A stretch of 64,000 nucleotides of DNA from Mycolicibacterium poriferae (GTDB lineage: Bacteria; Actinomycetota; Actinomycetes; Mycobacteriales; Mycobacteriaceae). This document shows positions 1 to 64,000 of this stretch, one piece after another. The notes beneath the pieces are model-generated. The model saw nothing but the letters and a program-made list of their open reading frames with translations. It searched no databases and was not told the DNA's origin. The translations under genes were made by a program, and so were the position numbers. The stretch covers positions 1,984,001 to 2,048,000 of the forward strand of contig NZ_AP022570.1 of NCBI RefSeq assembly GCF_010728325.1, read 5' to 3'. How positions within the stretch are numbered: the stretch's first letter is position 1; every line of letters starts with the position of its first letter.

Positions 1-15
1 CACGTTGGAGGCGCG

Positions 16-1338
16 ATGAGTTCGGCATCGACGCTGCGGCGGGTCGACTGGCTGGCCGACACGATCGGACGGCACAAGGCGGGTGAACCCGTCGGCGTCT
101 ACTCGGTGTGCTCGGCGCACCCCACCGTGCTGGAGGCGGCCATCGTCCAGGCCGCCGCCGACCACGGCTTCGTGCTCATCGAAGCCACCTCCAACCAGGT
201 CGACCAGTTCGGCGGCTACACCGGGCTACGCCCCGCGGAGTTCCGGGAGCTGGTGCTCGGCATCGCCGACACCCACGGCTTCGCCCGCGACCGGGTGGTC
301 CTCGGAGGCGATCACCTCGGGCCCAACCGTTGGCAGCGCGAGAACGCCGCGGTGGCGATGGCTCACGCGGAGACACTGATCGCCGCCTACGTCGAGGCCG
401 GCTACACCAAGATCCATCTGGACTGCAGCATGCGCTGCGCCGACGACCCCGCGGTGCTCGCCGACGACGTTGTCGCACAGCGCAGTGCGCAGCTGTTGCG
501 GGTGGCCGAGGACACCGCCCGCCGGGTGGGCTCCGACGGTCCGGTGTATGTGATCGGCACCGAGGTGCCCGTCCCCGGTGGTGCGCACGAAACCCTGGAG
601 CAGCTCACCCCGACACCGGCCGACCGGGCCCGCGCCACGCTGGCCGCGCACCGCAGCGCGTTCGCCGACGCCGGCCTGGGGCAGGTGTGGCCGAGGGTGA
701 TGGCACTGGTGGTACAGCCCGGCGTCGAGTTCGACCACCTCAACGTCTTCGACTACGTGCACGGCGCCACCACAGAACTGCGGCACGTGCTCGACACCGA
801 GCCGCACCTGGTCTTCGAAGCGCATTCGACCGACTACCAGCGACCCGCACAGTTGCGCGAACTGGTCGACGACCACTGGGCCGTCCTCAAAGTGGGTCCC
901 GGGCTGACCTTCGCGATGCGTGAGGCGCTGTTCGCGCTGGCGCGGATCGAAACCGAACTGATCGCACGGCCCGCCCGGTCGAACCTGATCGAGGTCGTGG
1001 AACGCCGGATGCTGGCCGAACCGAAATACTGGCAGTCCTACTACGAGGGCGGCCCGGCGGCGCAGCGCACCGCGCGCCGCTACAGCTACAGCGACCGGCT
1101 GCGCTACTACTGGGCCGACGAGGAGGTCGACGCGGCGCGACAGATGCTGCTGGCCAACCTCGACCGCGTCGGCATCCCGCTGCCGCTGATCAGTCAGTTC
1201 CTGCCGCTGCAGTACGAGCGCATCCGCGCCGGCGTCCTCGACAACACCGCGCAGGCGCTCGTCATCGACCGAGTCCGTGACGCGCTGAGACCCTACGCGG
1301 ACGCCTGCCGCGCCCCGAGCCCCGAAGGAGCCCGATGA
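16..1338 (+). CDS. GatZ/KbaZ-type tagatose-bisphosphate aldolase subunit
   Basis: 440 aa, class II D-tagatose-1,6-bisphosphate aldolase non-catalytic subunit family. Family landmarks are the opening SVCSAHPTVLEAA, the ATSNQVDQFGGYTG block and GGDHLGPNRWQ near residue 100, and the length fits the family. In enterobacteria this subunit stabilises the catalytic GatY/KbaY aldolase, which cleaves tagatose-1,6-bisphosphate into DHAP and glyceraldehyde-3-phosphate. No GatY/KbaY partner is encoded in the visible part of the operon, so the protein may act alone, have another partner, or have a partner upstream. An ATG at 16 follows GGAGG at 7-11. The stop overlaps the next start (ATGA), so it is the first visible gene of a translationally coupled operon. 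Confidence 0.9.
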   Translation: MSSASTLRRVDWLADTIGRHKAGEPVGVYSVCSAHPTVLEAAIVQAAADHGFVLIEATSNQVDQFGGYTGLRPAEFRELVLGIADTHGFARDRVVLGGDHLGPNRWQRENAAVAMAHAETLIAAYVEAGYTKIHLDCSMRCADDPAVLADDVVAQRSAQLLRVAEDTARRVGSDGPVYVIGTEVPVPGGAHETLEQLTPTPADRARATLAAHRSAFADAGLGQVWPRVMALVVQPGVEFDHLNVFDYVHGATTELRHVLDTEPHLVFEAHSTDYQRPAQLRELVDDHWAVLKVGPGLTFAMREALFALARIETELIARPARSNLIEVVERRMLAEPKYWQSYYEGGPAAQRTARRYSYSDRLRYYWADEEVDAARQMLLANLDRVGIPLPLISQFLPLQYERIRAGVLDNTAQALVIDRVRDALRPYADACRAPSPEGAR

Positions 1339-2465
1339 CCACCCACACCGCTGTGCCCGCCCAACAGGATGGCGGCGCAACGATTCTCGAGATCGCGCAG
1401 CAGCCTGACGCGTGGCGTGAGGTCGCGGGCCGATCCGACGAGCAGGCGGCGGCGTTTCTCGCCGATGTCCTGGCGCGGCCGGACCTGCGTGTCATCCTGA
1501 CCGGGGCCGGCAGCTCCGCATTCGCGGGTGACATCGCCGCGCCGGCGCTGCGGCGCCACCTGAACCGCCGGGTGGAATCCGTCGCGACCACCGACATCGT
1601 CGCCGGCCCGCTGGACCACCTGGAGCCGGGCACCCCGACGCTGCTGGTGTCATTCGCCCGCTCCGGCAACAGCCCCGAGAGCCTGGCCACCACGGCACTG
1701 GCCGACCAGCTCGTCGACCAGGTGTGGCATCTGGTGCTGACCTGCGATCGGGACGGCAAGCTGGGCCGCGCGCATCTCGACCGCGACGACTCGCTGGTGG
1801 TCTACATGCCCGAGCGGACCAACGACTCCGGGTTCGCGATGACCTCGAGCCTGACCTCGATGCTGCTGAGCTGTCTGACACTGCTGGGCGGCGCCCGGGA
1901 TACCGAAGCGTTGGCCCGCGGCGCCGAGCACGTCATCGGTCTGCAGGACGACATCCGCGTGCTGGCGCAGGCCGGCAAGCAGCGCTTCGTGTATCTGGGC
2001 AGCGGACCGCTGCGGGGCCTGGCGCAGGAGTCGGCGCTCAAACTGCTCGAACTCACCGCCGGAGAGGTGGTGACGTACTTCGATTCGCCGCTCGGTTTCC
2101 GGCACGGCCCGAAATCGGTGCTGGACGCCGACACGCTAGCGGTGGTGTACGTCTCGACCGACTCGTACACCCGCCGGTACGACCTCGACATCGTCGCCGA
2201 GCTGCGCGCGCAACTCGGTGCCGAGAACGTGCGGGTGATCAGCACCGAACCCGTTCCGGACGGATCGGGGACGACGGTGGTGATCCCGGGCCTCGACGGC
2301 CTGTCCGACTCGCTGGTCGCCCTGCCGTATCTGGTGTTCGCCCAATACCTGGCGCTGTTCACGTCATTGGCGCACGCGAAGACCCCGGACAACCCGTTCC
2401 CGTCCGGTGAAGTCAGCCGGGTGGTGCGGGGCGTGACGATCTATCCGATGGACGGCCGGCCATGA
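1335..2465 (+). CDS. SIS-domain sugar isomerase/deaminase, AgaS family
   Basis: 376 aa with two SIS (sugar isomerase) domains. The first shows LTGAGSSAFAGD near residue 55 and the phosphosugar-binding SFARSGNSPES near residue 110. The second contains LGSGPLRGLAQESALK and the AgaS-typical GFRHGPKSVL. AgaS-type proteins convert galactosamine-6-phosphate to tagatose-6-phosphate with loss of ammonia, or isomerise ketose and aldose phosphates. The GatZ-like gene upstream and the sugar kinase downstream support an amino-sugar or tagatose-type pathway. It overlaps both neighbours by 4 bp. The exact substrate cannot be read from the sequence. Confidence 0.9.
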   Translation: MTTHTAVPAQQDGGATILEIAQQPDAWREVAGRSDEQAAAFLADVLARPDLRVILTGAGSSAFAGDIAAPALRRHLNRRVESVATTDIVAGPLDHLEPGTPTLLVSFARSGNSPESLATTALADQLVDQVWHLVLTCDRDGKLGRAHLDRDDSLVVYMPERTNDSGFAMTSSLTSMLLSCLTLLGGARDTEALARGAEHVIGLQDDIRVLAQAGKQRFVYLGSGPLRGLAQESALKLLELTAGEVVTYFDSPLGFRHGPKSVLDADTLAVVYVSTDSYTRRYDLDIVAELRAQLGAENVRVISTEPVPDGSGTTVVIPGLDGLSDSLVALPYLVFAQYLALFTSLAHAKTPDNPFPSGEVSRVVRGVTIYPMDGRP

Positions 2466-3484
2466 CGGCGCGCTATCTGGGCGTCGACGGCGGCGGCTCC
2501 AAGACGGCGTTCGCGTTGATCGACGACGCGGGCCGGGTCCTGGCCCGGGCGACCGCCCCCACGTCCTACTACTTCAGCGCCGCGGCCGGGGCCGAGTCCG
2601 CCTGCCGGTTCGACGGCGTGGAACGCGTCCTGGCCCAGGGCGTCAACGACATCTGCGCGCAGGCGGGCATCGCCACCGAGGACATCGACCGGGCGTTCTT
2701 CGGTCTGCCCGGATACGGCGAGGCCAGCGCCGACATCGCCGCGCTGGACGCGGTGCCGGCGAAGGTGCTGGGGCATGACCGCTACGGCTGCGACAACGAC
2801 ATGGTGTGCGGATGGGCGGGGTCGCTGGCCGGCGAGGACGGGATCAACGTCATCAGTGGCACCGGGTCGATGACCTACGGCGAGCGACGCGGCACCGGGC
2901 ACCGGGTCGGGGGCTGGGGCGAGCTGTTCGGTGACGAAGGCTCGGCGTACTGGGTGGCCGCGCACGGCCTGAACGCCTTCAGCCGTATGAGCGACGGCAG
3001 AACGCCCCGCGGACCGCTCTACGACCTGCTCAGGCAGCGCCTCGGGATCACCAGCGATCTCGACGCGGTCAGTCTGGTCATCGACACCTGGGGCGGGGCC
3101 CGCGGATCCATCGCCGCGCTGGCCACCACGGTGTGTGCGGCCGCGGCGGCCGGTGACGCCGCCGCCGACCGGATCCTCGTCGACGCCGCCGGTGAGCTCG
3201 CGACGCTCATCGACACGACCGCGACGCTCGTCGGCTTCACCGCCGCCGAGACGGTGCCGGTGTCGTATTCGGGCGGCATGTTCTCCGATCCCGTTTTCCT
3301 GCAACGGTTCCGGGTGGCGCTGGACGCGTTGCCCGCGGCGTTCGACTTGCGCCCGCCGTTGCTCGACCCTGCCGTCGGCGCGGCGCTGTACGCCGTCAAA
3401 CAGAGCGGACATCCGCTGAGCGCGGACGCGGTGCAGCAACTCGCCGCTGCCGCAACCAATTCCGAGAAGGTGACCTCACCATGA
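2462..3484 (+). CDS. BadF/BcrA-type ATPase, probable N-acetylhexosamine kinase
   Basis: 340 aa with the ASKHA fold of the BadF/BadG/BcrA/BcrD family. The N-terminal phosphate-1 loop is YLGVDGGGSKTAFALID, the phosphate-2 motif is NVISGTGSMTYGER near residue 130, and an adenosine-type motif SYSGGMF lies near residue 270. Actinobacterial members of this size are usually GlcNAc/GalNAc or glucosamine kinases. Here it would phosphorylate the imported or GH4-released sugar before the AgaS-like step. Both ends overlap neighbouring genes by 4 bp. The specificity (GlcNAc, GalNAc, GlcN or other) is inferred from context only. Confidence 0.85.
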   Translation: MTARYLGVDGGGSKTAFALIDDAGRVLARATAPTSYYFSAAAGAESACRFDGVERVLAQGVNDICAQAGIATEDIDRAFFGLPGYGEASADIAALDAVPAKVLGHDRYGCDNDMVCGWAGSLAGEDGINVISGTGSMTYGERRGTGHRVGGWGELFGDEGSAYWVAAHGLNAFSRMSDGRTPRGPLYDLLRQRLGITSDLDAVSLVIDTWGGARGSIAALATTVCAAAAAGDAAADRILVDAAGELATLIDTTATLVGFTAAETVPVSYSGGMFSDPVFLQRFRVALDALPAAFDLRPPLLDPAVGAALYAVKQSGHPLSADAVQQLAAAATNSEKVTSP

Positions 3485-4449
3485 CGGACGTGACCACAAC
3501 GACATCCAGCCGCAGCTGGATCTTCTACGCGACCCTGCTGATCCTGTTCTGGGGTGTGTGGGGGGCGTTCTCCGCGCTGCCGGCCACCTGGTACGGCTAC
3601 CCCGACGAGATGATCTACTGCGTCTGGGCGCTCACCATGATCATCCCCGCCGCGTTTGCGCTGCGCGGCCAGCGTTTCGACCGGCGTCCCCAGGCCACCA
3701 TCTACGGTCTGCTGATCGGGTTGACCGGCGCCGGCGGTCAGCTGCTGCTGTTCCAGGCGCTGACGATCGGCCCGGCCTACCTGATCTTTCCGATCGTGTC
3801 GATCTCCCCGGCGATCACGGTGCTGATGGCGATGCTGCTGCTGCGCGAACGCATCAGCGGGCTGGCGGTCGTCGGCCTGATCGCCGCACTGGCCGCGATC
3901 GTGCTGTTCAGCATCTCCGGCGGCGACGCAGACGGGTCCTCGGGGCCGTGGCTGCTGTTGGCGATCGCGGTGTGCGTGGCCTGGGGTGTGCAGGCCTACT
4001 TCATGCGCAAGACCGCGACGCTGGGTGTCAACGAGGCCACCACGTTCGGCTGGATGGCGATCACCGCCATCGCGCTGATCCCGGTCGCGCTGCTGTCTCT
4101 GGGCGGTCTCCCGCTCGACTTCCCCTGGCAGGCGCCGGCATTGACGGCGGCGACGCAGATCCTGAACGCCGTCGGCGCGCTGTTCCTGGTGATGGCGCTG
4201 TCGCGCGGCAAGGCGACGATCGTCGCGCCCACCACCAACGCGCTCGCCCCGGCGCTGACCATCGTGGTCTCGCTGATCGCCTACCAGGCGCTGCCCACCC
4301 CCTACGGTGCGGTCGGCATCGTGCTGGCGCTGGTGGGTTCGACATTGATGGTGTACAGCGACGAGAAGCGCGGCGAGGCGCCCACCGTCGCGGTGCAGCC
4401 CACCGTGGCGCCGACGGAGACGATGACCGAGAAGAGGAGTCGGGGATGA
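3481..4449 (+). CDS. DMT/EamA-family membrane transporter
   Basis: 322 aa and very hydrophobic, with about ten predicted membrane segments in two EamA-like halves, starting at WIFYATLLILFWGVWGAFSA. This matches the drug/metabolite transporter superfamily. Members move small metabolites or amino sugars, in either direction. Its location inside a sugar operon that already has an ABC importer suggests a second permease for a related sugar or export of an intermediate. The charged C-terminal tail of about 30 residues is cytoplasmic-looking. The start overlaps the kinase gene and the stop overlaps the GH4 gene, both by 4 bp. Confidence 0.85.
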   Translation: MTDVTTTTSSRSWIFYATLLILFWGVWGAFSALPATWYGYPDEMIYCVWALTMIIPAAFALRGQRFDRRPQATIYGLLIGLTGAGGQLLLFQALTIGPAYLIFPIVSISPAITVLMAMLLLRERISGLAVVGLIAALAAIVLFSISGGDADGSSGPWLLLAIAVCVAWGVQAYFMRKTATLGVNEATTFGWMAITAIALIPVALLSLGGLPLDFPWQAPALTAATQILNAVGALFLVMALSRGKATIVAPTTNALAPALTIVVSLIAYQALPTPYGAVGIVLALVGSTLMVYSDEKRGEAPTVAVQPTVAPTETMTEKRSRG

Positions 4450-5750
4450 AGCCGTCCATCGTGATCATCGGTGCGGGCAGCGTCGAGTTCACCCGGGAAC
4501 TGCTCGGCGACATCCTGTCGTTCCCCGAGCTCGGCGGGGTGCGGGTGGTGCTGCACGACATCGACGCCGAGCGGCTCGAGACCGCTGAGGCGGTCACCCG
4601 GGCAACGGCACGGGCGGCCGGCGCGCACCCGGAGGTGGTGGCCACCACCGATCGCCGGCGCGCCCTCGACGGTGCCGACTATGTCATCAACGTGATCCAG
4701 GTCGGCATGCACGAGGCGACGGTGCGGGACTTCGAGATCCCGGCCCGGTACGGGCTGAATCAGACCATCGGGGACACCATCGGTGTCGGCGGGATCTTCC
4801 GCGGTCTGCGCACCTTCCCGGTGCTGGCGGGTATCGCCGCCGACATGGCGCAGGTGTGCCCCGACGCGTGGCTGCTGAACTACACCAACCCGATGGCGAT
4901 GAATGTCACCTACCTGCATCGCGTGGCGCCTAACCTGAAGGTGCTCGGGCTGTGTCATTCGGTGTACTGGACCATGGTGGGGCTCTGCGAGCTCATCGAC
5001 GTGCCCTATGACGAGGTGTCCTACTGGTCGGCCGGGGTGAACCATCAGGCGTGGGTGCTGCGCTGGGAGCGCGGCGGGCAGAACCTGTACCCGCTGCTCG
5101 ACGCGCGCATCGCCGACGACCCCGAGCTGCGCCGCCGGGTGCGGGTGGACATGTACCGCCGTCTGGGCTACTACCCGACCGAAACCAGCGAGCACAGCAG
5201 CGAATACGTGCCGTGGTACCTGCACAACCCCGACGAGGTGGCCCGGCTGCGCATCAACGTCGGCGAGTACGTGACGATCAGTGAGGCGAATCTGGTCGAG
5301 TATCGCCGCGTGCGCGACGAGGTAGCCGGAGCCGACACGCTGCCCATCGACACCGGGTCCACCGAGTACGCGCCGCAGGTGATCCATTCGCTGGAAACCG
5401 GTACCCGGAGAGTGATTTCGGCCAACATCGTCAACGACGGGCTGATCACCAACCTGCCCGACGGGGTCGCGGTGGAGGTACCGACGGTCCTCGACGCACT
5501 CGGTGCGCACCCGATGAAGGTGGGCGATCTGCCGGCGCAGTGCGCCGCGTTGAACCGCAACTTCCTCGGCCCGGTGGACCTGACGGTGCGTGCCGCCGTC
5601 GAGGGCGACCCCCGGCTGGTGCGCGCCGCGGCGCTGGTCGACCCCAACACCGCCGCCACCTTGAGCGTCGACCAGATCACCGAGCTGTGCGACGAGCTGA
5701 CCGCCGCGCACGGTGACCTGCTGCCCGAATCGTTGCGTCCCACCTACTGA
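4446..5750 (+). CDS. Glycoside hydrolase family 4 (alpha-galactosidase/alpha-glucosidase type)
   Basis: 434 aa. GH4 enzymes use NAD+, a divalent metal and a redox-assisted elimination mechanism to cleave alpha- or beta-glycosides. Visible landmarks are the N-terminal dinucleotide fold IVIIGAGSVEFT, the LLNYTNPMAMN motif near residue 145, the metal-ligand GLCHSVYW near residue 165 and VNHQAWVL near residue 200. Length fits the family. The start at 4446 is the ATG overlapping the transporter stop; the same frame stays open much further upstream, but that extension is only a shadow of the transporter. The enzyme is cytoplasmic (no signal peptide), so it should act on imported oligosaccharides or glycosides. 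MelA-like alpha-galactosidase is a reasonable guess, and phospho-glycosidase activity is not excluded. Confidence 0.9.
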   Translation: MKPSIVIIGAGSVEFTRELLGDILSFPELGGVRVVLHDIDAERLETAEAVTRATARAAGAHPEVVATTDRRRALDGADYVINVIQVGMHEATVRDFEIPARYGLNQTIGDTIGVGGIFRGLRTFPVLAGIAADMAQVCPDAWLLNYTNPMAMNVTYLHRVAPNLKVLGLCHSVYWTMVGLCELIDVPYDEVSYWSAGVNHQAWVLRWERGGQNLYPLLDARIADDPELRRRVRVDMYRRLGYYPTETSEHSSEYVPWYLHNPDEVARLRINVGEYVTISEANLVEYRRVRDEVAGADTLPIDTGSTEYAPQVIHSLETGTRRVISANIVNDGLITNLPDGVAVEVPTVLDALGAHPMKVGDLPAQCAALNRNFLGPVDLTVRAAVEGDPRLVRAAALVDPNTAATLSVDQITELCDELTAAHGDLLPESLRPTY

Positions 5751-5762
5751 GGAGTGTCCACC

Positions 5763-7040
5763 GTGATCCGACGCCGCCTGTACATCGCCCTGCTCGCTGT
5801 TCTCGCGCTCGTGCTCGCCGCGTGCGGGGGCGGTGGTTCGTCGTCCGGACCCACCGAGATCGCGGTGTGGCACGGCTACCAGGACACCGAGGGGGAGGTG
5901 TTCAAAAAGCTGATCGCGCAGTACAACCAGGATCACCCCGACGTGAAGGTCAACGAGCTGTACTCCAGCAACGACCTGGTGCTGCAGAAGGTGCTGACCG
6001 CGGTGCGCGGCGGCAGTGCACCCGACGTGGCGTACATGTTCGGGTCGTGGTCACCCAACATCGCGCAGATCCCGCAGGTCGTCGACATGGCCGAGTACGT
6101 GTCCGAACCGGACTGGCAGTGGGACGACTTCTATCCCGCCGAGCGGGAGGCGGCCACGGTGGGGGAGAAGATCGTCGGGGTGCCCGCGCTGGTGGACAAC
6201 CTCGCGATCGTCTACAACAAGCAGCTGTTCGCCGAGGCCGGGGTCGCTCCGCCGAGCCCGGACTGGACGTGGGCAGACTTCCGCGCCGCCGCCGCGAAAC
6301 TCACCGACCCGGCGAAGGGCCAGTACGGCTGGCTCATTCCCGCCGACGGTAGCGAAGACACGGTGTGGCACTACCTTCCGATGCTGTGGGAGGCCGGTGG
6401 TGACATCCTGTCGCCGGACGACTCCACAGCGGTGTTCAACTCCGAGGCCGGGGTCGAGGCGCTGACCGTGTTGCAGCAGATGGCGGTCACCGACAAGTCG
6501 CTGTACCTGGACACCACCAACGAGAACGGCCCGAAGCTGATGAACAGCGGCAAGGTCGCGATGCTGGTGACGGGTCCGTGGGATCTGAGCCAGCTGCCCG
6601 ACATCGACTACGACGTGCAGGTGATGCCCACGTTCGCCGGGTCCTCGGGGGGACACCAGACCATCGCCGGGCCCGACAACTGGGTGGTGTTCGACAACGG
6701 CGGCGAGAAGAAGCAGGCCGCGGTCGACTTCGTCAAGTGGCTGTCGGCGCCCGAACAGGTCAAGACGTTCTCGCTGGGCACCGGTGACCTACCGATCCGG
6801 CAGTCGGTGGGCAACGACCAGGCGGTGCTGGACACGCTCAACGAGAACGTCCCGGGCACGGCGACATTCGTGGAGAACCTGAACAACGTGAAGAAGGTGC
6901 GTCCGACCGTCGAGCAGTACCCCGACATCTCCGATGCGCTCGGACAGGCGATCGTCGCGGTGATGCTCGGCAAGGAGCAGCCCGCCGACGCGCTGAACAA
7001 GGCCGCGCAGGCGGCCGACGCGGCCCTGGCCGAGAAGTGA
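5763..7040 (+). CDS. ABC sugar-binding lipoprotein (CUT1 family)
   Basis: About 425 aa. It has a short basic N-terminus, a hydrophobic stretch and the lipobox VLAAC followed by a Gly/Ser linker, so it is a lipid-anchored extracytoplasmic solute-binding protein (family 1). The mature part contains typical motifs such as IAVWHGYQDTEGEVF and VPALVDNLAIVYNKQLF. I prefer the GTG at 5763, which sits 8 nt after GAGGAG (5749-5754), over the in-frame GTG at 5754 that lies inside that ribosome binding site. It is followed by two permeases and an ATPase, forming a complete importer for the operon's sugar. Confidence 0.9.
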   Translation: MIRRRLYIALLAVLALVLAACGGGGSSSGPTEIAVWHGYQDTEGEVFKKLIAQYNQDHPDVKVNELYSSNDLVLQKVLTAVRGGSAPDVAYMFGSWSPNIAQIPQVVDMAEYVSEPDWQWDDFYPAEREAATVGEKIVGVPALVDNLAIVYNKQLFAEAGVAPPSPDWTWADFRAAAAKLTDPAKGQYGWLIPADGSEDTVWHYLPMLWEAGGDILSPDDSTAVFNSEAGVEALTVLQQMAVTDKSLYLDTTNENGPKLMNSGKVAMLVTGPWDLSQLPDIDYDVQVMPTFAGSSGGHQTIAGPDNWVVFDNGGEKKQAAVDFVKWLSAPEQVKTFSLGTGDLPIRQSVGNDQAVLDTLNENVPGTATFVENLNNVKKVRPTVEQYPDISDALGQAIVAVMLGKEQPADALNKAAQAADAALAEK

Positions 7041-7079
7041 CCGCTGGCCGAGAAGTGACCGTGGGACGAGGATGAACCG

Positions 7080-8021
7080 ATGCTGATCACCCCCGACGTC
7101 GAGAAGCCGGTGACCCCGGCGCCGCCGCACCCTCGGCGGCGGCGGCGGCTCGGCGGCGGGGAGAGCCTGACGGGGTGGACGCTGGTCAGTCCCGCGGTGA
7201 TCCTGATCGGCATCTTCGGGCTGTTGCCGGTGCTGATGTCGCTGCAGTTGTCGTTCCAGCGCTCCGATCTGCTCACTCCGGAGACGCCGTGGGTGGGGTT
7301 CGACAACTACCGCAAGATGGCCGACGACCCGGTCTTCCTCGAGGCGATCAAGCACACCATCGTCTACACGGCACTGTTCGTGCCGGGCACGATGCTGGTC
7401 GGGCTGCTCGTCGCCGCGGCGCTGAACCGGTCGGTGCGGTTCATCTCGCTGTACCGCACCGCGGCCTACATCACGATGGCGGTGTCGACGATCTCGCAGG
7501 GCATCATCTTCCTGTGGCTGACCGACCGCGATTACGGCCTGGTCAACGCCGCACTCAACGCGGTCGGCGCACCGTCACAACCGTTCCTCGCGTCGCCCAG
7601 CCAGGCCATGTACGTCATCGTGGCGATGACGATCTGGGGCTGGACCGGCTTCTCGGTGATCGTGTACCTGGCTGCGCTGCAAGGGGTTCCGGCCGAGCTG
7701 CACGAGGCGGCCGCGATCGACGGCGCGAAACCGTTCACCCGGTTCCGCACCATCACCGTGCCGCTGTTGGCCCCGGCCAACCTGTTTCTGCTGGTGTGGC
7801 TGACCATCAACGCGCTGCAGCTGTTCGACGAGGTGTACGCCACCACCCGCGGCGGTCCGCTGCGGGCCACCACCGTCATCGTCTACTACCTGTGGGATCA
7901 GGCGTTCGTGCACTTCGACGCCGGCTACGCCGCGGCGATGGCCTACGCGCTGTTCGTGGTCATCCTGGTCATCACCGGTGTGCAATTCCGGCTCACCCGC
8001 CGTTTCGGTGGCACCTCATGA
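7080..8021 (+). CDS. ABC sugar permease, MalF/UgpA-like
   Basis: 313 aa inner-membrane permease of the CUT1 type. After an Arg-rich cytoplasmic N-terminus come about six membrane segments. The EAA loop that docks on the ATPase reads EAAAIDGAKPFTRFRTITVPLL near residues 215-236. The C-terminus ends LTRRFGGTS. It starts 39 bp after the binding-protein gene and overlaps the second permease by 4 bp. It should form a heterodimeric channel with the next gene product. Confidence 0.93.
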   Translation: MLITPDVEKPVTPAPPHPRRRRRLGGGESLTGWTLVSPAVILIGIFGLLPVLMSLQLSFQRSDLLTPETPWVGFDNYRKMADDPVFLEAIKHTIVYTALFVPGTMLVGLLVAAALNRSVRFISLYRTAAYITMAVSTISQGIIFLWLTDRDYGLVNAALNAVGAPSQPFLASPSQAMYVIVAMTIWGWTGFSVIVYLAALQGVPAELHEAAAIDGAKPFTRFRTITVPLLAPANLFLLVWLTINALQLFDEVYATTRGGPLRATTVIVYYLWDQAFVHFDAGYAAAMAYALFVVILVITGVQFRLTRRFGGTS

Positions 8022-8863
8022 CGCGGGTGCGCCTGCCGTTCAGTCCCTGGCATCTGGTGTTGATCCCGCTGAGCTTCCTGCTGCTGGTTCCGTTGCTGTG
8101 GATGCTGATCACGTCGCTGCAGACCGAAGGCGAGGCCAATCGGTTTCCGCCGGTGTTGTGGCCGGCCAGCCCCCGGTGGGAGAACTACACCGAGGCGTGG
8201 GCCGCGGCGCCGTTCGGGCATTTCTTCCTCAACAGCTTCACCGTCACCGCGGTGGTGTTGGTCAGCAACCTGGTGGTGTGCAGCGTCGCCGGATATGCGT
8301 TCGCGCGCATCCGGTTTCTGGGGCGCGGGGCGCTGTTCGTGACGCTGATGGCGACGCTGATGGTGCCGTTCCAGGTGACGATGATCCCGGTGTTCCTGAT
8401 CGTGAAGTGGTTCGGCGATAACGTGTGGGACGTTCTCGGCATCGACCACATCGGGGCGTTGATGCTGCCCAATCTGGCGACGGCGTTCGGCATCTTCTTC
8501 CTGCGCCAGTTCTTCCAGACGGTGCCGGTGGAACTCGAGGAGGCTGCCCGCGTGGATGGCACGTCCCGGCTCGGTGTGCTGTTCAAGATCGTGCTGCCGC
8601 TGTCGCTGCCGGCGATGTCGACGCTGGCGGCGCTGACCGTGCTGACGTCGTGGAACGACTTCCTGTGGCCGCTGATCGTCATCACGTCCCAGGAGCAGAT
8701 GACGATTCCGTTGGGGCTGAGCTACTTCCAGGGCGCCCACCACGTGCAGTGGCCGCTGCTGATGGCGGCCAACGTGATGAGCTTGCTGCCGATGCTGCTG
8801 GTGTTCGTCGGAGCGCAGCGCTATTTCGTGCAGTCGGTGGCCAGTACCGGACTCAAGGGTTGA
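8018..8863 (+). CDS. ABC sugar permease, MalG/UgpE-like
   Basis: 281 aa, second CUT1 permease. The sequence shows the MalG-type layout of an N-terminal membrane segment, a periplasmic loop with RWENYTEAW, and the EAA motif EEAARVDGTSRLGVLFKIVL near residue 180. It ends with the typical short tail after VGAQRYFVQ. The ATG at 8018 overlaps the previous stop. It is the partner of the upstream permease, and the ATPase gene follows after an 11-bp gap. Confidence 0.93.
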   Translation: MTRVRLPFSPWHLVLIPLSFLLLVPLLWMLITSLQTEGEANRFPPVLWPASPRWENYTEAWAAAPFGHFFLNSFTVTAVVLVSNLVVCSVAGYAFARIRFLGRGALFVTLMATLMVPFQVTMIPVFLIVKWFGDNVWDVLGIDHIGALMLPNLATAFGIFFLRQFFQTVPVELEEAARVDGTSRLGVLFKIVLPLSLPAMSTLAALTVLTSWNDFLWPLIVITSQEQMTIPLGLSYFQGAHHVQWPLLMAANVMSLLPMLLVFVGAQRYFVQSVASTGLKG

Positions 8864-8874
8864 GAGGCGAGACG

Positions 8875-9951
8875 TTGGCAGAGATCGAGTTCCGGGATGT
8901 CACCCGCACCTACCCCGGTGGCATCACCGCGCAGAAGGGACTGAACCTGACCGTCGCCGACGGCGAGTTCCTGATCCTGGTCGGCCCGTCGGGCTGCGGG
9001 AAGAGCACTGCGCTGCGGCTGCTGGCCGGGCTGGACAAACCCACCTCGGGCGAGATCCGCATCGGCGGAACGGTGGTCAACGACCTGGGGCCCGGGCAGC
9101 GCGACATCGCGATGGTGTTCCAGAACTACGCGCTGTATCCGCACATGACCGTGTACCGCAACCTGGCCTACGGCCTCAAGCAGCGCAAGACGCCGCGCAC
9201 CGAGATCGACCGCCGGGTGCGCGAGACGGCCGAGCTGCTGGAGATCGGCGGGCTGCTGGACCGCAAGCCCGGCCAGCTGTCGGGCGGGCAGCGGCAGCGG
9301 GTCGCGATGGGGCGGGCGCTGGTGCGCGAACCCCAGGCGTTCCTGCTCGACGAGCCGTTGTCGAATCTGGACGCCAAGCTGCGCAACCAGGTGCGTGGTG
9401 ACCTCAAGCGGTTGCACCGCGAGGTGCCGGTGACCTCCCTCTACGTCACCCACGATCAGGTGGAGGCGATGACGCTGGGCGATCGGTTGTGCGTGATGGC
9501 CGGCGGTGAGGTGCAGCAGATCGGCACCACCGACGAGGTGTACAACCATCCGGCCAACACGTTCGTCGCGGCGTTCATGGGCAGCCCGCCGATGAACCTG
9601 ATGCCCGGCGAGGTGCGCTCCGGGGTGCTGCACGTCGGCGGCGCCGAGTTGTCGAGCGTGCCGTGCCCGGACGGGCCGGTGACGGTGGGGGCGCGTCCTG
9701 AGCATCTGGAGGTGCGTGGCGCGGGCGGCGATGGGGTGGTGCCGGCCCGGGTGGACTTCGTCGAGCCGCTCGGCAGCCATGTGCTGATCACCGCCGACGT
9801 CGATGCGACGCGGGTGATCGTGCAGGCGCCGGCGGGCACGGACTACGCGCCCGGTACCGCGATCGGGTTGGCGTTGCCGCCGGAGCACACCTACTTCTTC
9901 GACGCCGAGACCGGCGAGGCCCAGCTGCACCGCGAGCGCCTCACGTTGTAG
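8875..9951 (+). CDS. ABC transporter ATPase, MsmK/UgpC/MalK-like
   Basis: 358 aa ATPase energising the sugar importer. Walker A is GPSGCGKS at about 37-44, the Q-loop is VFQNYALYP, the signature LSGGQRQRVAMGRAL begins near 136, Walker B is AFLLDEP near 156-162 and the H-loop is YVTHDQVEA. The C-terminal TOBE-type regulatory domain spans about residues 240-358. The start is taken as TTG at 8875, directly after AGAGGCGAG; no ATG or GTG lies close in frame and the predicted protein then begins AEIEFRDV as homologues do. It is the last gene of the operon. Confidence 0.9.
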   Translation: MAEIEFRDVTRTYPGGITAQKGLNLTVADGEFLILVGPSGCGKSTALRLLAGLDKPTSGEIRIGGTVVNDLGPGQRDIAMVFQNYALYPHMTVYRNLAYGLKQRKTPRTEIDRRVRETAELLEIGGLLDRKPGQLSGGQRQRVAMGRALVREPQAFLLDEPLSNLDAKLRNQVRGDLKRLHREVPVTSLYVTHDQVEAMTLGDRLCVMAGGEVQQIGTTDEVYNHPANTFVAAFMGSPPMNLMPGEVRSGVLHVGGAELSSVPCPDGPVTVGARPEHLEVRGAGGDGVVPARVDFVEPLGSHVLITADVDATRVIVQAPAGTDYAPGTAIGLALPPEHTYFFDAETGEAQLHRERLTL

Positions 9952-10102
9952 CAGTCACGCGGCGCCTCACGCGGTAGCCGCCAAGCGCGGCATCGGAACC
10001 GTGCCGCCATCGAGCCAGCGAACCCCAGCGCGGGGTACGGTGAGCCCTCGAGCGGTGCTGTGTGGCGTCCTGCTTGTTGGCGGCCCGGCGAAGAGGGGGA
10101 GC

Positions 10103-11881
10103 GTGACCGTTGACGCGTGGGTGACGTTGGCCGTGGTCGTCGTCACCGTCGTTGTGCTGGTTTTCGACCGATACAACCCGGCGCTCGTCATGGGCGGCGC
10201 GGTCCTGGCGCTCTACGTTTCCGGGGTCATCGACTCCGGGCAGCTACTGGCCGGTGTGGCCAACGAGTCCCTGGCCATCGTGGCCGCGCTGTATGTACTG
10301 GCGGGCGCCGCCGACATCACCGGCGCGTTCGACGGGGTGACGTCCAAACTGCTGGGCGGCGCCGACCGGAACCGGCCGCGCGCGGAGTTGCTGCGGGTGT
10401 GCGGCCCGTCGGCGGGGGTGTCGGCGTTCATCGCGAACACCCCGCTGGTGGCGATGCTCGCGCCGCGCGTGGTTCGGTGGTGCCGCCGCACCGGACGCTC
10501 GCCGTCGCTGTACCTGATGCCACTGAGCTATGCGGTCATCCTCGGCGGGTCGATGACGATGATCGGCACCTCGGTCAACCTGTTCGTCAACGACCTGATC
10601 GACTCGGCGGGTCTGGGCCGACTCGGGGTGTTCTCCATCATCGGTGTCGGACTGCCGCTGACCATCGGCTGCGTGCTGCTGATGGTGTTGGTCGGGCCGC
10701 GCCTGCTCAAGGACCGCACCGCGCCGGGCGAGGTCCGCGCCGGCAACGAGCGCGAGTTCACCGTCGAGATGACGATTCCGTTCGACAGCGCCATGGCGGG
10801 GGCGACGGTCGCCGAGGCCGGGCTGCGCAACCTTGACGGGGTGTTCCTCGTCGAGGTGGAACGCGCGGAGCGGGTCATCGCGGCGGTCGGGCCGGATGAA
10901 CCGCTGGCGGTGGGGGACCGGCTGGTGTTCGTCGGGAACCTCGCCCGCGTGCTGGATCTGCAGAACATGACGGGCCTGGCGTCGGCGGAGGCGCGCCACT
11001 TCGACGACCTGGCGCGCAATCCGCAACGCCAGTTCGTCGAGGCGGTCATCGGAGCAGGGTCACCGCTGGTCGGCTCCAGCCTTAAGGCCGCCGGCTTCCG
11101 CAGCCGCTACGGGTCCGCGGTGGTCGCGATCCACCGGGCCAGCCAGCAGCTGTCCGGCAAGCTCGGCGACGTCCGGCTGCGCGCCGGTGACGTACTGCTG
11201 GTGCTGGCCGGGCCTGACTTCGCCCAGCAGTTTCGCGAGCACCGTGATTTCGCCGTCGTGGCCCCGCTCAACCAGGACCGGCCGATCCGGCGCGAACGAA
11301 CCCGGGTGGTCGAGTTTTGCGTCGCCGCGCTGATCGTGTTGGCCGGCACCGGACTGCTGGATCTGTTGAAGGCATCGCTGATCATCGCGTTCGCGCTGAT
11401 CGCCAGCCGTGTGGTGACGCTCAACGATGCGCGGCGCTTCGTCAACGTCAATGTCCTGTTGTTGATGGCGACCAGCTTCGCGCTCGGGCTGGCCGTCGAG
11501 GAGAGTGGGCTGGCCGCCACGCTGGCCAACCTGGTGGTCGGTGCGGCGGCGCCGCTGGGCAGCATCGGCCTGCTGGCGGCGGTGCTGGCGGCCACCATGC
11601 TGGTGACGGAGGTGATCTCCAACCTCGCCGCAGCTGCACTGATGTTCCCGATCGCGGTCGCCGTCGCCGAGCAGGCGGGCGTGAACGCCATGCCGTTCGC
11701 CGTGGTGGTGATCTTCGGGGCCAGCCTGTCGTTCCTGACGCCGATCGGCTACCAGACCAACACGATGGTGTGGGCCATGGGTGGCTACCGCTACACCGAC
11801 TTCGCCCGCCTGGGTATCCCGCTGACGCTGCTGGTCCTGGTGGCGACGCCGTTCCTGGTGCCGGTCTTCTTCCCGTTCTGA
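10103..11881 (+). CDS. SLC13/DASS-type permease with two RCK_C (TrkA-C) domains
   Basis: About 592 aa. N- and C-terminal blocks of hydrophobic segments (from VTLAVVVVTVVVLVFDRYNPA, and after residue about 410) flank a soluble middle region of about 200 residues. That region contains two TrkA-C-like repeats, the first around FTVEMTIPFDSAMAGATV and the second around GSPLVGSSLKAAGFRSRYG. This is the arrangement of SLC13 family permeases (di/tricarboxylate, sulfate or related anions). The GTG at 10103 follows GAGGGGGAGC. The frame is open upstream to 10001, but that extension is unlikely to be translated. The substrate is unknown. Confidence 0.85.
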   Translation: MTVDAWVTLAVVVVTVVVLVFDRYNPALVMGGAVLALYVSGVIDSGQLLAGVANESLAIVAALYVLAGAADITGAFDGVTSKLLGGADRNRPRAELLRVCGPSAGVSAFIANTPLVAMLAPRVVRWCRRTGRSPSLYLMPLSYAVILGGSMTMIGTSVNLFVNDLIDSAGLGRLGVFSIIGVGLPLTIGCVLLMVLVGPRLLKDRTAPGEVRAGNEREFTVEMTIPFDSAMAGATVAEAGLRNLDGVFLVEVERAERVIAAVGPDEPLAVGDRLVFVGNLARVLDLQNMTGLASAEARHFDDLARNPQRQFVEAVIGAGSPLVGSSLKAAGFRSRYGSAVVAIHRASQQLSGKLGDVRLRAGDVLLVLAGPDFAQQFREHRDFAVVAPLNQDRPIRRERTRVVEFCVAALIVLAGTGLLDLLKASLIIAFALIASRVVTLNDARRFVNVNVLLLMATSFALGLAVEESGLAATLANLVVGAAAPLGSIGLLAAVLAATMLVTEVISNLAAAALMFPIAVAVAEQAGVNAMPFAVVVIFGASLSFLTPIGYQTNTMVWAMGGYRYTDFARLGIPLTLLVLVATPFLVPVFFPF

Positions 11882-11929
11882 GCCGGAGCCCCTTATTCAC
11901 CTGGGTAGGGTTCGCGCCGCCAGCTGGTA

Positions 11930-12295
11930 CTAGGACTGCCCGACGTATTCGTCGCAGGAGAGGACGAGCGTGTCGGCGGGACTCGAAATATCGACATATT
12001 GATGTCCGGGGCGGCCACCGTCTCTAAGTGCAATCAGGTCGGCGATCACCTCGCTTGCCTTGGCTTGATCGAGCCGCCAGACGACCCGAGAACGGTCTAC
12101 TTCCACTTCTGAATCGCCAGGTTGGATCAGAAACTGATGGGCGAAGTCTCCATGCTGGAGTTGCCCGCCACCGTGTTCCACGGCGGCTTGCAGCGCGGAG
12201 GTGAATTCCTTCACCCCGTCTCCATCCATAGCCAGCAACACTGCATCGTCGCCGAGATTGAACCCGGGGGCGAACTCAACGCGAATGGTGCTCAT
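11930..12295 (-). CDS. Hypothetical protein, about 121 aa
   Basis: I do not recognise a family. The predicted start is the ATG at 12295 (protein begins MSTIRVEFAPGF) preceded by GGGGGA, which gives a soluble acidic protein with no signal peptide or membrane segment. A longer in-frame extension to 12424 has an unlike, Arg/Cys-rich composition and is probably not translated. Codon use fits the genome. It lies convergent to the SLC13-type gene and divergent from the arsR-like gene, with about 190 bp between the two starts. Confidence 0.6.
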   Translation of the reverse strand: MSTIRVEFAPGFNLGDDAVLLAMDGDGVKEFTSALQAAVEHGGGQLQHGDFAHQFLIQPGDSEVEVDRSRVVWRLDQAKASEVIADLIALRDGGRPGHQYVDISSPADTLVLSCDEYVGQS

Positions 12296-12444
12296 GCGTC
12301 CCCCAAGAAACGATTGTGCCTGTGCTGGCACAAAGATACTGGCGCAACGCACTCGCACCCGACGGCAATTATTGGATTCAGTCACTGCGGCGCAACCTCT
12401 GAAGCGCACCAGGGAGCCGGTCACCAGTCGACCGTTTAAGCCGA

Positions 12445-12476
12445 TATGATGGATTGCGATTTTGCTTAATCCATCA
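12445..12476 (+). promoter_or_regulatory. Promoter/operator of the arsR-sulP operon
   Basis: A perfect 9-bp inverted repeat, TGATGGATT (12447-12455) and AATCCATCA (12468-12476), is separated by 12 bp. This is the size and A+T-rich character expected for an ArsR-family operator. A TATGAT sequence at 12445-12450, a good -10 hexamer, overlaps the left arm. Binding would then block the promoter and autoregulate the operon. Ribosome binding site GGAGG follows at 12481-12485. Regulator and site are paired by position only. Confidence 0.65.
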
Positions 12477-12489
12477 AATCGGAGGTCGG

Positions 12490-12864
12490 ATGGCGCCGAG
12501 TTTCCGGGATTCCGCCGAGCGGCCCCTCTACGAGATCAAGGCCAACCTGTTCAAGGCGCTCGCGCACCCCGCACGCATCCGCATTCTCGAGATCCTGTCG
12601 TCCACCGGGCGCCCCACCCCGGTCAGCGAGATCCTCGCCGAGACCGGGCTGGAGCCGACCCTGCTCTCGCAGCATCTGGCGGTACTCAAGCGGCACTACG
12701 TCGTCAGCGGTGAGCGGGTCGGCAACGCCGTGTACTACGAGCTCGCCCACCCCAAGATCTCGGAACTGCTGCTGATCGCCCGGACCTTCCTCACCGACAC
12801 CCTGGGTGCGCGTCGCGACCAGCTCGAGATGCTGGGTTCGTTGCCCCCCGTCGGACAGCCGTGA
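12490..12864 (+). CDS. ArsR-family winged-helix repressor
   Basis: 124 aa. It has the HTH_ArsR fold with FKALAHPARIRILEIL (helices 1-2) and the recognition helix region TLLSQHLAVLKRHYVV, followed by the wing VGNAVYYELAHP. It lacks the CxC metal site of classic ArsR/SmtB (the first recognition helix has no ELCVCD-like motif) and has no Cys at all, so the inducer is not obviously a metal or a thiol. Its GTGA overlap with the SulP gene and the palindrome upstream suggest it represses its own operon in response to the transported anion or a related signal. Confidence 0.88.
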   Translation: MAPSFRDSAERPLYEIKANLFKALAHPARIRILEILSSTGRPTPVSEILAETGLEPTLLSQHLAVLKRHYVVSGERVGNAVYYELAHPKISELLLIARTFLTDTLGARRDQLEMLGSLPPVGQP

Positions 12865-14494
12865 CGCTCGTCGGCGGACTCCGGCACGCCCGCTCGCTAC
12901 TGCCGCACCGCTCCGATTGCGCCGGGCTGTCGCGGTCGTGGCGCCGGGACGTGTTGGCAGGCGTGACCGTCGGGGTTGTCGCGCTGCCGCTCGCGCTGGC
13001 GTTCGGCATCAGTTCCGGCGCGGGCGCGGCAGCCGGTCTGATCACCGCGGTGGTCGCGGGACTCGTGGCAGCGGTGTTCGGGGCTCGCACGTGCAGGTGT
13101 CGGGGCCGACCGGCGCGATGGCGGTGGTGCTGGCGCCCGTCGTGGCGCACTACGGGATGGGTTCGCTGGCGATGGTCACGGTGCTGGCCGGGGTGCTCGT
13201 GCTGCTGGCCGGCGTGACCGGGCTGGGACGGGCGGTCACGTTCATTCCGTGGCCGGTCATCGAGGGCTTCACCCTCGGTATCGCCGCGATCATCTTCCTG
13301 CAGCAAGTTCCGGCCGCACTCGGTCAGTCCGCATCACCCGGGGCGTCTCCGCTGGTCGCCGCGTTCCGGGCTGTCCTCGGCGTCGACTGGTCGGTCGCCG
13401 GACCGGCGCTGCTCGTCACCGTGCTGGTGGCCGCCGTGATGGTGGTGCTGCCCCGAATCCACCGTGCGATGCCGGAGTCACTGGTGGCGGTCATCGCGGC
13501 CACCGTGCTCGTGGTCGCGCTCGGTCTTCCGGTCGCCCGGATCGGTGAGCTGCCCAGCCAGCTTCCGGCGCCGGTGCTGCCGCATGCCGACTTGGGTGCG
13601 CTGCGAACGCTGCTCGGGGCGGCACTGGCGATCGCCGCGCTCGCCGCCATCGAATCACTGTTGTCGGCGCGGGTGGCGGCCACGATGTCGCCCACCGGCC
13701 CCTACGACCCGAACCGGGAACTGGTCGGGCAGGGGCTGGCGTCGGTGACGTCCGGAGTGTTTGGCGGCATGCCGGCCACCGGCGCGATCGCCCGGACCGC
13801 CGTCAACGTGCGCTCGGGCGCCCGCACCCGGGTATCGGCGATCGTGCATTCGCTGGTGCTGCTGGCCGTGGTCTACCTGGCCAGCGGCCCTGTCGCCGCG
13901 ATACCCCTGACGGCGCTGGCCGCGGTGCTGATGGTGACGTCGGTGCGCATGGTCTCGGTCCGCACCGTGGGCCGGCTCCTCGTCTCGACCCGCTCCGACG
14001 CGGTGACGTTCGTGCTGACCGCGGTGATCACCGTCGGGTTCGACCTGATCGAAGCGGTGCAGATCGGGGTGGTGGTCGCGGCGGTCTTCGCGCTGCGCAG
14101 TGTCGCCCGGCGCAGCAGCGTCACCCGCGAGGAGCTGCCCGGCCCGCCGCGCCCCGGCGACGAGAAGATCGCCGTGCTGCGTCTCGACGGTGCGATGTTC
14201 TTCGGTTCGGCAGAGCGCATTTCGAACACCATCACCGACGCCGAGCATCCGGACGTGAAGGTCGTGATCATCCGGATGTCGCAGCTGGGCATGCTCGACG
14301 CCACCGGTGCGCACACGCTGGCGCAGATCGCCGAGGAACTCGAATCGCGCGGCGTCACGGTGATCATCAAGGGGGTGCGTCCCGAACACCGCGCTCTGCT
14401 GGCCAACGTCGGCGTGATCGACTCACTGCGGCACGAGAACCATCTGATCGACTCGCTCGACGATGCGGTCGAACACGCCCGCAGCCATGTCTGA
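12861..14494 (+). pseudogene. SulP-family anion transporter, frameshifted
   Basis: The reading frame begins at GTG 12861 (GTGA overlap with arsR) and encodes the SulP N-terminus (WRRDVLAGVTVGVVALPLALAFG). It runs out of homology at about 13080, where the protein resumes in the -1 frame with the conserved HVQVSGPTGAM motif. A run of four G at 13080-13083 would restore one frame if it had five, so a single base is missing in a homopolymer. The downstream part is complete, with about ten membrane segments and a C-terminal STAS domain (IAVLRLDGAMFFGSAERI onward). If the base loss is real the transporter is inactive; if it is a sequencing error this is an intact transporter of about 544 aa. SulP proteins move sulfate, bicarbonate or dicarboxylates. 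Confidence 0.75.
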
Positions 14495-14533
14495 CGACCG
14501 CGCCGTTTCCCCCAATCAGGGACCGGTTCGCTG

Positions 14534-14944
14534 CTACTGCAGTCGCTTCTTGATGCGCGCCAGCATCGCCGACATGCCCCGCAACCGCAGCGGGCTGATC
14601 AGTGCCGCTAGCCCGAGGTCGGTGTAGAAGTCGTCGGGCACGGCGAGGATGTCCTCGGCCGACTGCCCGTCCAGGCCGGCGGCCAGTATGGCGGCGAACC
14701 CGCGGGTCGTCGGTGCCTCGGCCGGCGCACTGAAGTGCAGCCGCACCGCGCTGCGGTCCTCGGCGTCGACATGCAGGAACAGCGGCGACTGGCATTCGGG
14801 CACCGGTTCCATCGCCGCCTCCTCGAGGTCGGCGGGCAGGGCGGGCAGCTCATCGGCGAACTCCAGCAGCAGGGCGAGCTTGTCCTGCCCGTCCACCTCC
14901 TGGAAGTCCGAGACGACCTCGGCCAGGGCCGCGGGCATGCTCAT
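14534..14944 (-). CDS. sufE: SufE-family sulfur acceptor protein
   Basis: 136 aa. SufE proteins accept persulfide sulfur from a cysteine desulfurase for Fe-S cluster assembly. The conserved [10 protein letters not shown] segment contains the acceptor Cys, and [14 protein letters not shown] plus the C-terminal [11 protein letters not shown] match the family. The start ATG at 14944 overlaps the sseA stop. A frame extension to 15019 is only antisense-like read-through of sseA. In mycobacteria a SufE-like gene directly follows sseA, as here. Downstream it converges on the SulP gene. Confidence 0.9.
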
Positions 14945-15849
14945 GAGGCGCCGGGCGCATCCCCCGGATCGGATCCGGTGGTCACGGGCACCCGCACGGC
15001 GTTGCCCCATTCGGTCCACGAGCCGTCGTAGTTGCGCACGCCTTCCATGCCGAGCAGATGGGTCAGCACGAACCAGGTGTGGCTCGAGCGTTCCCCGATG
15101 CGGCAGTAGGCGATGACGCCGGAGTCGGTGCCGCCGGACGGGGCGAACTGTCCGTAGAGCTCGTCGAGTTCGGCGCGGGACCGGAACTTACCGTTGTCCT
15201 GGGCGGCCTTGGCCCACGGGATCGACACGGCGGTCGGGATGTGGCCGCCGCGCAGCGCGCCTTCTTCGGGGTAGTCGGGCATGTGGGTGCGTTCGCCGGT
15301 GTACTCCTGGGGCGAGCGGACGTCGATCAGGGGCTGCTTGCCCAGGATGGCGAGCACGTCTTCTTTGAACGCACGGATCGGGGCGTCGTTGCGTTCGACG
15401 ACCGGGTAGCCGGTGGTCTGCTTGGACGGCACGTCGAGGGTGGTGTCGCGGCCGTCGGAGATCCACAGGTTGCGTCCGCCGTCGAGCAGGCGCACGTCGG
15501 GGTGGCCGAACAGGGTGAACACCCACAGCGCGTAGGCGGCCCACCAGTTGCTCTTGTCGCCGTAGATGACGACGGTGTCCTCGCGGGAGATGCCTTTGCG
15601 GTTCATCAGCTCGGCGAACTGCTCGCCGGTGATGTAGTCGCGCACCTCGGGGTCGTTGAGGTCGGTGTGCCAGTCGATCTTGACGGCGCCGGGGATGTGG
15701 CCGGTGTCGTAGAGCAGCACATCCTCGTCGGACTCGACGATGGCCAGGCCGGGTCGGCCGAGGTTGCCGGACAGCCAGTCGGCGGTGACCAGACGTTCCG
15801 GGTGGGCGTAGGACTGCAGGGCGGGGCTGGGATCAGGCGGTAACGGCAC
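14941..15849 (-). CDS. sseA: Thiosulfate sulfurtransferase (rhodanese), SseA-like
   Basis: 302 aa with two rhodanese domains. The N-terminal inactive domain begins near [12 protein letters not shown]. The C-terminal domain carries the catalytic cysteine in [17 protein letters not shown] near residue 250. Related enzymes transfer sulfane sulfur from thiosulfate or 3-mercaptopyruvate. Length and sequence agree with mycobacterial SseA. It is co-transcribed with sufE (4-bp overlap), suggesting a sulfur-transfer unit. No maf or accA3 gene is adjacent, unlike the order I recall from M. tuberculosis. Confidence 0.9.
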
Positions 15850-16100
15850 GCGCCCAGCCTACCGTCGGGGCCGTGCGGATCCGAGGCCCGGGACCTGCGG
15901 TGCCGCTGCGGAAAGTGAGCACGCTCACCGCGTGGCTGGTGGACCGCTGGGGGCTTCCTGCCGGTTCGCTGGGGTCGCCGGCTTTTTGCTGGTCGCGGCC
16001 TTAATCTCAAGATCACAAGCGTGCTGGGCAGCGTCGCGCGGCTGTGAGCTTCAGTCAAGGCAATGAGCTTCTCTTACTCCCTGAAGGGGATGGGCAGACG

Positions 16101-16454
16101 ATGAACAAGAACCTGGTCGCGGCGGTGTCGGCGGTGTGCGTGATGGGCGCGGTGGTGACGGCGAGCCCGGCGATGGCCGCCAAGGGTGATCCTGCCGCCG
16201 GCGGCGCCCAGTCCACCTGGGAGATGCCGGATGTGAAGGGCATGATTCTGCACCCTGCGCTGCAGTCCATCCTGTCGGCCACGGGCGGCAAGCAGGTGAA
16301 GGTCAACTACGTCGACGCCGGTCACCTGGCGGTCTACAACGACGAGAACTGGATGGTGTGCGGGCAGTCGCCCGCGCCCGGCGCCGAAACGGCGAAGTAC
16401 TCGGTGACGCTGAAGGTGGAGCGTCCGGCGTTCGACGAATGCCCCTCCAGCTGA
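16101..16454 (+). CDS. Small secreted PASTA-like protein
   Basis: 117 aa. The N-terminal signal peptide ends around SPAMAAKG (AMA cleavage motif). The mature part starts with WEMPDVKGMILHPALQSIL, which resembles the opening of a PASTA domain (MPDV-G-x-L-A). Two Cys (WMVCGQSPAPG and the C-terminal DECPSS) could form a disulfide. A paralogue lies at 32033-32374. I chose ATG 16101 over an upstream in-frame start because the signal peptide begins there. Function is unknown, presumably extracytoplasmic. Confidence 0.8.
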   Translation: MNKNLVAAVSAVCVMGAVVTASPAMAAKGDPAAGGAQSTWEMPDVKGMILHPALQSILSATGGKQVKVNYVDAGHLAVYNDENWMVCGQSPAPGAETAKYSVTLKVERPAFDECPSS

Positions 16455-16583
16455 GCTGAACAATTCCCAGAAATCTCCGGGTTTCCTGATCTGATCTTGT
16501 GGGTAAGCCGCCAGGGTCGGAGTCGTGAACAGGTCGTTCGCGGCGCCGGTGTTCACAGCCAAATAACAGAAAGCCCTTGCCGC

Positions 16584-16680
16584 GTCAGCGGTGTGCTGAC
16601 TGAGTAGCCGCTGACCCTGGGGTGTCGGATCGGGAATGAGTCCCCTCGCGGGCGTTGCAGCGGAGCAGCCTTCCGACGCC
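16584..16680 (+). promoter_or_regulatory. Structured 5' leader of the ProP-like gene (candidate)
   Basis: The 250-bp gap before the transporter gene contains two consecutive inverted repeats. One is GTCAGCGG (16584-16591) with CCGCTGAC (16608-16615). The other is GGTGTCGGA (16621-16629) with TCCGACGCC (16672-16680), which pair with one G-U. They lie just upstream of the ribosome binding site GAGGAAGG. I do not match them to a known riboswitch class. They may be a cis-regulatory leader or chance stems in GC-rich DNA. Confidence 0.3.
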
Positions 16681-16705
16681 GACCCTGATTTGAGGAAGGC
16701 TTCCC

Positions 16706-18091
16706 ATGAGTAGCCCCGACAGGTCCCCGACCGCCGACGCCGCTGACGAGGCCCCGCCCGGGGTACTGAAGAAGGCCATCGCCGCCTCGGCGATCGGTAA
16801 CGCCACCGAATGGTTCGACTACGGCCTTTACGCCTACGGCGTCACCTACATCTCGGCGGCGATCTTCCCCGGCGACACCACGGAGGCGACGCTGTTCGCG
16901 TTGATGACGTTCGCGGTGTCCTTCCTGGTCCGCCCGCTGGGCGGGTTCGTGTGGGGCCCGCTCGGTGACCGGCTCGGCCGCCGCCAGATCTTGGCCATCA
17001 CGATCGTGCTGATGGCCTCGGCGACGTTCTGTGTGGGCCTGGTGCCCACCTACGACATGATCGGCTTCTGGGCGCCGGTGCTGATGATCGGCCTGCGGAT
17101 GATCCAGGGCTTCTCCACCGGCGGTGAGTACGGCGGTGCCGCCACGTTCATGGCCGAGTACGCCCCGCCGCGCCGCCGCGGATTCATGGGCAGCTTCCTG
17201 GAATTCGGCACGCTGGCCGGTTTCTCGGCCGGTGCGCTGCTGATGCTGGGCTTCTCGCTGGTGCTCAACGACGATCAGATGGGCAGCTGGGGCTGGCGCA
17301 TCCCGTTCCTGATCGCGGCGCCGCTGGGCATCGTCGGCATCTATCTGAGGACCAAGCTCGAGGACACCCCGGTGTTCAAGGAGCTGGAGGAGCAGGGCAA
17401 GGAAGAGGAGAACATCGGGTCGGAGTTCAAGGACCTCATCACCCGCTACTGGGCTCCGATCCTGAAGCTCGGCGGCCTGGTGGTCGCGCTCAACGTGGTC
17501 AACTACACGCTGCTGTCCTACATGCCTACTTATCTCGAGCAGGGTATCGGGCTGTCGACGGACATGTCGCTGGTCGTCCCGATCATCGGCATGCTGGCGA
17601 TGATGGTGTTCGTGCCGTTCGCCGGGCATCTGTCCGACCGGGTCGGTCGAAAGCCGCTGTGGTGGGTGTCGCTGATCGGCCTGTTCATCATGGTGGTGCC
17701 GATGTTCATGCTGATGTCCACCGGTGTGGTGGGTGCGATCATCGGCTTCGCGGTGCTGGGTCTGCTCTATGTGCCTCAGCTGGCGACGATTTCGGCGATG
17801 TTCCCGGCCATGTTCCCGACCCAGGTGCGCTTCGCCGGCTTCGCCATCGCCTACAACGTGTCGACGTCGATCTTCGGCGGCACCGCCCCGGCGGTCAACG
17901 AGTGGTTGGTCGCCGAGTCCGGCAACAATCTGTGGCCGGCGTTCTACATGATGATCGCCGTCGTCGTCGGTGCCATCGCGCTCCTGAAGGTGCCCGAGAC
18001 CACGCGGTGCCCGATCAACGGCACCGAGATCCCGGGCACCCCGGAAGCCCCGCCCCAACTGGAGCTCGTCGGGGCGGGCAGCCGGTCCTGA
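16706..18091 (+). CDS. MFS metabolite:H+ symporter, ProP-like
   Basis: 461 aa, twelve predicted membrane segments, metabolite:H+ symporter (MHS) subfamily. Landmarks are IGNATEWFDYGLYAYG at the first helix, the GDRLGRRQILA loop 2-3 motif and GFSTGGEYGGAATFMAEYAP in helix 5. Members carry betaine, proline, ectoine, dicarboxylates or aromatic acids. It sits next to the aminotransferase/dehydrogenase cluster and converges on it, so it may import that pathway's substrate. It lacks the long C-terminal coiled coil of E. coli ProP, so osmosensing by that route is unlikely. Confidence 0.88.
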   Translation: MSSPDRSPTADAADEAPPGVLKKAIAASAIGNATEWFDYGLYAYGVTYISAAIFPGDTTEATLFALMTFAVSFLVRPLGGFVWGPLGDRLGRRQILAITIVLMASATFCVGLVPTYDMIGFWAPVLMIGLRMIQGFSTGGEYGGAATFMAEYAPPRRRGFMGSFLEFGTLAGFSAGALLMLGFSLVLNDDQMGSWGWRIPFLIAAPLGIVGIYLRTKLEDTPVFKELEEQGKEEENIGSEFKDLITRYWAPILKLGGLVVALNVVNYTLLSYMPTYLEQGIGLSTDMSLVVPIIGMLAMMVFVPFAGHLSDRVGRKPLWWVSLIGLFIMVVPMFMLMSTGVVGAIIGFAVLGLLYVPQLATISAMFPAMFPTQVRFAGFAIAYNVSTSIFGGTAPAVNEWLVAESGNNLWPAFYMMIAVVVGAIALLKVPETTRCPINGTEIPGTPEAPPQLELVGAGSRS

Positions 18092-18112
18092 GCCGAGCGG
18101 CGCAGCTCGGCT
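18091..18112 (+). terminator. Hairpin terminator after the ProP-like gene
   Basis: A perfect 8-bp stem, AGCCGAGC (18091-18098) and GCTCGGCT (18105-18112), with a 6-nt loop starts at the last base of the stop codon. It has no U tract, which is usual for mycobacterial intrinsic terminators. It separates two convergent genes. Confidence 0.5.
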
Positions 18113-18150
18113 GACGGCGTTGCGCTGCTGGCCGAGCGGCGTGGCTCCGT

Positions 18151-19413
18151 TCAGCCGACGGCGTTGACGGCGTCGGCCCAGATGCCGACCGCCTCGTCGA
18201 CCTGATCGGCGTCGACGACCAGCGCGGGGATGAACCGCACCACCTGTCCCCACGCTCCGCAGGTCAACAGCAGCAGGCCGCGACGGGCGGCCTCCTGCTG
18301 CACCGCCGCGGCGGCCGCGCCATCGGGTTTGCCTGCGGCGTCGCGGAATTCGTTGCCGAGCATCAGGCCCAGGCCGCGCACGTCGGTGATCGCGTCGTGC
18401 TTGTCGGCGACCAGTTGCAGCCCCTGACGAAGCTGGTCGCCACGGGCGGCGGCGTTGTCGACGAGTTTCTCGTCGCGGATCACGTCCAGTGTCGCCAGTG
18501 CCGCCGCGCAGGCCACCGCGTTGCCGCCGTAGGTGCCGCCCTGCGAGCCCGGCCACGCCTTGCTCATCAGCTCGTCGGTGGCCGCGATCGCCGACAGCGG
18601 GAACCCGGACGCGAGGCCCTTGGCGGTGATCAGGACGTCGGGCCGGACGAACCCGTCGGAGGCGAAGTGCTCGTGGCCCCAGAACTTTCCGGTGCGCCCG
18701 ACACCTGTCTGCACCTCGTCGATCACCAGCACGATGCCGTGCTGGTCGGCCCGCTCGCGCAGCCCGGCCAGGAAGCGGGCGTTGGCCGGGACGTAGCCGC
18801 CCTCGCCCAGCACCGGCTCGACGACGAACGCCGCGGTGTCGGCGGGCGCGGTCATGGTCTGCAGCAGGTAATCCAGTTGGGCCAGTGCGAAATCGGTGGC
18901 CTGCTCGACCGGCCAGCCGTAGTGCGTCGGGTCCGGGAACGGGGCGACGTGCACCCCGGCCATCATCGGCGCAAAACCGGACCGGAACTTGGTGCCCGAG
19001 GTGGTCATCGACGCCGCGGCGACGGTGCGGCCGTGGAAGCCGCCGTGGAACACCACGACGTTGGGCCGGCCGGTGGCTTGGCGCGCCAGCCGCAGCGCGG
19101 CCTCGACGGCCTCGCTGCCGGAGTTCGTGAAGAACATCCGGTCCAGCCCGGCGGGCAGCACCTCACCGAGGCGGTCGACGAGGTCGAGCAGGGGACGGTG
19201 CATGACGGTGGTGTACTGCGCGTGGATCAGCGTGCCGACCTGGCGCTGAGCGGCCTCGACGACGTGGGGATGGCAGTGCCCGGTGCTGGTGACGCCGATG
19301 CCGGCGGTGAAGTCGAGATACCGTCGGTTGTCCTCGTCGTAGAGCACGGCGCCTTCACCGCGGGCGGCCAGCACGCCGGTTGCTTGCTTGAGGACGGGCG
19401 AAAGAGCGGTCAC
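18151..19413 (-). CDS. Class III aminotransferase, 4-aminobutyrate/acetylornithine type
   Basis: 420 aa, PLP-dependent fold-type I. The sequence shows the class III signature region with FVVEPVLGEGG, LVIDEVQTGVGRTGKFWGHEH and the PLP lysine in DVLITAKGLASGFPLSA. It transfers the omega-amino group of GABA, beta-alanine or a similar substrate to 2-oxoglutarate. The start is taken as GTG 19413 (protein begins TALSPVLKQ). A longer open frame to 19848 would run through the divergent promoter and the neighbouring gene, so it is rejected. A GntR-type palindrome 26 bp upstream is shared with the divergent aldehyde dehydrogenase gene, which would oxidise the semialdehyde formed here. Confidence 0.88.
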   Translation of the reverse strand: MTALSPVLKQATGVLAARGEGAVLYDEDNRRYLDFTAGIGVTSTGHCHPHVVEAAQRQVGTLIHAQYTTVMHRPLLDLVDRLGEVLPAGLDRMFFTNSGSEAVEAALRLARQATGRPNVVVFHGGFHGRTVAAASMTTSGTKFRSGFAPMMAGVHVAPFPDPTHYGWPVEQATDFALAQLDYLLQTMTAPADTAAFVVEPVLGEGGYVPANARFLAGLRERADQHGIVLVIDEVQTGVGRTGKFWGHEHFASDGFVRPDVLITAKGLASGFPLSAIAATDELMSKAWPGSQGGTYGGNAVACAAALATLDVIRDEKLVDNAAARGDQLRQGLQLVADKHDAITDVRGLGLMLGNEFRDAAGKPDGAAAAAVQQEAARRGLLLLTCGAWGQVVRFIPALVVDADQVDEAVGIWADAVNAVG

Positions 19414-19438
19414 AGCGAGTCCCTTGATTGTCGACGGG

Positions 19439-19456
19439 TAGATTGTCAACAATCTA
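19439..19456. promoter_or_regulatory. GntR-type operator A (divergent aminotransferase/dehydrogenase promoter)
   Basis: Perfect 8+2+8 palindrome: TAGATTGT, CA, ACAATCTA. It fits the FadR/FCD-subfamily consensus TNGTNNACNA. It lies in the 78-bp gap between two divergent starts (19413 and 19492), so one bound dimer could control both. Near-identical sites occur at 23837-23854 and 27572-27587. Confidence 0.75.
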
Positions 19457-19491
19457 GCGGACGTGGTCATCGGATTTGAAGGGGTGGTGCA

Positions 19492-20946
19492 GTGGACCAG
19501 GCACGGGTCGTCGCGGCGGTCGAGAAGGGTCTGTTCATCGACGGGAAATGGGTCGACGCCACCGGCGGGCGCACATTCGACGTCGTCAACCCCGCCACCG
19601 GGCAGACGCTGTGCACGGTCGCCGACGCCTCGCCCGAGGACGGCCGCGCCGCGCTGGACGCCGCGGTGGCCGCCCAGCCCGCGTTCGCGGCGATGTCCCC
19701 GCGCGACCGCGCCGACATCCTCACCCGCGCATTCGAGCTGCTGCACGAACGCGTCGACGACCTGGCGCTGCTGATGACGCTGGAAATGGGCAAGCCGCTG
19801 GCGGAGGCTCGCGGCGAAATCGCCTATGCCGCAGAGTTCTTCCGGCACTTCGCCGGTGAAGCGGTCCGCATCGACGGCGGCTATCAGACCGCCCCCGCCG
19901 GCGGCGCGCGGTTCCTGGTCACCCGCCAGCCCGTCGGTCCGTGCCTGCTGATCACGCCGTGGAACTTCCCGATGGCGATGGGCACTCGCAAGCTCGGCCC
20001 GGCCATCGCGGCGGGCTGCACCAGTGTCATCAAGCCGGCGCCGCAGACCCCGCTGTCGATGCTGGCGCTGATGGATCTTTTGGTCGAGGCGGGTCTGCCG
20101 CCGGGCGCGGTCAACTGCATTGCCACCACCGACGCCGGCGCGGTGATCGAGCCGATGATCCGCTCCGGGTCGATCCGCAAACTGTCCTTCACCGGGTCCA
20201 CGGGCGTCGGGCGGAAACTCCTGGAGCAGTGCGCCGAGAAGATCCTGCGCACCTCCCTGGAGTTGGGCGGTAACGCCCCGTTCGTGGTGTTCGAGGACGC
20301 CGACCTCGACGAGGCGGTCGACGGCGCGATCGCGGCCAAGATGCGCAACATGGGGGAGGCGTGCACCGCGGCCAACCGCATCTATGTGCAGTCCTCGGTG
20401 ATTGACGAGTTCGGCCGCCGGCTGGCCGAGAAGATGTCGGCGTTGAAGGTGGGCCCGGGCACCGAGGACGGCGTCAACGTCGGCCCGCTGATCGACGCCG
20501 CGGCGCTGCAGAAGGTCGAGACGCTGGTCGCCGACGCGGTCTCACGCGGGGCGTCGGTGCTGACCGGTGGCTCCGCCCCGGGCGGCGACGGGTTCTTCTA
20601 TCCGCCGACGGTGCTGACCGGGGTGCCCCGCGACGCGGAGATGTGTGATCAGGAGATCTTCGGGCCCGTCGCGCCGCTGACGCCGTTCGACACCGAGGAG
20701 GAGGTGATTGCGGCCGCCAACGACACCGAATACGGTTTGGTGTCTTACGTGTTCACCAATGATCTGCGTCGCGCGCTGCGGGTGGCCGAGGCGTTGGAGA
20801 CCGGTATGGTCGGGTTGAACCAGGGGGTGGTGTCGAACCCGGCCGCCCCGTTCGGCGGGGTGAAGGCCTCCGGGCTGGGCCGCGAGGGCGGCTCGGTCGG
20901 CATCGACGAGTTCCTCGAGACGAAGTACATCGGCATCAAGATGTGA
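19492..20946 (+). CDS. Succinate-semialdehyde-type NAD(P)+ aldehyde dehydrogenase
   Basis: 484 aa ALDH. The oxyanion Asn is in TPWNFP (N158), the general base in SLELGGNAPF (E257), and the nucleophile is C291 in GEACTAANRIYV. The cofactor site shows the typical FTGSTGVGRKL. GabD-type enzymes oxidise succinate semialdehyde to succinate; malonate-semialdehyde or another omega-semialdehyde is equally possible. The GTG at 19492 follows GAAGGGG. It is divergent from the aminotransferase and shares operator A, making a two-step amine-to-acid module. Confidence 0.9.
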   Translation: MDQARVVAAVEKGLFIDGKWVDATGGRTFDVVNPATGQTLCTVADASPEDGRAALDAAVAAQPAFAAMSPRDRADILTRAFELLHERVDDLALLMTLEMGKPLAEARGEIAYAAEFFRHFAGEAVRIDGGYQTAPAGGARFLVTRQPVGPCLLITPWNFPMAMGTRKLGPAIAAGCTSVIKPAPQTPLSMLALMDLLVEAGLPPGAVNCIATTDAGAVIEPMIRSGSIRKLSFTGSTGVGRKLLEQCAEKILRTSLELGGNAPFVVFEDADLDEAVDGAIAAKMRNMGEACTAANRIYVQSSVIDEFGRRLAEKMSALKVGPGTEDGVNVGPLIDAAALQKVETLVADAVSRGASVLTGGSAPGGDGFFYPPTVLTGVPRDAEMCDQEIFGPVAPLTPFDTEEEVIAAANDTEYGLVSYVFTNDLRRALRVAEALETGMVGLNQGVVSNPAAPFGGVKASGLGREGGSVGIDEFLETKYIGIKM

Positions 20947-21035
20947 CGCCAAGTTGCGTTGAAACTGCAGTCACTGCGGGGTTTTGGCCCATTTCCCCGC
21001 AGCCAGCGCAGCCCCAACGCACGAACCGGGCTGTG

Positions 21036-21053
21036 GTTATACCGAGTTATACT
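21036..21053 (+). promoter_or_regulatory. Promoter/operator of the first TA module
   Basis: Two direct copies of GTTATAC (21036-21042 and 21046-21052) are spaced 10 bp apart, about one helical turn. The second contains TATACT (21048-21053), a good -10 hexamer only 6 bp before the antitoxin ATG at 21060. Transcription would then begin at or next to the ATG, giving a leaderless mRNA, which is common in mycobacteria. The repeats would suit a ribbon-helix-helix antitoxin acting as autorepressor. Confidence 0.5.
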
Positions 21054-21059
21054 CACTTG

Positions 21060-21308
21060 ATGAAGACGGCCATCTCCCTGCCAGACGAGACGTTCGAGCG
21101 TGTGACCCGGCGTGCCAACGACCTCGGTATGAGTCGATCCGAGTTTTTCACCCGGGCAGCGCAGAGATATCTCGACGAACTGGATGCTCTGTCGCTGACC
21201 GAGCACATCAACAGTGCGTTGGAACGCCTCGTCGGCCCCGACGAAGAGGTGGCCGATGCGGTGGCAGCCGGGCATCGCGTGTTGCATGACACGGCTGATG
21301 AGTGGTGA
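21060..21308 (+). CDS. Ribbon-helix-helix antitoxin, MazE type
   Basis: 82 aa. The N-terminus MKTAISLPDETFERVTRRANDLGMSR has the beta strand plus helices of a ribbon-helix-helix DNA-binding domain. The acidic C-terminal half would wrap the toxin. It overlaps the toxin gene by 7 bp. The predicted leaderless start at 21060 agrees with the -10 sequence just upstream. The open frame extends further upstream to 20943, but that part looks non-coding. Confidence 0.85.
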   Translation: MKTAISLPDETFERVTRRANDLGMSRSEFFTRAAQRYLDELDALSLTEHINSALERLVGPDEEVADAVAAGHRVLHDTADEW

Positions 21309-21646
21309 TCAAACGCGGGGGCATCTACTGGGCTGACCTGGGGCCGCCGACAGGCAGCCGTCCCGCCAAGCGCCGCCCGGTGCTCATTGTTCAGTCCGAG
21401 CCGTACAACGTGAGCCGTCTTGCCACCGTTCTCGCCGTGGTGATCACATCGAACACGGCGCTGGCGGCGATGCCCGGGAACGTGTTTCTGCCGGGAAGTG
21501 TCACGGGACTGCCTCGCGATTCGGTCGTCAACGTGACTGCCCTGATCACGTTGAACAAAACCGACCTCACCGACCGAGTCGGAGATGTGCCCCCCAGCCT
21601 GATGGCCAGCGTCGACGGGGGGCTCCGGCGAGTGCTGGATCTCTGA
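21302..21646 (+). CDS. MazF/PemK-family endoribonuclease toxin
   Basis: 114 aa. It has the PemK/MazF fold signature, with KRGGIYWADLGPPTGSRPAKRRPVLIVQ at the N-terminus (the Pro-Arg-Pro-Val substrate loop), VITSN in the middle and a C-terminal helix ending RRVLDL. Such toxins cut single-stranded mRNA at short motifs when the antitoxin is degraded. Two tandem GTG codons (21302, 21305) could start it. It is coupled to the antitoxin gene by overlap. Confidence 0.87.
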   Translation: MVIKRGGIYWADLGPPTGSRPAKRRPVLIVQSEPYNVSRLATVLAVVITSNTALAAMPGNVFLPGSVTGLPRDSVVNVTALITLNKTDLTDRVGDVPPSLMASVDGGLRRVLDL

Positions 21647-21739
21647 GCAGTGCCGATGACGCGGTCAGAGTCCGCGCCACACGGCCACCGCCTACGTGGA
21701 AGCTGCTTCCAAGGCGGGCTTTTGGGCCATTTCGGCGAC

Positions 21740-22069
21740 TCAGCCCGCTAAACCGAGGAAGACCAGCAGCGCGCGCTCGAGTCCGACCAGGTCTTGATCG
21801 GTCAGGCGGCCGATCTGCTGCGTCAGGCTGGTGCGGGGCACCGTCGTCACCTTGTCGACCATCAGGCGGCTGGTCTCAGTCAGACCGGTGGTAACGGATG
21901 GCTGTACCGCGATGCGAAGCAAGGGCGCATCGAGGTCGCCCGTGGTGAACGGCACCACGGTGACTGAGGCGGTGCCGTCGAACCGGTCGTCCTGAATTAC
22001 TACGACCGGCCGTGGTTTTCCGGTGTAGGCGCCGCGCGCTGCGGCGATGAAGATGTCACCTCGCCGCAC
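21740..22069 (-). CDS. Second MazF/PemK-family toxin
   Basis: 109 aa. RRGDIFIAAARGAYTGKPRPVVVIQDDRFDG is the PemK/MazF opening, followed by VTVVPFTT. It is clearly a different subgroup from the toxin at 21302. The GTG at 22069 lies 2 bp downstream of the antitoxin stop. It faces the first module tail to tail with 93 bp between them. Confidence 0.87.
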   Translation of the reverse strand: MRRGDIFIAAARGAYTGKPRPVVVIQDDRFDGTASVTVVPFTTGDLDAPLLRIAVQPSVTTGLTETSRLMVDKVTTVPRTSLTQQIGRLTDQDLVGLERALLVFLGLAG

Positions 22070-22071
22070 AG

Positions 22072-22284
22072 CTACGACGCGTCATCCCAGTCAGCGGAGA
22101 CGGCGTCGACGAAGGCTTGATCGTCGGACTCGCTTTCGCTGGCGGCAACCAGTGTCGACTGGCGGTGCGCTTCGCGGATGAATTCTGGAGCGTTGACGTC
22201 GGGTACCCAGACCTGGATGGGCCGCAGGCCCTGCTGGCGCAACCGCTCGCGATGCCGGCGAACGCGTTCCCGGGAGGGTGGCAT
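22072..22284 (-). CDS. MazE-type antitoxin, DUF3018 family
   Basis: 70 aa. The basic N-terminus MPPSRERVRRHRERLRQQG followed by LRPIQVWVPD matches DUF3018/MazE-like antitoxins. The acidic C-terminus (ESDDQAFVDAVSADWDD) is typical of toxin-neutralising tails. It precedes the second toxin gene, as expected. Confidence 0.82.
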   Translation of the reverse strand: MPPSRERVRRHRERLRQQGLRPIQVWVPDVNAPEFIREAHRQSTLVAASESESDDQAFVDAVSADWDDAS

Positions 22285-22404
22285 ACCGCGATGTTACATG
22301 TAACGGCGGAGACGTGTGGCGGAGCCGCCGACATTGCGTTGAGGGTTGCTATCCGCGACATTTCACAGCCCTGAGCCCAATCTCGGCGCTGCGCCAGGTG
22401 CTAA

Positions 22405-23085
22405 CTACGACACCACCGCTTCCACCGGCTCCTCCGCCGGCGCCTCCAGAAGCCGGGCCAGCGCGTCGTCCATGTGGGCGACCATCAGCCGGTCGGTCAG
22501 CTCGGGATCGCCGGAGCGGACAGCCGTGGCCAGCGTGCGGTGCTCCTCCTCGCGGAAGTCGGACTTGGCGTAGGAGTCGTCGAGGGAGTGGATGCACATG
22601 CGGGTCTCGGTGATGACGGTCTGGTGCATGCGGCGCAGGTGCTTGCTGCCCGACAGCGACACCAGCAGCTCGTGGAATTCGATGTCGAGCTCGCTCATCT
22701 CGGCCGCCGACGCCGCACGGCCCATCTTGTCCACCACGGCCAGCAGCGCATCCCCGGCGGCGACGAAGTCCCCGGACACCACGATGGCGCGCGCGGCGGC
22801 GCGTTCGATGGCCTCGCGCGCGATGTACATGTCGCGGATGTCCTCGGCGGTCATGTCGATGACGAACAGCCCGCGGTTGCGGATCGCGACCAGCAGCCCC
22901 TCCTGGGTCAGCCGCTGCATGCCTTCGCGCAGCGGGCCGCGGCTGACGCCGAGCTGGCGGGCCAGGTCGGCCTCCAGCAGCTGTTCGCCGGGCTTGAGTT
23001 CGCCGTAGCCGATCGCGGCGCGCAGCTTGTCGGCGATGATGCTGGGCGTCGAGCGCTGCACCAGCGGCCCGATGTGCCCGGTCAT
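22405..23085 (-). CDS. GntR-family regulator, FadR/FCD subfamily
   Basis: 226 aa. The N-terminal winged helix (about 10-75) contains ADKLRAAIGYGELKPGEQL and the recognition region EADLARQLGVSRGPLREGMQRL. The C-terminal all-alpha FCD ligand domain (about 85-215) carries metal/ligand histidines in LDIEFHELLV and MVAHMDDAL. It overlaps the racemase-like gene upstream by 4 bp. The three palindromes at 19439, 23837 and 27572 match the binding consensus of this subfamily, so I predict it controls the surrounding catabolic genes. Ligand unknown, probably a carboxylic acid intermediate. Confidence 0.9.
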   Translation of the reverse strand: MTGHIGPLVQRSTPSIIADKLRAAIGYGELKPGEQLLEADLARQLGVSRGPLREGMQRLTQEGLLVAIRNRGLFVIDMTAEDIRDMYIAREAIERAAARAIVVSGDFVAAGDALLAVVDKMGRAASAAEMSELDIEFHELLVSLSGSKHLRRMHQTVITETRMCIHSLDDSYAKSDFREEEHRTLATAVRSGDPELTDRLMVAHMDDALARLLEAPAEEPVEAVVS

Positions 23086-23801
23086 CGTCGACCTCGGAAC
23101 AGCGCGCCCAGGCCGGGCAGGTCGGGTACCGGCCCCAGCAGCTCCAGGCCCTTCCACACCGTCACCTGGTTGGCGGTCAGCACCGGCTTGCCCACGGCGG
23201 CTTCCAGTTGGTCGATGATCGCCAGCGTGTGCATCGCGGTGTCGGGCACCAGCACCGCCTCCGCGTCGGGGTGATCGGCGGCGGTCACCATGTCCACCAC
23301 GCGGGACGGTTCCAGCGTGCCGACCTCGGCGGCGGTGTAGATGCCGTGGCTGCCCATCGACACCACCTCGGCGCCGCCGTCGGTCAGGAAGCCGACGAAA
23401 TGCTGGGCGACGTCGTCGGGGTAGGACGCGGCGACCGCGACGCGTCGGATCCCGAGGTGGCGCAAAGCGTCGACGAACGCGATGGACGTCGACGACGCCG
23501 GCACCCCGGCCGCGTCGGCGACGGCGGCGGCCTGCGCGCGGGCGCCCTGCGGGCCGAACACGAAGCTGCCCGACGTGCACGCCCACATCACCGCGTCCGG
23601 CTGCGCGCCGGACAGCTGCGAGGCGCCGTCGGCGAGGCGGGCGTCGCTGCCGATGTCGAGCAGTGCGTCGACGCGGTGGGCGTCCTCGCCGACGGAGGTG
23701 ATCACCACCGGCAACCGCACCGCACCGCAGATGCGCTCTTCGAGTGCGGGAAAATCGTCTTCGGCGCTGTGTCCGGGGTAGAGCAGACCGACCGTTGGCA
23801 T
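23082..23801 (-). CDS. Asp/Glu racemase / maleate isomerase-like protein with one catalytic Cys
   Basis: 239 aa. The fold is that of the Asp/Glu/hydantoin racemase superfamily. The first conserved Cys is present (C75 in MWACTSGSF). At the position of the second Cys the protein has Asp (D187, in VLVPDTAMHTL), where the paralogue at 26812 has Cys. The C-terminal PVLTANQVTVWKGLELLG motif is shared with that paralogue. It is the first gene of a two-gene operon with the GntR regulator and is divergent from the FAD/Fe-S oxidase across operator B. Losing one of two catalytic Cys usually changes a racemase or isomerase into another activity, as in arylmalonate decarboxylase, so the reaction is open. 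Confidence 0.82.
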   Translation of the reverse strand: MPTVGLLYPGHSAEDDFPALEERICGAVRLPVVITSVGEDAHRVDALLDIGSDARLADGASQLSGAQPDAVMWACTSGSFVFGPQGARAQAAAVADAAGVPASSTSIAFVDALRHLGIRRVAVAASYPDDVAQHFVGFLTDGGAEVVSMGSHGIYTAAEVGTLEPSRVVDMVTAADHPDAEAVLVPDTAMHTLAIIDQLEAAVGKPVLTANQVTVWKGLELLGPVPDLPGLGALFRGRR

Positions 23802-23836
23802 AGAGGACCTCCTTGGCTGACCGCCACCCAGATAGG

Positions 23837-23854
23837 TAGATTGTCAACAATGTT
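23837..23854. promoter_or_regulatory. GntR-type operator B
   Basis: TAGATTGT, CA, ACAATGTT. The core ATTGT-CA-ACAAT is a perfect palindrome and 15 of 18 positions equal operator A. It lies between the divergent racemase-like gene (start 23801) and the oxidase gene, and includes the proposed oxidase start codon at 23850-23852. Confidence 0.7.
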
Positions 23855-26699
23855 AACGCCCGCGACCTACGACGTCAGGCGGCTGGGGGCCCAGCTGCGT
23901 TCCGAGGTTCGCGGCGCGGTGCACGACGACGCGTCCGCCCGGGCCCTGTATGCCACCGACGCGTCCAATTACCGGGTGGTGCCGGACCTGGTCGTGGTGC
24001 CGAGAGACGTCGACGACCTGGCCGCCGCGGTCGCGCTGACGGCGGCAGCACAAGCCCCGGTCGTGATGCGCGGCGGCGGTACCTCGATGGCGGGCAACGC
24101 GATCGGCGGCGTGGTGATCGACGCGTCGCGCCACGTCAACAAGATCCTCGACATCGACACCACCGCCCGCACCGCGCTCGTCGAACCCGGGGTGGTGCTC
24201 ACCCACCTGCTGGCCGCGGCCAAACCGCACCAGCTGGCGTTCGGCGCCGACCCGTCCTCGGCCAGCCGCGCGACTCTGGGCGGGATGATCGCCAACAACG
24301 CGTGCGGCGCGCATTCGGTGGCATGGGGCACCACCGCCGACAACGTGCGCGCGCTGGAGGTGCTGCTCGCCGACGGCACCCGCACCACGTTCACCTCCCA
24401 CGGCGACCGCCAGGCGTTGACAGCACTGCCGGGTGCCGAGGGGGAGCTGCACCGGCATCTGACCGGATTCGTCGACGCGCACGAGACGGTGATCCGGCGG
24501 CGTTTCGGGCAGTTCACCCGCCAGATCTCCGGCTACGCGCTGCACGAGCTGCTGCCCGAGCGCGGTTACAACGTCGCCGCGCTGCTGTGCGGCAGCGAGG
24601 GCGGGTTCGCCGCGACGCTGCGCGCGACGGTGGCGCTGACCCCGCTGCCGGCGGCGCGGGTGCTGTGCGTGCTGGGGTTCGCCGATTCGATCGCCTCGGC
24701 CGAATGCGTGCCGACTGTGCTGGCGCACAGCCCGCTGACGATGGAGTCGATCAACGATCAGCTCGTCGACCGGCTGCCCGGCGAGGTGCGTCGCGCCGCG
24801 ATCGACGCCGGGCTGCCCGCCGGGCGCGCCTGGGTGCTGGTCGAGATGGGCGGTGAGGATCTGATGGCGGCGACCATGGCCGCCGAGAAGATGCTGGTGG
24901 CGCTGAAGGATTCGGGCTCGCCGGCCACGGCGTCGCTGGTCACCGAGCCGGCCGCGCAGGCGGTGTTGTGGCGGTGTCGTACCGACGCCGCCGGGCTGGC
25001 CACCCGCCGCGCCGACGGTGCCGAGGCGTGGGGCGGCTGGGAGGACGCCGCGGTGCCGCCGCACCGGCTGGCCGACTACCTGCGCGGCCTGGACGCGCTG
25101 ATGGCCCGCTACGGGCTGGCCGGGGCGTCCTACGGCCACTTCGGCGAGGGCTGCATGCACATGCGCATCGACTTCGACCTGCTCTCCGCCGACGGCATCC
25201 GCGCCTACCGGGCGTTCGTCGAGGAGGCCACCGATCTGGTGGTGTCGCTGGGCGGTTCGGTGTCCGGGGAGCACGGCGACGGCCGGGCCCGCTCGGAGCT
25301 GCTGGACCGGATGTACGGCGCCGACGGGCTGGCGTTGATGGCCGGCATGAAGGACATCTGGGATCCGCGCCGGGTGCTCAACCCCGGGGTGGTGGTGGAT
25401 CCGCCGCCGCTGGACGCCGACATCCGCCATCAGGCGCCGCTGCAGCGAAAGCCGTTCACGCTGTTTGCCTATCCGGACGATCACGGCGACTTCGCGCAGG
25501 CGCAGCGCCGTTGTGTGGGCATCGGCAAGTGTCGTCAGACCAGCGGCGGGGTGATGTGCCCGAGCTATCAGGCCACCCGCGAGGAGCAGCACTCCACTCG
25601 CGGGCGCGCGCATCTGCTGTGGGAGATGCTCCAGGGCGACGTCGTGACCGACGGGTGGCGCTCCACCGAGGTGCGCGACGCGCTCGATCTGTGCCTGTCG
25701 TGCAAGGGATGTCTGTCGGACTGCCCGGTCAACGTCGACATGGCCACCTACAAGGCGGAATTCACCCACCACCACTACCAGGGCCGGCCGTGGGCGCGGC
25801 CGCTGTCGCACTGGTCGATGGGGTGGCTGCCGCTGTGGTCGCGGGTCGCGGCCAAGGCGCCGAAGCTCGCCAACCGGCTGGCGCGCGGCCCGCTGGTCAA
25901 ACGCCTCGGCGGCATCGCCGACGAACGCGAGATCCCGCAGTTCGCCGAGCAGACGTTCACGTCGTGGTTCGCCGCCCGCCCGGTCACCGCCGGGCCGAAG
26001 GGGCAGGTGCTGCTGTGGCCGGACAGCTTCACCAATCACCTTGCCCCGCAGGTCGGTCAGGCCGCCGTCGCGGTGCTCGAGGCGGCCGGCTATCAGGTGG
26101 TGCTGCCCGAGCGGCCGGTGTGCTGCGGGCTGACCTGGATTTCGACCGGGCAGCTCAACGCGGCGAAGAAGCGGCTGACCGCGTCGCTGTCCGCGCTCGC
26201 GCCGCACCTGGCCGCCGGCACCCCGATCGTCGGGCTGGAGCCCAGCTGCACCGCGGTGCTGCGCCGCGACGCGCATGAACTGCTACCGGATGACCCCCGC
26301 GCCGCCCAGGCCGCCGAGACCACGCACACGTTCGCCGAGTTCGTCCTCGCCTCCGGCTGGCAGCCGCCGCAGCTCGATGCGCAGGCACTGGTGCAGACGC
26401 ACTGTCACCAGCACGCCGTGCTGGGCTTCGACGCCGACCGCACGCTGATGGCCAAGGCCGGCATCGCCGCCGACATCCCGGACTCCGGATGCTGTGGCCT
26501 GGCGGGCAATTTCGGCTTCGAGCGCGGCCACTACGAGGTGTCACAGCAGGTGGGGGAGCGGGTGCTGCTGCCCGCGGTGCGCAACGCCGCACCGGACACG
26601 GCCGTGGTCGCCGACGGGTTCAGCTGCCGCACCCAGATCGCTCAGGGCACCGAAAGGCGCGCGGTGCACCTGGCCGAGTTGCTGGCGCGCGGACTCTGA
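23850..26699 (+). CDS. FAD-linked oxidase / Fe-S (GlcD-GlpC-like) fusion dehydrogenase
   Basis: 949 aa. The N-terminal FAD-binding type 4 domain has VVMRGGGTSMAGNAIGG near residue 75. The FAD-oxidase C domain follows, including GGSVSGEHGDGRARSELL near residue 470. A ferredoxin-like part has the cluster ligands CVGIGKC and CLSCKGCLSDCPVN, and the C-terminus has two CCG-type motifs (CCGLTWIST and CCGLAGNFGFERGHYEVS). Such fusions oxidise D-2-hydroxyacids (D-lactate, glycolate, 2-hydroxyglutarate) and pass electrons to the membrane. The ATG at 23850 has no well-placed Shine-Dalgarno (GATAGG is 13 nt away) and lies in operator B, so translation may be leaderless. An upstream extension in frame is a shadow of the divergent gene. 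Confidence 0.88.
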   Translation: MLTPATYDVRRLGAQLRSEVRGAVHDDASARALYATDASNYRVVPDLVVVPRDVDDLAAAVALTAAAQAPVVMRGGGTSMAGNAIGGVVIDASRHVNKILDIDTTARTALVEPGVVLTHLLAAAKPHQLAFGADPSSASRATLGGMIANNACGAHSVAWGTTADNVRALEVLLADGTRTTFTSHGDRQALTALPGAEGELHRHLTGFVDAHETVIRRRFGQFTRQISGYALHELLPERGYNVAALLCGSEGGFAATLRATVALTPLPAARVLCVLGFADSIASAECVPTVLAHSPLTMESINDQLVDRLPGEVRRAAIDAGLPAGRAWVLVEMGGEDLMAATMAAEKMLVALKDSGSPATASLVTEPAAQAVLWRCRTDAAGLATRRADGAEAWGGWEDAAVPPHRLADYLRGLDALMARYGLAGASYGHFGEGCMHMRIDFDLLSADGIRAYRAFVEEATDLVVSLGGSVSGEHGDGRARSELLDRMYGADGLALMAGMKDIWDPRRVLNPGVVVDPPPLDADIRHQAPLQRKPFTLFAYPDDHGDFAQAQRRCVGIGKCRQTSGGVMCPSYQATREEQHSTRGRAHLLWEMLQGDVVTDGWRSTEVRDALDLCLSCKGCLSDCPVNVDMATYKAEFTHHHYQGRPWARPLSHWSMGWLPLWSRVAAKAPKLANRLARGPLVKRLGGIADEREIPQFAEQTFTSWFAARPVTAGPKGQVLLWPDSFTNHLAPQVGQAAVAVLEAAGYQVVLPERPVCCGLTWISTGQLNAAKKRLTASLSALAPHLAAGTPIVGLEPSCTAVLRRDAHELLPDDPRAAQAAETTHTFAEFVLASGWQPPQLDAQALVQTHCHQHAVLGFDADRTLMAKAGIAADIPDSGCCGLAGNFGFERGHYEVSQQVGERVLLPAVRNAAPDTAVVADGFSCRTQIAQGTERRAVHLAELLARGL

Positions 26700-26811
26700 G
26701 TTCGGTGCCGCCGAGATGCTTCGAGATTGTCGTAGCGGCTGTCCTGAAGGAGTTCCCGCAGCCCTGGGCGCAATCTGGGCTCCCAGTCGACAGGTGCGAC
26801 GGCCGAGGGCT

Positions 26812-27540
26812 CTACCGCTCCATCAGCTGCTGACCCGGCCCGACCGCCTTGCGGCCGATCAGGCTCAACGAATGCCACATGGTGACCTGGTTGGCGGTCA
26901 GCACCGGCTTGCCGAGTTCGTGTTCCAGGTCGGCGATCACGTCGTAGGTCGGCAGGTTGGTGCAGCTAATGAACACCGCCTGCGCGTCCTCGGTGTCGGT
27001 CTCGCGGACCAGCTGGGCGGTGACGTCGTGCGGCACCGTCCAGATGTCGGACGTCAGGCCCAGCCCGGCGGCCGCGGTCACCTCGATGCCCGACTCACCC
27101 AGGAACGCCGTCAATCCGACGGTCAGGTCGGCGGTGTACGGGGTGGCCGTGGCGACGCGGGTGTAGCCGAGGTAGCGCAACGCCGAGAGCAGGGCGCCGC
27201 TGGTGGTCAACGCCAGCGGCGACCCTGCCGCCAGCATCGCCTCGACCAGGGCCTGCTCGGCCAGCGGTCCGCCGACGAAGCTGCCCGATGTGCAGGCATA
27301 CGCGGTGACCAGCGGGCCGACCGCCGAGACGTCGGTGACACACTGCGCTGCGTGTTCGGGGTCGGAGATGTGCACGGCCATCTCCATGGTGGCCGGCATG
27401 GGGGCGAAGGGCAGTCGGGTGATGTGGAGGCTCACGTCATTGGGAAGCCACCGCCAGAGTTCGCGATCCAGCGCGAAATCGTAGGGCACTACAACGCCGA
27501 TACCGGCTTGCTGCAGAGGTGGCGACGGGTTCATTGGCAC
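26812..27540 (-). CDS. Asp/Glu racemase / maleate cis-trans isomerase-like protein, two Cys
   Basis: 242 aa from GTG 27540; an ATG at 27534 is an alternative. Both catalytic cysteines of the superfamily are visible: C83 in YACTSGSFVGG and C193 in FISCTNLPTYD. The C-terminus PVLTANQVTMWHSLSLIG closely resembles the paralogue at 23082. Related enzymes isomerise maleate to fumarate or racemise amino or hydantoin acids. It is divergent from the hydroxyacid dehydrogenase-amidase operon across operator C. Confidence 0.85.
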   Translation of the reverse strand: MPMNPSPPLQQAGIGVVVPYDFALDRELWRWLPNDVSLHITRLPFAPMPATMEMAVHISDPEHAAQCVTDVSAVGPLVTAYACTSGSFVGGPLAEQALVEAMLAAGSPLALTTSGALLSALRYLGYTRVATATPYTADLTVGLTAFLGESGIEVTAAAGLGLTSDIWTVPHDVTAQLVRETDTEDAQAVFISCTNLPTYDVIADLEHELGKPVLTANQVTMWHSLSLIGRKAVGPGQQLMER

Positions 27541-27571
27541 AGTGTGGGGCCACTTAGCACACGCCGCAAGT

Positions 27572-27587
27572 CGATTGTTGACAATCG
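27572..27587. promoter_or_regulatory. GntR-type operator C
   Basis: Perfect 7+2+7 palindrome: CGATTGT, TG, ACAATCG. It shares the GATTGT-NN-ACAATC core with operator A and sits in the 74-bp gap between the divergent starts 27540 and 27615. Confidence 0.72.
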
Positions 27588-27614
27588 GACCATCTGATTC
27601 CTAACCTGTGCCCA

Positions 27615-28589
27615 ATGCCTGGATTTCGCCCGGTTGTCGCGGTGTTGTGCGCGAAACCAGATGACCGCCCGCCTGGTCTCGAAGACCTGCCCGTCGACTT
27701 CCGGTTCTGCGACGCCGCCGGCCTGGCCGACGCGGTCCGCGGGGCCCAGGGGCTGCTGCTGTGGGACTTCTTCTCGACCGCCGTGCGCGACGTGTGGAAG
27801 GACGCCGACGCACTGGAGTGGATCCACATCACCGCCGCCGGCGTGGACACGTTGTTGTTCGACGAGCTACGGGATTCCGCGGTCGTGGTGACCAATGCCC
27901 GCGGGGTGTTCGACCGGCCGCTCGCCGAGTTCGTGCTGGGCGCGGTGATCGCGCACGCCAAGGACGCCCGCACCAGTTTCGCGTTGCAGGCCCGCCACGA
28001 GTGGCGCCACCGCGAGACCCGCAGCATCACCGGCGCCACCGCGCTGGTCGTCGGCACCGGCGGCATCGGCCGCGAGATCGCCAAGCTGCTGCGCGCGGCC
28101 GGGCTGGACGTGCGCGGCGCCGGCCGGCACACCGCCACCGACGACCCCGATTTCGGCGAGATCGTCTCCAGCGCAGAGCTTTCCACGCATGCCCGGTGGG
28201 CCGATCACCTGATCCTGGCCGCCCCGCTGACCGACGCGACCCGCGGTCTGGTCGACGCCACGGTATTGGCCGCGATGAAACCCGACGCGCATCTGGTCAA
28301 CATCGCCCGCGGCCCGATGGTCGACGAGGTTGCCCTGCTCGACGCGCTGACCACCCACCAGATCGGTGGTGCCACACTGGATGTGTTCGACACCGAACCG
28401 CTGCCACCGGATCATCCGCTGTGGGACGCGCCGAACGTGACGATCACCGCGCACATGTCCGCCGACGTCGTCGGGTGGCGCGACGAGCTGGCCGCACAGT
28501 TCGCGACCAATGCGCGGCGCTGGCTGGCCGGGGAGGGCCTGCACAACGTGGTGGACAAGAAGCTGGGCTACATCCCGGGAGGGCAGTGA
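27615..28589 (+). CDS. D-2-hydroxyacid dehydrogenase, NAD(P)-dependent
   Basis: 324 aa. Rossmann motif VVGTGGIGREIAKLL lies near residue 145. The catalytic triad is visible as Arg in LVNIARGPMVDE, Glu in DVFDTEPLP and His in VTITAHMSAD. The enzyme would interconvert a 2-oxoacid and a D-2-hydroxyacid, and could be paired with the FAD/Fe-S oxidase, which uses the same class of compound. Its stop codon overlaps the amidase start (TGATG), so the two are co-translated. Confidence 0.88.
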   Translation: MPGFRPVVAVLCAKPDDRPPGLEDLPVDFRFCDAAGLADAVRGAQGLLLWDFFSTAVRDVWKDADALEWIHITAAGVDTLLFDELRDSAVVVTNARGVFDRPLAEFVLGAVIAHAKDARTSFALQARHEWRHRETRSITGATALVVGTGGIGREIAKLLRAAGLDVRGAGRHTATDDPDFGEIVSSAELSTHARWADHLILAAPLTDATRGLVDATVLAAMKPDAHLVNIARGPMVDEVALLDALTTHQIGGATLDVFDTEPLPPDHPLWDAPNVTITAHMSADVVGWRDELAAQFATNARRWLAGEGLHNVVDKKLGYIPGGQ

Positions 28590-30013
28590 TGTCGGACGCG
28601 TCGATGCCCGAAGCGACCGAACTCGTTGCCGGCTACCGGGACAAGAGCATCTCCCCGGTGGAGGCCACCCAGGCCGCACTCGACGCGATCGAGGCCTACG
28701 ACGACGCGGTCAACGCGTTTGTCCTCGTCGACCCCGAGGGCGCCCTCGCGGCGGCCAAGGAGTCCGAAGCGCGTTGGCACGCCGGGGAACCGCTGGGCCC
28801 GGGCGACGGGGTGCCGACGTCGATCAAGGACATCTTCCTGACCCGCGGCTGGCCGACGCTGCGGGGCAGCGCGCTGGTCGACACCGCCGGCCCGTGGGAC
28901 GAGGACGCCCCGTGCGTGGCGCGGCTGCGCGAAACCGGCGCGGTGATCCTGGGTAAGACCACCACCCCGGAGTACGCGTGGAAGGGCGTCACCGACTCGA
29001 TCGCGTTCGGGCCGACCGGTAACCCGTGGAACCCGGCGACGACGGCCGGCGGTTCCAGCGGCGGCAGCGCCGCGGCGGTCGGGCTGGGCATGGGCCCGTG
29101 GTCGGTGGGCACCGACGGCGGTGGCTCCGTGCGGATTCCGGCCGGCTTCACCGGCACCGTCGCGCTCAAACCCACGTTCGGGTTGATCCCGCACTACCCG
29201 CCGAGCCCGTTCGGCACGCTGGCGCATTCGGGCCCGATGACCCGCACCGTGCGCGACACCGCGGCGCTGATGGATGTGATCACCGGCTTCGACGCCCGCG
29301 ACTGGGCGGCGATGCCGACCCCGACGCGCTCGTTCCTCGACGGCCTCGACACCGGCGTGGCGGGGCTGCGCATCGGGTTCTCCCCGGATCTCGGCTACGT
29401 GTACAACGATCCCGACGTCGACGCCGCGGTGCGCGCGGCCGTGGCGGCGCTGGCCGAGGCGGGCGCGATCGTCGACGAGGTCGACCCCGGGTTCAGCGAC
29501 CCCGTCGACGCGTTCCACGTGCTGTGGTTCTCCGGGGAGGCCAAGGTGCTCGAACCCTACGGGTCGCTGGCCGAGCTGACCGGCCGCGCCGATCCCGGGC
29601 TGCTTCGCACCGCGGCGGCCGGGTCGCGCTGCTCGGCGTCGGACTACCTGGACGCGATGGCGGTGCGAATGCGGCTGGGCCAGTTGATGGGTCGCTTCCA
29701 CCAGGACTACGACGTGCTGATCACCCCGACGCTGCCGCTGCCGGCGTTCCCGGTGGGCCAGGATGTGCCGGACGGGTCACCGTCACCGGACTGGACCAGC
29801 TGGACGCCCTACACATATCCGTTCAACATGACCCAGCAGCCGGCGCTGAGCGTGCCGTGCGGGTTCACCGCTGCCGGTCTGCCGGTCGGGCTGCAGATCG
29901 TCGCGGCCCGCCACGCCGATGCGACGGTGCTGCGAGTCGGACAGGCCTACCAATCGGTGACCGACTGGCACCGACGCACCCCCACACTGATGACGCAGGA
30001 GGACATTTCGTGA
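28589..30013 (+). CDS. Amidase signature-family amidohydrolase
   Basis: 474 aa. The Ser-cisSer-Lys triad is K80 (PTSIKDIF), S156 (AGGSSGGSAA) and S180 (DGGGSVRIPA), with spacings that match the family. It hydrolyses an amide to acid plus ammonia; the substrate is unknown. In the operon it lies between the D-2-hydroxyacid dehydrogenase and DUF3830, overlapping both. The same frame is open far upstream (to 27761), but that is the dehydrogenase shadow. Confidence 0.9.
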   Translation: MSDASMPEATELVAGYRDKSISPVEATQAALDAIEAYDDAVNAFVLVDPEGALAAAKESEARWHAGEPLGPGDGVPTSIKDIFLTRGWPTLRGSALVDTAGPWDEDAPCVARLRETGAVILGKTTTPEYAWKGVTDSIAFGPTGNPWNPATTAGGSSGGSAAAVGLGMGPWSVGTDGGGSVRIPAGFTGTVALKPTFGLIPHYPPSPFGTLAHSGPMTRTVRDTAALMDVITGFDARDWAAMPTPTRSFLDGLDTGVAGLRIGFSPDLGYVYNDPDVDAAVRAAVAALAEAGAIVDEVDPGFSDPVDAFHVLWFSGEAKVLEPYGSLAELTGRADPGLLRTAAAGSRCSASDYLDAMAVRMRLGQLMGRFHQDYDVLITPTLPLPAFPVGQDVPDGSPSPDWTSWTPYTYPFNMTQQPALSVPCGFTAAGLPVGLQIVAARHADATVLRVGQAYQSVTDWHRRTPTLMTQEDIS

Positions 30014-30516
30014 GCAGACTGATCACCGTCTCGTTGGACAAGCGAGGGGTGAGCTGCCCGGCGCGGCTGCTTGACGAGGCCGCCCCGCGGACGTGCGCGG
30101 CGGTGTGGGACGCGCTGGCCGACGGTCCGCTCTCCGCGCCGGTGTTTCACGGCAAGTACGCCCGCAACGAGATCTACACGCTGCTGCCGGCGTTCGCCGC
30201 GGCCGACCCGGGGCTGGAGAACACCACAGTGACACCGATTCCCGGGGACCTGTGCTGGTTTTCGTTCAGCTCCGATCAGCTCGGCAACCCGGCTTACGGG
30301 TACGAGAATTCGACCGGCACCGGCACCCAAGGCGCGATTGTCGACCTGGCGCTGTTCTACGGCCGCAACAACCTGCTGATCAACGGTGACCAGGGCTGGG
30401 TGCCGGGCAACGTGTTCGGCGAGATCATCGAGGGCCTGTCCGCGATGGCCGAGGCGTGCCAGGACCTGTGGATGGGCGGGGTGCGCGGCGAGACGCTGAG
30501 CTTTCAGCGCGCCTGA
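30010..30516 (+). CDS. DUF3830 (cyclophilin-like fold) protein
   Basis: 168 aa. Conserved-looking segments are NEIYTLLP, the PGDLCWFSFSSDQLGNPAYGYE stretch and the C-terminal half after LFYGRNNLLINGDQGW. This pattern fits DUF3830, a small family with a cyclophilin-like barrel and no established reaction. The GTG at 30010 overlaps the amidase stop. The last 13 bp overlap the convergent acyltransferase gene. Co-transcription with an amidase points to a role on the same substrate, for example as an accessory or second hydrolase. Confidence 0.8.
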   Translation: MSRLITVSLDKRGVSCPARLLDEAAPRTCAAVWDALADGPLSAPVFHGKYARNEIYTLLPAFAAADPGLENTTVTPIPGDLCWFSFSSDQLGNPAYGYENSTGTGTQGAIVDLALFYGRNNLLINGDQGWVPGNVFGEIIEGLSAMAEACQDLWMGGVRGETLSFQRA

Positions 30517-31793
30517 ACGATCGTGATGCCCGCGGCCGGTTCCAGGGCATCGGGCCGCATCGCGTAGGAAACCAGGGCCAACGTCACCAGCACCAGACCG
30601 GCCACCAGCGCGACCTTGGTGGCGCGCTCGATGTGCAGCAGGCCGTGCTCCATCGCGCGCATGCCGTCGCGGATCTTCTCCCGGCTGGCGTGCCGCAGCG
30701 GCTTCTCGATCGCGTGGTGCAGCAGCAGCGCCAGCCCGAACGTCAGGCACAGCACGCTGGCGTAGTGGTAGACGCTGCCATGCATCAACGCGGCGAGCAG
30801 CACGATCACCGGCCAGTACACCAGGAACAGCGCGAACGCGAGGTCGCCCAGGTAGGTGCTGACGCGGTTGCGCAGCAGCGGCTGGAAGGCCGGCTCGCCG
30901 CCGATGCCGGCGGCGATGACCAGCGCGGCGCCGACGACCGGCAGCAGCGCCCACGGGGCGGGGTAGCCGACGGTGGTCTCGTTGATCACGAACAGGCTGG
31001 CGACGATGATCGCCACCCCAGCCCAGGACAACAGCGGCTTCACGAGCGCCGGGGTGCGGGCGAGGAAGCCGGCGGCGGTGGCCAGCAGTGCACCGACGCC
31101 GAGCTCCCAGACGCGGGCGAAGGTGTTGAAGTAGGCCCAGTCCGGTGCGTTCGCCGAGCTGGACAGCGACCACGCCAGCGAGGCGACCACCAGGATGCCG
31201 GCCGCCCCGGCCACAAGGGCGGTCTTGCGAGCCTGAGACCAGGCGAGGGCGGCCGCGATCATCGCGGCGGCCAGGATCACCAGCGGCCACGCCAGCCAGA
31301 ACTGCTCACCGACCGACAGTGCCCAGAAGTGCAGCAACGGTGACGCCGAAATCGGGCCCGCGAACTGGTCGGCGCCGAGGAAGGCAAAGTGCCAGTTGGC
31401 GGCGAAGACCGCGGCCAACACCGCGTCGATGCCGACCTGCTCGGCGCGAGTCTGAGGGAGGACCAGCAGCGCCGCGATGTAGGTCAGCAGCAGGACGACG
31501 GTGGCGGCGGGGACGATGCGCAGCGTGCGGCCCCAGAGGAAGTGCCCGACCGCCATGGTTTTGCTGTGTTTCCCGCCCCGCAACAGCGCTGCCGTGACGA
31601 GGTAACCCGACAGGACTAGAAATATGTCGATCCCGACGAAGCCACCGACGGGTTGCCCCCACAGGCTGTGAGCGACCACCGCGACGATGGCCACGGCTCG
31701 CAAACCTTGAAGGTCGAAACGAAAGTTTGCTTCTGCTGCTTTGCGATCGCGTCGGCGAGCAGAATGTCGGTATCGATCCAGCGTAGTAGTCAT
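30504..31793 (-). CDS. Acyltransferase 3 family membrane protein (OafA-like)
   Basis: 429 aa with about ten membrane helices. The N-terminal FRFDLQGLRAVAIVAVVAHSL contains the conserved GLRA-V-H block with the catalytic His, and GFVGIDIFLVLSGYLVTAALL plus FWALSVGEQFWLAWP are typical of the family. Such proteins O-acylate surface glycans or lipids. The ATG at 31793 is preceded by GGGGGG. There is no C-terminal SGNH domain. It could modify a cell-wall polysaccharide, possibly the product of the locus to the right, but that is positional inference only. Confidence 0.88.
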   Translation of the reverse strand: MTTTLDRYRHSARRRDRKAAEANFRFDLQGLRAVAIVAVVAHSLWGQPVGGFVGIDIFLVLSGYLVTAALLRGGKHSKTMAVGHFLWGRTLRIVPAATVVLLLTYIAALLVLPQTRAEQVGIDAVLAAVFAANWHFAFLGADQFAGPISASPLLHFWALSVGEQFWLAWPLVILAAAMIAAALAWSQARKTALVAGAAGILVVASLAWSLSSSANAPDWAYFNTFARVWELGVGALLATAAGFLARTPALVKPLLSWAGVAIIVASLFVINETTVGYPAPWALLPVVGAALVIAAGIGGEPAFQPLLRNRVSTYLGDLAFALFLVYWPVIVLLAALMHGSVYHYASVLCLTFGLALLLHHAIEKPLRHASREKIRDGMRAMEHGLLHIERATKVALVAGLVLVTLALVSYAMRPDALEPAAGITIVQAR

Positions 31794-32032
31794 CGTTGCC
31801 CCCCAGCTGAGAAATGCTACGTACGTCAAATCATCGCTGAAAAACGCAGTTTGGAAAAGTTGGCAAATTTCTGTGTGGCCGGGATCACTGTCGCGATGGT
31901 GCGACGATTCGGTGCATCCGGCGGCCCAGTGGGGCCCAGCAAACTCGGATGTGAGCGGATTGTTACCGTCGTCGTGGTTTGACTCGGTTACTGTTCGTCA
32001 GGGGGCTCACAGCAGACGTGGAGGGGATTCTC

Positions 32033-32374
32033 ATGCGCAAGCAGTTGAAGATCGCGTTGGCGGCAGTCATGGCCGCTGGTGGCATGCTCACCGTGGCAGC
32101 GCCCGCGGCGGCGGCCCAGGAGGGCAATCCCGGCCCGTGGGAGATGCCGGATGTGCGGGGGGAAATCCTTCAGCGGGCGATCAATTCTGTGTTGAGCGTG
32201 ACCGGCGATGTCGACTTGGATCTCGAGTTGCGCAACAGAAAAGATGCACGCGAGGTCATCAATTACACCAACTGGGAAGTGTGCGCCCAGGCTCCGCGCG
32301 GTGGCCAGAACATCTCGCAGAAGGCGAAGCGCGTGATCTTGGTGGTACGGCGGCCAAACACCTCCGGCTGTTGA
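32033..32374 (+). CDS. Small secreted PASTA-like protein, paralogue of 16101-16454
   Basis: 113 aa. The signal peptide ends near APAAAAQEG. The mature protein starts WEMPDVRGEILQRAINSVL, aligning with the 16101 protein, and both keep a Cys after NWEVC/NWMVC and another at the C-terminus. The ribosome binding site GGAGGGG lies 7 bp upstream of the ATG at 32033. The mature part carries more basic residues than its paralogue. Function unknown. Confidence 0.8.
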   Translation: MRKQLKIALAAVMAAGGMLTVAAPAAAAQEGNPGPWEMPDVRGEILQRAINSVLSVTGDVDLDLELRNRKDAREVINYTNWEVCAQAPRGGQNISQKAKRVILVVRRPNTSGC

Positions 32375-32605
32375 GCGTCAGAGGTTCGGTGATCTGACAA
32401 CCAACACCCACGGTTCCTTCCGTTGAGAGGTCGCGTTGCGACCCCGGACTGAGATGACTGAACTGGAGCCGGTCGTCGGGTGACTGATGATGGGCATCGG
32501 CCTAGCGCTCGCGGAGCACTGATTGCCGCTATCTTATGTCGGGGAGTAAATCGTCTCTCGCGCCGCACGGCGGGCGCGGTATCGGGGTGGAATGAGGCTT
32601 TTCGC

Positions 32606-33943
32606 ATGAAAATGGCTGTTGTTGGAACGGGCTATTTGGGCGCCACCCATGCCGCGTGCATGGCTCGCCTCGGTCATGAGGTCATGGGTGTCGACATCGA
32701 CGAGGCGAAGCTCAGCAAGCTGCGATCCGGTGAGATGCCGTTCTACGAGCCAGGGCTCGAAGAGCTGACGCGAGAAATGGTCGCTTCGGGAAGACTCCAG
32801 TTCACCTCGTCGTACGAGGAGGCGGCAGAGTTCGCCGATGTGCACTTCCTCGCCGTCGGCACTCCCCAGAAGCGTGGTGAGTTCGCGGCCGACGTGTCGG
32901 CCCTTGAGTCGGTGATCAAACTGCTCGCGCCGTTGATCAACAGGCCGGCAGTCATTCTCGGAAAGTCGACGGTGCCAGTGGGAACGGCGCAGGAGATGCG
33001 GGCACTTGCCCGTAGCCTGTCGCCGGTCGGCGACGACCTCGAGCTCGGCTGGAATCCCGAGTTTCTCCGGGAGGGACACGCTATCAAGGACACCCTCGAG
33101 CCAGATCGCCTCGTCGTGGGCGTTGCCGACGATGGAGCCGGTCGAGCCGAGGCGGTTGCACGCGAGGTGTATGCAGATCTTCTGGCCAACGGTGTCCCGT
33201 TCTTGCTGACCGACCTCGCCACCGCCGAGCTTGCGAAGACTGCCGCCAACGCCTTCTTGGCGACGAAAATCTCGTTCATCAATGCGATCGCCGAAGTATG
33301 TGAGGCGGCAGGTGCCGACGTCGTACAACTGGCCGACGCCTTGGGCTATGACTCTCGGATTGGGCGCGCATTCCTCAACGCCGGTCTGGGGTTCGGGGGC
33401 GGCTGCCTGCCGAAGGACATCCGTGCGTTCATGGCTCGTGCCGGCGAAATGGGTGCCGCTCAGGCGTTGACCTTCCTCAGAGAGGTCGACAGCATCAACA
33501 TGCGTCGCCGCACCCAGATGGTCGAGATGGTCAAGCAGAGTTGTGGAGAACTTCTCGGTGCCCATGTAGCCGTGCTGGGAGCGGCGTTCAAACCCGACTC
33601 CGACGACGTCCGGGACTCCCCGGCGCTCAATGTCGCTGGCCAGCTGCAATTACAGGGCGCTACGGTCAACGTCTACGACCCCAAAGCGATGGACAATTCG
33701 CGGGCTCTGTTCCCGACGCTGGGTTACTCCACGTCGGCGCTTGAGGCCTGCGACAACGCCGACGTTGTTGTCGTACTGACGGAGTGGAAGGAATTCCGCA
33801 ATCTCGACCCCGTCGAGCTTGCCGGGATCGTCCGCCAGCGAAAGATGATCGATGGCAGGAACTGTCTCGACCCCGCAAGATGGATCGGAGCCGGCTGGCA
33901 ATACCGAGGGTTCGGTAGAGCGTCATCCCGGACAGCGAACTAG
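32606..33943 (+). CDS. ugd: UDP-glucose 6-dehydrogenase
   Basis: 445 aa, UDP-glucose/GDP-mannose dehydrogenase family. The N-terminal NAD site is AVVGTGYLGATHA, the nucleotide-sugar region includes NPEFLREGHAI, and the catalytic cysteine is C267 in GFGGGCLPKDIRAF. The C-terminal UDP-binding domain begins near AFKPDSDDVRDSPALN. It makes UDP-glucuronate, the direct precursor of the UDP-xylose synthesised by the decarboxylase at 63005-63946. I chose ATG 32606 because the protein then starts at the NAD-binding strand as in homologues. Confidence 0.9.
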   Translation: MKMAVVGTGYLGATHAACMARLGHEVMGVDIDEAKLSKLRSGEMPFYEPGLEELTREMVASGRLQFTSSYEEAAEFADVHFLAVGTPQKRGEFAADVSALESVIKLLAPLINRPAVILGKSTVPVGTAQEMRALARSLSPVGDDLELGWNPEFLREGHAIKDTLEPDRLVVGVADDGAGRAEAVAREVYADLLANGVPFLLTDLATAELAKTAANAFLATKISFINAIAEVCEAAGADVVQLADALGYDSRIGRAFLNAGLGFGGGCLPKDIRAFMARAGEMGAAQALTFLREVDSINMRRRTQMVEMVKQSCGELLGAHVAVLGAAFKPDSDDVRDSPALNVAGQLQLQGATVNVYDPKAMDNSRALFPTLGYSTSALEACDNADVVVVLTEWKEFRNLDPVELAGIVRQRKMIDGRNCLDPARWIGAGWQYRGFGRASSRTAN

Positions 33944-34020
33944 GGTCTCTCAGTCGGAAGCGCGTCAAAATGCCGCATTCGAGATCCCGCGCGGCATTGA
34001 GGCTCCGTCGAGACAGATGA

Positions 34021-34299
34021 TCAACGCCGCATGTGTGTGCGTTCCAGCAGCGTGACCCGCTGCCAGCTGGCGTAGGAGTAGCGCAGCTTGTCCACCGGAT
34101 GTCCCCACGGGTTGAGTTCCTGCGGGCCCGGTTCGTGATGGCCGCCTCCCGCGCTGGCGAGCACGGTTGCTAGCGCAGCGATCTCCTCCATGCTTGGGTC
34201 GCCTTTGAGGATCTGGAAGTGCGGTTCCGGGGCGGGCGGGTTGTCGATCGTCATGTCCCGCGGGTCGGAGACCTCGGCGATGTCGGTGTCCTGGCTCAT
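34021..34299 (-). CDS. accE5: Acyl-CoA carboxylase epsilon subunit
   Basis: 92 aa. The C-terminal half contains the epsilon-subunit features [20 protein letters not shown] and [18 protein letters not shown]. In mycobacteria AccE5 joins AccA3 and AccD5 to form an acetyl/propionyl-CoA carboxylase supplying malonyl- and methylmalonyl-CoA for lipid synthesis. It follows accD5 by 49 bp, as expected. No maf gene follows. Confidence 0.9.
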
Positions 34300-34348
34300 G
34301 GCTCACAGTCCTTGTCTGGCAGACGGTTCCGTCTAAGTGGGCGCGGGA

Positions 34349-36458
<2,110 letters not shown>

Positions 36459-36887
36459 ATGAACGCCATCGCAACCAAATTTCAGGTGGGTGCCGCCGCA
36501 CTCGCAATAGGCACCTCAGCCGCCCTCGCGCCCGTCGCGGCTAACGCCGCACCGGCCGTGCAAGTTCCGGCCGCTCCGGTGCATCAGGTCGCGGGCGACC
36601 TCGCCGCAGCTCCGGGCGACTTCATTTGGTTCTTCCAGGTCACCTCGGTCCAGCTTGCGGCGACATTTACCCGCAGCGCTACTTTTTGGACCGATACCAC
36701 CATCGCGATCTATGAAGCAAAGCTGGCGCGGAACCCTGACTCGATCTTTGCCCCCTTCTACAATCGGCGGATTGCGCAGCTGCAGACTCAGCGTGCGGCA
36801 TTTGGCCAGCTTTCTTTGAGTGCATGTCGGGATGGTGAAGGTATCTCTGCTGGCCCGTACGGTACAGTCACACGGGGTGCATGCTGA
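36459..36887 (+). CDS. Small secreted protein of unknown family
   Basis: 142 aa. The signal peptide has hydrophobic stretch VGAAALAIGTSAALAPVAA and an ANA-AP cleavage motif. The mature part contains an aromatic-rich segment (GDFIWFFQVTSVQLAATF) and two Cys near the C-terminus that may pair. A strong GGGGGGAC ribosome binding site precedes ATG 36459. It is the first gene of the island on this strand and is followed by a hairpin. Not recognised; extracytoplasmic. Confidence 0.75.
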   Translation: MNAIATKFQVGAAALAIGTSAALAPVAANAAPAVQVPAAPVHQVAGDLAAAPGDFIWFFQVTSVQLAATFTRSATFWTDTTIAIYEAKLARNPDSIFAPFYNRRIAQLQTQRAAFGQLSLSACRDGEGISAGPYGTVTRGAC

Positions 36888-36930
36888 CTCTCGTTGGTCG
36901 CTTGATACGAACTATCATTTCATAGCGTTG

Positions 36931-36964
36931 AAGCCTGTACGTCGCAAAGCCGACGTGCAGGCTT
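36931..36964 (+). terminator. Strong hairpin, terminator or attenuator before the DUF4012 gene
   Basis: AAGCCTGTACGTCG (36931-36944) pairs with CGACGTGCAGGCTT (36951-36964), 13 Watson-Crick pairs plus one G-U, with a 6-nt loop. The run TTTAACCTT follows. It lies between the secreted-protein gene and the polysaccharide operon, 24 bp before the next start, so it could end the first transcript or attenuate the second. Confidence 0.6.
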
Positions 36965-36987
36965 TAACCTTGCGCAGGGAATTGTGA

Positions 36988-38823
36988 GTGCGATTTTTTC
37001 CGCGACGGCAATCGGACGACGAGAATCCCGATGACCACGACGATGAAAAGCGACGGTCGCCGAGAATCCTACGTAGCCCTGGGTTCGTGTGGGGTGCAGC
37101 AGTGTTGGTGCTCGTCTTACTCGGGTTGGGTTGTTGGATAGCGATTGGCGCCTTTCAGGCGAAGTCGAATCTAGAGCAAGCTCGTAACAGTGCTCAGGAC
37201 GCCAAAGAAGCTCTGCTGGAGGGAAATGCGCAGGCAGCTTCGGAGTCCGCGGATAATGCACTCATCCGTGCGCAGGCGGCCCGCGACGCAACCCACTCCC
37301 TCGCCTGGAACATCGCCGCCGGCGTGCCGTGGCTCGGCAGCCCGTTCAAAACCGGCCAGCAGGTCACCGAAGTGGTCCTCGGCCTTGCCACCGACGTTCT
37401 GCGCCCAGCGGCTGATGTCGGAATCGCAATAGCCCCCGACATGCTCTACCGAGACGGTCGCGTGGACGTCGAATTGCTGCGCGCGCAAGAGCCTCAGCTG
37501 AGTGAATTATCCACCAACGCCATGCGGCTCAACGGCGACGCCGCCGCGATCACGGATCCGCGGTACGTCGCCCTCATGAGCGATGCACGGTCGCAGCTTC
37601 AAACACAGATTTCCAGCATCACCTCTGTTATCGAGAATGCAGCCCTGGCTGCGCGATTGGCGCCATCCATGATGGGCGCGGACGGGCCGCGTACCTACTT
37701 TATGGGATTTCAAACTAACGCCGAAGCGCGTGGAACCGGAGGCCTGCTTGGAGCCTACGGAATTCTTCGGTTCGACAATGGAACGCCGTCTGTTGACGAC
37801 TTGGCGCCGAATGACGACCTCTCCGACGCGGTTGCGCCCATCGAATTGGGGCTTGAGTACGACCAGCAGTATGGATATGCGCAACCGTTTACAGATATCC
37901 GCAATAGCAACTTGAGTCCGCATTTCCCTTACGCAGCACAAATATGGAGGGCAATGTGGGCGGAGGAAACTGGCACGGAAGTCGACGGCGTAATCGCGAT
38001 TGATCCGGTCGCATTAGGCTACATCCTCGGCGCTGTCGGCCCGGTTAGAATGCCGGATGGTGAGATAGTCACCAGAGAGAATGTGGTCGAATTGACGGAG
38101 TCGACCGCCTATATTCGCTTCCCGACAGACCAACCGGCTCGCCAACAGTTTCTACAAGATATCGCGAACGCTGTCGTTACAAAGATGACCGGCCCGGTTA
38201 AGTCACCAAGGAAGTTGTTAGATGCGCTCGGACAAGCAGTCAGAGAACGGCGCATTGCGGTGTGGAGTTCGATTCCCGCCGAGCAAAAACAAATAGAACA
38301 GACGCCTATGGCCCACGTTTTGCCAAGCGACGATGCTCCGTACGCGGCTGTGGTTGTGAATAATCTCGGTGGAAATAAGCTTGATTACTATCTCGACGCG
38401 CAGATTGAGTACGCAGCAGACGATTGCAGCGGTGAGACGCGAGCATCTACGGTTAACGTACAGTTGACCAACTCGGTTCCAGACGGGCCTTTGCCTGATT
38501 ATGTGGCGTCTGCGGCAGGCCTATCCCCTGAATTGCTTATGGCAGTCCCAAAGGGGACTAATATAACCTCTGTACGTCTCTACGGCACTAAAGGTGCGGA
38601 GTTGGCGAGTGCGCTTCTGAATGGCGAGCGTGTGCCTGCGATCCTTAATACTGAACGCGGACACCCTGTTTTTGAGGTGCAAGCTATTATTCCGCCAGGT
38701 CAGTCTGCAAATATCAGTTTTCAGTTATCAGAGCCAACAGCGCCAGGAGCCCCCCGTACACCATCTCAACCATTGCTCGACAATGTGGAACCGAAAGTCA
38801 TGGTGCCCGAATGCGCAGAGTAA
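36988..38823 (+). CDS. DUF4012 membrane-anchored protein, polysaccharide locus
   Basis: 611 aa. A charged cytoplasmic N-terminus (about 1-30) is followed by one membrane helix (FVWGAAVLVLVLLGLGCWIAI) and a large extracytoplasmic region. The DUF4012 core includes YFMGFQTNAEARGTGGLLGAYG and DGVIAIDPVALGYILGAVGPV. DUF4012 genes often lie in actinobacterial exopolysaccharide clusters beside Wzz/BY-kinase genes, as here, and may help polymer assembly or attachment. LytR-CpsA-Psr attachment domains share a similar fold, but I do not see their motif clearly. GTG 36988 follows CAGGGA. Confidence 0.82.
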   Translation: MRFFPRRQSDDENPDDHDDEKRRSPRILRSPGFVWGAAVLVLVLLGLGCWIAIGAFQAKSNLEQARNSAQDAKEALLEGNAQAASESADNALIRAQAARDATHSLAWNIAAGVPWLGSPFKTGQQVTEVVLGLATDVLRPAADVGIAIAPDMLYRDGRVDVELLRAQEPQLSELSTNAMRLNGDAAAITDPRYVALMSDARSQLQTQISSITSVIENAALAARLAPSMMGADGPRTYFMGFQTNAEARGTGGLLGAYGILRFDNGTPSVDDLAPNDDLSDAVAPIELGLEYDQQYGYAQPFTDIRNSNLSPHFPYAAQIWRAMWAEETGTEVDGVIAIDPVALGYILGAVGPVRMPDGEIVTRENVVELTESTAYIRFPTDQPARQQFLQDIANAVVTKMTGPVKSPRKLLDALGQAVRERRIAVWSSIPAEQKQIEQTPMAHVLPSDDAPYAAVVVNNLGGNKLDYYLDAQIEYAADDCSGETRASTVNVQLTNSVPDGPLPDYVASAAGLSPELLMAVPKGTNITSVRLYGTKGAELASALLNGERVPAILNTERGHPVFEVQAIIPPGQSANISFQLSEPTAPGAPRTPSQPLLDNVEPKVMVPECAE

Positions 38824-38857
38824 TAAGTGCGCTGTCTGCAGCGTTAGGGGGTAGGCG

Positions 38858-40357
38858 ATGAATCTCAGAGATTTTGTGAAGGTGTTGCGTTCTCGGTGGA
38901 TCACCGTGTGCGTGACGACTCTGATCGTGGTGCTGGGAGCGGTTGCGCTCTCGCTTCTGACAACGCCGATGTATCAGGCCTCGACAAGACTGTTCGTTTC
39001 AACAACTTCCGGACCGTCGGCTAGCGATATTTATCAAGGAAGTCGATTCTCACAAGAACGTGTCATCTCGTACGCGGAGCTACTGATGGGGCAAACAGTC
39101 GCTCAGCGCACTATCGACAAGTTGGGGCTGGACATGTCGTCGCAACAAATGCAAGACAATGTCACAGCCAGCGCAAAGCGAGATACGGTCCTGATTGACG
39201 TAAGCGTTCTCGACAGCTCACCTGTCCGAGCGCGCGATATCGCCAACACCTTATCCGACGAGTTCGTCGCCATGGTGCGTGAGCTTGAGACTCCAGAGAA
39301 CGGTGCAGCCCCTGACTCCCGGGTTGTCGTCGAACAGCGCGCATCAATACCTAGTGATCCGGTCGTCCCCGAGACCGCAAGAAATATTGCTACAGGACTC
39401 GCGTTGGGGATCATGTTGGGTGTTGGTCTGGCCATTCTCCGCGATGTTCTTGACAACACTGTAAAGCGCCGCGAAACTCTGGAAGAATTGACTGGGGCGG
39501 CTGTCGTGGGCACTGTTCCACTTGATAAGGAACGGCGCAAGCAGGCCGCGATTGCTTACGAAACTGACAACTCAGGCATTGCCGAGGCATTCAGGAAACT
39601 CCGAACGAATCTGCAGTTCTTAGCGGTGGACAATCCGCCACGGGTAATAGTAGTAACCAGCTCGGTGCCTTCCGAGGGAAAGTCCACAACCGCGATCAAT
39701 ATCGCGCTTGCGTTAGCAGAGGCAGAACACAGCGTGGCCCTCGTGGATGGGGATCTGCGTAGGCCAATGTTGCACAAATATCTAGATCTTATTGGGTCCG
39801 TGGGATTCAGCACGGTTCTCAGTGGGGGGGCGACACTCGATGAGGCACTGCAGAAGACCCGCTTTGCCGGCCTGACGGTACTCACATCTGGAGCTATACC
39901 ACCGAACCCGAGCGAACTACTTGGGTCGCAGTCTGCGAGAAACCTTCTGAGCGAACTGCGAGGACGGTTTGACTACGTCGTCGTTGATTCGACTCCGCTA
40001 CTCGCCGTTACCGACGCGGCAATTCTGGCCGCCGGCTCGGATGGCGTGCTTATTATGGCTCGCTATGGGCAGACAAAGCGTGAACAGCTTTCCCACGCTG
40101 TTGACAGCCTTCAGAGCGTTGGAGCGCCGTTGCTAGGTGCGGTCTTCACCATGATGCCTACACGAGGCTCAGCTTCCTATAGCTATTACGGGTACAGCTA
40201 TAAGTATGAGAGCGAGGACGGAAAGCCCCAGCCTCGCACTGATCGCCAGACGTCCCAAAGGCCGGTAGCGCACGACGGCAGTTCCACAACACCGAAGGTC
40301 GGGGACTCGAGAGCCGACCGTCCCCAGCCGACTGGCAGACGACGCCGCCAGTTGTGA
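38858..40357 (+). CDS. Wzz / BY-kinase fusion (polysaccharide chain-length tyrosine autokinase)
   Basis: 499 aa. The N-terminal Wzz domain has membrane helices at about 15-37 and 175-195 around an extracytoplasmic loop. The cytoplasmic kinase has Walker A SSVPSEGKST (268-277), Walker A' VALVDGDLRR (293-302) and Walker B YVVVDS (373-378). A Tyr-rich cluster YSYYGYSYKYE at 441-451 is the usual autophosphorylation site. It would set chain length and polymer export together with Wzx/Wzy. Modulator and kinase are one polypeptide, as in many actinobacteria and proteobacteria, not split as in Firmicutes. It lies 34 bp after DUF4012, same operon. Confidence 0.92.
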   Translation: MNLRDFVKVLRSRWITVCVTTLIVVLGAVALSLLTTPMYQASTRLFVSTTSGPSASDIYQGSRFSQERVISYAELLMGQTVAQRTIDKLGLDMSSQQMQDNVTASAKRDTVLIDVSVLDSSPVRARDIANTLSDEFVAMVRELETPENGAAPDSRVVVEQRASIPSDPVVPETARNIATGLALGIMLGVGLAILRDVLDNTVKRRETLEELTGAAVVGTVPLDKERRKQAAIAYETDNSGIAEAFRKLRTNLQFLAVDNPPRVIVVTSSVPSEGKSTTAINIALALAEAEHSVALVDGDLRRPMLHKYLDLIGSVGFSTVLSGGATLDEALQKTRFAGLTVLTSGAIPPNPSELLGSQSARNLLSELRGRFDYVVVDSTPLLAVTDAAILAAGSDGVLIMARYGQTKREQLSHAVDSLQSVGAPLLGAVFTMMPTRGSASYSYYGYSYKYESEDGKPQPRTDRQTSQRPVAHDGSSTTPKVGDSRADRPQPTGRRRRQL

Positions 40358-40683
40358 CCGACTCAAAGGCTCGCTACGTTTAAACGTCAACGTTGTCACG
40401 CCGACTCGACTTGGTGCGGATTTTCGCCTTCCTCGATTGCAGCTCACGTAGTGAGGGAGTGATTTCAATCTCAGAACCGCCTGACGTAGTCTTCCGGTCA
40501 GTTGACGCGTTGAATTCCTGTTTCGATCACGATCATCAACTGCAACGTCGACGTAAGCACCAGAGACGCCCTCAAAATCAGGATGACGTCATTTGAAGTC
40601 GCCGGGGATGATTATTTGTCTAACAACCCGCTACATCGGTTACCGCCTAAAAGCTGACAGCGACGTGAAATTTTGAGGCCCAT
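40358..40683. other. Intergenic region, 326 bp
   Basis: No convincing gene. A minus-strand frame (40169-40468) reads through the kinase 3' end and is a shadow. It presumably contains a leader or promoter for the heparinase-like gene. I see no clear terminator. Confidence 0.4.
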
Positions 40684-42447
40684 ATGAGGATCTACCATCT
40701 GCCAAAGTTGTGGAGGTACGTGCGGTATTTGCCGCCCAAGATGATTATTGGCAAGCTTATACATTTAGTGATCGGGCGTACCTGGCTTTTGCGAGCCGCA
40801 TTCGCCCAGTCGCCTAAAGCGCCTGATTGGTCCTCACCGATGGGGAGCCCAGAGTTAGCCGCCTTTGCCGAGGTTTATAGGGTGTGCGGCGATCGGTTCT
40901 CGAGCGATTGCCAAAAATTGCATCACGGCGAATTCATATCGAATGGCGTCTCATTTGATTTCGGTAGTCCGGCCGCTGTCCAGTGGGGCGGTGGCGTGTT
41001 GGCGCATCCCAAGTACAGCCGCTGGCACCATGATTTAGCGTATTTTTGCTTCGCCATTCCGTTACTTGGGCAGGATGCGGATCGCGGTTTGCGTACAGTT
41101 GCAGTGATGCTAGATGCGCTAGATGCACAGCTCGACGCGGATCGTTCCGAACTTCAGCGATTTCATTGGTCCCCTATAGCGGTGGCATCGCGGGTGTTGG
41201 CGCTTTCCACTGCTGTTGCATTGGTGCCGCAATCTGTGATGGTCGCTCACCGTTCAGACATGGAAATTATATATGCGCACTTATGGCGCTCGGCTGAGAT
41301 CCTAAAATTGACAGTCGAGCGATATCTGGGATTCAACCATGCCGCAACAACCGAAATCGGGTTAGCGATTGGATTGTTCGTTCAGGGCAAGGCTAAGGAA
41401 TTCGAAAAGTGTATAGAGAACTTCATTGACACAATGTCAAACTGCGTGCTCCCAGACGGAATGTGGGCAGAGCGTTCGCCTAGCTACCACATCCACATGC
41501 TGGTGCTGCTCGATGCAACCAAAGCACTGCTCGCCGTTTCACGAGGAGAATCTGGCCTGCTGTCAGACCTGTCGCAGCGCATGAAGACGGCGTTATACAC
41601 GGTCGTGCATCCAGATGGCGAGATTGCAATTTTCAACGATGCGGCTTGGCGAGATGCGCCATCACCGAAAGCGGTAGGTTGGAGGCCAGCATCGACGCCT
41701 GCCATCATTTCGCTGCCCTACGGGGGCTACACCAGGGTGTCTCGTGGCCCGATGGTGGTGATTATGGATGCTGGTCCGATGGGGCCGGACGCAGTGATCG
41801 GTCACGGCCACGCGGACTTTCTATCAATCGAGGCCAGCGTTGGTGGTCATCGGCTCATTGTTGACCCCGGCGTTGCGTCGATTTCGCCCGATGAGCGCCG
41901 CACGTGGACACGTTCGGCTTCGGCCCACAATGGCCCTACTGTGTTTGGCTGCGAGCCCGCTGAGTTCTTCGGTGCCTGGCGTGTGGGCAGGCGTGGAACG
42001 GCAGCGTTTGAGGAGGTGTCGTTGTCCAGTGCGGGCACGGCCGTCTTACGAGGTCAATGCGATGGCTATCTACCTTGGGGAATTACGGCCCGTCGCGAAG
42101 TAGCAATAGAAGAGAGTGGACGAACAGTCATTGATGATCGGTGGTCAGGCCTTTCGGGCCGGCAGGGTGTCACCTCCATGCTCATCGCCGGGGATTGGGA
42201 TGTCCTGCAAGAGTCAGCCAGTCGGTTCCTCATGCACCATCTGGACGGCACGTACGCCGTCGTGACGGTCCGTCGCGGAGTGTTTGTAGATCTCCATTCT
42301 GCGTGGAGCTATCCACTTGGCCCGATGGAAAAGGTAGCGGCGAGCCGATTAACGTTAGCTGCGGAGGATGGGGTGGTAACTTTGCAGATTGAGCCGAGGC
42401 TCGCAGCGGAAGTGCAGCACGCCCCAACCGTCAGTCTGGAAATCTAA
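40684..42447 (+). CDS. Heparinase II/III-like protein (alginate/uronate lyase family)
   Basis: 587 aa. The N-terminal alpha-helical domain (about 1-330) includes FNHAATTEIGLAIGLFVQG and PDGMWAERSPSYHIHML, with Asn-His and Tyr-His pairs that fit the catalytic residues of this fold. The C-terminal beta domain includes GHGHADFLSIEASVGGHRLI near residue 365. Family members cleave heparin, heparan or alginate-type uronic-acid chains by beta-elimination; many also sit in biosynthetic loci where they trim the polymer. There is no signal peptide, so action may be cytoplasmic or the domain may modify lipid-linked units. ATG 40684. Confidence 0.85.
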   Translation: MRIYHLPKLWRYVRYLPPKMIIGKLIHLVIGRTWLLRAAFAQSPKAPDWSSPMGSPELAAFAEVYRVCGDRFSSDCQKLHHGEFISNGVSFDFGSPAAVQWGGGVLAHPKYSRWHHDLAYFCFAIPLLGQDADRGLRTVAVMLDALDAQLDADRSELQRFHWSPIAVASRVLALSTAVALVPQSVMVAHRSDMEIIYAHLWRSAEILKLTVERYLGFNHAATTEIGLAIGLFVQGKAKEFEKCIENFIDTMSNCVLPDGMWAERSPSYHIHMLVLLDATKALLAVSRGESGLLSDLSQRMKTALYTVVHPDGEIAIFNDAAWRDAPSPKAVGWRPASTPAIISLPYGGYTRVSRGPMVVIMDAGPMGPDAVIGHGHADFLSIEASVGGHRLIVDPGVASISPDERRTWTRSASAHNGPTVFGCEPAEFFGAWRVGRRGTAAFEEVSLSSAGTAVLRGQCDGYLPWGITARREVAIEESGRTVIDDRWSGLSGRQGVTSMLIAGDWDVLQESASRFLMHHLDGTYAVVTVRRGVFVDLHSAWSYPLGPMEKVAASRLTLAAEDGVVTLQIEPRLAAEVQHAPTVSLEI

Positions 42448-42985
42448 CCTGGGTCAATCGGACCGATTTCACGCCTTTGGCGTAGGTTGGCCTCAAGGCT
42501 GAGATTCGTGGTGCAACCCAACCGGGCTATATGCGAGGGGTGAGTGGCGGCAACTCGGGACGGCGGTCGAATAAGTTTGCTTTCAAGTCAGAAGAATGTT
42601 TTGGCGCGGCCCACATCCATCGTTCGCATTCGGTGCCACGATCGCAACATGGTGGGGGTCTGACAGGGTCCATCGTATAGGCGCACCTTACATTACCTCG
42701 CGGCTGAAGTTTGTCCGAGGATTCGCCGCCTCTTTGGCAGACAACTCTTTGGCAGACAAGTACCCGTAATTGGTTAACGCGGAGGATCGGTCGATTCAGA
42801 TTTCGAGTAGCGCCCATTCGGCTTGGGCTAAGGGTGATTGGTCTCGACAAGTTAGGAGGGTGTAAAGGCTCGACATAGGAGCTTAGCAAGCACAGCCCAA
42901 CAAGCTGGACGCGTTTGCAAGGGGTCCGGCGTAGTGTTCGAGAAGTACACCGCGGTAGTTTGTTGACGAGGGTCGGGGTAGCTGT
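42448..42985. other. Intergenic region, 538 bp, with a 15-bp tandem duplication
   Basis: No gene supported; a minus-strand frame (42527-42889) has no ribosome binding site and an implausible composition. CTCTTTGGCAGACAA occurs twice in tandem (42730-42744, 42745-42759), a fresh-looking duplication. The region should contain the promoter for the flippase gene. Confidence 0.5.
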
Positions 42986-44245
42986 ATGCGCAAGTTCGGC
43001 GTTCCAATTGTGTCGCGATATGGAAGCATTCTTGTGCAGCTCCTACTAGTGGCGATCGTCACACGCACACTCGACCAAGCGGACGCAGGCCGATATTTCG
43101 TGATCGTGGGAGCTGTTTCCGCTACGATGTACTTTGCTGGTTTCGGCTTGCCGGACGGCCTGGTGAAGTATTGCCCAGTATTAGGTGCTAAAGGTGCCCA
43201 CGAAGCAGCAGCCGCCTTATTGCGTAACGGATTCGTCGTTTCAGTCGCGACCGTGCCTCTTTGTACGGGCGTATTCTTTGTTGCAACAGCAGTGTATGTA
43301 GATTCATGGTCTATTGGGGCCACCGCTGCTTTGTGCTGGACCGCATATGGTGTCATTTTTATAGCGGCCCAAGCTGTAGTGGCAACTGGTCGCGGCAGTT
43401 TAGGTACGTCAATCTACTATTCTGCAGCTAACACAGGCCAATTAATAATAACCATCCCAGCAATTGTAATTCTCAAGCTAGATGAGTTGCAATCTGTAAT
43501 TCTCGCGCTCGCACTCGGTACGTTGACCTCTGCCTCGGCCTGCGCACTCGTAGCTTGGCGTGTCGCAGGCAAACGTACCATTTCGGCTACTGCAAAATTC
43601 GGTGATGTACGCGCGGCTTGGAATCAGGGATTATCCTTGGCGGCGAATCGAGTCGTAATGAACTGTATAGCCTGGGTGCCGGTGTGGATTGCGGGCTTTA
43701 CGCTCGGCGCGGCGGATGCGGCGGTAGTTGGGCTTGCTTCGAGACTGGCGGGTGTTGTCGGTGCGTTAAATGCGGCCGTGAGATTTTCTTTGCGTCCGAC
43801 ACTTGCTCGAGACGCAGCCTTGGGTGATTGGAAGAAAATTGAAAAGCGTGCGTCTAAGATAGGAGGGCTAGCCTTTACTTTCGCGCTTTTCGGCCTTTGT
43901 GGAGTGCTCGTTGTAGGCCCTAGCGTCATTCCCTGGATTTTTGGTCCCGAGTACACCACGGTTTCGGTAGTGACCGCTTTAATGTTGGTCGCTACGATCG
44001 GATCGAGTGTTCCTATCGATGAGGTTTTAAAGATGTCTGGGCATGCACGCGTAGTATTATTGGCACAAATCGTTGCGGTTGTAGGGGGTATGGGCGCCCA
44101 GACCGTAGCGGCCGATCTGGGTGGTGTCAATGCATTGGCTTTTGCTTACGGCGGAGGCACAGCATTAATGTACGTCGGCCTCATCCTTTATCTGTGGAGG
44201 GTGCGTGGTGTGCTAATACTGCCTGGATTCCCAAGAAAAGCTTGA
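42986..44245 (+). CDS. Wzx-like polysaccharide flippase
   Basis: 419 aa, about 12 predicted membrane helices, MOP superfamily (polysaccharide transporter type). N-terminal RKFGVPIVSRYGSILVQLLLV and the Asn/Arg-containing cavity helix around SLAANRVVMNCIAWVPVWI are typical. It would flip undecaprenyl-linked repeat units to the outer face for polymerisation by the Wzy-like protein at 50685. ATG 42986 gives a start at the first helix. Confidence 0.85.
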   Translation: MRKFGVPIVSRYGSILVQLLLVAIVTRTLDQADAGRYFVIVGAVSATMYFAGFGLPDGLVKYCPVLGAKGAHEAAAALLRNGFVVSVATVPLCTGVFFVATAVYVDSWSIGATAALCWTAYGVIFIAAQAVVATGRGSLGTSIYYSAANTGQLIITIPAIVILKLDELQSVILALALGTLTSASACALVAWRVAGKRTISATAKFGDVRAAWNQGLSLAANRVVMNCIAWVPVWIAGFTLGAADAAVVGLASRLAGVVGALNAAVRFSLRPTLARDAALGDWKKIEKRASKIGGLAFTFALFGLCGVLVVGPSVIPWIFGPEYTTVSVVTALMLVATIGSSVPIDEVLKMSGHARVVLLAQIVAVVGGMGAQTVAADLGGVNALAFAYGGGTALMYVGLILYLWRVRGVLILPGFPRKA

Positions 44246-44444
44246 ACAGCGTCAAGGCGATTAGGCTAAGAGATTTGAAAGACAGGGAACGAGCAGCCCA
44301 ATCTTGCAACAACTGCATATGAGATTAAATCTCCAGGTTTCAGCTGCCGGCCGAGCCGTGGGTGGTGGCGAAGGCGCCAACTTGGCAAGATGGTTACGAT
44401 TACCGTCGGTTCCGACCAGCGGATCGATGAGAATGGGGGATTAG

Positions 44445-45389
44445 GTGGCCACTCCACGAATGATATATATCGCGGGGCGCAGATACAGCGGTTCAACATT
44501 TCTTGACGTCATGCTCGGCAGTGCGCCTGGTGTGGAGAGCGTGGGAGAACTGGTCACTGGCCTTTCCCGTGGCCGTGGAGAAGTTTGTGGCAACGGTATC
44601 GCGGCAGGCGAGAGCGCTTTCTGGGTTGCGGTTGCTCAGAGATATGCTGCTCTCTCGGAGGGTCGGGACTTGTGGGAGGACGGTGCGTGGCTATACGAAG
44701 AGTCGGACGCTCGAAAGTTCGTTCGTCGGCTTTTTGCGGGCAGGTTTCTCAATCGACCGGGTAGTGTTGAATCTAAGTATGCCGATCGGCAAATCGCCCT
44801 CGTTACAGCGATCGGCGACGTAGCGGATGCCTCATGCGTACTGGATAGTAATAAAGAATATTCGCGAGCGCTCATGATACTGAAGATTCAGGCGGAGGCC
44901 AAAGTCATTCACCTCCACCGCTCTTTGCTTACCTCACTCGGCTCGCACTATTATCGACATAAGCAACGGGGTGCGCCCTTTAAGTTCTTGAAGCGGCAGT
45001 TCAATCCAGAGAAGTCTTACCCGTTCGTGTTAATAATGATGGCCGCAGCTTGGTCAGTTGGTATGGCTTTGGGCCTTCTGATTAAGGCAATGTTTCCCGA
45101 CCGTGTGATAAACGTGCGATACGAGAAGCTGATGGCTGACCCAACAGTTGAACTTGCGAGACTGGGCGCTTTTCTCGAAATCGACACGGCCGAAATCCGA
45201 GCTATGGTAGACGGTAGAATTCCCTTCGCTGTGGGTCATAATCTCGCGGGCAATGAACTCCGGCATGACGGCTCTTTCGTATTTATTCCGAACACAAAGG
45301 GTAGGAGGCAACTACCCTTTCACTTGCGTTTAGTGGCGCTACCATTCGCAGCGCCAGGGTACTTCTTGAGGGCGCTGTTCGCGCGCTAG
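44445..45389 (+). CDS. Sulfotransferase family protein, number 1
   Basis: 314 aa. The N-terminus IYIAGRRYSGSTFLDVMLG is a 5'-phosphosulfate-binding loop (GxxxSGST), followed by VESVGEL. VIHLHRSLLTSLGSHYYRHK resembles the 3'-phosphate motif (R then S-L). PAPS-dependent enzymes of this family sulfate carbohydrates or lipids. Its place directly after Wzx suggests sulfation of the repeat unit. GTG 44445 follows GGGGGATTAG. The stop lies about 2 bp before IS-like sequence begins, but the C-terminus looks complete. Sequence similarity to the second sulfotransferase (49455) is low, so they are not a simple duplication. Confidence 0.82.
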   Translation: MATPRMIYIAGRRYSGSTFLDVMLGSAPGVESVGELVTGLSRGRGEVCGNGIAAGESAFWVAVAQRYAALSEGRDLWEDGAWLYEESDARKFVRRLFAGRFLNRPGSVESKYADRQIALVTAIGDVADASCVLDSNKEYSRALMILKIQAEAKVIHLHRSLLTSLGSHYYRHKQRGAPFKFLKRQFNPEKSYPFVLIMMAAAWSVGMALGLLIKAMFPDRVINVRYEKLMADPTVELARLGAFLEIDTAEIRAMVDGRIPFAVGHNLAGNELRHDGSFVFIPNTKGRRQLPFHLRLVALPFAAPGYFLRALFAR

Positions 45390-45433
45390 GAGTCTGCTGA
45401 ATTGATGCCGGGGGTTTTGGGGACAATTGGTGG

Positions 45434-46682
45434 GTGCAGGGTCGCTCTGATGATCAGCGTGAGTTGTTGGATGCCACTCGGTGGCCGGGCATCTGTTGAA
45501 GTCGGACAGCGTGTTTGCGTTCCTGGCTGCGCATCGGTCGGCGTTGTTTCCCGAGGAGATGTTCGCCGATCTGTTTCCGTCGCGGCGGGGCCGTTCGAGT
45601 GTGCCGGCCGAGGTGATGGCCTCGGGGATCACTTTGCAGGCGTTGCACGGCTTGTCGGATAACGAGACCGTGGAGGCGGTGACTTTCGATCTGCGGTGGA
45701 AGGCGGCGTGCGGGCTGGCTGTCACCGCGCCGGCGTTTCACTCCACTACGTTGACCTACTGGCGGCGCCGCCTGGCGGCCTCGGAGCAGCCGAACCGGAT
45801 CTTCGATGCGGTCAAAGCCGTGGTGGCCGAGACCGGGGTGCTGGCCAAGAAAACACGTCGGGCCCTGGATTCCACGGTGCTCGACGATGCGGTGGCGACC
45901 CAGGACACCGTCACCCAGCTGATCGCGGCGATCCGGCGGGTGGGCCGCGAGGTACCTGGTGCGGCGCAGGTCATCGAGGCCCAGTGCACCGCGCATGACT
46001 ACGGTGATCCGGGTAAACCCGCGATCGCCTGGAACGATAACGCGGCTCGGGATCAGCTCGTTGACGGGCTCGTCGGCGACGCGCACCGGCTGCTCGGTCA
46101 TCTGCCCGGACCAGGAGATCGGGGCCCGCGCCGCCGAAGCGGTGGCGTTGTTGGCGCTGATCGCCGGCCAAGACGTCGAACCCGTCGAGGGCTCCGACGG
46201 CACCGACGGGCAGTGGCGCATCGCCCAGCGGGTCGCCCCCGACCGTGTCATCTCCACCGTCGACCCCGACACCCGCCACGCGCACAAGAGCGTGCACCGC
46301 CGCCAGGACGGCTTCAAGGCCCATGTCGCCGTGGAACCTGATACCGGGATCATCACCGAGTGTGCGTTGCGTCAGGCCACCGGAGCCCAGGCCAGTGAAG
46401 CTTCTGTGGCGGCCGAACTGCTTGATAACGAAAACGGCCCGGTCGCGGTGCTGGCCGATTCGGCCTATGGCTCAGGGGATTCCGCGCGCATCTGGTGGCC
46501 CACGGTCACCTTGACGTCGTCAAGCCCGCACCGTTGCGTCCGGCGGTGGCCGCAGGGTTCACCGCGGACGACTTCATCGTCGATCATGCCCACGCGCGGG
46601 TGAGCTGCCCGGCGGGCGTGACCCGCTCGATCACCAAGGCCGGTAATGCGGTGTTCGGCGCCGCGTGCGCCGGCTGCGGGCT
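45434..46682 (+). pseudogene. IS1182-family transposase remnant
   Basis: Reading frames must be switched at least three times to follow the transposase. It starts in one frame (VQGRSDDQRELLDA at 45434), shifts at about 45478 to GHLLKSDSVFAFLAAHR, shifts again near 46095 into EIGARAAEAVALLALIAGQ and again near 46490 into HLDVVKPAPLRP. It ends abruptly at 46682, inside the region ITKAGNAVFGAACAGC, where an IS1634 fragment begins. The DDE catalytic region is incomplete. It is inactive and old compared with the ISL3 copy further right. The left end of the element is somewhere in 45390-45433 and I cannot fix it. Confidence 0.8.
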
Positions 46683-47599
46683 AAGGCAACACCGCCGAGA
46701 CCAGCACCATCGTGCCGATCATCACCAGCTTCCTGGCCCGCCACAACCTCGATGACACGCCCCTGGTGGTCGCTGCTGATGCCGGCATGCTGTCTCAAAC
46801 CAACCTCGCAGCCCTCGATGCGGCCAAGCTGTCGTTCATCGTCGGATCCCGCGTTACCAAGGCGCCCGGGGACCTGGAATCGCATTTCCACTGGAACGGT
46901 GATGTGTTCACCGACGGGCAGATTATCGACACTGTGACCCCGCGGCACGGCAACATCAAGGTCAACACCACCAAGCTGCGCCGAGCCGATCTGGGATCCC
47001 AAATCCCATCCGGGTGCGTGGCGGGCGATCTGGGCGTACTCGGCCAAACGGGCCCGCCGCGACCACAAAACCCTCGCTGCTCAGGAAGCCCGGGCCCGAG
47101 TGATCGTGGCCGGCGAGAAGAGCGCCAAGACAGCACGATTCGTCAAGACCAGAGGTGCGGACCGCGCGATCGACGAGGCCGGTCTGGCCCGTGCCCAATC
47201 TCTGGTCGGCCTCAAGGGCTACGTGACCAACGTGCCGGTATCGCTGATGCCGGCCGCCGAAGTCATCGCGAAGTACCACGATCTCTGGCACGTCGAGAAA
47301 TCGTTTCGGATGTCCAAGTCCGACCTCGACGCGCGCCCCATGTTCAACCGCATGCGCAACGCCATCGAAGCCCACCTGACCATCGTGTTCACCGCACTGG
47401 CGGTCTCCCACGCCATCCAATCGCGCACCGGACTGTCGATCGCCACGGTCGTCAAGCTCCTACGACCGCTGCGCTCGGCGACCATCACCATCAACGGCGC
47501 CACCCAGACCTTCCCACCAGAAATCCCCGACACCGAACGCAAAATCCTCACCGATCTGGGCCTCAAGCCTGGGTACTAAGCGAAATTTCCAAACTCAGG
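46683..47599 (+). mobile_element. 5'-truncated IS1634-family element, copy 1
   Basis: 917 bp that appear identical to 53209-54125 of the full copy. It includes the last half of the transposase (from GNTAETSTIVPIITS) and the right terminal repeat TCCAAACTCAGG at 47588-47599. It lacks the left end. The junction with the IS1182 remnant is at 46682/46683. The transposase part contains the same internal frameshift as the full copy, so it cannot act alone. Confidence 0.85.
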
Positions 47600-47986
47600 T
47601 CTGAACGACGCGGAAGTCGCTTCATGGCATGGAGCGCAAAGTCCAGGGCGTGGATACGACGATGCAGTGCCGACTCTTCGTGCGGCCTCACTGCGACCAC
47701 AGAACAACCACGCAAGCGACCGCGGGTGGCCGAGTCTTCGCGGCTGAACTCGCACTCCGTTGACTCGACTTGGCTCGACTTTTTGCACACCGTCGGTAGT
47801 GATTTCAGCATCTCGGTGCGGATGTCATCGGGCGGAAACAGGTTGGGGGTAGAGAAGATGAACGACAGCCCGGCAGGCTTGATGGCGGTCTGATTGGCCC
47901 CGGAGATCGTGCCGGCATCAGTGGCAAGGCTGACATTCGGTGAGCTGATGGGCGGCTCGGGGGTTATGATCGGCGGGATTGCTGAC
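47600..47986. other. Gene-free remnant DNA between IS fragments
   Basis: 387 bp with no supported gene. A minus-strand frame (47563-47811, 82 codons) is of unknown relation and could be a fragment of a lost transposase. The stretch is flanked by IS ends on both sides. Confidence 0.4.
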
Positions 47987-48030
47987 GACCGTCGAAATGT
48001 AGGCCGGTGGCGACGGTTGAAAAGTAGGCC
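47987..48030. repeat. Terminal repeats of an IS21-family-like element (solo end)
   Basis: GACCGTCGAAATGTAGGCC (47987-48005) and GACGGTTGAAAAGTAGGCC (48012-48030) are two imperfect copies of a 19-bp repeat, spaced 25 bp. Such GAAAAGTAGGCC repeats are the transposase-binding sites at the ends of IS21-family elements. No istA or istB gene is nearby, so this is a leftover end. Confidence 0.5.
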
Positions 48031-48068
48031 ACGTGGTTGTGGTTATTGCGCCGTGTTGTCTGCCCGCG

Positions 48069-48095
48069 CCTGAGTTTGGACATTTCGCTTAGTAC
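48069..48095 (-). repeat. Solo right end of the IS1634-family element, inverted
   Basis: CCTGAGTTTGGA (48069-48080) is the 12-bp terminal repeat of the IS1634-family copies. The following bases ATTTCGCTTAGTAC match the reverse complement of the right end at 54103-54125 except for one position. The match ends at about 48095, where IS3-like sequence begins. It is a 27-bp fossil of a third copy in the opposite orientation. Confidence 0.7.
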
Positions 48096-48146
48096 TGAAC
48101 CGCCTCGGCATGTCCGGAGACTCCACTTCTTGGGAAGGATGGGGTC

Positions 48147-49454
<1,308 letters not shown>

Positions 49455-50429
49455 ATGAACAGCCCAGAGACCAGAAATGGTGAGACCGCTAGTGGTGCGC
49501 CTACAAAAAAGGTGCCTAATCTGTTTATTGTAGGCGCGCCCAGGTGCGGTACGACGTCGCTCCATAATTACATAGCGCAGCACCCAGAATGCTATATGTC
49601 CAGACTGAAAGAGCCAGGGTACTTTTCGCGCCATCGGGTGCGTGAAAGTATACGCGGCGCCAATCCATCGGTGTGGACCTATGATTGGTACTTGTCGCTT
49701 TTCGCGGACGCTAAGCCTAATCATTTAATCGTAGGTGAGTCATCAACTTCTTACCTACGTGACGAAGCGGCTCTAGCTGAGATTCAGTCGAAGATACACG
49801 ATCCGCGCATCATCGCGATGGTTCGCGACCCCGTGAAGTTAATATCTTCGTATTATCACTTCCTACAGTTCTCGGGTTGGGAGACGGCGCCAACGCTGGA
49901 GGCAGCCTGGCGGCTCCAAGACGAGAGATGCGCCGGCAGAGTGGACTCTGCTTCGGCAAACCGACCAGACACGCTCGCCTACCGCAATTTAGCGCAGCTT
50001 GGTGCACAGACCGAGCGACTGTTACAGCTTTTCCCGCGCGATCGAGTTCTCGTTCTTATATCAGACGACTTGGGCGCCTGTCCTGACGCGTTGGGTAAAC
50101 GAGTGCAAGATTTTCTAGGGGTGAACTATGACTCATCGCTAGAGCTCCGGAAAGATAATTCTGCCAGAGCTCCTCACATAAAGGCCTTGTCCGACGTTGT
50201 TAAACGCCCTCCTGCCTGGCTATCCGCTGCACGTGACAGAGTCAAACGGACAGCGGGCGTCCGAAGCCTCGGTATCCGGACAGCGCTAGACAAGCTCAAT
50301 GTGAAGAAGGATTCGCATTCGATTGACGCCCACTTAGTGTCCGAGCTGCAGACGTACTTTCGACCTGACGTGGAATTATTATCTGAAATTGTCGGTCAGG
50401 ATCTCGTTACTAGGTGGTGGTCGCGATAG
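49455..50429 (+). CDS. Sulfotransferase family protein, number 2
   Basis: About 324 aa from ATG 49455, which follows GGGGGAG. The 5'-phosphosulfate loop is FIVGAPRCGTTSLHNYIAQHP, and the 3'-phosphate-binding motif is IIAMVRDPVKLISSYYHFLQFSG (R and S). The order and spacing fit heparan/keratan-type carbohydrate sulfotransferases (Sulfotransfer_1/3). The C-terminus contains LNVKKDSHSIDAHLVSELQTYF, as in homologues, which place an acceptor-binding region there. It would sulfate the island's glycan or a glycolipid. Acceptor unknown. Confidence 0.86.
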   Translation: MNSPETRNGETASGAPTKKVPNLFIVGAPRCGTTSLHNYIAQHPECYMSRLKEPGYFSRHRVRESIRGANPSVWTYDWYLSLFADAKPNHLIVGESSTSYLRDEAALAEIQSKIHDPRIIAMVRDPVKLISSYYHFLQFSGWETAPTLEAAWRLQDERCAGRVDSASANRPDTLAYRNLAQLGAQTERLLQLFPRDRVLVLISDDLGACPDALGKRVQDFLGVNYDSSLELRKDNSARAPHIKALSDVVKRPPAWLSAARDRVKRTAGVRSLGIRTALDKLNVKKDSHSIDAHLVSELQTYFRPDVELLSEIVGQDLVTRWWSR

Positions 50430-50684
50430 CGCCTATTTGTAGCGGCAAGCCGGACCTATCACTCTCGGTCTTCGCTGGAATGTATTCGGCAAATCCTCGT
50501 GCAGGGAGTAGTCCACAACTCATAGCTCACCTAATTGGCGTCGTCGCCAGGCCTGAAAACGTTAGTCGGAGGACCACGGCGCAAGTGAACCCATCAATCG
50601 TTCTGGGGATAAAGAGCCAACCCGCCAGGTGGGAACGCAGCGCAAGGTACTGGACGAGCAGCGATTGTCTTAGCGGGTAGCTCG

Positions 50685-52022
50685 ATGCCGATATATCTTT
50701 TCCTAGCTGCTAGTTTAGTTTTTGTCGCGCGAATATTACTAGCGCCTGGATACAGTCCTGCCCACCTTTGGGCGTACACGTGGGCGCTGGCGTGGGGGCT
50801 GCAGGCAGTGTTTGGTTTTGGTTACCAATTGGACTTGTCGACGGTGCTATTTGTAGCTGTCTGCAATTTTGTCTTTATCGGAGCTGCGGCAATCGCCACG
50901 TCAAATGATGGGCAGAATCTAACTGAGGCTGTGAAAGCTGAAAGACGAAGTGATCTCTTCCCTGGATCTAGACTACGCTTCCTTGCCGGTGTGACCAGTG
51001 TCGCACTCGGTTTGGTTGCGCTTAGCCTCGGCCTGAGAAAGCTTGGAAGGTCAGGCGTCCGAGGCATTTTCAATGGATCATTCAATGAATTCGCGTCATC
51101 CTTGGTCGAGACTAAAGCTAGTTTCGCGGACGAGCGTGTGTGGGTGACACCCCCAGAAATATCGGCTGCTCTTCTCCTCTTGACCTGTGCAGCCATATTG
51201 GCTGGTATCGAAGCAGGCCTTGTAGTTGCAGAGCGTCGGCGGTCGACCATAGCGTTATGTGTCGCGGTCGCCGGATTCGCGTTCATGGCCAGCGCTGGTA
51301 CGGGTGTCCGCGGGCACTTTTTGACGACGGCGATTCTTTTCACTGTTTCGTACCTCGCAGCGAAAAGTTTCATTAACGGCCAGTCATACAAGTTGCCTAC
51401 GAAATTTTTTATGGCAGGACTGCTACTAGTTTCATCGTTCCTCATTTGGGCTGTTGTGGTTCAGTCGGCGCGGCTGCGCGATCTATCGTTTTCCCAGTTA
51501 GGTGCCACCCTTGACCACCTACGCGCTTGGTTTGCGGGTTATTTGCCCGCTTTGTCGCAGTGGAGCGCCGAAACAGACCTTCCAGGCCGTGTATTTAGCG
51601 GCGAAGTGCCTGTTCTGGCCGCTGGCGCGTTAGGTCCTCTGGGCGTCGGACAGGGCGAGGCGTTCACAGAAAAAGTTAGTCTTGCGGAGATTGGAGATGG
51701 GGCGACAACAAATGCTATGACGCTTTTCCGCGTCTTACTTCTGGACTTTGGTTACCCGGGTACATTGGTCGCTTGCGCCGTCGCTGGATTTATCGCTCAG
51801 CGTATCTATATCAAAGTGGTTAGTGGCGCCACATGGGCAATAGTTCCACTTGTAGGTGTGTATGCATCGGTCTTATGGTCGTTTAATTATTGGTTCTTTG
51901 CCCGCGGATCCCGTGTCAGCGGGCTGCTACTTGCTCTGATAGTTGTCTTAGCCGCAATGTGGCTATCGCGTCCTGCGCGTTCGGCTGATCGAGATAGTGC
52001 AAAGCGCGTCACTACAGAGTGA
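50685..52022 (+). CDS. Wzy-like oligosaccharide repeat-unit polymerase
   Basis: 445 aa with about 10-12 membrane helices and a large extracytoplasmic loop between helices in the second half (about residues 270-350). The region holding GALGPLGVGQGEAFTEKV lies in that loop. This is the topology of O-antigen polymerases, which show little sequence conservation. Its neighbours (flippase, chain-length kinase) support the call. ATG 50685 follows the sequence GCGGGTAGCTCG; the ribosome binding site is weak. The 255 bp upstream look gene-free. Confidence 0.75.
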   Translation: MPIYLFLAASLVFVARILLAPGYSPAHLWAYTWALAWGLQAVFGFGYQLDLSTVLFVAVCNFVFIGAAAIATSNDGQNLTEAVKAERRSDLFPGSRLRFLAGVTSVALGLVALSLGLRKLGRSGVRGIFNGSFNEFASSLVETKASFADERVWVTPPEISAALLLLTCAAILAGIEAGLVVAERRRSTIALCVAVAGFAFMASAGTGVRGHFLTTAILFTVSYLAAKSFINGQSYKLPTKFFMAGLLLVSSFLIWAVVVQSARLRDLSFSQLGATLDHLRAWFAGYLPALSQWSAETDLPGRVFSGEVPVLAAGALGPLGVGQGEAFTEKVSLAEIGDGATTNAMTLFRVLLLDFGYPGTLVACAVAGFIAQRIYIKVVSGATWAIVPLVGVYASVLWSFNYWFFARGSRVSGLLLALIVVLAAMWLSRPARSADRDSAKRVTTE

Positions 52023-52243
52023 CCGCATCTCGCATTAACGAATCGCCCCAGAGCGCGCGCAGATTTTGGATGGTCTTTTATCAACGCCAATCATCAGCGT
52101 TATGGCCAATAGTTTTTTTATCCAACACATCAGGGTGGGCTACAAACATCCGTCCATGCCGATCTGTTAGGCCTAAGTTTATCCGGCAGGGACGTTGTTG
52201 ACGGCTTTACTGTCAGAAGGGAGGACCTCCGGGCTTAGTGGAG

Positions 52244-52362
52244 ATGTCTGACGTCTCGACTCACACCACGGATGTCCTCGTGTCTCACGCTAATGCCCGG
52301 CTGACGGTGCACGGTCGACAACTGCTCGTTGATCAGTCCTGGTTTTGGGCCGCAACCCGGCG
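52244..52362 (+). pseudogene. IS481-family transposase, 5' fragment
   Basis: ATG 52244 opens MSDVSTHTTDVLVSHANARLTVHGRQLLVDQ (first 30 codons), which resembles the N-terminus of IS481-type transposases (xSHANARLTxHGR). The coding sequence then leaves homology near 52340, and the IS1634-family element starts at 52363. So a longer IS481 copy was cut or overwritten here. The gap from the polymerase gene (52023-52243) holds nothing else I recognise. Confidence 0.65.
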
Positions 52363-54125
52363 CCTGAGTTTGGACACCTCGACGGTTTCTCTCGATCGGT
52401 AAGGGTTTGACCTGCAGATATTCGGCAGCGGGTGGGTGTTTTGGGGTACTAAGCCGGTAGGTTCGGGCGGTGGCGTACGTGCGGAAAGTGCGCACTGCTC
52501 CGGGTGCGGTGGCGGTGCAGGTCGCCCGTAAGGATGCGGGCAGGGTGGTGATCCTGGCGCACCTTGGTTCGGCGCATACCGACGCTGAGCTGGGCATTCT
52601 GCTCGAACAGGCCCGCCAGGTCGTAGTCGGCGGGCAGGCGGCGCTGGATTTCGAGGTCTCGGTTCGGGCCCAATCAATGACTGACGTCGCTGATTTCCGT
52701 GAGCGGTCGTTGATCGCCGAGCTCTCTGGGCCCTCGGTGGCGGCCCCGGTGGTGCCACCAGGGCGCACGGTCGGGGCCAGCTCGCGTCTGCTTTACGACA
52801 CCCTTGGCCACGTCTATGACTTGCTGGGCTTCGATGCCGTCGGCGATGCGGTATTTCGCGATTTGGTGATCGCCCGGATCGTGGAGCCGACCAGCAAGCT
52901 CGATGCTTCGCGGGTGCTGGCTGATCTCGGCGCCGCGGGGGTGTCGTATAAGACCATCGACCGCCACGTCCGCAAGATCGACGCTGGCGGTCACCGCGAC
53001 GTGATCGCCGAAAAATGCTTCGCCTACGCCACCGATTGCGGCGGGCTGTCGCTGATCTTGTACGACGTGACGACCCTGTGTTTCGAAGCCGAATCTGAGG
53101 ATGCGCTGCGCAAGGTCGGCTACTCGAAGGCGCGTCGTGTCGACCCACAGATCGTGGGCGGGCTGTTGGTGGACCGCACCGGATTCCCTTTGGAGAGCGG
53201 CTGTTTCGAAGGCAACACCGCCGAGACCAGCACCATCGTGCCGATCATCACCAGCTTCCTGGCCCGCCACAACCTCGATGACACGCCCCTGGTGGTCGCT
53301 GCTGATGCCGGCATGCTGTCTCAAACCAACCTCGCAGCCCTCGATGCGGCCAAGCTGTCGTTCATCGTCGGATCCCGCGTTACCAAGGCGCCCGGGGACC
53401 TGGAATCGCATTTCCACTGGAACGGTGATGTGTTCACCGACGGGCAGATTATCGACACTGTGACCCCGCGGCACGGCAACATCAAGGTCAACACCACCAA
53501 GCTGCGCCGAGCCGATCTGGGATCCCAAATCCCATCCGGGTGCGTGGCGGGCGATCTGGGCGTACTCGGCCAAACGGGCCCGCCGCGACCACAAAACCCT
53601 CGCTGCTCAGGAAGCCCGGGCCCGAGTGATCGTGGCCGGCGAGAAGAGCGCCAAGACAGCACGATTCGTCAAGACCAGAGGTGCGGACCGCGCGATCGAC
53701 GAGGCCGGTCTGGCCCGTGCCCAATCTCTGGTCGGCCTCAAGGGCTACGTGACCAACGTGCCGGTATCGCTGATGCCGGCCGCCGAAGTCATCGCGAAGT
53801 ACCACGATCTCTGGCACGTCGAGAAATCGTTTCGGATGTCCAAGTCCGACCTCGACGCGCGCCCCATGTTCAACCGCATGCGCAACGCCATCGAAGCCCA
53901 CCTGACCATCGTGTTCACCGCACTGGCGGTCTCCCACGCCATCCAATCGCGCACCGGACTGTCGATCGCCACGGTCGTCAAGCTCCTACGACCGCTGCGC
54001 TCGGCGACCATCACCATCAACGGCGCCACCCAGACCTTCCCACCAGAAATCCCCGACACCGAACGCAAAATCCTCACCGATCTGGGCCTCAAGCCTGGGT
54101 ACTAAGCGAAATTTCCAAACTCAGG
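52363..54125 (+). mobile_element. IS1634-family element, full length, copy 2
   Basis: 1763 bp bounded by the inverted repeat CCTGAGTTTGGA (52363-52374) and TCCAAACTCAGG (54114-54125). No matching target duplication is visible (left flank ends CCGGCG, right flank begins AGGTCG), which suggests later rearrangement. Its right 917 bp are repeated at 46683-47599. Confidence 0.88.
52470..54105 (+). pseudogene. IS1634-family transposase with internal frameshift
   Basis: The first part (frame from 52470) shows RKVRTAPGAVAVQVARKDAG, IARIVEPTSKLDASRVL and YDVTTLCFEAESED, with the first catalytic Asp region. Homology leaves this frame at about 53530 and continues in another frame with AWRAIWAYSAKRARRDHKT, then ARFVKTRGADRAIDEAGLA and the DDE Glu region DLWHVEKSFRMSK. 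It ends at stop 54105. Both copies carry the same shift, so it predates the duplication or is a programmed frameshift. I call it inactive with moderate confidence. Confidence 0.75.
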
Positions 54126-54145
54126 AGGTCGATATTCTGGGCAGC

Positions 54146-54210
54146 GGTCATCGCGTGGTTCCTTTGCTCGAGTGACTTTGGACGGTCCCTCGAAGAATCA
54201 CGCGATGACC
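54146..54210. repeat. Long inverted repeat near the IS boundary
   Basis: GGTCATCGCGTGGTTC (54146-54161) and GAATCACGCGATGACC (54195-54210) form a 16-bp stem with one mismatch and a 33-nt loop. It lies 20 bp after the right end of the IS1634-family element and before the ISL3 element. It could be the end of another element or a transcription terminator. Confidence 0.5.
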
Positions 54211-54428
54211 TTCAATCAGTCGGCTACGAACGCCGGACATCCTCATCAGGTCCGACTCGTACACCAACTTGTTGAATTCGAGCGGGATGCGCCGCCTGCA
54301 GCGATGCTCCCTGTGGTGGTGATCGGTCTGGCTCGTCGTACACCTGTCGCCCTCGGGCTGACTCCAAGAGTGGCCTGTCGGCCGATCGCCACCAACAGCG
54401 CGGAGTGGCTGAAGAGAGGCTTGTTCGA

Positions 54429-54436
54429 CCCAAAGT
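54429..54436 (+). repeat. Left copy of the ISL3 target-site duplication
   Basis: CCCAAAGT directly precedes the left terminal repeat; the same 8 bp follow the right end at 55911-55918. 8-bp duplications are the rule for ISL3. Confidence 0.92.
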
Positions 54437-55910
54437 GGCTCTTCGTGAATGAGGGTGCACTGATAGCTGCGGATATTCGCGCGCGGGTTGATCGTGTCGG
54501 TGAGCTGAGGCGGGGCCTCGGTGGGTGACGATGCGGGTTCCTACACACGCCCACCACGCCACCGAGGGGTCCCGTTGTCCGAGGTTACTGCCTGCCCGCG
54601 CTCTGTTGTTGCCGACACGATCATGCGCACCATCGAGTTGGGGGTCACGATCACCGATGCCGCGGTCGACGAGAAGCAGACGACGATCTTCTGCAGACCG
54701 GTGGTGCGGGATCCGCGTTGTCCGGACTGCGGCCGCGACGGCGCATATCGCGACACCGTGGTCCGGCCGTTGACCGATCTGCCGGTGGCCGGCTATCCGC
54801 TGGTGCTGCAGGTTGCCGTCCCGCGCTATCGCTGCCTCACCGCGGCGTGCGGGCGCATGGTGTTCAACCAGGACCTGGGCAAGCTGGCCGCACCGAGATC
54901 GTCAACGACGCGCCGCTGCGCCCGGTATGTGTTGCGGCGGTTGATCAACGACCGCACCACCATCTCAGCGATTGCCGCTGAACTGGGGGTGTCCTGGCAC
55001 ACGGTCAGCACGATCGCCATGCAGGCGACCGCAGCCCTGATCGAGGCCCACGGCGCTGCTCGACTTGACGGCGTGCGGGTCATCGGGGTCGACGAACACC
55101 GCTGGGCGCCCCGCCGGCGCGGCACCGAAGGCTTTGTCACCTTGATCATCGACCTCACACCCGTCGATGACGGCACCGGGCCCGCACGGCTGCTTGACCT
55201 GGTGGCAGGGCGCTCGGCGGCCGCACTGGCGACCTGGCTGGCTGAGCAGCCGCCGGCGTTTCGTGACCAGGTCGAGGTGATCGCCATGGACGGCTTCGGC
55301 GGCTACAAGACCGCCGCGACCGACGAGCTGCCCGAGGCCACCGCGGTGATGGATCCCTTCCACGTCGTTGCGCTGGCCGGCGCCAAACTTGACCTGATCC
55401 GCCAACGCATCCAACAGGCCACGTGCGGGCATCGCGGCCGCACCGGTGATCCGCTCTACGGGGTGCGGCGCACCCTGCGCACCCGCTTTCCGCTGCTCAC
55501 CAGCCGCCAACAGACACGGCTGGAAGCGGTGTTCGCCGACGACAACCACCTCGCGGTCCAGGTGACCTGGAGCGTCTACCAGCGCATCATCGCCGCCTAC
55601 GGCCACCCCGACCGGCGACGCGGCAAGACCATGATGATCGCGATCATCGACTCCCTGCGCCGCGGCGTCCCCGAGGCCCTCGAAGAACTCGCCCAGCTCG
55701 GCCGCACCCTGCACCGCCGCCGCCACGACGTGCTGGCGTTCTTCGACCACCACACCTCCAACGGACCCACCGAAGCGATCAACGGCCGCCTGGAAGCCCT
55801 GCGCCGCAACGCGCTCGGATTCCGAAATCTGGCCCACTACCGCTGGCGCTCACTACTACACAGCGGAGCCCTGCACGCACTGGTCAATGCACTCTGAATT
55901 ACGAAGAGCC
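54437..55910 (+). mobile_element. ISL3-family insertion sequence, intact
   Basis: 1474 bp with perfect 10-bp terminal repeats GGCTCTTCGT (54437-54446) and ACGAAGAGCC (55901-55910), the typical ISL3 end, and an 8-bp target duplication. Both ends, the duplication and the transposase frame are intact, so it is the youngest and probably active element in the window. It is inserted 48 bp upstream of the IS110 transposase gene (duplication excluded). Confidence 0.93.
54575..55897 (+). CDS. ISL3-family transposase
   Basis: 440 aa from TTG 54575, which is preceded by GAGGGG; homologues begin at this point (SEVTACPRSVVADT). The frame runs open to 54521, but that extension lies in the element's left end. 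A N-terminal zinc ribbon has CPDCGRDG and CLTAACGR, and the DDE domain shows VIGVDEHRWAPRR, MDGFGGYKTAA and the C-terminal GPTEAINGRLEALRR with its catalytic Glu. The frame is intact. Confidence 0.92.
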   Translation: MSEVTACPRSVVADTIMRTIELGVTITDAAVDEKQTTIFCRPVVRDPRCPDCGRDGAYRDTVVRPLTDLPVAGYPLVLQVAVPRYRCLTAACGRMVFNQDLGKLAAPRSSTTRRCARYVLRRLINDRTTISAIAAELGVSWHTVSTIAMQATAALIEAHGAARLDGVRVIGVDEHRWAPRRRGTEGFVTLIIDLTPVDDGTGPARLLDLVAGRSAAALATWLAEQPPAFRDQVEVIAMDGFGGYKTAATDELPEATAVMDPFHVVALAGAKLDLIRQRIQQATCGHRGRTGDPLYGVRRTLRTRFPLLTSRQQTRLEAVFADDNHLAVQVTWSVYQRIIAAYGHPDRRRGKTMMIAIIDSLRRGVPEALEELAQLGRTLHRRRHDVLAFFDHHTSNGPTEAINGRLEALRRNALGFRNLAHYRWRSLLHSGALHALVNAL

Positions 55911-55918
55911 CCCAAAGT
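55911..55918 (+). repeat. Right copy of the ISL3 target-site duplication
   Basis: CCCAAAGT directly follows the right terminal repeat and equals 54429-54436. Confidence 0.92.
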
Positions 55919-55966
55919 TGGTGTGCCCTCCTCGCAACCGAAAACCCGGTCGAGCTGAGGAGACCT

Positions 55967-57019
55967 ATGCCATCAACCCCGAACACATCCATGCCGTCGG
56001 TGATGATCGCGATCGACCCGCACAAACGGTCGTGGACCGCCGCGGCCGTTGATGCCCGGCTGCAACCGCTGGCGACGATCCGCGTCCCGGTCAGCCGAGA
56101 CGGCTACCGAACCCTGCTGCGCTTCGCCCGGCGATGGCCCGACACGGCGTGGGCGATCGAGGGCGCCAGCGGTCTCGGGGCTCCATTGACCGTTCGACTG
56201 CGTCAGGACGGCTTCACCGTCCTCGACGTCCAGGCCAAACTCGCAGCCAGAGTGAGGCTCCTCTCGACAGGACACGGTCGAAAGAGCGATGAGGCCGATG
56301 CCGTTTCGGTAGGCGTCGCCGCTCATACGTCCAGTTCTCTTACTACAGCCGAGATCGACTCTGCAACAACGGCTCTACGCGCACTAGTAGAACACCGCGA
56401 CGACCTCGTCAAGACCCGGACCCAAACCATCAACAGACTGCACACTGTTCTCACCCACCTGATTCCCGGCGGGGCAAGTCGCGACCTGAACGCCGACCGG
56501 GCCGCTGCGCTACTGCGCACCGTGCGCCCGCGAGACACCGCCGGAAAGACGCTACGAGCACTGGCCGCCGATCTGATCTCAGAACTGCGCGGACTCGACC
56601 GCAGAATCGACAAGGCTGTCCACGACATCGAGATGGCGGTCAAAGCCTGCGGCACCACCCTGACCGAGCTACACGGCATCGGGGCACTCATGGCCGCCAA
56701 AATCGTCTCCAGAGTCGGCTCCATCCACCGCTTCAACTCACCAGCGGCTTTCGCCAGCTACACCGGCACAGCCCCAATCGAAGTGTCGTCCGGAGACGTC
56801 GTCCGACACCGACTTTCCCGAGCCGGCGATCGTCAACTCAACTACTGCCTGCACGTCATGGCCATCACCCAAATCCGACGAGACACACAGGGGCGTACCT
56901 ACTACCTGCGCAAACGCGCCAACGGCAAGAGCCACAGCGAAGCGATGCGCTGTCTGAAAAGGCGACTCTCCGACACCGTCTACCGACAGCTGCTCAACGA
57001 CGCCAACACCACGACTTGA
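55967..57019 (+). CDS. IS110-family transposase
   Basis: 350 aa. The N-terminal RuvC-like (DEDD) domain starts VMIAIDPHKRSWTAA with its first Asp, followed by AIEGASGLGAPL and GRKSDEADAVSVG. The C-terminal Tnp2 domain has GIGALMAAKIVSRVGSIHRF and FASYTGTAPIEVSSG with a candidate catalytic Ser near SSGD. GAGGAG precedes the ATG. IS110 elements recombine without target duplication and are guided by a structured RNA from a non-coding end. The region 5' of this gene is split by the ISL3 element, so guide RNA synthesis may be lost. The 232 bp after the stop should hold its right end, which I cannot delimit. Confidence 0.9.
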   Translation: MPSTPNTSMPSVMIAIDPHKRSWTAAAVDARLQPLATIRVPVSRDGYRTLLRFARRWPDTAWAIEGASGLGAPLTVRLRQDGFTVLDVQAKLAARVRLLSTGHGRKSDEADAVSVGVAAHTSSSLTTAEIDSATTALRALVEHRDDLVKTRTQTINRLHTVLTHLIPGGASRDLNADRAAALLRTVRPRDTAGKTLRALAADLISELRGLDRRIDKAVHDIEMAVKACGTTLTELHGIGALMAAKIVSRVGSIHRFNSPAAFASYTGTAPIEVSSGDVVRHRLSRAGDRQLNYCLHVMAITQIRRDTQGRTYYLRKRANGKSHSEAMRCLKRRLSDTVYRQLLNDANTTT

Positions 57020-57251
57020 CACAGAGAGGCGCCACTCTGCTGGACGCAACCGGAGTGCGACCCGCTCACCGGCGAGGTGATCCGCCCATCACGTACTACG
57101 GCCGTGCGTAATGAACATTGCTGTCCAGGCGCGGATTGGTCCGCATGGACGTCAAGCCAGATACACCTAGCGTCAGCCCGCGCTCGATTGGGGTCCGGCC
57201 ATTTTCGTATTGATCCTGCTGTCAAGTTGTATGTGTAGATCCGGCCCACCG

Positions 57252-58529
57252 TCACTTGACGTGCTTCAACTTGGTCTGAGAGGCAACCTGTTCTGAATAA
57301 AATGCGTTCTCCAAATCTAGGAAGTGCTTCTCCCATGTCCACTCGGCTAACACGTAACTTCGCGCAGCATTTCCGAATTCGTCAGCCAGTTTGGGATCTC
57401 GCAACAACCTAACCACTGCCCCCGCGAATTCCTCCGCTTCATCCGCGATGATCAGCACATCGCTGGGGGCGCAGATGCCTTCATTTGCCACGCTCGATGC
57501 AACAACTGCCTTATTGCATGCCATATATTCAATCAGCTTGTTTTGCATGCCTCCAGCCGCTCGCATCGGATTGACGCATACTTGCGCTGACCGGATAAGC
57601 ACTCCGACATCCTCTACGGTCCCCGTAACCCAGATTCCATCTCGTCCGTCTAGGGCGAGCACTGCCGGAGCTGGGTTCTGTCCCTGAATCACAAATGTGG
57701 CGTCTGGAATGGTGGACTTGACTTTTGGCCACACTTTGTCAACAAACCATAGGACGGCTTGAATATTCGGGGCGTACTGCATACCGCCCGAAAAAATCAC
57801 ACGACCGGGAACCACATCTTCGGGTTTCGCTGCATTAAACTTGTCGGTATCCGTGCCGTGTGCACCGTATATCCAGTTGTTTATTTCAGGTTGTCCGTGA
57901 ACGCGGCACTGTTCCTTAATGGCGGCTACATCTGCCGGACCAATTAGTACGACCTTATCGAAGTCCTGCCAGACTCTTGCTTCGTATCGTCCCATCAGTC
58001 GTGTTTCAAGGCGGTAGACACAGCGTTTGAGGACGCTTTGCTCCTCATCGGCGATTCTTTTTGTGTTCAAGGTCTGGGACAGTTGCAGGGCAAGGAACGA
58101 CGATGCATTTGCGTCACGACACACATCGGTGGGTACAGCGGGTGAACTTCGCGGGTAGTAGCAGTAGACGACATCGTATTGGCCAGATTTTACGGCCCGT
58201 TCAAGCTCACGCTTCATCTTTGTATTGCGAAAAATACTTACTTGCAGTGGTAGTAGCGAAAATGCTCCAACGACGAGGCCGCCAACTTTTTTGTACCACG
58301 GCTGCGCATAAATGCGGGCTTGTCGACACGCCTGCTCAAGCCAGCGTCGCTGCTCCGCGTCGAGTCTTCCATCAACTGCAAGCGTGTAAAGATCGACGCT
58401 GTGGCCGCGCTTAGCGAGAAAACTAATTAAATGAGCGACCGTAACTTGGTCGCCGCGCATCATCGGGAATGGAAAGCGACTGTACAGAACAGCAATGCGC
58501 AAAGGTGCCTGCGCAGTCTCGCATTCCAT
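57252..58529 (-). CDS. GT4-family glycosyltransferase (TIGR03087-like)
   Basis: 425 aa from ATG 58529; an in-frame start at 58601 is possible. The N-terminal domain begins IAVLYSRFPFPMMRGDQVTV, and the C-terminal domain shows FSGGMQYAPNIQAVLWFVD and TGTVEDVGVLIRSAQVCVNP, the nucleotide-sugar-binding region of this subgroup. Subgroup members are often in exopolysaccharide loci. It would add one sugar of the repeat unit. It is transcribed leftwards, opposite to the Wzx/Wzy genes, and follows the AlgD-like gene after 68 bp. Confidence 0.86.
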   Translation of the reverse strand: MECETAQAPLRIAVLYSRFPFPMMRGDQVTVAHLISFLAKRGHSVDLYTLAVDGRLDAEQRRWLEQACRQARIYAQPWYKKVGGLVVGAFSLLPLQVSIFRNTKMKRELERAVKSGQYDVVYCYYPRSSPAVPTDVCRDANASSFLALQLSQTLNTKRIADEEQSVLKRCVYRLETRLMGRYEARVWQDFDKVVLIGPADVAAIKEQCRVHGQPEINNWIYGAHGTDTDKFNAAKPEDVVPGRVIFSGGMQYAPNIQAVLWFVDKVWPKVKSTIPDATFVIQGQNPAPAVLALDGRDGIWVTGTVEDVGVLIRSAQVCVNPMRAAGGMQNKLIEYMACNKAVVASSVANEGICAPSDVLIIADEAEEFAGAVVRLLRDPKLADEFGNAARSYVLAEWTWEKHFLDLENAFYSEQVASQTKLKHVK

Positions 58530-58597
58530 TTTCCGTGGCAATCTATCGTTCGCCACTAGGCCCCCTAAGGTTAGAATTGGCTGGACGTTACCGATCC

Positions 58598-59857
58598 TCA
58601 CGCCAGCCGGTTAATGTCTATGATACGTGCTGCGTCGATCGAATACCTGTCGGCGACGCTACGTGTATCAATTACGAGGTCCCACTCCGTGCGCTCGACA
58701 TCATCGCGGGTAATAAGAAGTCGTGTTATGAACGGCGAATTTGAGAGTACTCCCAAATTCTGGCCCATCAGGTTCTGCGGTGCCACGTGTGGGTCGTAGA
58801 CAGAGAGGCGAAATCCCGCTGTGAGAAGCATCCGCGCCAAGTCAACATTAGGACTCTCGCGTAGGTCATCGCTTTCGTTCTTAAATGCGATGCCGAGCAT
58901 CAATACCTGCGCGCCGTAGTCCAGTCCCTGGGTTACATGGTCGTAAAGAAATGCTTTATGGGATTCGTTCGACGCGATCAAAGAGTCGATCAAATGGGTG
59001 TATCCCCCTGTAGTCCGTGCGATGTGTTGAAGGGCTCGAACGTCTTTGGGAAGACAGGACCCTCCAAAAGCGCCTCCTGGCCGTAAATAATAGGGTGAAA
59101 TGTTGAGTTTGGTATCTGAGACGAAAATTTTGTGCACCTCGGCGGCGCTGATATCCAAACGGGCGCATATGCGACCGATCTCGTTCGCGAACGTCGTTTT
59201 CACAGCATGAAAAGCGTTGTCTACAAATTTTGTGATTTCACTCTCTCGGTACCCGACGTAAAACACAGGTGCTTCAATCCCGGAGTTGATTTCCTCGAGC
59301 GCCGGACATGGTTCTCTATTCTTTGTGCCAATGACAATTTTTGGTGGCGCGAAATAGTCTTTAATGGCGGACGATTCGCGGAGGAACTCCGGGTTATACA
59401 CCACATTAACACGGCAAGAGTTTGCGCCAAGTGCGCCGTCGAAAATTGGTTGAATAAGTTCCTCGATCGAGCCTGGGCGCATTGTGGACCGGTAGGCCAC
59501 AGTCAGATCGGACACGGAATGCACCTTCATAAATTCGGCGAGTTGGCGGGTCGCCTCGGCAATATATGACATATTATGCGAGCCATCCACAGCGCTAGGA
59601 GTGCCGACGCAGACGATAACTAGTTCGTATTCGGCCACTTCGGGCGATAGCGATGTGCTCGCGAGTAGTCTTCCCTTGGTATGCGCATCCGCTACGAGAT
59701 CGTTTAGCCCGGGTTCCGTGATTGGTGACTTGCCAGCAAGTACGGCATCGACCTTCGTCGGGTTGGGGTCAATGCCGAGGACCTGATGGCCCTGGCTCGC
59801 CAGGCATGCTGCGGCGGTCATACCTACATAGCCCAAACCTAGAATGGCGATCTTCAT
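58598..59857 (-). CDS. GDP-mannose 6-dehydrogenase-like (AlgD-like)
   Basis: 419 aa. The sequence resembles AlgD more than Ugd: LGLGYVGMTAAACLA at the NAD site, KSPITEPGLNDLV, NPEFLRESSAIKDY with PPKIVIG, and the catalytic Cys268 in GGAFGGSCLPKDVRAL, the same number as in Pseudomonas AlgD. It would oxidise GDP-mannose to GDP-mannuronate. A UDP-sugar substrate is not excluded. The start ATG 59857 follows GGGGGGAG. It heads a two-gene transcript with the GT4 gene. Confidence 0.82.
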   Translation of the reverse strand: MKIAILGLGYVGMTAAACLASQGHQVLGIDPNPTKVDAVLAGKSPITEPGLNDLVADAHTKGRLLASTSLSPEVAEYELVIVCVGTPSAVDGSHNMSYIAEATRQLAEFMKVHSVSDLTVAYRSTMRPGSIEELIQPIFDGALGANSCRVNVVYNPEFLRESSAIKDYFAPPKIVIGTKNREPCPALEEINSGIEAPVFYVGYRESEITKFVDNAFHAVKTTFANEIGRICARLDISAAEVHKIFVSDTKLNISPYYLRPGGAFGGSCLPKDVRALQHIARTTGGYTHLIDSLIASNESHKAFLYDHVTQGLDYGAQVLMLGIAFKNESDDLRESPNVDLARMLLTAGFRLSVYDPHVAPQNLMGQNLGVLSNSPFITRLLITRDDVERTEWDLVIDTRSVADRYSIDAARIIDINRLA

Positions 59858-60685
59858 TGCGCTCCCCCCGGGCTGGTAAGAACCTGCCCTTTTGACGGTG
59901 ACTACCATGCCTGAGCAGTCAGGCGTGATGCCGGTTACGGCGGACGCAATGCTATCGCCAGCGCTCCTGGAGCGCATCAAGCAGTAGGGAGCACGGCTGG
60001 CCCTGAATGGTTGCGTGATCGAACACATTCCCTCAGGTCACGTCCGAGATCGCACGCGATAGGCGCGCTCTCGCGCCTATTTGACGAGGCGTAGCACTCC
60101 GCAAAACCCTCATCGATGGGTCGTCCTGCTGAAGACAGCGCCTTCGATGAAGACGTCCTCGCGAATTAAATACGGGGGTAGTCGAGAGAGCAAGTGCAGT
60201 TGTGGAAGGGCCAAGCATCGAAAGAGTAAATCATCATGATTGGCTTCTGCTCCCATCCGAGAGCGAGCGGCGGCGGCCTGACCGCGGGGCAGATTAGCTG
60301 TTCGATCTTACGGATGAAGAGGGTTGGATGAAGTCCGCAGGGGGCGATATCTCGCTACGCCATGCTCGTCCGATGCGTCGCCCCCTGAGCACCAACTAGC
60401 CGCTAGGTCTAGTCCCCTTCGCCCAGCGGCGATTGGACAGCATGATCAATGACCGGTGTGGAACCCGGGGACAGATGCCAGCCATTAAGCTAGACAATGA
60501 TGAATACCCGTTCGCTAGCAGGGTGCGTAAGGGTGCCAGGCGGGACCCACGGAGAGAAAGTGGGATAGGAGCTCGGGGCCAGAGCCGCGTGTCAGCCGCG
60601 CGATGCGAGCCGGCGCGCAATCGGACGCAAAGAAAGGAGGTTGAGAGACGGTCCTGACCTTAGGTCGCCGCGCTCTTAATTGCCT
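59858..60685. other. Long gene-free divergent region
   Basis: 828 bp between the divergent AlgD-like and lyase genes with no supported gene; several short frames on both strands lack signals. It contains a hairpin at 60059-60080 and a strong ribosome-binding-like AAAGGAGG at 60633-60640 that has no start codon in range. It should hold promoters for both sides. IS remnants could also be hidden here but I see no transposase sequence. Confidence 0.5.
60059..60080. terminator. Hairpin in the divergent region
   Basis: Perfect 9-bp stem ATAGGCGCG (60059-60067) and CGCGCCTAT (60072-60080) with a CTCT loop, followed by TTGACG. As it lies between divergent genes it may be a regulator site or the relic of an older terminator. 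Confidence 0.4.
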
Positions 60686-61552
60686 ATGCGAGCCTTCCAC
60701 ATTTTTCGCTCATTGTTAACCCGTAATGGATGGACTCCATCCGTCGCTATAATTGTGGCGGTCGGGCTAATCGCCAACCCAATCGAACTGTCTGAAGGTG
60801 ATTTAGGATATCCTCTGTCGGGGTACAACTTAAATGCGGTAGATTATGTCACCGTCGACTCACGCCGGATGCGCGTGCAGGCTGTAGAAGAAAAGCACGC
60901 GTTTTCAATCGCGGCGAAAGATACATACCGATTTGAAACGCGTAAAAACGATTTCGGTTGGAGCGGAGACAAAAAGAGCAATAACCGGCGATCTGAACTC
61001 ATTGCGAATGATGCGCGCTATTACTCAGGCGAGGTCTTGTGGTCGTCTTTTAGCTTCGTCGTAGGGCCAAAGCATGTGCCGTTCGACAACGGTAAAAGCA
61101 GTCACAACCAGATTACTCAATGGCACTCTGTCGACGGCGACGACGAAGGGCGCGCGCCTGTTTTCGACATTCAACTCAATGGAGGTGATCTCCTGGTAGT
61201 CACGCGCTCGGACGCTAAGGGCCCAGCTACCTGGGACGTCCACTACAGGCAGCCACGCCCTAGCGATGGTGCGCAACACAGTGTTGTGGTGGCGGGTCTA
61301 CTAGGCAGGAGGGGGCATCTCGATGTGTGGCTTGATGGAAATCAGATAGTAAACGTTGACACCCCCATCGGCTATTACGAGGACGATGGAGGCCAAAGAG
61401 CACTGGCCTACCCGCACTGGGGTTTATATCAAGACAATGTCGATCACCCTGCGATTATCTACCACTCCAACATCGAGTGGGGACTAGCAAATTTATCGGA
61501 CCGCATTAATCACCCGAAAAACGTAAACAAGCCATCCGGGGGATGGTCCTAG
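60686..61552 (+). CDS. Polysaccharide lyase, heparin-lyase-I-like fold
   Basis: 288 aa from ATG 60686 (TTG 60680 is an alternative). A hydrophobic segment (VAIIVAVGLIANP) near the N-terminus is a signal peptide or anchor, so the enzyme is extracytoplasmic. The body has the jelly-roll pattern of the Polysacc_lyase family (PF14099), including NRRSELIAN, ITQWHSVDGDDEG, GHLDVWLDGNQIVN and HWGLYQDNVDHPAIIYHSNI. Family members cleave glucuronan- or heparin-like polymers by beta-elimination. With the heparinase II/III-like protein at 40684, the locus encodes two lyases of unrelated fold. The substrate is presumably the island's own polymer. Confidence 0.78.
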   Translation: MRAFHIFRSLLTRNGWTPSVAIIVAVGLIANPIELSEGDLGYPLSGYNLNAVDYVTVDSRRMRVQAVEEKHAFSIAAKDTYRFETRKNDFGWSGDKKSNNRRSELIANDARYYSGEVLWSSFSFVVGPKHVPFDNGKSSHNQITQWHSVDGDDEGRAPVFDIQLNGGDLLVVTRSDAKGPATWDVHYRQPRPSDGAQHSVVVAGLLGRRGHLDVWLDGNQIVNVDTPIGYYEDDGGQRALAYPHWGLYQDNVDHPAIIYHSNIEWGLANLSDRINHPKNVNKPSGGWS

Positions 61553-61781
61553 AAGCGCGGCGACCCGTTTATGCCGCTGCTGGTAAAATTGACAGCCTAT
61601 CGCTTTTGTTTTCTTAGGTGAGAGAACAGCAAAATTGCTGCTCCGAAATCTCGGCGGTGCCACCGCGAGTCACGTTTCCCTAGCTGGCGGCCTCCCAGAT
61701 TCAGTGCCGTATTTCAGCGCCAGAGCGAGGCAATGCTGACAGATCATGCGGGGTGAGGTTGTCCTCAACGCGATAAATCGC
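61553..61781. other. Convergent intergenic region, 229 bp
   Basis: No gene and no clear terminator. It separates the lyase gene from the convergent GT4 gene. Confidence 0.4.
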
Positions 61782-62915
61782 CTACCCCCGAAGGGCGGAG
61801 AAAATCGTCTCAACGTGTTTATCCCAGGATAGAACTTCCGTTACATAAGCTTTTCCTGCCGAAGCAATGCGGACGTGAGCTTCTGGATCCTTGATGACAG
61901 CGTTGATGGTGTTGACCAACTGGATTTGATTAGTTCCATCAACTAGTAGTCCGGTTTTGCCGTCTTCGATGAAGTCGGATGGGCCGGACCCGTTACCTGC
62001 GATTGCGAGGCAGCCAAATGACATCGCGTCAGCAATCGAGAGGCCAAAGCCTTCAAAATCCTTGTTGTCTTCGAGGTCAATCTGTGGATGCAAAAACACG
62101 TCACTCGACGCATAGAGGCGCGGCACGTCGTCACTCTCAACATAGCCAAGAAAGCGCACATGCTCCATAAGTCCAGCTTTCTCGCATTGTTCTTCAAGCT
62201 CTCTAGCCAGAGGCCCCGTACCTGCGACCCGGTATTGAAAATCAGTTACACCTGCAGCTTTGAGCGTCTGAAAAGCACGAATGCATCCCTGGACGTTCTT
62301 GCGTTCTACTAGTCGGGCCAGTGTAAGGAATCGAACCGGCCGGGAAAGTGTAATACGCTCCTCCGCCGCACTTTCAACCCCTGAATTGCCGCTTGCGTAC
62401 GAAAGGCCGTTAGCGGCCACCAACCAACGTGTCGTATCAATTTTTCGGCCAGTTTGTCTCTTTGCGCGCTCAAGGGTAGCTGAAGACACAGCAACGACGA
62501 TATTTGCTCGACGGAAGACGGCCCACATGATTGGCGCGAGGATACGTGGCACGATTAAAAGCTCGCGACCGTGCGCTGAGATCACTATCTGTTCGTCCCG
62601 GCGAAGGGCCACGGGAATCATCGCGGGCCGCCACGTTGTAGCGTGAATAAAGTCAAATGAATTAACCTTGGCGACGGCGTCTACTACGCGCAACATTTTA
62701 AGGGCCGTAACGCCCTGTCCGCCTGCGCCTGTGTTGAAAAGAGCCACTTTTCCCTCAGGGTATTCGCGAACTCCCCAACCGCATTGGCCCAGCGATTGCG
62801 TAATAACTGTCACTTCAGCACCGCGCGCTAGGTAGGCTTTCGCAATCTGCTCTGAATAAGTTTCGACTCCACCGGTAATGGGTGGAAAGGCCTTACACAG
62901 CATTAAGATGTTCAC
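61782..62915 (-). CDS. GT4-family glycosyltransferase
   Basis: 377 aa, GT-B fold. The N-terminal MLCKAFPPITGGVETYSEQIA is the PPxxGGxE motif of family 4, and the C-terminal domain has LTLARLVERKNVQG and a terminal region with DFEGFGLSIADAMSFGCLAIA (E-x7-E motif). Retaining mechanism expected. It would transfer mannose, xylose or another sugar of the repeat unit. ATG 62915. It follows the UDP-glucuronate decarboxylase gene after 89 bp, same direction. Confidence 0.9.
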   Translation of the reverse strand: MNILMLCKAFPPITGGVETYSEQIAKAYLARGAEVTVITQSLGQCGWGVREYPEGKVALFNTGAGGQGVTALKMLRVVDAVAKVNSFDFIHATTWRPAMIPVALRRDEQIVISAHGRELLIVPRILAPIMWAVFRRANIVVAVSSATLERAKRQTGRKIDTTRWLVAANGLSYASGNSGVESAAEERITLSRPVRFLTLARLVERKNVQGCIRAFQTLKAAGVTDFQYRVAGTGPLARELEEQCEKAGLMEHVRFLGYVESDDVPRLYASSDVFLHPQIDLEDNKDFEGFGLSIADAMSFGCLAIAGNGSGPSDFIEDGKTGLLVDGTNQIQLVNTINAVIKDPEAHVRIASAGKAYVTEVLSWDKHVETIFSALRG

Positions 62916-63004
62916 GATTTTACTCTCAACCCTCGATCGTCATTAGTGCTTGTGATTCAGGGGGGACTTGACAAAGGCGGACGAGGTATGGTCATGCTAT
63001 TTTG

Positions 63005-63946
63005 TCATTTGCCGCTTAATTCGTGAAAGTATTGAATTGTCCGCGACAGGCCGTCCTCAAGCTGAACCTGAGGATCCCAATTGAGGCTAGTTTTTGCTAG
63101 GGTGATATCCGGTTGTCGCTGCCTCGGGTCATCAGACGGTAGATTTTCAAAGCGAATCGTGGAATTGCTTTGAGTCAGCGACAGCACTTTCTCTGCAAGT
63201 TCAAGCATTGTAAATTCGGCGGGATTACCGATGTTGACGGGACCGGTGAAGGAGGGCGGGGCGTCCATTAATCGCACCATCCCGTCAATTAGATCGTCCA
63301 CATAGCAGAAACTGCGGGTTTGGCTGCCGTCTCCGTAGATTGTCAACGGCTCGCCCCGTAGCGCTTGAACGATGAAGTTGCTAACGACTCGTCCGTCATC
63401 TGCGTTCATTCGCGGACCGTAAGTATTGAAGATCCGCATCACTTTGATGGACATATTGTGCTGACGGTGATAATCGAAAAACAGGGTCTCCGCGGCCCGC
63501 TTACCTTCGTCGTAGCAGCTCCGTGCACCGATAGGGTTTACGTGTCCCCAATATCGCTCTGGTTGGGGATGTACTTCAGGGTCGCCGTAAACTTCGGAAG
63601 TCGAGGCTTGAAGTACAGGTACCCGCAAGCGTTTTGCGAGGCCGAGGATGTTGATCGCGCCCATCACGCTGGTCTTCGTGGTTTGCACTGGGTCGCGCTG
63701 ATAATGAATCGGCGAAGCCGGACAGGCGAGATTGTAGATCTCGTCGACCTCGACGTAAAGCGGAAACGTCACGTCGTGGCGCATCAGTTCAAAGTTAGGG
63801 TTATCGATGAGGTTCGCGATATTTGCTTTTCGGCCCGTGTAAAAGTTGTCGACACACAAGATTTCGTGGCCTTCGCCGAGCAAACGTTCAGCAAGGTGAG
63901 AGCCAAGAAAACCGGCACCCCCGGTGACGAGCACGCGCTTAGACAC
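63005..63946 (-). CDS. UDP-glucuronate decarboxylase (UDP-xylose synthase)
   Basis: 313 aa extended SDR. NAD motif [13 protein letters not shown], the decarboxylase-typical [34 protein letters not shown] with the active-site Ser/Glu (S117, E118) and the catalytic Tyr145-x3-Lys149 in [11 protein letters not shown]. This series is characteristic of UDP-glucuronic acid decarboxylases. Together with Ugd at 32606 it gives UDP-glucose to UDP-glucuronate to UDP-xylose. ATG 63946. The remaining 54 bp of the window are its leader. Confidence 0.88.
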
Positions 63947-64000
63947 GATTTTTACCCCCGGAACTAGTCGGAACGACCTGCGTGGCGTTGCAGGCTCTCG

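What the first reader, a model, noticed from the sequence alone, without database searches (positions are those of the whole stretch)
32606..63946. Candidate Wzx/Wzy-type acidic, possibly sulfated exopolysaccharide system in a mycobacterium
The genes here form nearly a full assembly line: chain-length kinase (38858), flippase (42986), polymerase (50685), two GT4 enzymes (57252, 61782), precursors via Ugd (32606), AlgD-like (58598) and UDP-glucuronate decarboxylase (63005), two sulfotransferases (44445, 49455) and two lyases (40684, 60686). Family knowledge predicts a uronic-acid/xylose polymer with sulfate groups, reminiscent of glycosaminoglycans or alginate. I recall no described mycobacterial capsule made this way. 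No initiating phosphoglycosyl transferase is visible; it may lie right of the window. Whether the polymer is sulfated and made at all is inference.
Basis: partly seen in the sequence, partly recalled or inferred. Interest (0 to 1): 0.87.

Follow-up and report, generated by a model that had tools for sequence, protein, structure and literature searches.

The report
Variable capsule-type sugar-polymer locus in mycobacteria
This stretch of a mycobacterial chromosome carries a near-complete set of genes for building an acidic, possibly sulfated surface sugar polymer, and it looks like one version of a gene locus that many mycobacterial species carry with similar ends but different middles, like the capsule loci of other bacteria.

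Summary
Window 36,988 to about 66,288 (the last 2.3 kb lie right of the window) encodes a Wzx/Wzy polysaccharide pathway: DUF4012 protein, Wzz/Wzc kinase, flippase, polymerase, two GT4 enzymes, UXS, AlgD-like dehydrogenase, two sulfotransferases, two lyase-type proteins. The missing WbaP-type initiator starts within 160 bp of the window's end, followed by a Wzb-type phosphatase.

It is not a lone island. DUF4012 occurs in 126 of 396 genus genomes. Of 43 such loci read, 40 have wzc within 820 bp on the same strand and 39 a Wzb gene downstream, but middles differ: 91 many-TM proteins form 74 clusters at 40% identity. Six of eight genomes lacking DUF4012 show the site nearly empty. This is capsule-locus anatomy; nine literature searches listed no mycobacterial account.

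Sulfotransferases occur in 3 of 43 middles, so the sulfated form is rare. Best guess: a repeat of three or more sugars with mannuronate and xylose, sulfated, trimmed by lyases, one folding most like heparin lyase I. Polymer, sugars and sulfate are inferred; no OPX exporter gene was found.

The parts
36988..38823 (+). DUF4012 protein, frame gene of the locus
   Evidence: PF13196 158 bits; relatives in 126 of 396 genus genomes
38858..40357 (+). Wzz/Wzc chain-length co-polymerase and tyrosine kinase
   Evidence: PF02706, PF13614; TIGR01007 175 bits, cut-off 108
40684..42447 (+). heparinase II/III-type lyase
   Evidence: PF07940 111 bits, PF16889 24 bits; 54% to a protein of the M. aurum locus
42986..44245 (+). 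probable Wzx flippase
   Evidence: PF01943 20 bits, below cut-off 28; 12 TM by crude count; 43% to a protein of the M. aurum locus
44445..45389 (+). sulfotransferase 1
   Evidence: PF13469 47.5 bits
45390..49310 (.). insertion-sequence-type DNA; matches to IS1182 and IS3 genes cover parts of it
49317..50429 (+). sulfotransferase 2 (start 49317 or 49455)
   Evidence: PF13469 50 bits; PDB 3rnl 82 bits
50685..52022 (+). Wzy repeat-unit polymerase
   Evidence: TIGR04370 57 bits, cut-off 40; relatives annotated O-antigen polymerase
52470..57019 (+). three transposase-type genes (DDE_Tnp_1 below cut-off; ISL3 and IS110 above)
57252..58601 (-). GT4 glycosyltransferase, overlapping the AlgD-like open frame's stop
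   Evidence: PF13692 87 bits
58598..59857 (-). AlgD-like nucleotide-sugar dehydrogenase
   Evidence: PDB 1mfz GDP-mannose 6-dehydrogenase 291 bits against 211
60680..61552 (+). PF14099 polysaccharide lyase
61782..62915 (-). GT4 glycosyltransferase
   Evidence: PF00534 126 bits; 55% to a protein of the M. aurum locus
63005..63946 (-). UXS, UDP-glucuronate decarboxylase
   Evidence: human UXS1 420 bits against 138
32606..33943 (+). Ugd, likely UDP-GlcA supply, outside the cluster proper
   Evidence: PF03721/PF00984/PF03720; one of three such dehydrogenases in the genome
34349..35998 (-). accD5-type carboxyltransferase, left border of the site
   Evidence: PF01039 684 bits; borders the near-empty site in genomes without DUF4012

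Best explanation
The locus from about 37 to 66.3 kb makes a Wzx/Wzy-dependent acidic capsule or exopolysaccharide. The WbaP-type enzyme just right of the window loads the first hexose-1-phosphate on the lipid carrier; two GT4 enzymes add two more sugars, most likely mannuronate (GDP-ManA from the AlgD-like enzyme, whose gene abuts one GT4) and xylose (UDP-Xyl from UXS, fed by Ugd). Sulfotransferases add sulfate from PAPS; Wzx flips the unit; Wzy polymerises it under the Wzz/Wzc kinase and Wzb phosphatase; DUF4012 helps assembly or anchoring in an unknown way; the lyases trim or release chains. The locus is one version of a mycobacterial capsule-type locus with a common frame and changing middles. 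SHOWN by computation: gene identities, recurring ends, variable middle, near-empty site. INFERRED: expression, the sugars, the sulfate, the order of steps, the lyase role.
For: Initiator, Wzz/Wzc and polymerase pass curated cut-offs; UXS and AlgD-like assignments have wide margins; Wzb open frame holds the CTGNICRSP loop. Common frame and variable middle over 43 loci. 26 of 43 middles hold a nucleotide-sugar dehydrogenase over 150 bits, which suggests that uronic acids or their derivatives are common here. Two lyase-type proteins fit uronic acid, the kind of residue that lyases act on (family knowledge). AlgD-like loci hold a lyase in 4 of 6, others in 5 of 37 (chosen after seeing the data; Fisher p 0.012, 0.040 without the window; a weak heparinase-like hit in G172 was not counted). 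APS kinase for PAPS is in the genome. Two-sulfotransferase Wzx/Wzy clusters exist in Synechocystis, with a sulfated product, and in Actinoplanes (passages).
Against: Flippase under its Pfam cut-off. Polymerase model poor, pLDDT 54, so not searched. Sulfotransferases in only 3 of 43 middles, so sulfate is no general trait; sulfotransferase 1 has no solved relative. No OPX gene found in the genome, so passage through the mycomembrane is unexplained. Insertion-sequence DNA lies at two places inside the cluster, and 917-bp identical direct repeats bracket sulfotransferase 2 and wzy. No usual start codon lies upstream of the Wzb loop (open frame 182 aa; longest ATG/GTG/TTG frame 137 aa lacks the loop). 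Substrates of GTs, dehydrogenase and lyases are not determined. Neither lyase has a sequence match of note in the PDB. No expression data.
Confidence: 0.7

Rival explanations
1. The polysaccharide is made, but the two sulfotransferases act on something else, such as a glycolipid or an imported compound, so the polymer is not sulfated.
For: Mycobacteria sulfate lipids (recalled), and other PF13469 proteins lie elsewhere in this genome (9 matches in all, counting two for the broken-up sulfotransferase 2 match). Only 3 of 43 middles hold such a gene.
Against: Both genes sit inside the low-G+C cluster among polymer genes. Sulfotransferase 2 resembles heparan sulfate sulfotransferases weakly (32 bits) and has relatives inside two other such loci, G079 and G009.
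Confidence: 0.3
2. The locus is a decaying relic: insertion sequences have entered it and it is silent.
For: Insertion-sequence DNA at 45.4-49.3 and 52.4-57.0 kb, with a 917-bp repeat; unclear Wzb start.
Against: The core genes are open over their whole alignable length with relatives: wzx and wzy align nearly end to end with M. aurum proteins. The insertion-sequence DNA lies between genes.
Confidence: 0.12
3. The acidic sugar is glucuronate or galacturonate, not mannuronate: the AlgD-like enzyme uses a UDP-sugar.
For: Related enzymes with UDP-glucose score 211 bits, and NCBIfam gives UDP-glucose 6-dehydrogenase models, all far below their cut-offs. The lyase fold is near heparin lyase and glucuronan lyase.
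Against: 80-bit margin in favour of AlgD; the genome has two further dehydrogenases that could supply UDP-GlcA.
Confidence: 0.3
4. The product is not a free capsule but a glycan attached to wall or protein.
For: No OPX exporter found; Wzx/Wzy units can be passed to other acceptors (general knowledge).
Against: A polymerase and a Wzz/Wzc-Wzb pair of the kind used for capsules and exopolysaccharides are present.
Confidence: 0.25

Closest known systems
Bifidobacterium longum 105-A CPS/EPS locus (PMC5412050; passages read)
   Same: priming transferase, DUF4012 and wzz side by side; wzx and wzy weakly conserved; transposase or integrase genes in or beside it
   Different: rhamnose precursor genes; no sulfotransferase, uronate or lyase gene seen in the passages read
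Synechocystis xss cluster for synechan (PMC8205485; passages read)
   Same: Wzx/Wzy cluster with co-polymerase and two sulfotransferases of distinct subfamilies; the product is described as sulfated
   Different: cyanobacterium; eight GTs; OPX gene elsewhere in its genome; no lyase, UXS or AlgD-like gene mentioned in the passages read
Actinoplanes missouriensis wps-1 cluster (PMC13390465; passages read)
   Same: actinomycete Wzx/Wzy cluster with two sulfotransferases, one of heparan-sulfate type, and a polysaccharide-degrading enzyme
   Different: needed for sporangia; GH26 enzyme instead of lyases; sulfation unverified there too
Vibrio sp. KMM 8419 sulfated capsule (PMC11641403; passages read)
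   Same: sulfotransferase genes in a capsule cluster, sulfated polymer shown
   Different: ABC-transporter capsule; PAPS genes inside the cluster
Alginate system (recalled)
   Same: AlgD-type precursor enzyme and a polymer-trimming lyase
   Different: alginate is synthase-dependent; this locus is of Wzx/Wzy type
Heparin lyase I, PL13 (PDB 3ina, 3imn, 9grw)

Membership tests
Wzx/Wzy-dependent polysaccharide pathway | initiating phosphoglycosyl transferase | tested here: met
   PF02397 229 bits; open frame 64115-65644, first usual start 64160
Wzx/Wzy-dependent polysaccharide pathway | Wzx flippase | tested here: inconclusive
   PF01943 20 bits under cut-off 28; 12 TM by a crude count; profile match probability 79.5
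Wzx/Wzy-dependent polysaccharide pathway | Wzy polymerase | tested here: met
   TIGR04370 57.2 bits, cut-off 40
Wzx/Wzy-dependent polysaccharide pathway | co-polymerase/kinase and Wzb phosphatase | tested here: met
   TIGR01007 175 bits; PF01451 34 bits and CTGNICRSP loop in the open frame, start codon unclear
Wzx/Wzy-dependent polysaccharide pathway | OPX outer-membrane exporter (form with an outer membrane) | tested here: not met
   no PF02563 match at E 0.001 in the genome
capsule-type locus with common frame and changing middle | same ends, different Wzx/Wzy and other genes between species | tested here: met
   40 of 43 loci have DUF4012 and wzc on one strand within 820 bp, 39 of 43 Wzb downstream; 91 polytopic proteins in 74 clusters at 40%
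capsule-type locus with common frame and changing middle | polymer on the surface; variation within a species | not testable with these tools
   needs chemistry; strains of one species were not compared
sulfated polysaccharide cluster (xss-like) | sulfotransferases inside the cluster | tested here: met
   two PF13469 proteins over cut-off
sulfated polysaccharide cluster (xss-like) | sulfate on the product | not testable with these tools
   no polymer data
GDP-mannose 6-dehydrogenase (AlgD) | closer to AlgD than to UDP-sugar dehydrogenases | tested here: met
   291 against 211 bits among solved proteins; substrate not assayed
UDP-glucuronate decarboxylase (UXS) | closer to UXS than to related epimerases and dehydratases | tested here: met
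   420 against 138 bits among solved proteins
heparin lyase I (PL13) | fold and catalytic residues of PL13 | tested here: inconclusive
alginate biosynthesis | Alg8-type synthase | not tested
   no such match among the locus proteins scanned, but the genome was not searched for it

The most novel reading that the evidence does not exclude
About a third of mycobacterial species carry a serotype-type capsule locus whose middle is exchanged between species, and this version makes a sulfated mannuronate/xylose polymer, a glycosaminoglycan-like surface coat edited by its own heparin-lyase-like enzyme. That would change the picture of a uniform mycobacterial capsule of glucan, mannan and arabinomannan (that picture is recalled).
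Probability: 0.35. Interest if true: 0.88.

Novelty: new variant of a known kind. Interest (0 to 1): 0.68.

Why it matters
Mycobacterial surface sugars are usually described as conserved (recalled: alpha-glucan, arabinomannan, mannan). A review of mycobacterial biofilm matrix names cellulose in M. tuberculosis biofilms and says that further polysaccharides there remain to be identified (PMC6364259, passages). A locus with a common frame and a changing middle, whose marker gene is in 126 of 396 genus genomes, would make surface variation, phage receptors and biofilm matrix in environmental mycobacteria testable by single deletions. A sulfated version would add mycobacteria to the few bacteria with sulfated polysaccharides, which two papers call confined to cyanobacteria (PMC8205485, PMC13390465, passages), although a Vibrio sulfated capsule is also in print (PMC11641403, passages).

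Tried and rejected
Isolated-island idea: rejected, since frame genes recur. Wzy as the marker: it finds only 4 of 396 genus genomes, the window's own among them and one weak (E 2.9e-4); DUF4012 is the better marker. Structure of Wzy: pLDDT 54, no fold search run. PDB sequence search for the two lyases: nothing meaningful. The Foldseek list for the lyase also holds toxin binding domains; I take these as the common jelly-roll fold, they rank below the lyases and were not pursued. Rfam: nothing at gathering score in 30-64 kb. tRNA genes: none in the window. Plasmid origin: DUF4012 is on 11 plasmid records, none mycobacterial; the Rhodococcus pDK1 region holds another polysaccharide cluster. Search with the sulfotransferase 1 alignment: only this genome of 396 at E 1e-8, but just five candidates a genome were scored at least in the rows shown, and a Mycolicibacterium sp. 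PAM1 protein of the family exists outside the sample, so this is a lower bound. Lyase and AlgD association: post hoc, small numbers. Species name not established: the second contig is nearest to a plasmid of M. vanbaalenii (97%), and near records may be left out of that search. The 43 loci are a choice from the 126 genomes with a DUF4012 match (complete or long contigs preferred); 83 were not read. Middles were defined by script; where no Wzb gene was found they run 28 kb or to the end of the stretch, and their 675 open frames (120 aa or more, longest first) include some that are not genes. Sulfotransferase families other than PF13469 were not searched by profile in the middles. Loci L007, L150-L153 were fetched and not analysed; of the 10 genomes searched, 8 were fetched.
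Full report
WHAT IS THERE. The window is bases 1984001-2048000 of a 5.71 Mb contig in a 5.93 Mb genome of two contigs. G+C is about 0.66-0.72 in most of the left half and falls to 0.53-0.57 in much of 37-64 kb. The cluster also holds a DUF4012 protein (36988-38823) just before the Wzz/Wzc kinase. Right of the window lies a Bac_transf initiator, open frame 64115-65644 with a first usual start at 64160 (229 bits). It is followed by a Wzb-type phosphatase frame ending at 66288, which holds the CTGNICRSP loop; the first ATG, GTG or TTG of that frame, 65875, lies after the loop, so its start is unclear. The genome holds three PF02397 enzymes in all.

PRECURSORS AND MODIFIERS. UXS at 63005-63946 is clear: human UXS1 scores 420 bits and the next kind of enzyme 138. 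The dehydrogenase at 58598-59857 is nearer to GDP-mannose 6-dehydrogenase AlgD (291 bits) than to any solved UDP-glucose dehydrogenase (211 bits). The genome has three such dehydrogenases, one of them Ugd at 32606, and one APS kinase match. Sulfotransferase 2 aligns with the solved bacterial sulfotransferase 3rnl over 299 residues, including the GAPRCGTTSLHNYI and RDPVKLISSY stretches, which from recall I take as the two PAPS-binding motifs, and weakly with heparan sulfate 3-O-sulfotransferases (32 bits). Sulfotransferase 1 has 17 family members found, the window's own among them; the source names one of them sulfotransferase.

THE LOCUS ACROSS THE GENUS. The polymerase matches 4 of 396 genus genomes, the window's own included, at 49%, 27% and one weak partial match; a scan of named genomes gives Mycobacterium aurum (50%), Nocardioides soli (45%) and Pannonibacter (30%). 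DUF4012 is in 126 of 396 (116 of the 361 good-quality ones), and in 60 of 150 genomes drawn from the order. I read 43 of the 126 loci. In 41 of 43 a Wzc relative of over 55% identity lies within 820 bp of DUF4012 (40 of 43 on the same strand); in 39 of 43 a Wzb relative lies downstream of DUF4012, 31 on the same strand and 8 on the other (in one, G002, it lies between DUF4012 and wzc). G207 and G332 lack the adjacent wzc; G172, G332, G223 and G019 lack a Wzb match in the stretch held, and the G019 contig ends there. The stretch between differs: 91 proteins with at least seven predicted membrane segments fall into 74 clusters at 40% identity, 60 of them singletons; of 481 clusters of all middle open frames at 40%, 396 are confined to one locus. 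37 of 43 middles have two or three such membrane proteins, as one Wzx and one Wzy would give; the others have none (G002, G344), one (G172, G223, G019) or four (G136). In 15 of 43 at least one of accD5, bPH, gtrA, purK, upps or amox lies in the fetched stretch, which places them at the window's site; the rest show none and may lie elsewhere. Of eight genomes without DUF4012 examined, six have accD5 followed within 0.2-4.4 kb by bPH, gtrA and purK, a near-empty site; one (G020) has only bPH, 6.6 kb away, and one (G021) an initiator-type gene 8.6 kb away and no bPH match.

HOW COMMON ARE THE SPECIAL FEATURES. Among the 43 middles, the window's included: nucleotide-sugar dehydrogenase (over 150 bits) in 26; UXS (over 250 bits) in 10; sulfotransferase in 3, namely the window (two genes), G079 and G009 (the genome searches with PF13469, place matches in the same three fetched loci and in no other). 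PF14099 lyases occur in 33 of 396 genomes; by position seven fall inside the 43 loci (G000, G027, G084, G225, G098, G136, G344). AlgD-like genes of 69-73% identity occur in five other loci, six with the window; four of these six hold a lyase, against five of the other 37 (post hoc; a weak heparinase-like hit of 44 bits in G172 was not counted). G344 and G009 also share the GT4 at 57252 strongly (691 and 387 bits), which is why I assign that GT4 to mannuronate transfer. This step is inference.

MECHANISM. One initiator and two GT4 enzymes give a minimum of three sugars per repeat. The simplest reading is hexose, mannuronate, xylose, sulfated before flipping, polymerised outside by Wzy under Wzz/Wzc and Wzb, and trimmed by lyases. 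UDP-GlcA may be only the precursor of UDP-xylose. PAPS is cytosolic (general knowledge), so sulfation before flipping is assumed; signal peptides were not tested. How a chain crosses the mycomembrane without an OPX protein (no PF02563 match in the genome) is open; DUF4012, the constant partner of wzc here, is a candidate to test. It also sits next to wzz in Bifidobacterium, which as a monoderm (recalled) has no outer membrane, so it cannot be specific to that step.

MOBILE DNA. 45.4-49.3 kb has matches to IS1182 and IS3 transposase genes over parts of it, and 52.4-57.0 kb holds an ISL3 and an IS110 transposase over cut-off and a weak DDE_Tnp_1 match. A 917-bp stretch is identical at 46683-47599 and 53209-54125, in the same direction, so sulfotransferase 2 and wzy lie between perfect direct repeats and could be gained or lost together.

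WHAT IS KNOWN. The B. longum 105-A CPS locus has priming transferase, DUF4012 and wzz in a row (passages). Synechan in Synechocystis comes from a Wzx/Wzy cluster with two sulfotransferases, and its authors knew of none in other bacterial clusters in 2021 (passages). Actinoplanes wps-1 is a Wzx/Wzy cluster with two sulfotransferases; its authors say that sulfation awaits experimental proof (passages). A Vibrio sulfated capsule is proposed to use an ABC transporter (passages). Nine searches of the paper library listed nothing that I recognised as a Wzx/Wzy capsule locus of mycobacteria; I judged by titles and abstract starts, three searches listed only 20 of 132, 20 of 70 and 15 of 72 papers, and the library lacks most subscription journals. 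The locus is thus a new variant of a known kind: the kind is old, its form as a locus with changing middle in mycobacteria and its sulfated, mannuronate-type version appear undescribed.

SCORES. Wzx/Wzy acidic polysaccharide locus: about 0.88. Product sulfated: about 0.55. Contains mannuronate: about 0.5. Capsule-type locus with changing middle between species: about 0.85; within species untested.

Noticed in passing
right of window, 66413-78810 in window coordinates (L004): A second, higher-G+C polysaccharide cluster follows directly: GH6 hydrolase, Wzy_C protein, clear Wzx (PF13440 245 bits), weak GT4, GT2, WecG, Wzc-like ATPase, methyltransferase, epimerase. Two polysaccharide pathways seem to sit side by side.
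   Followed up: partly
right of window, 79741-84472 (L005): GAF protein, second WbaP-type initiator, undecaprenyl-diphosphate-synthase-like protein and amine oxidase in a row; the set recurs at 59-74% identity in G276, G342, G054, G267 and G197.
   Followed up: partly
window 46683-47599 and 53209-54125: 917-bp perfect direct repeats bracket sulfotransferase 2 and wzy; recombination could delete or swap this pair.
   Followed up: partly
window 36988-38823: DUF4012 is a constant partner of wzc in these loci and occurs across the order (60 of 150 genomes), with no known role that I found (3 papers hold the word). Copies in G011, G034 and G056 carry an internal stop.
   Followed up: partly
G000 contig C2 (216 kb), L149: Second contig resembles a 353 kb plasmid of Mycolicibacterium vanbaalenii (97% over 94% of the first 20 kb) and in part one of M. 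gilvum Spyr1.
   Followed up: no
window 36459-36887: Small 142-aa protein with a signal-like start just before DUF4012; relatives in 15 of 43 loci, 14 of which also show the accD5/purK-type site markers.
   Followed up: no
G241 and G295 loci (L101-L102, L105-L106): Two DUF4012-wzc frames stand about 26-27 kb apart in one genome, so two such loci can be in tandem.
   Followed up: no
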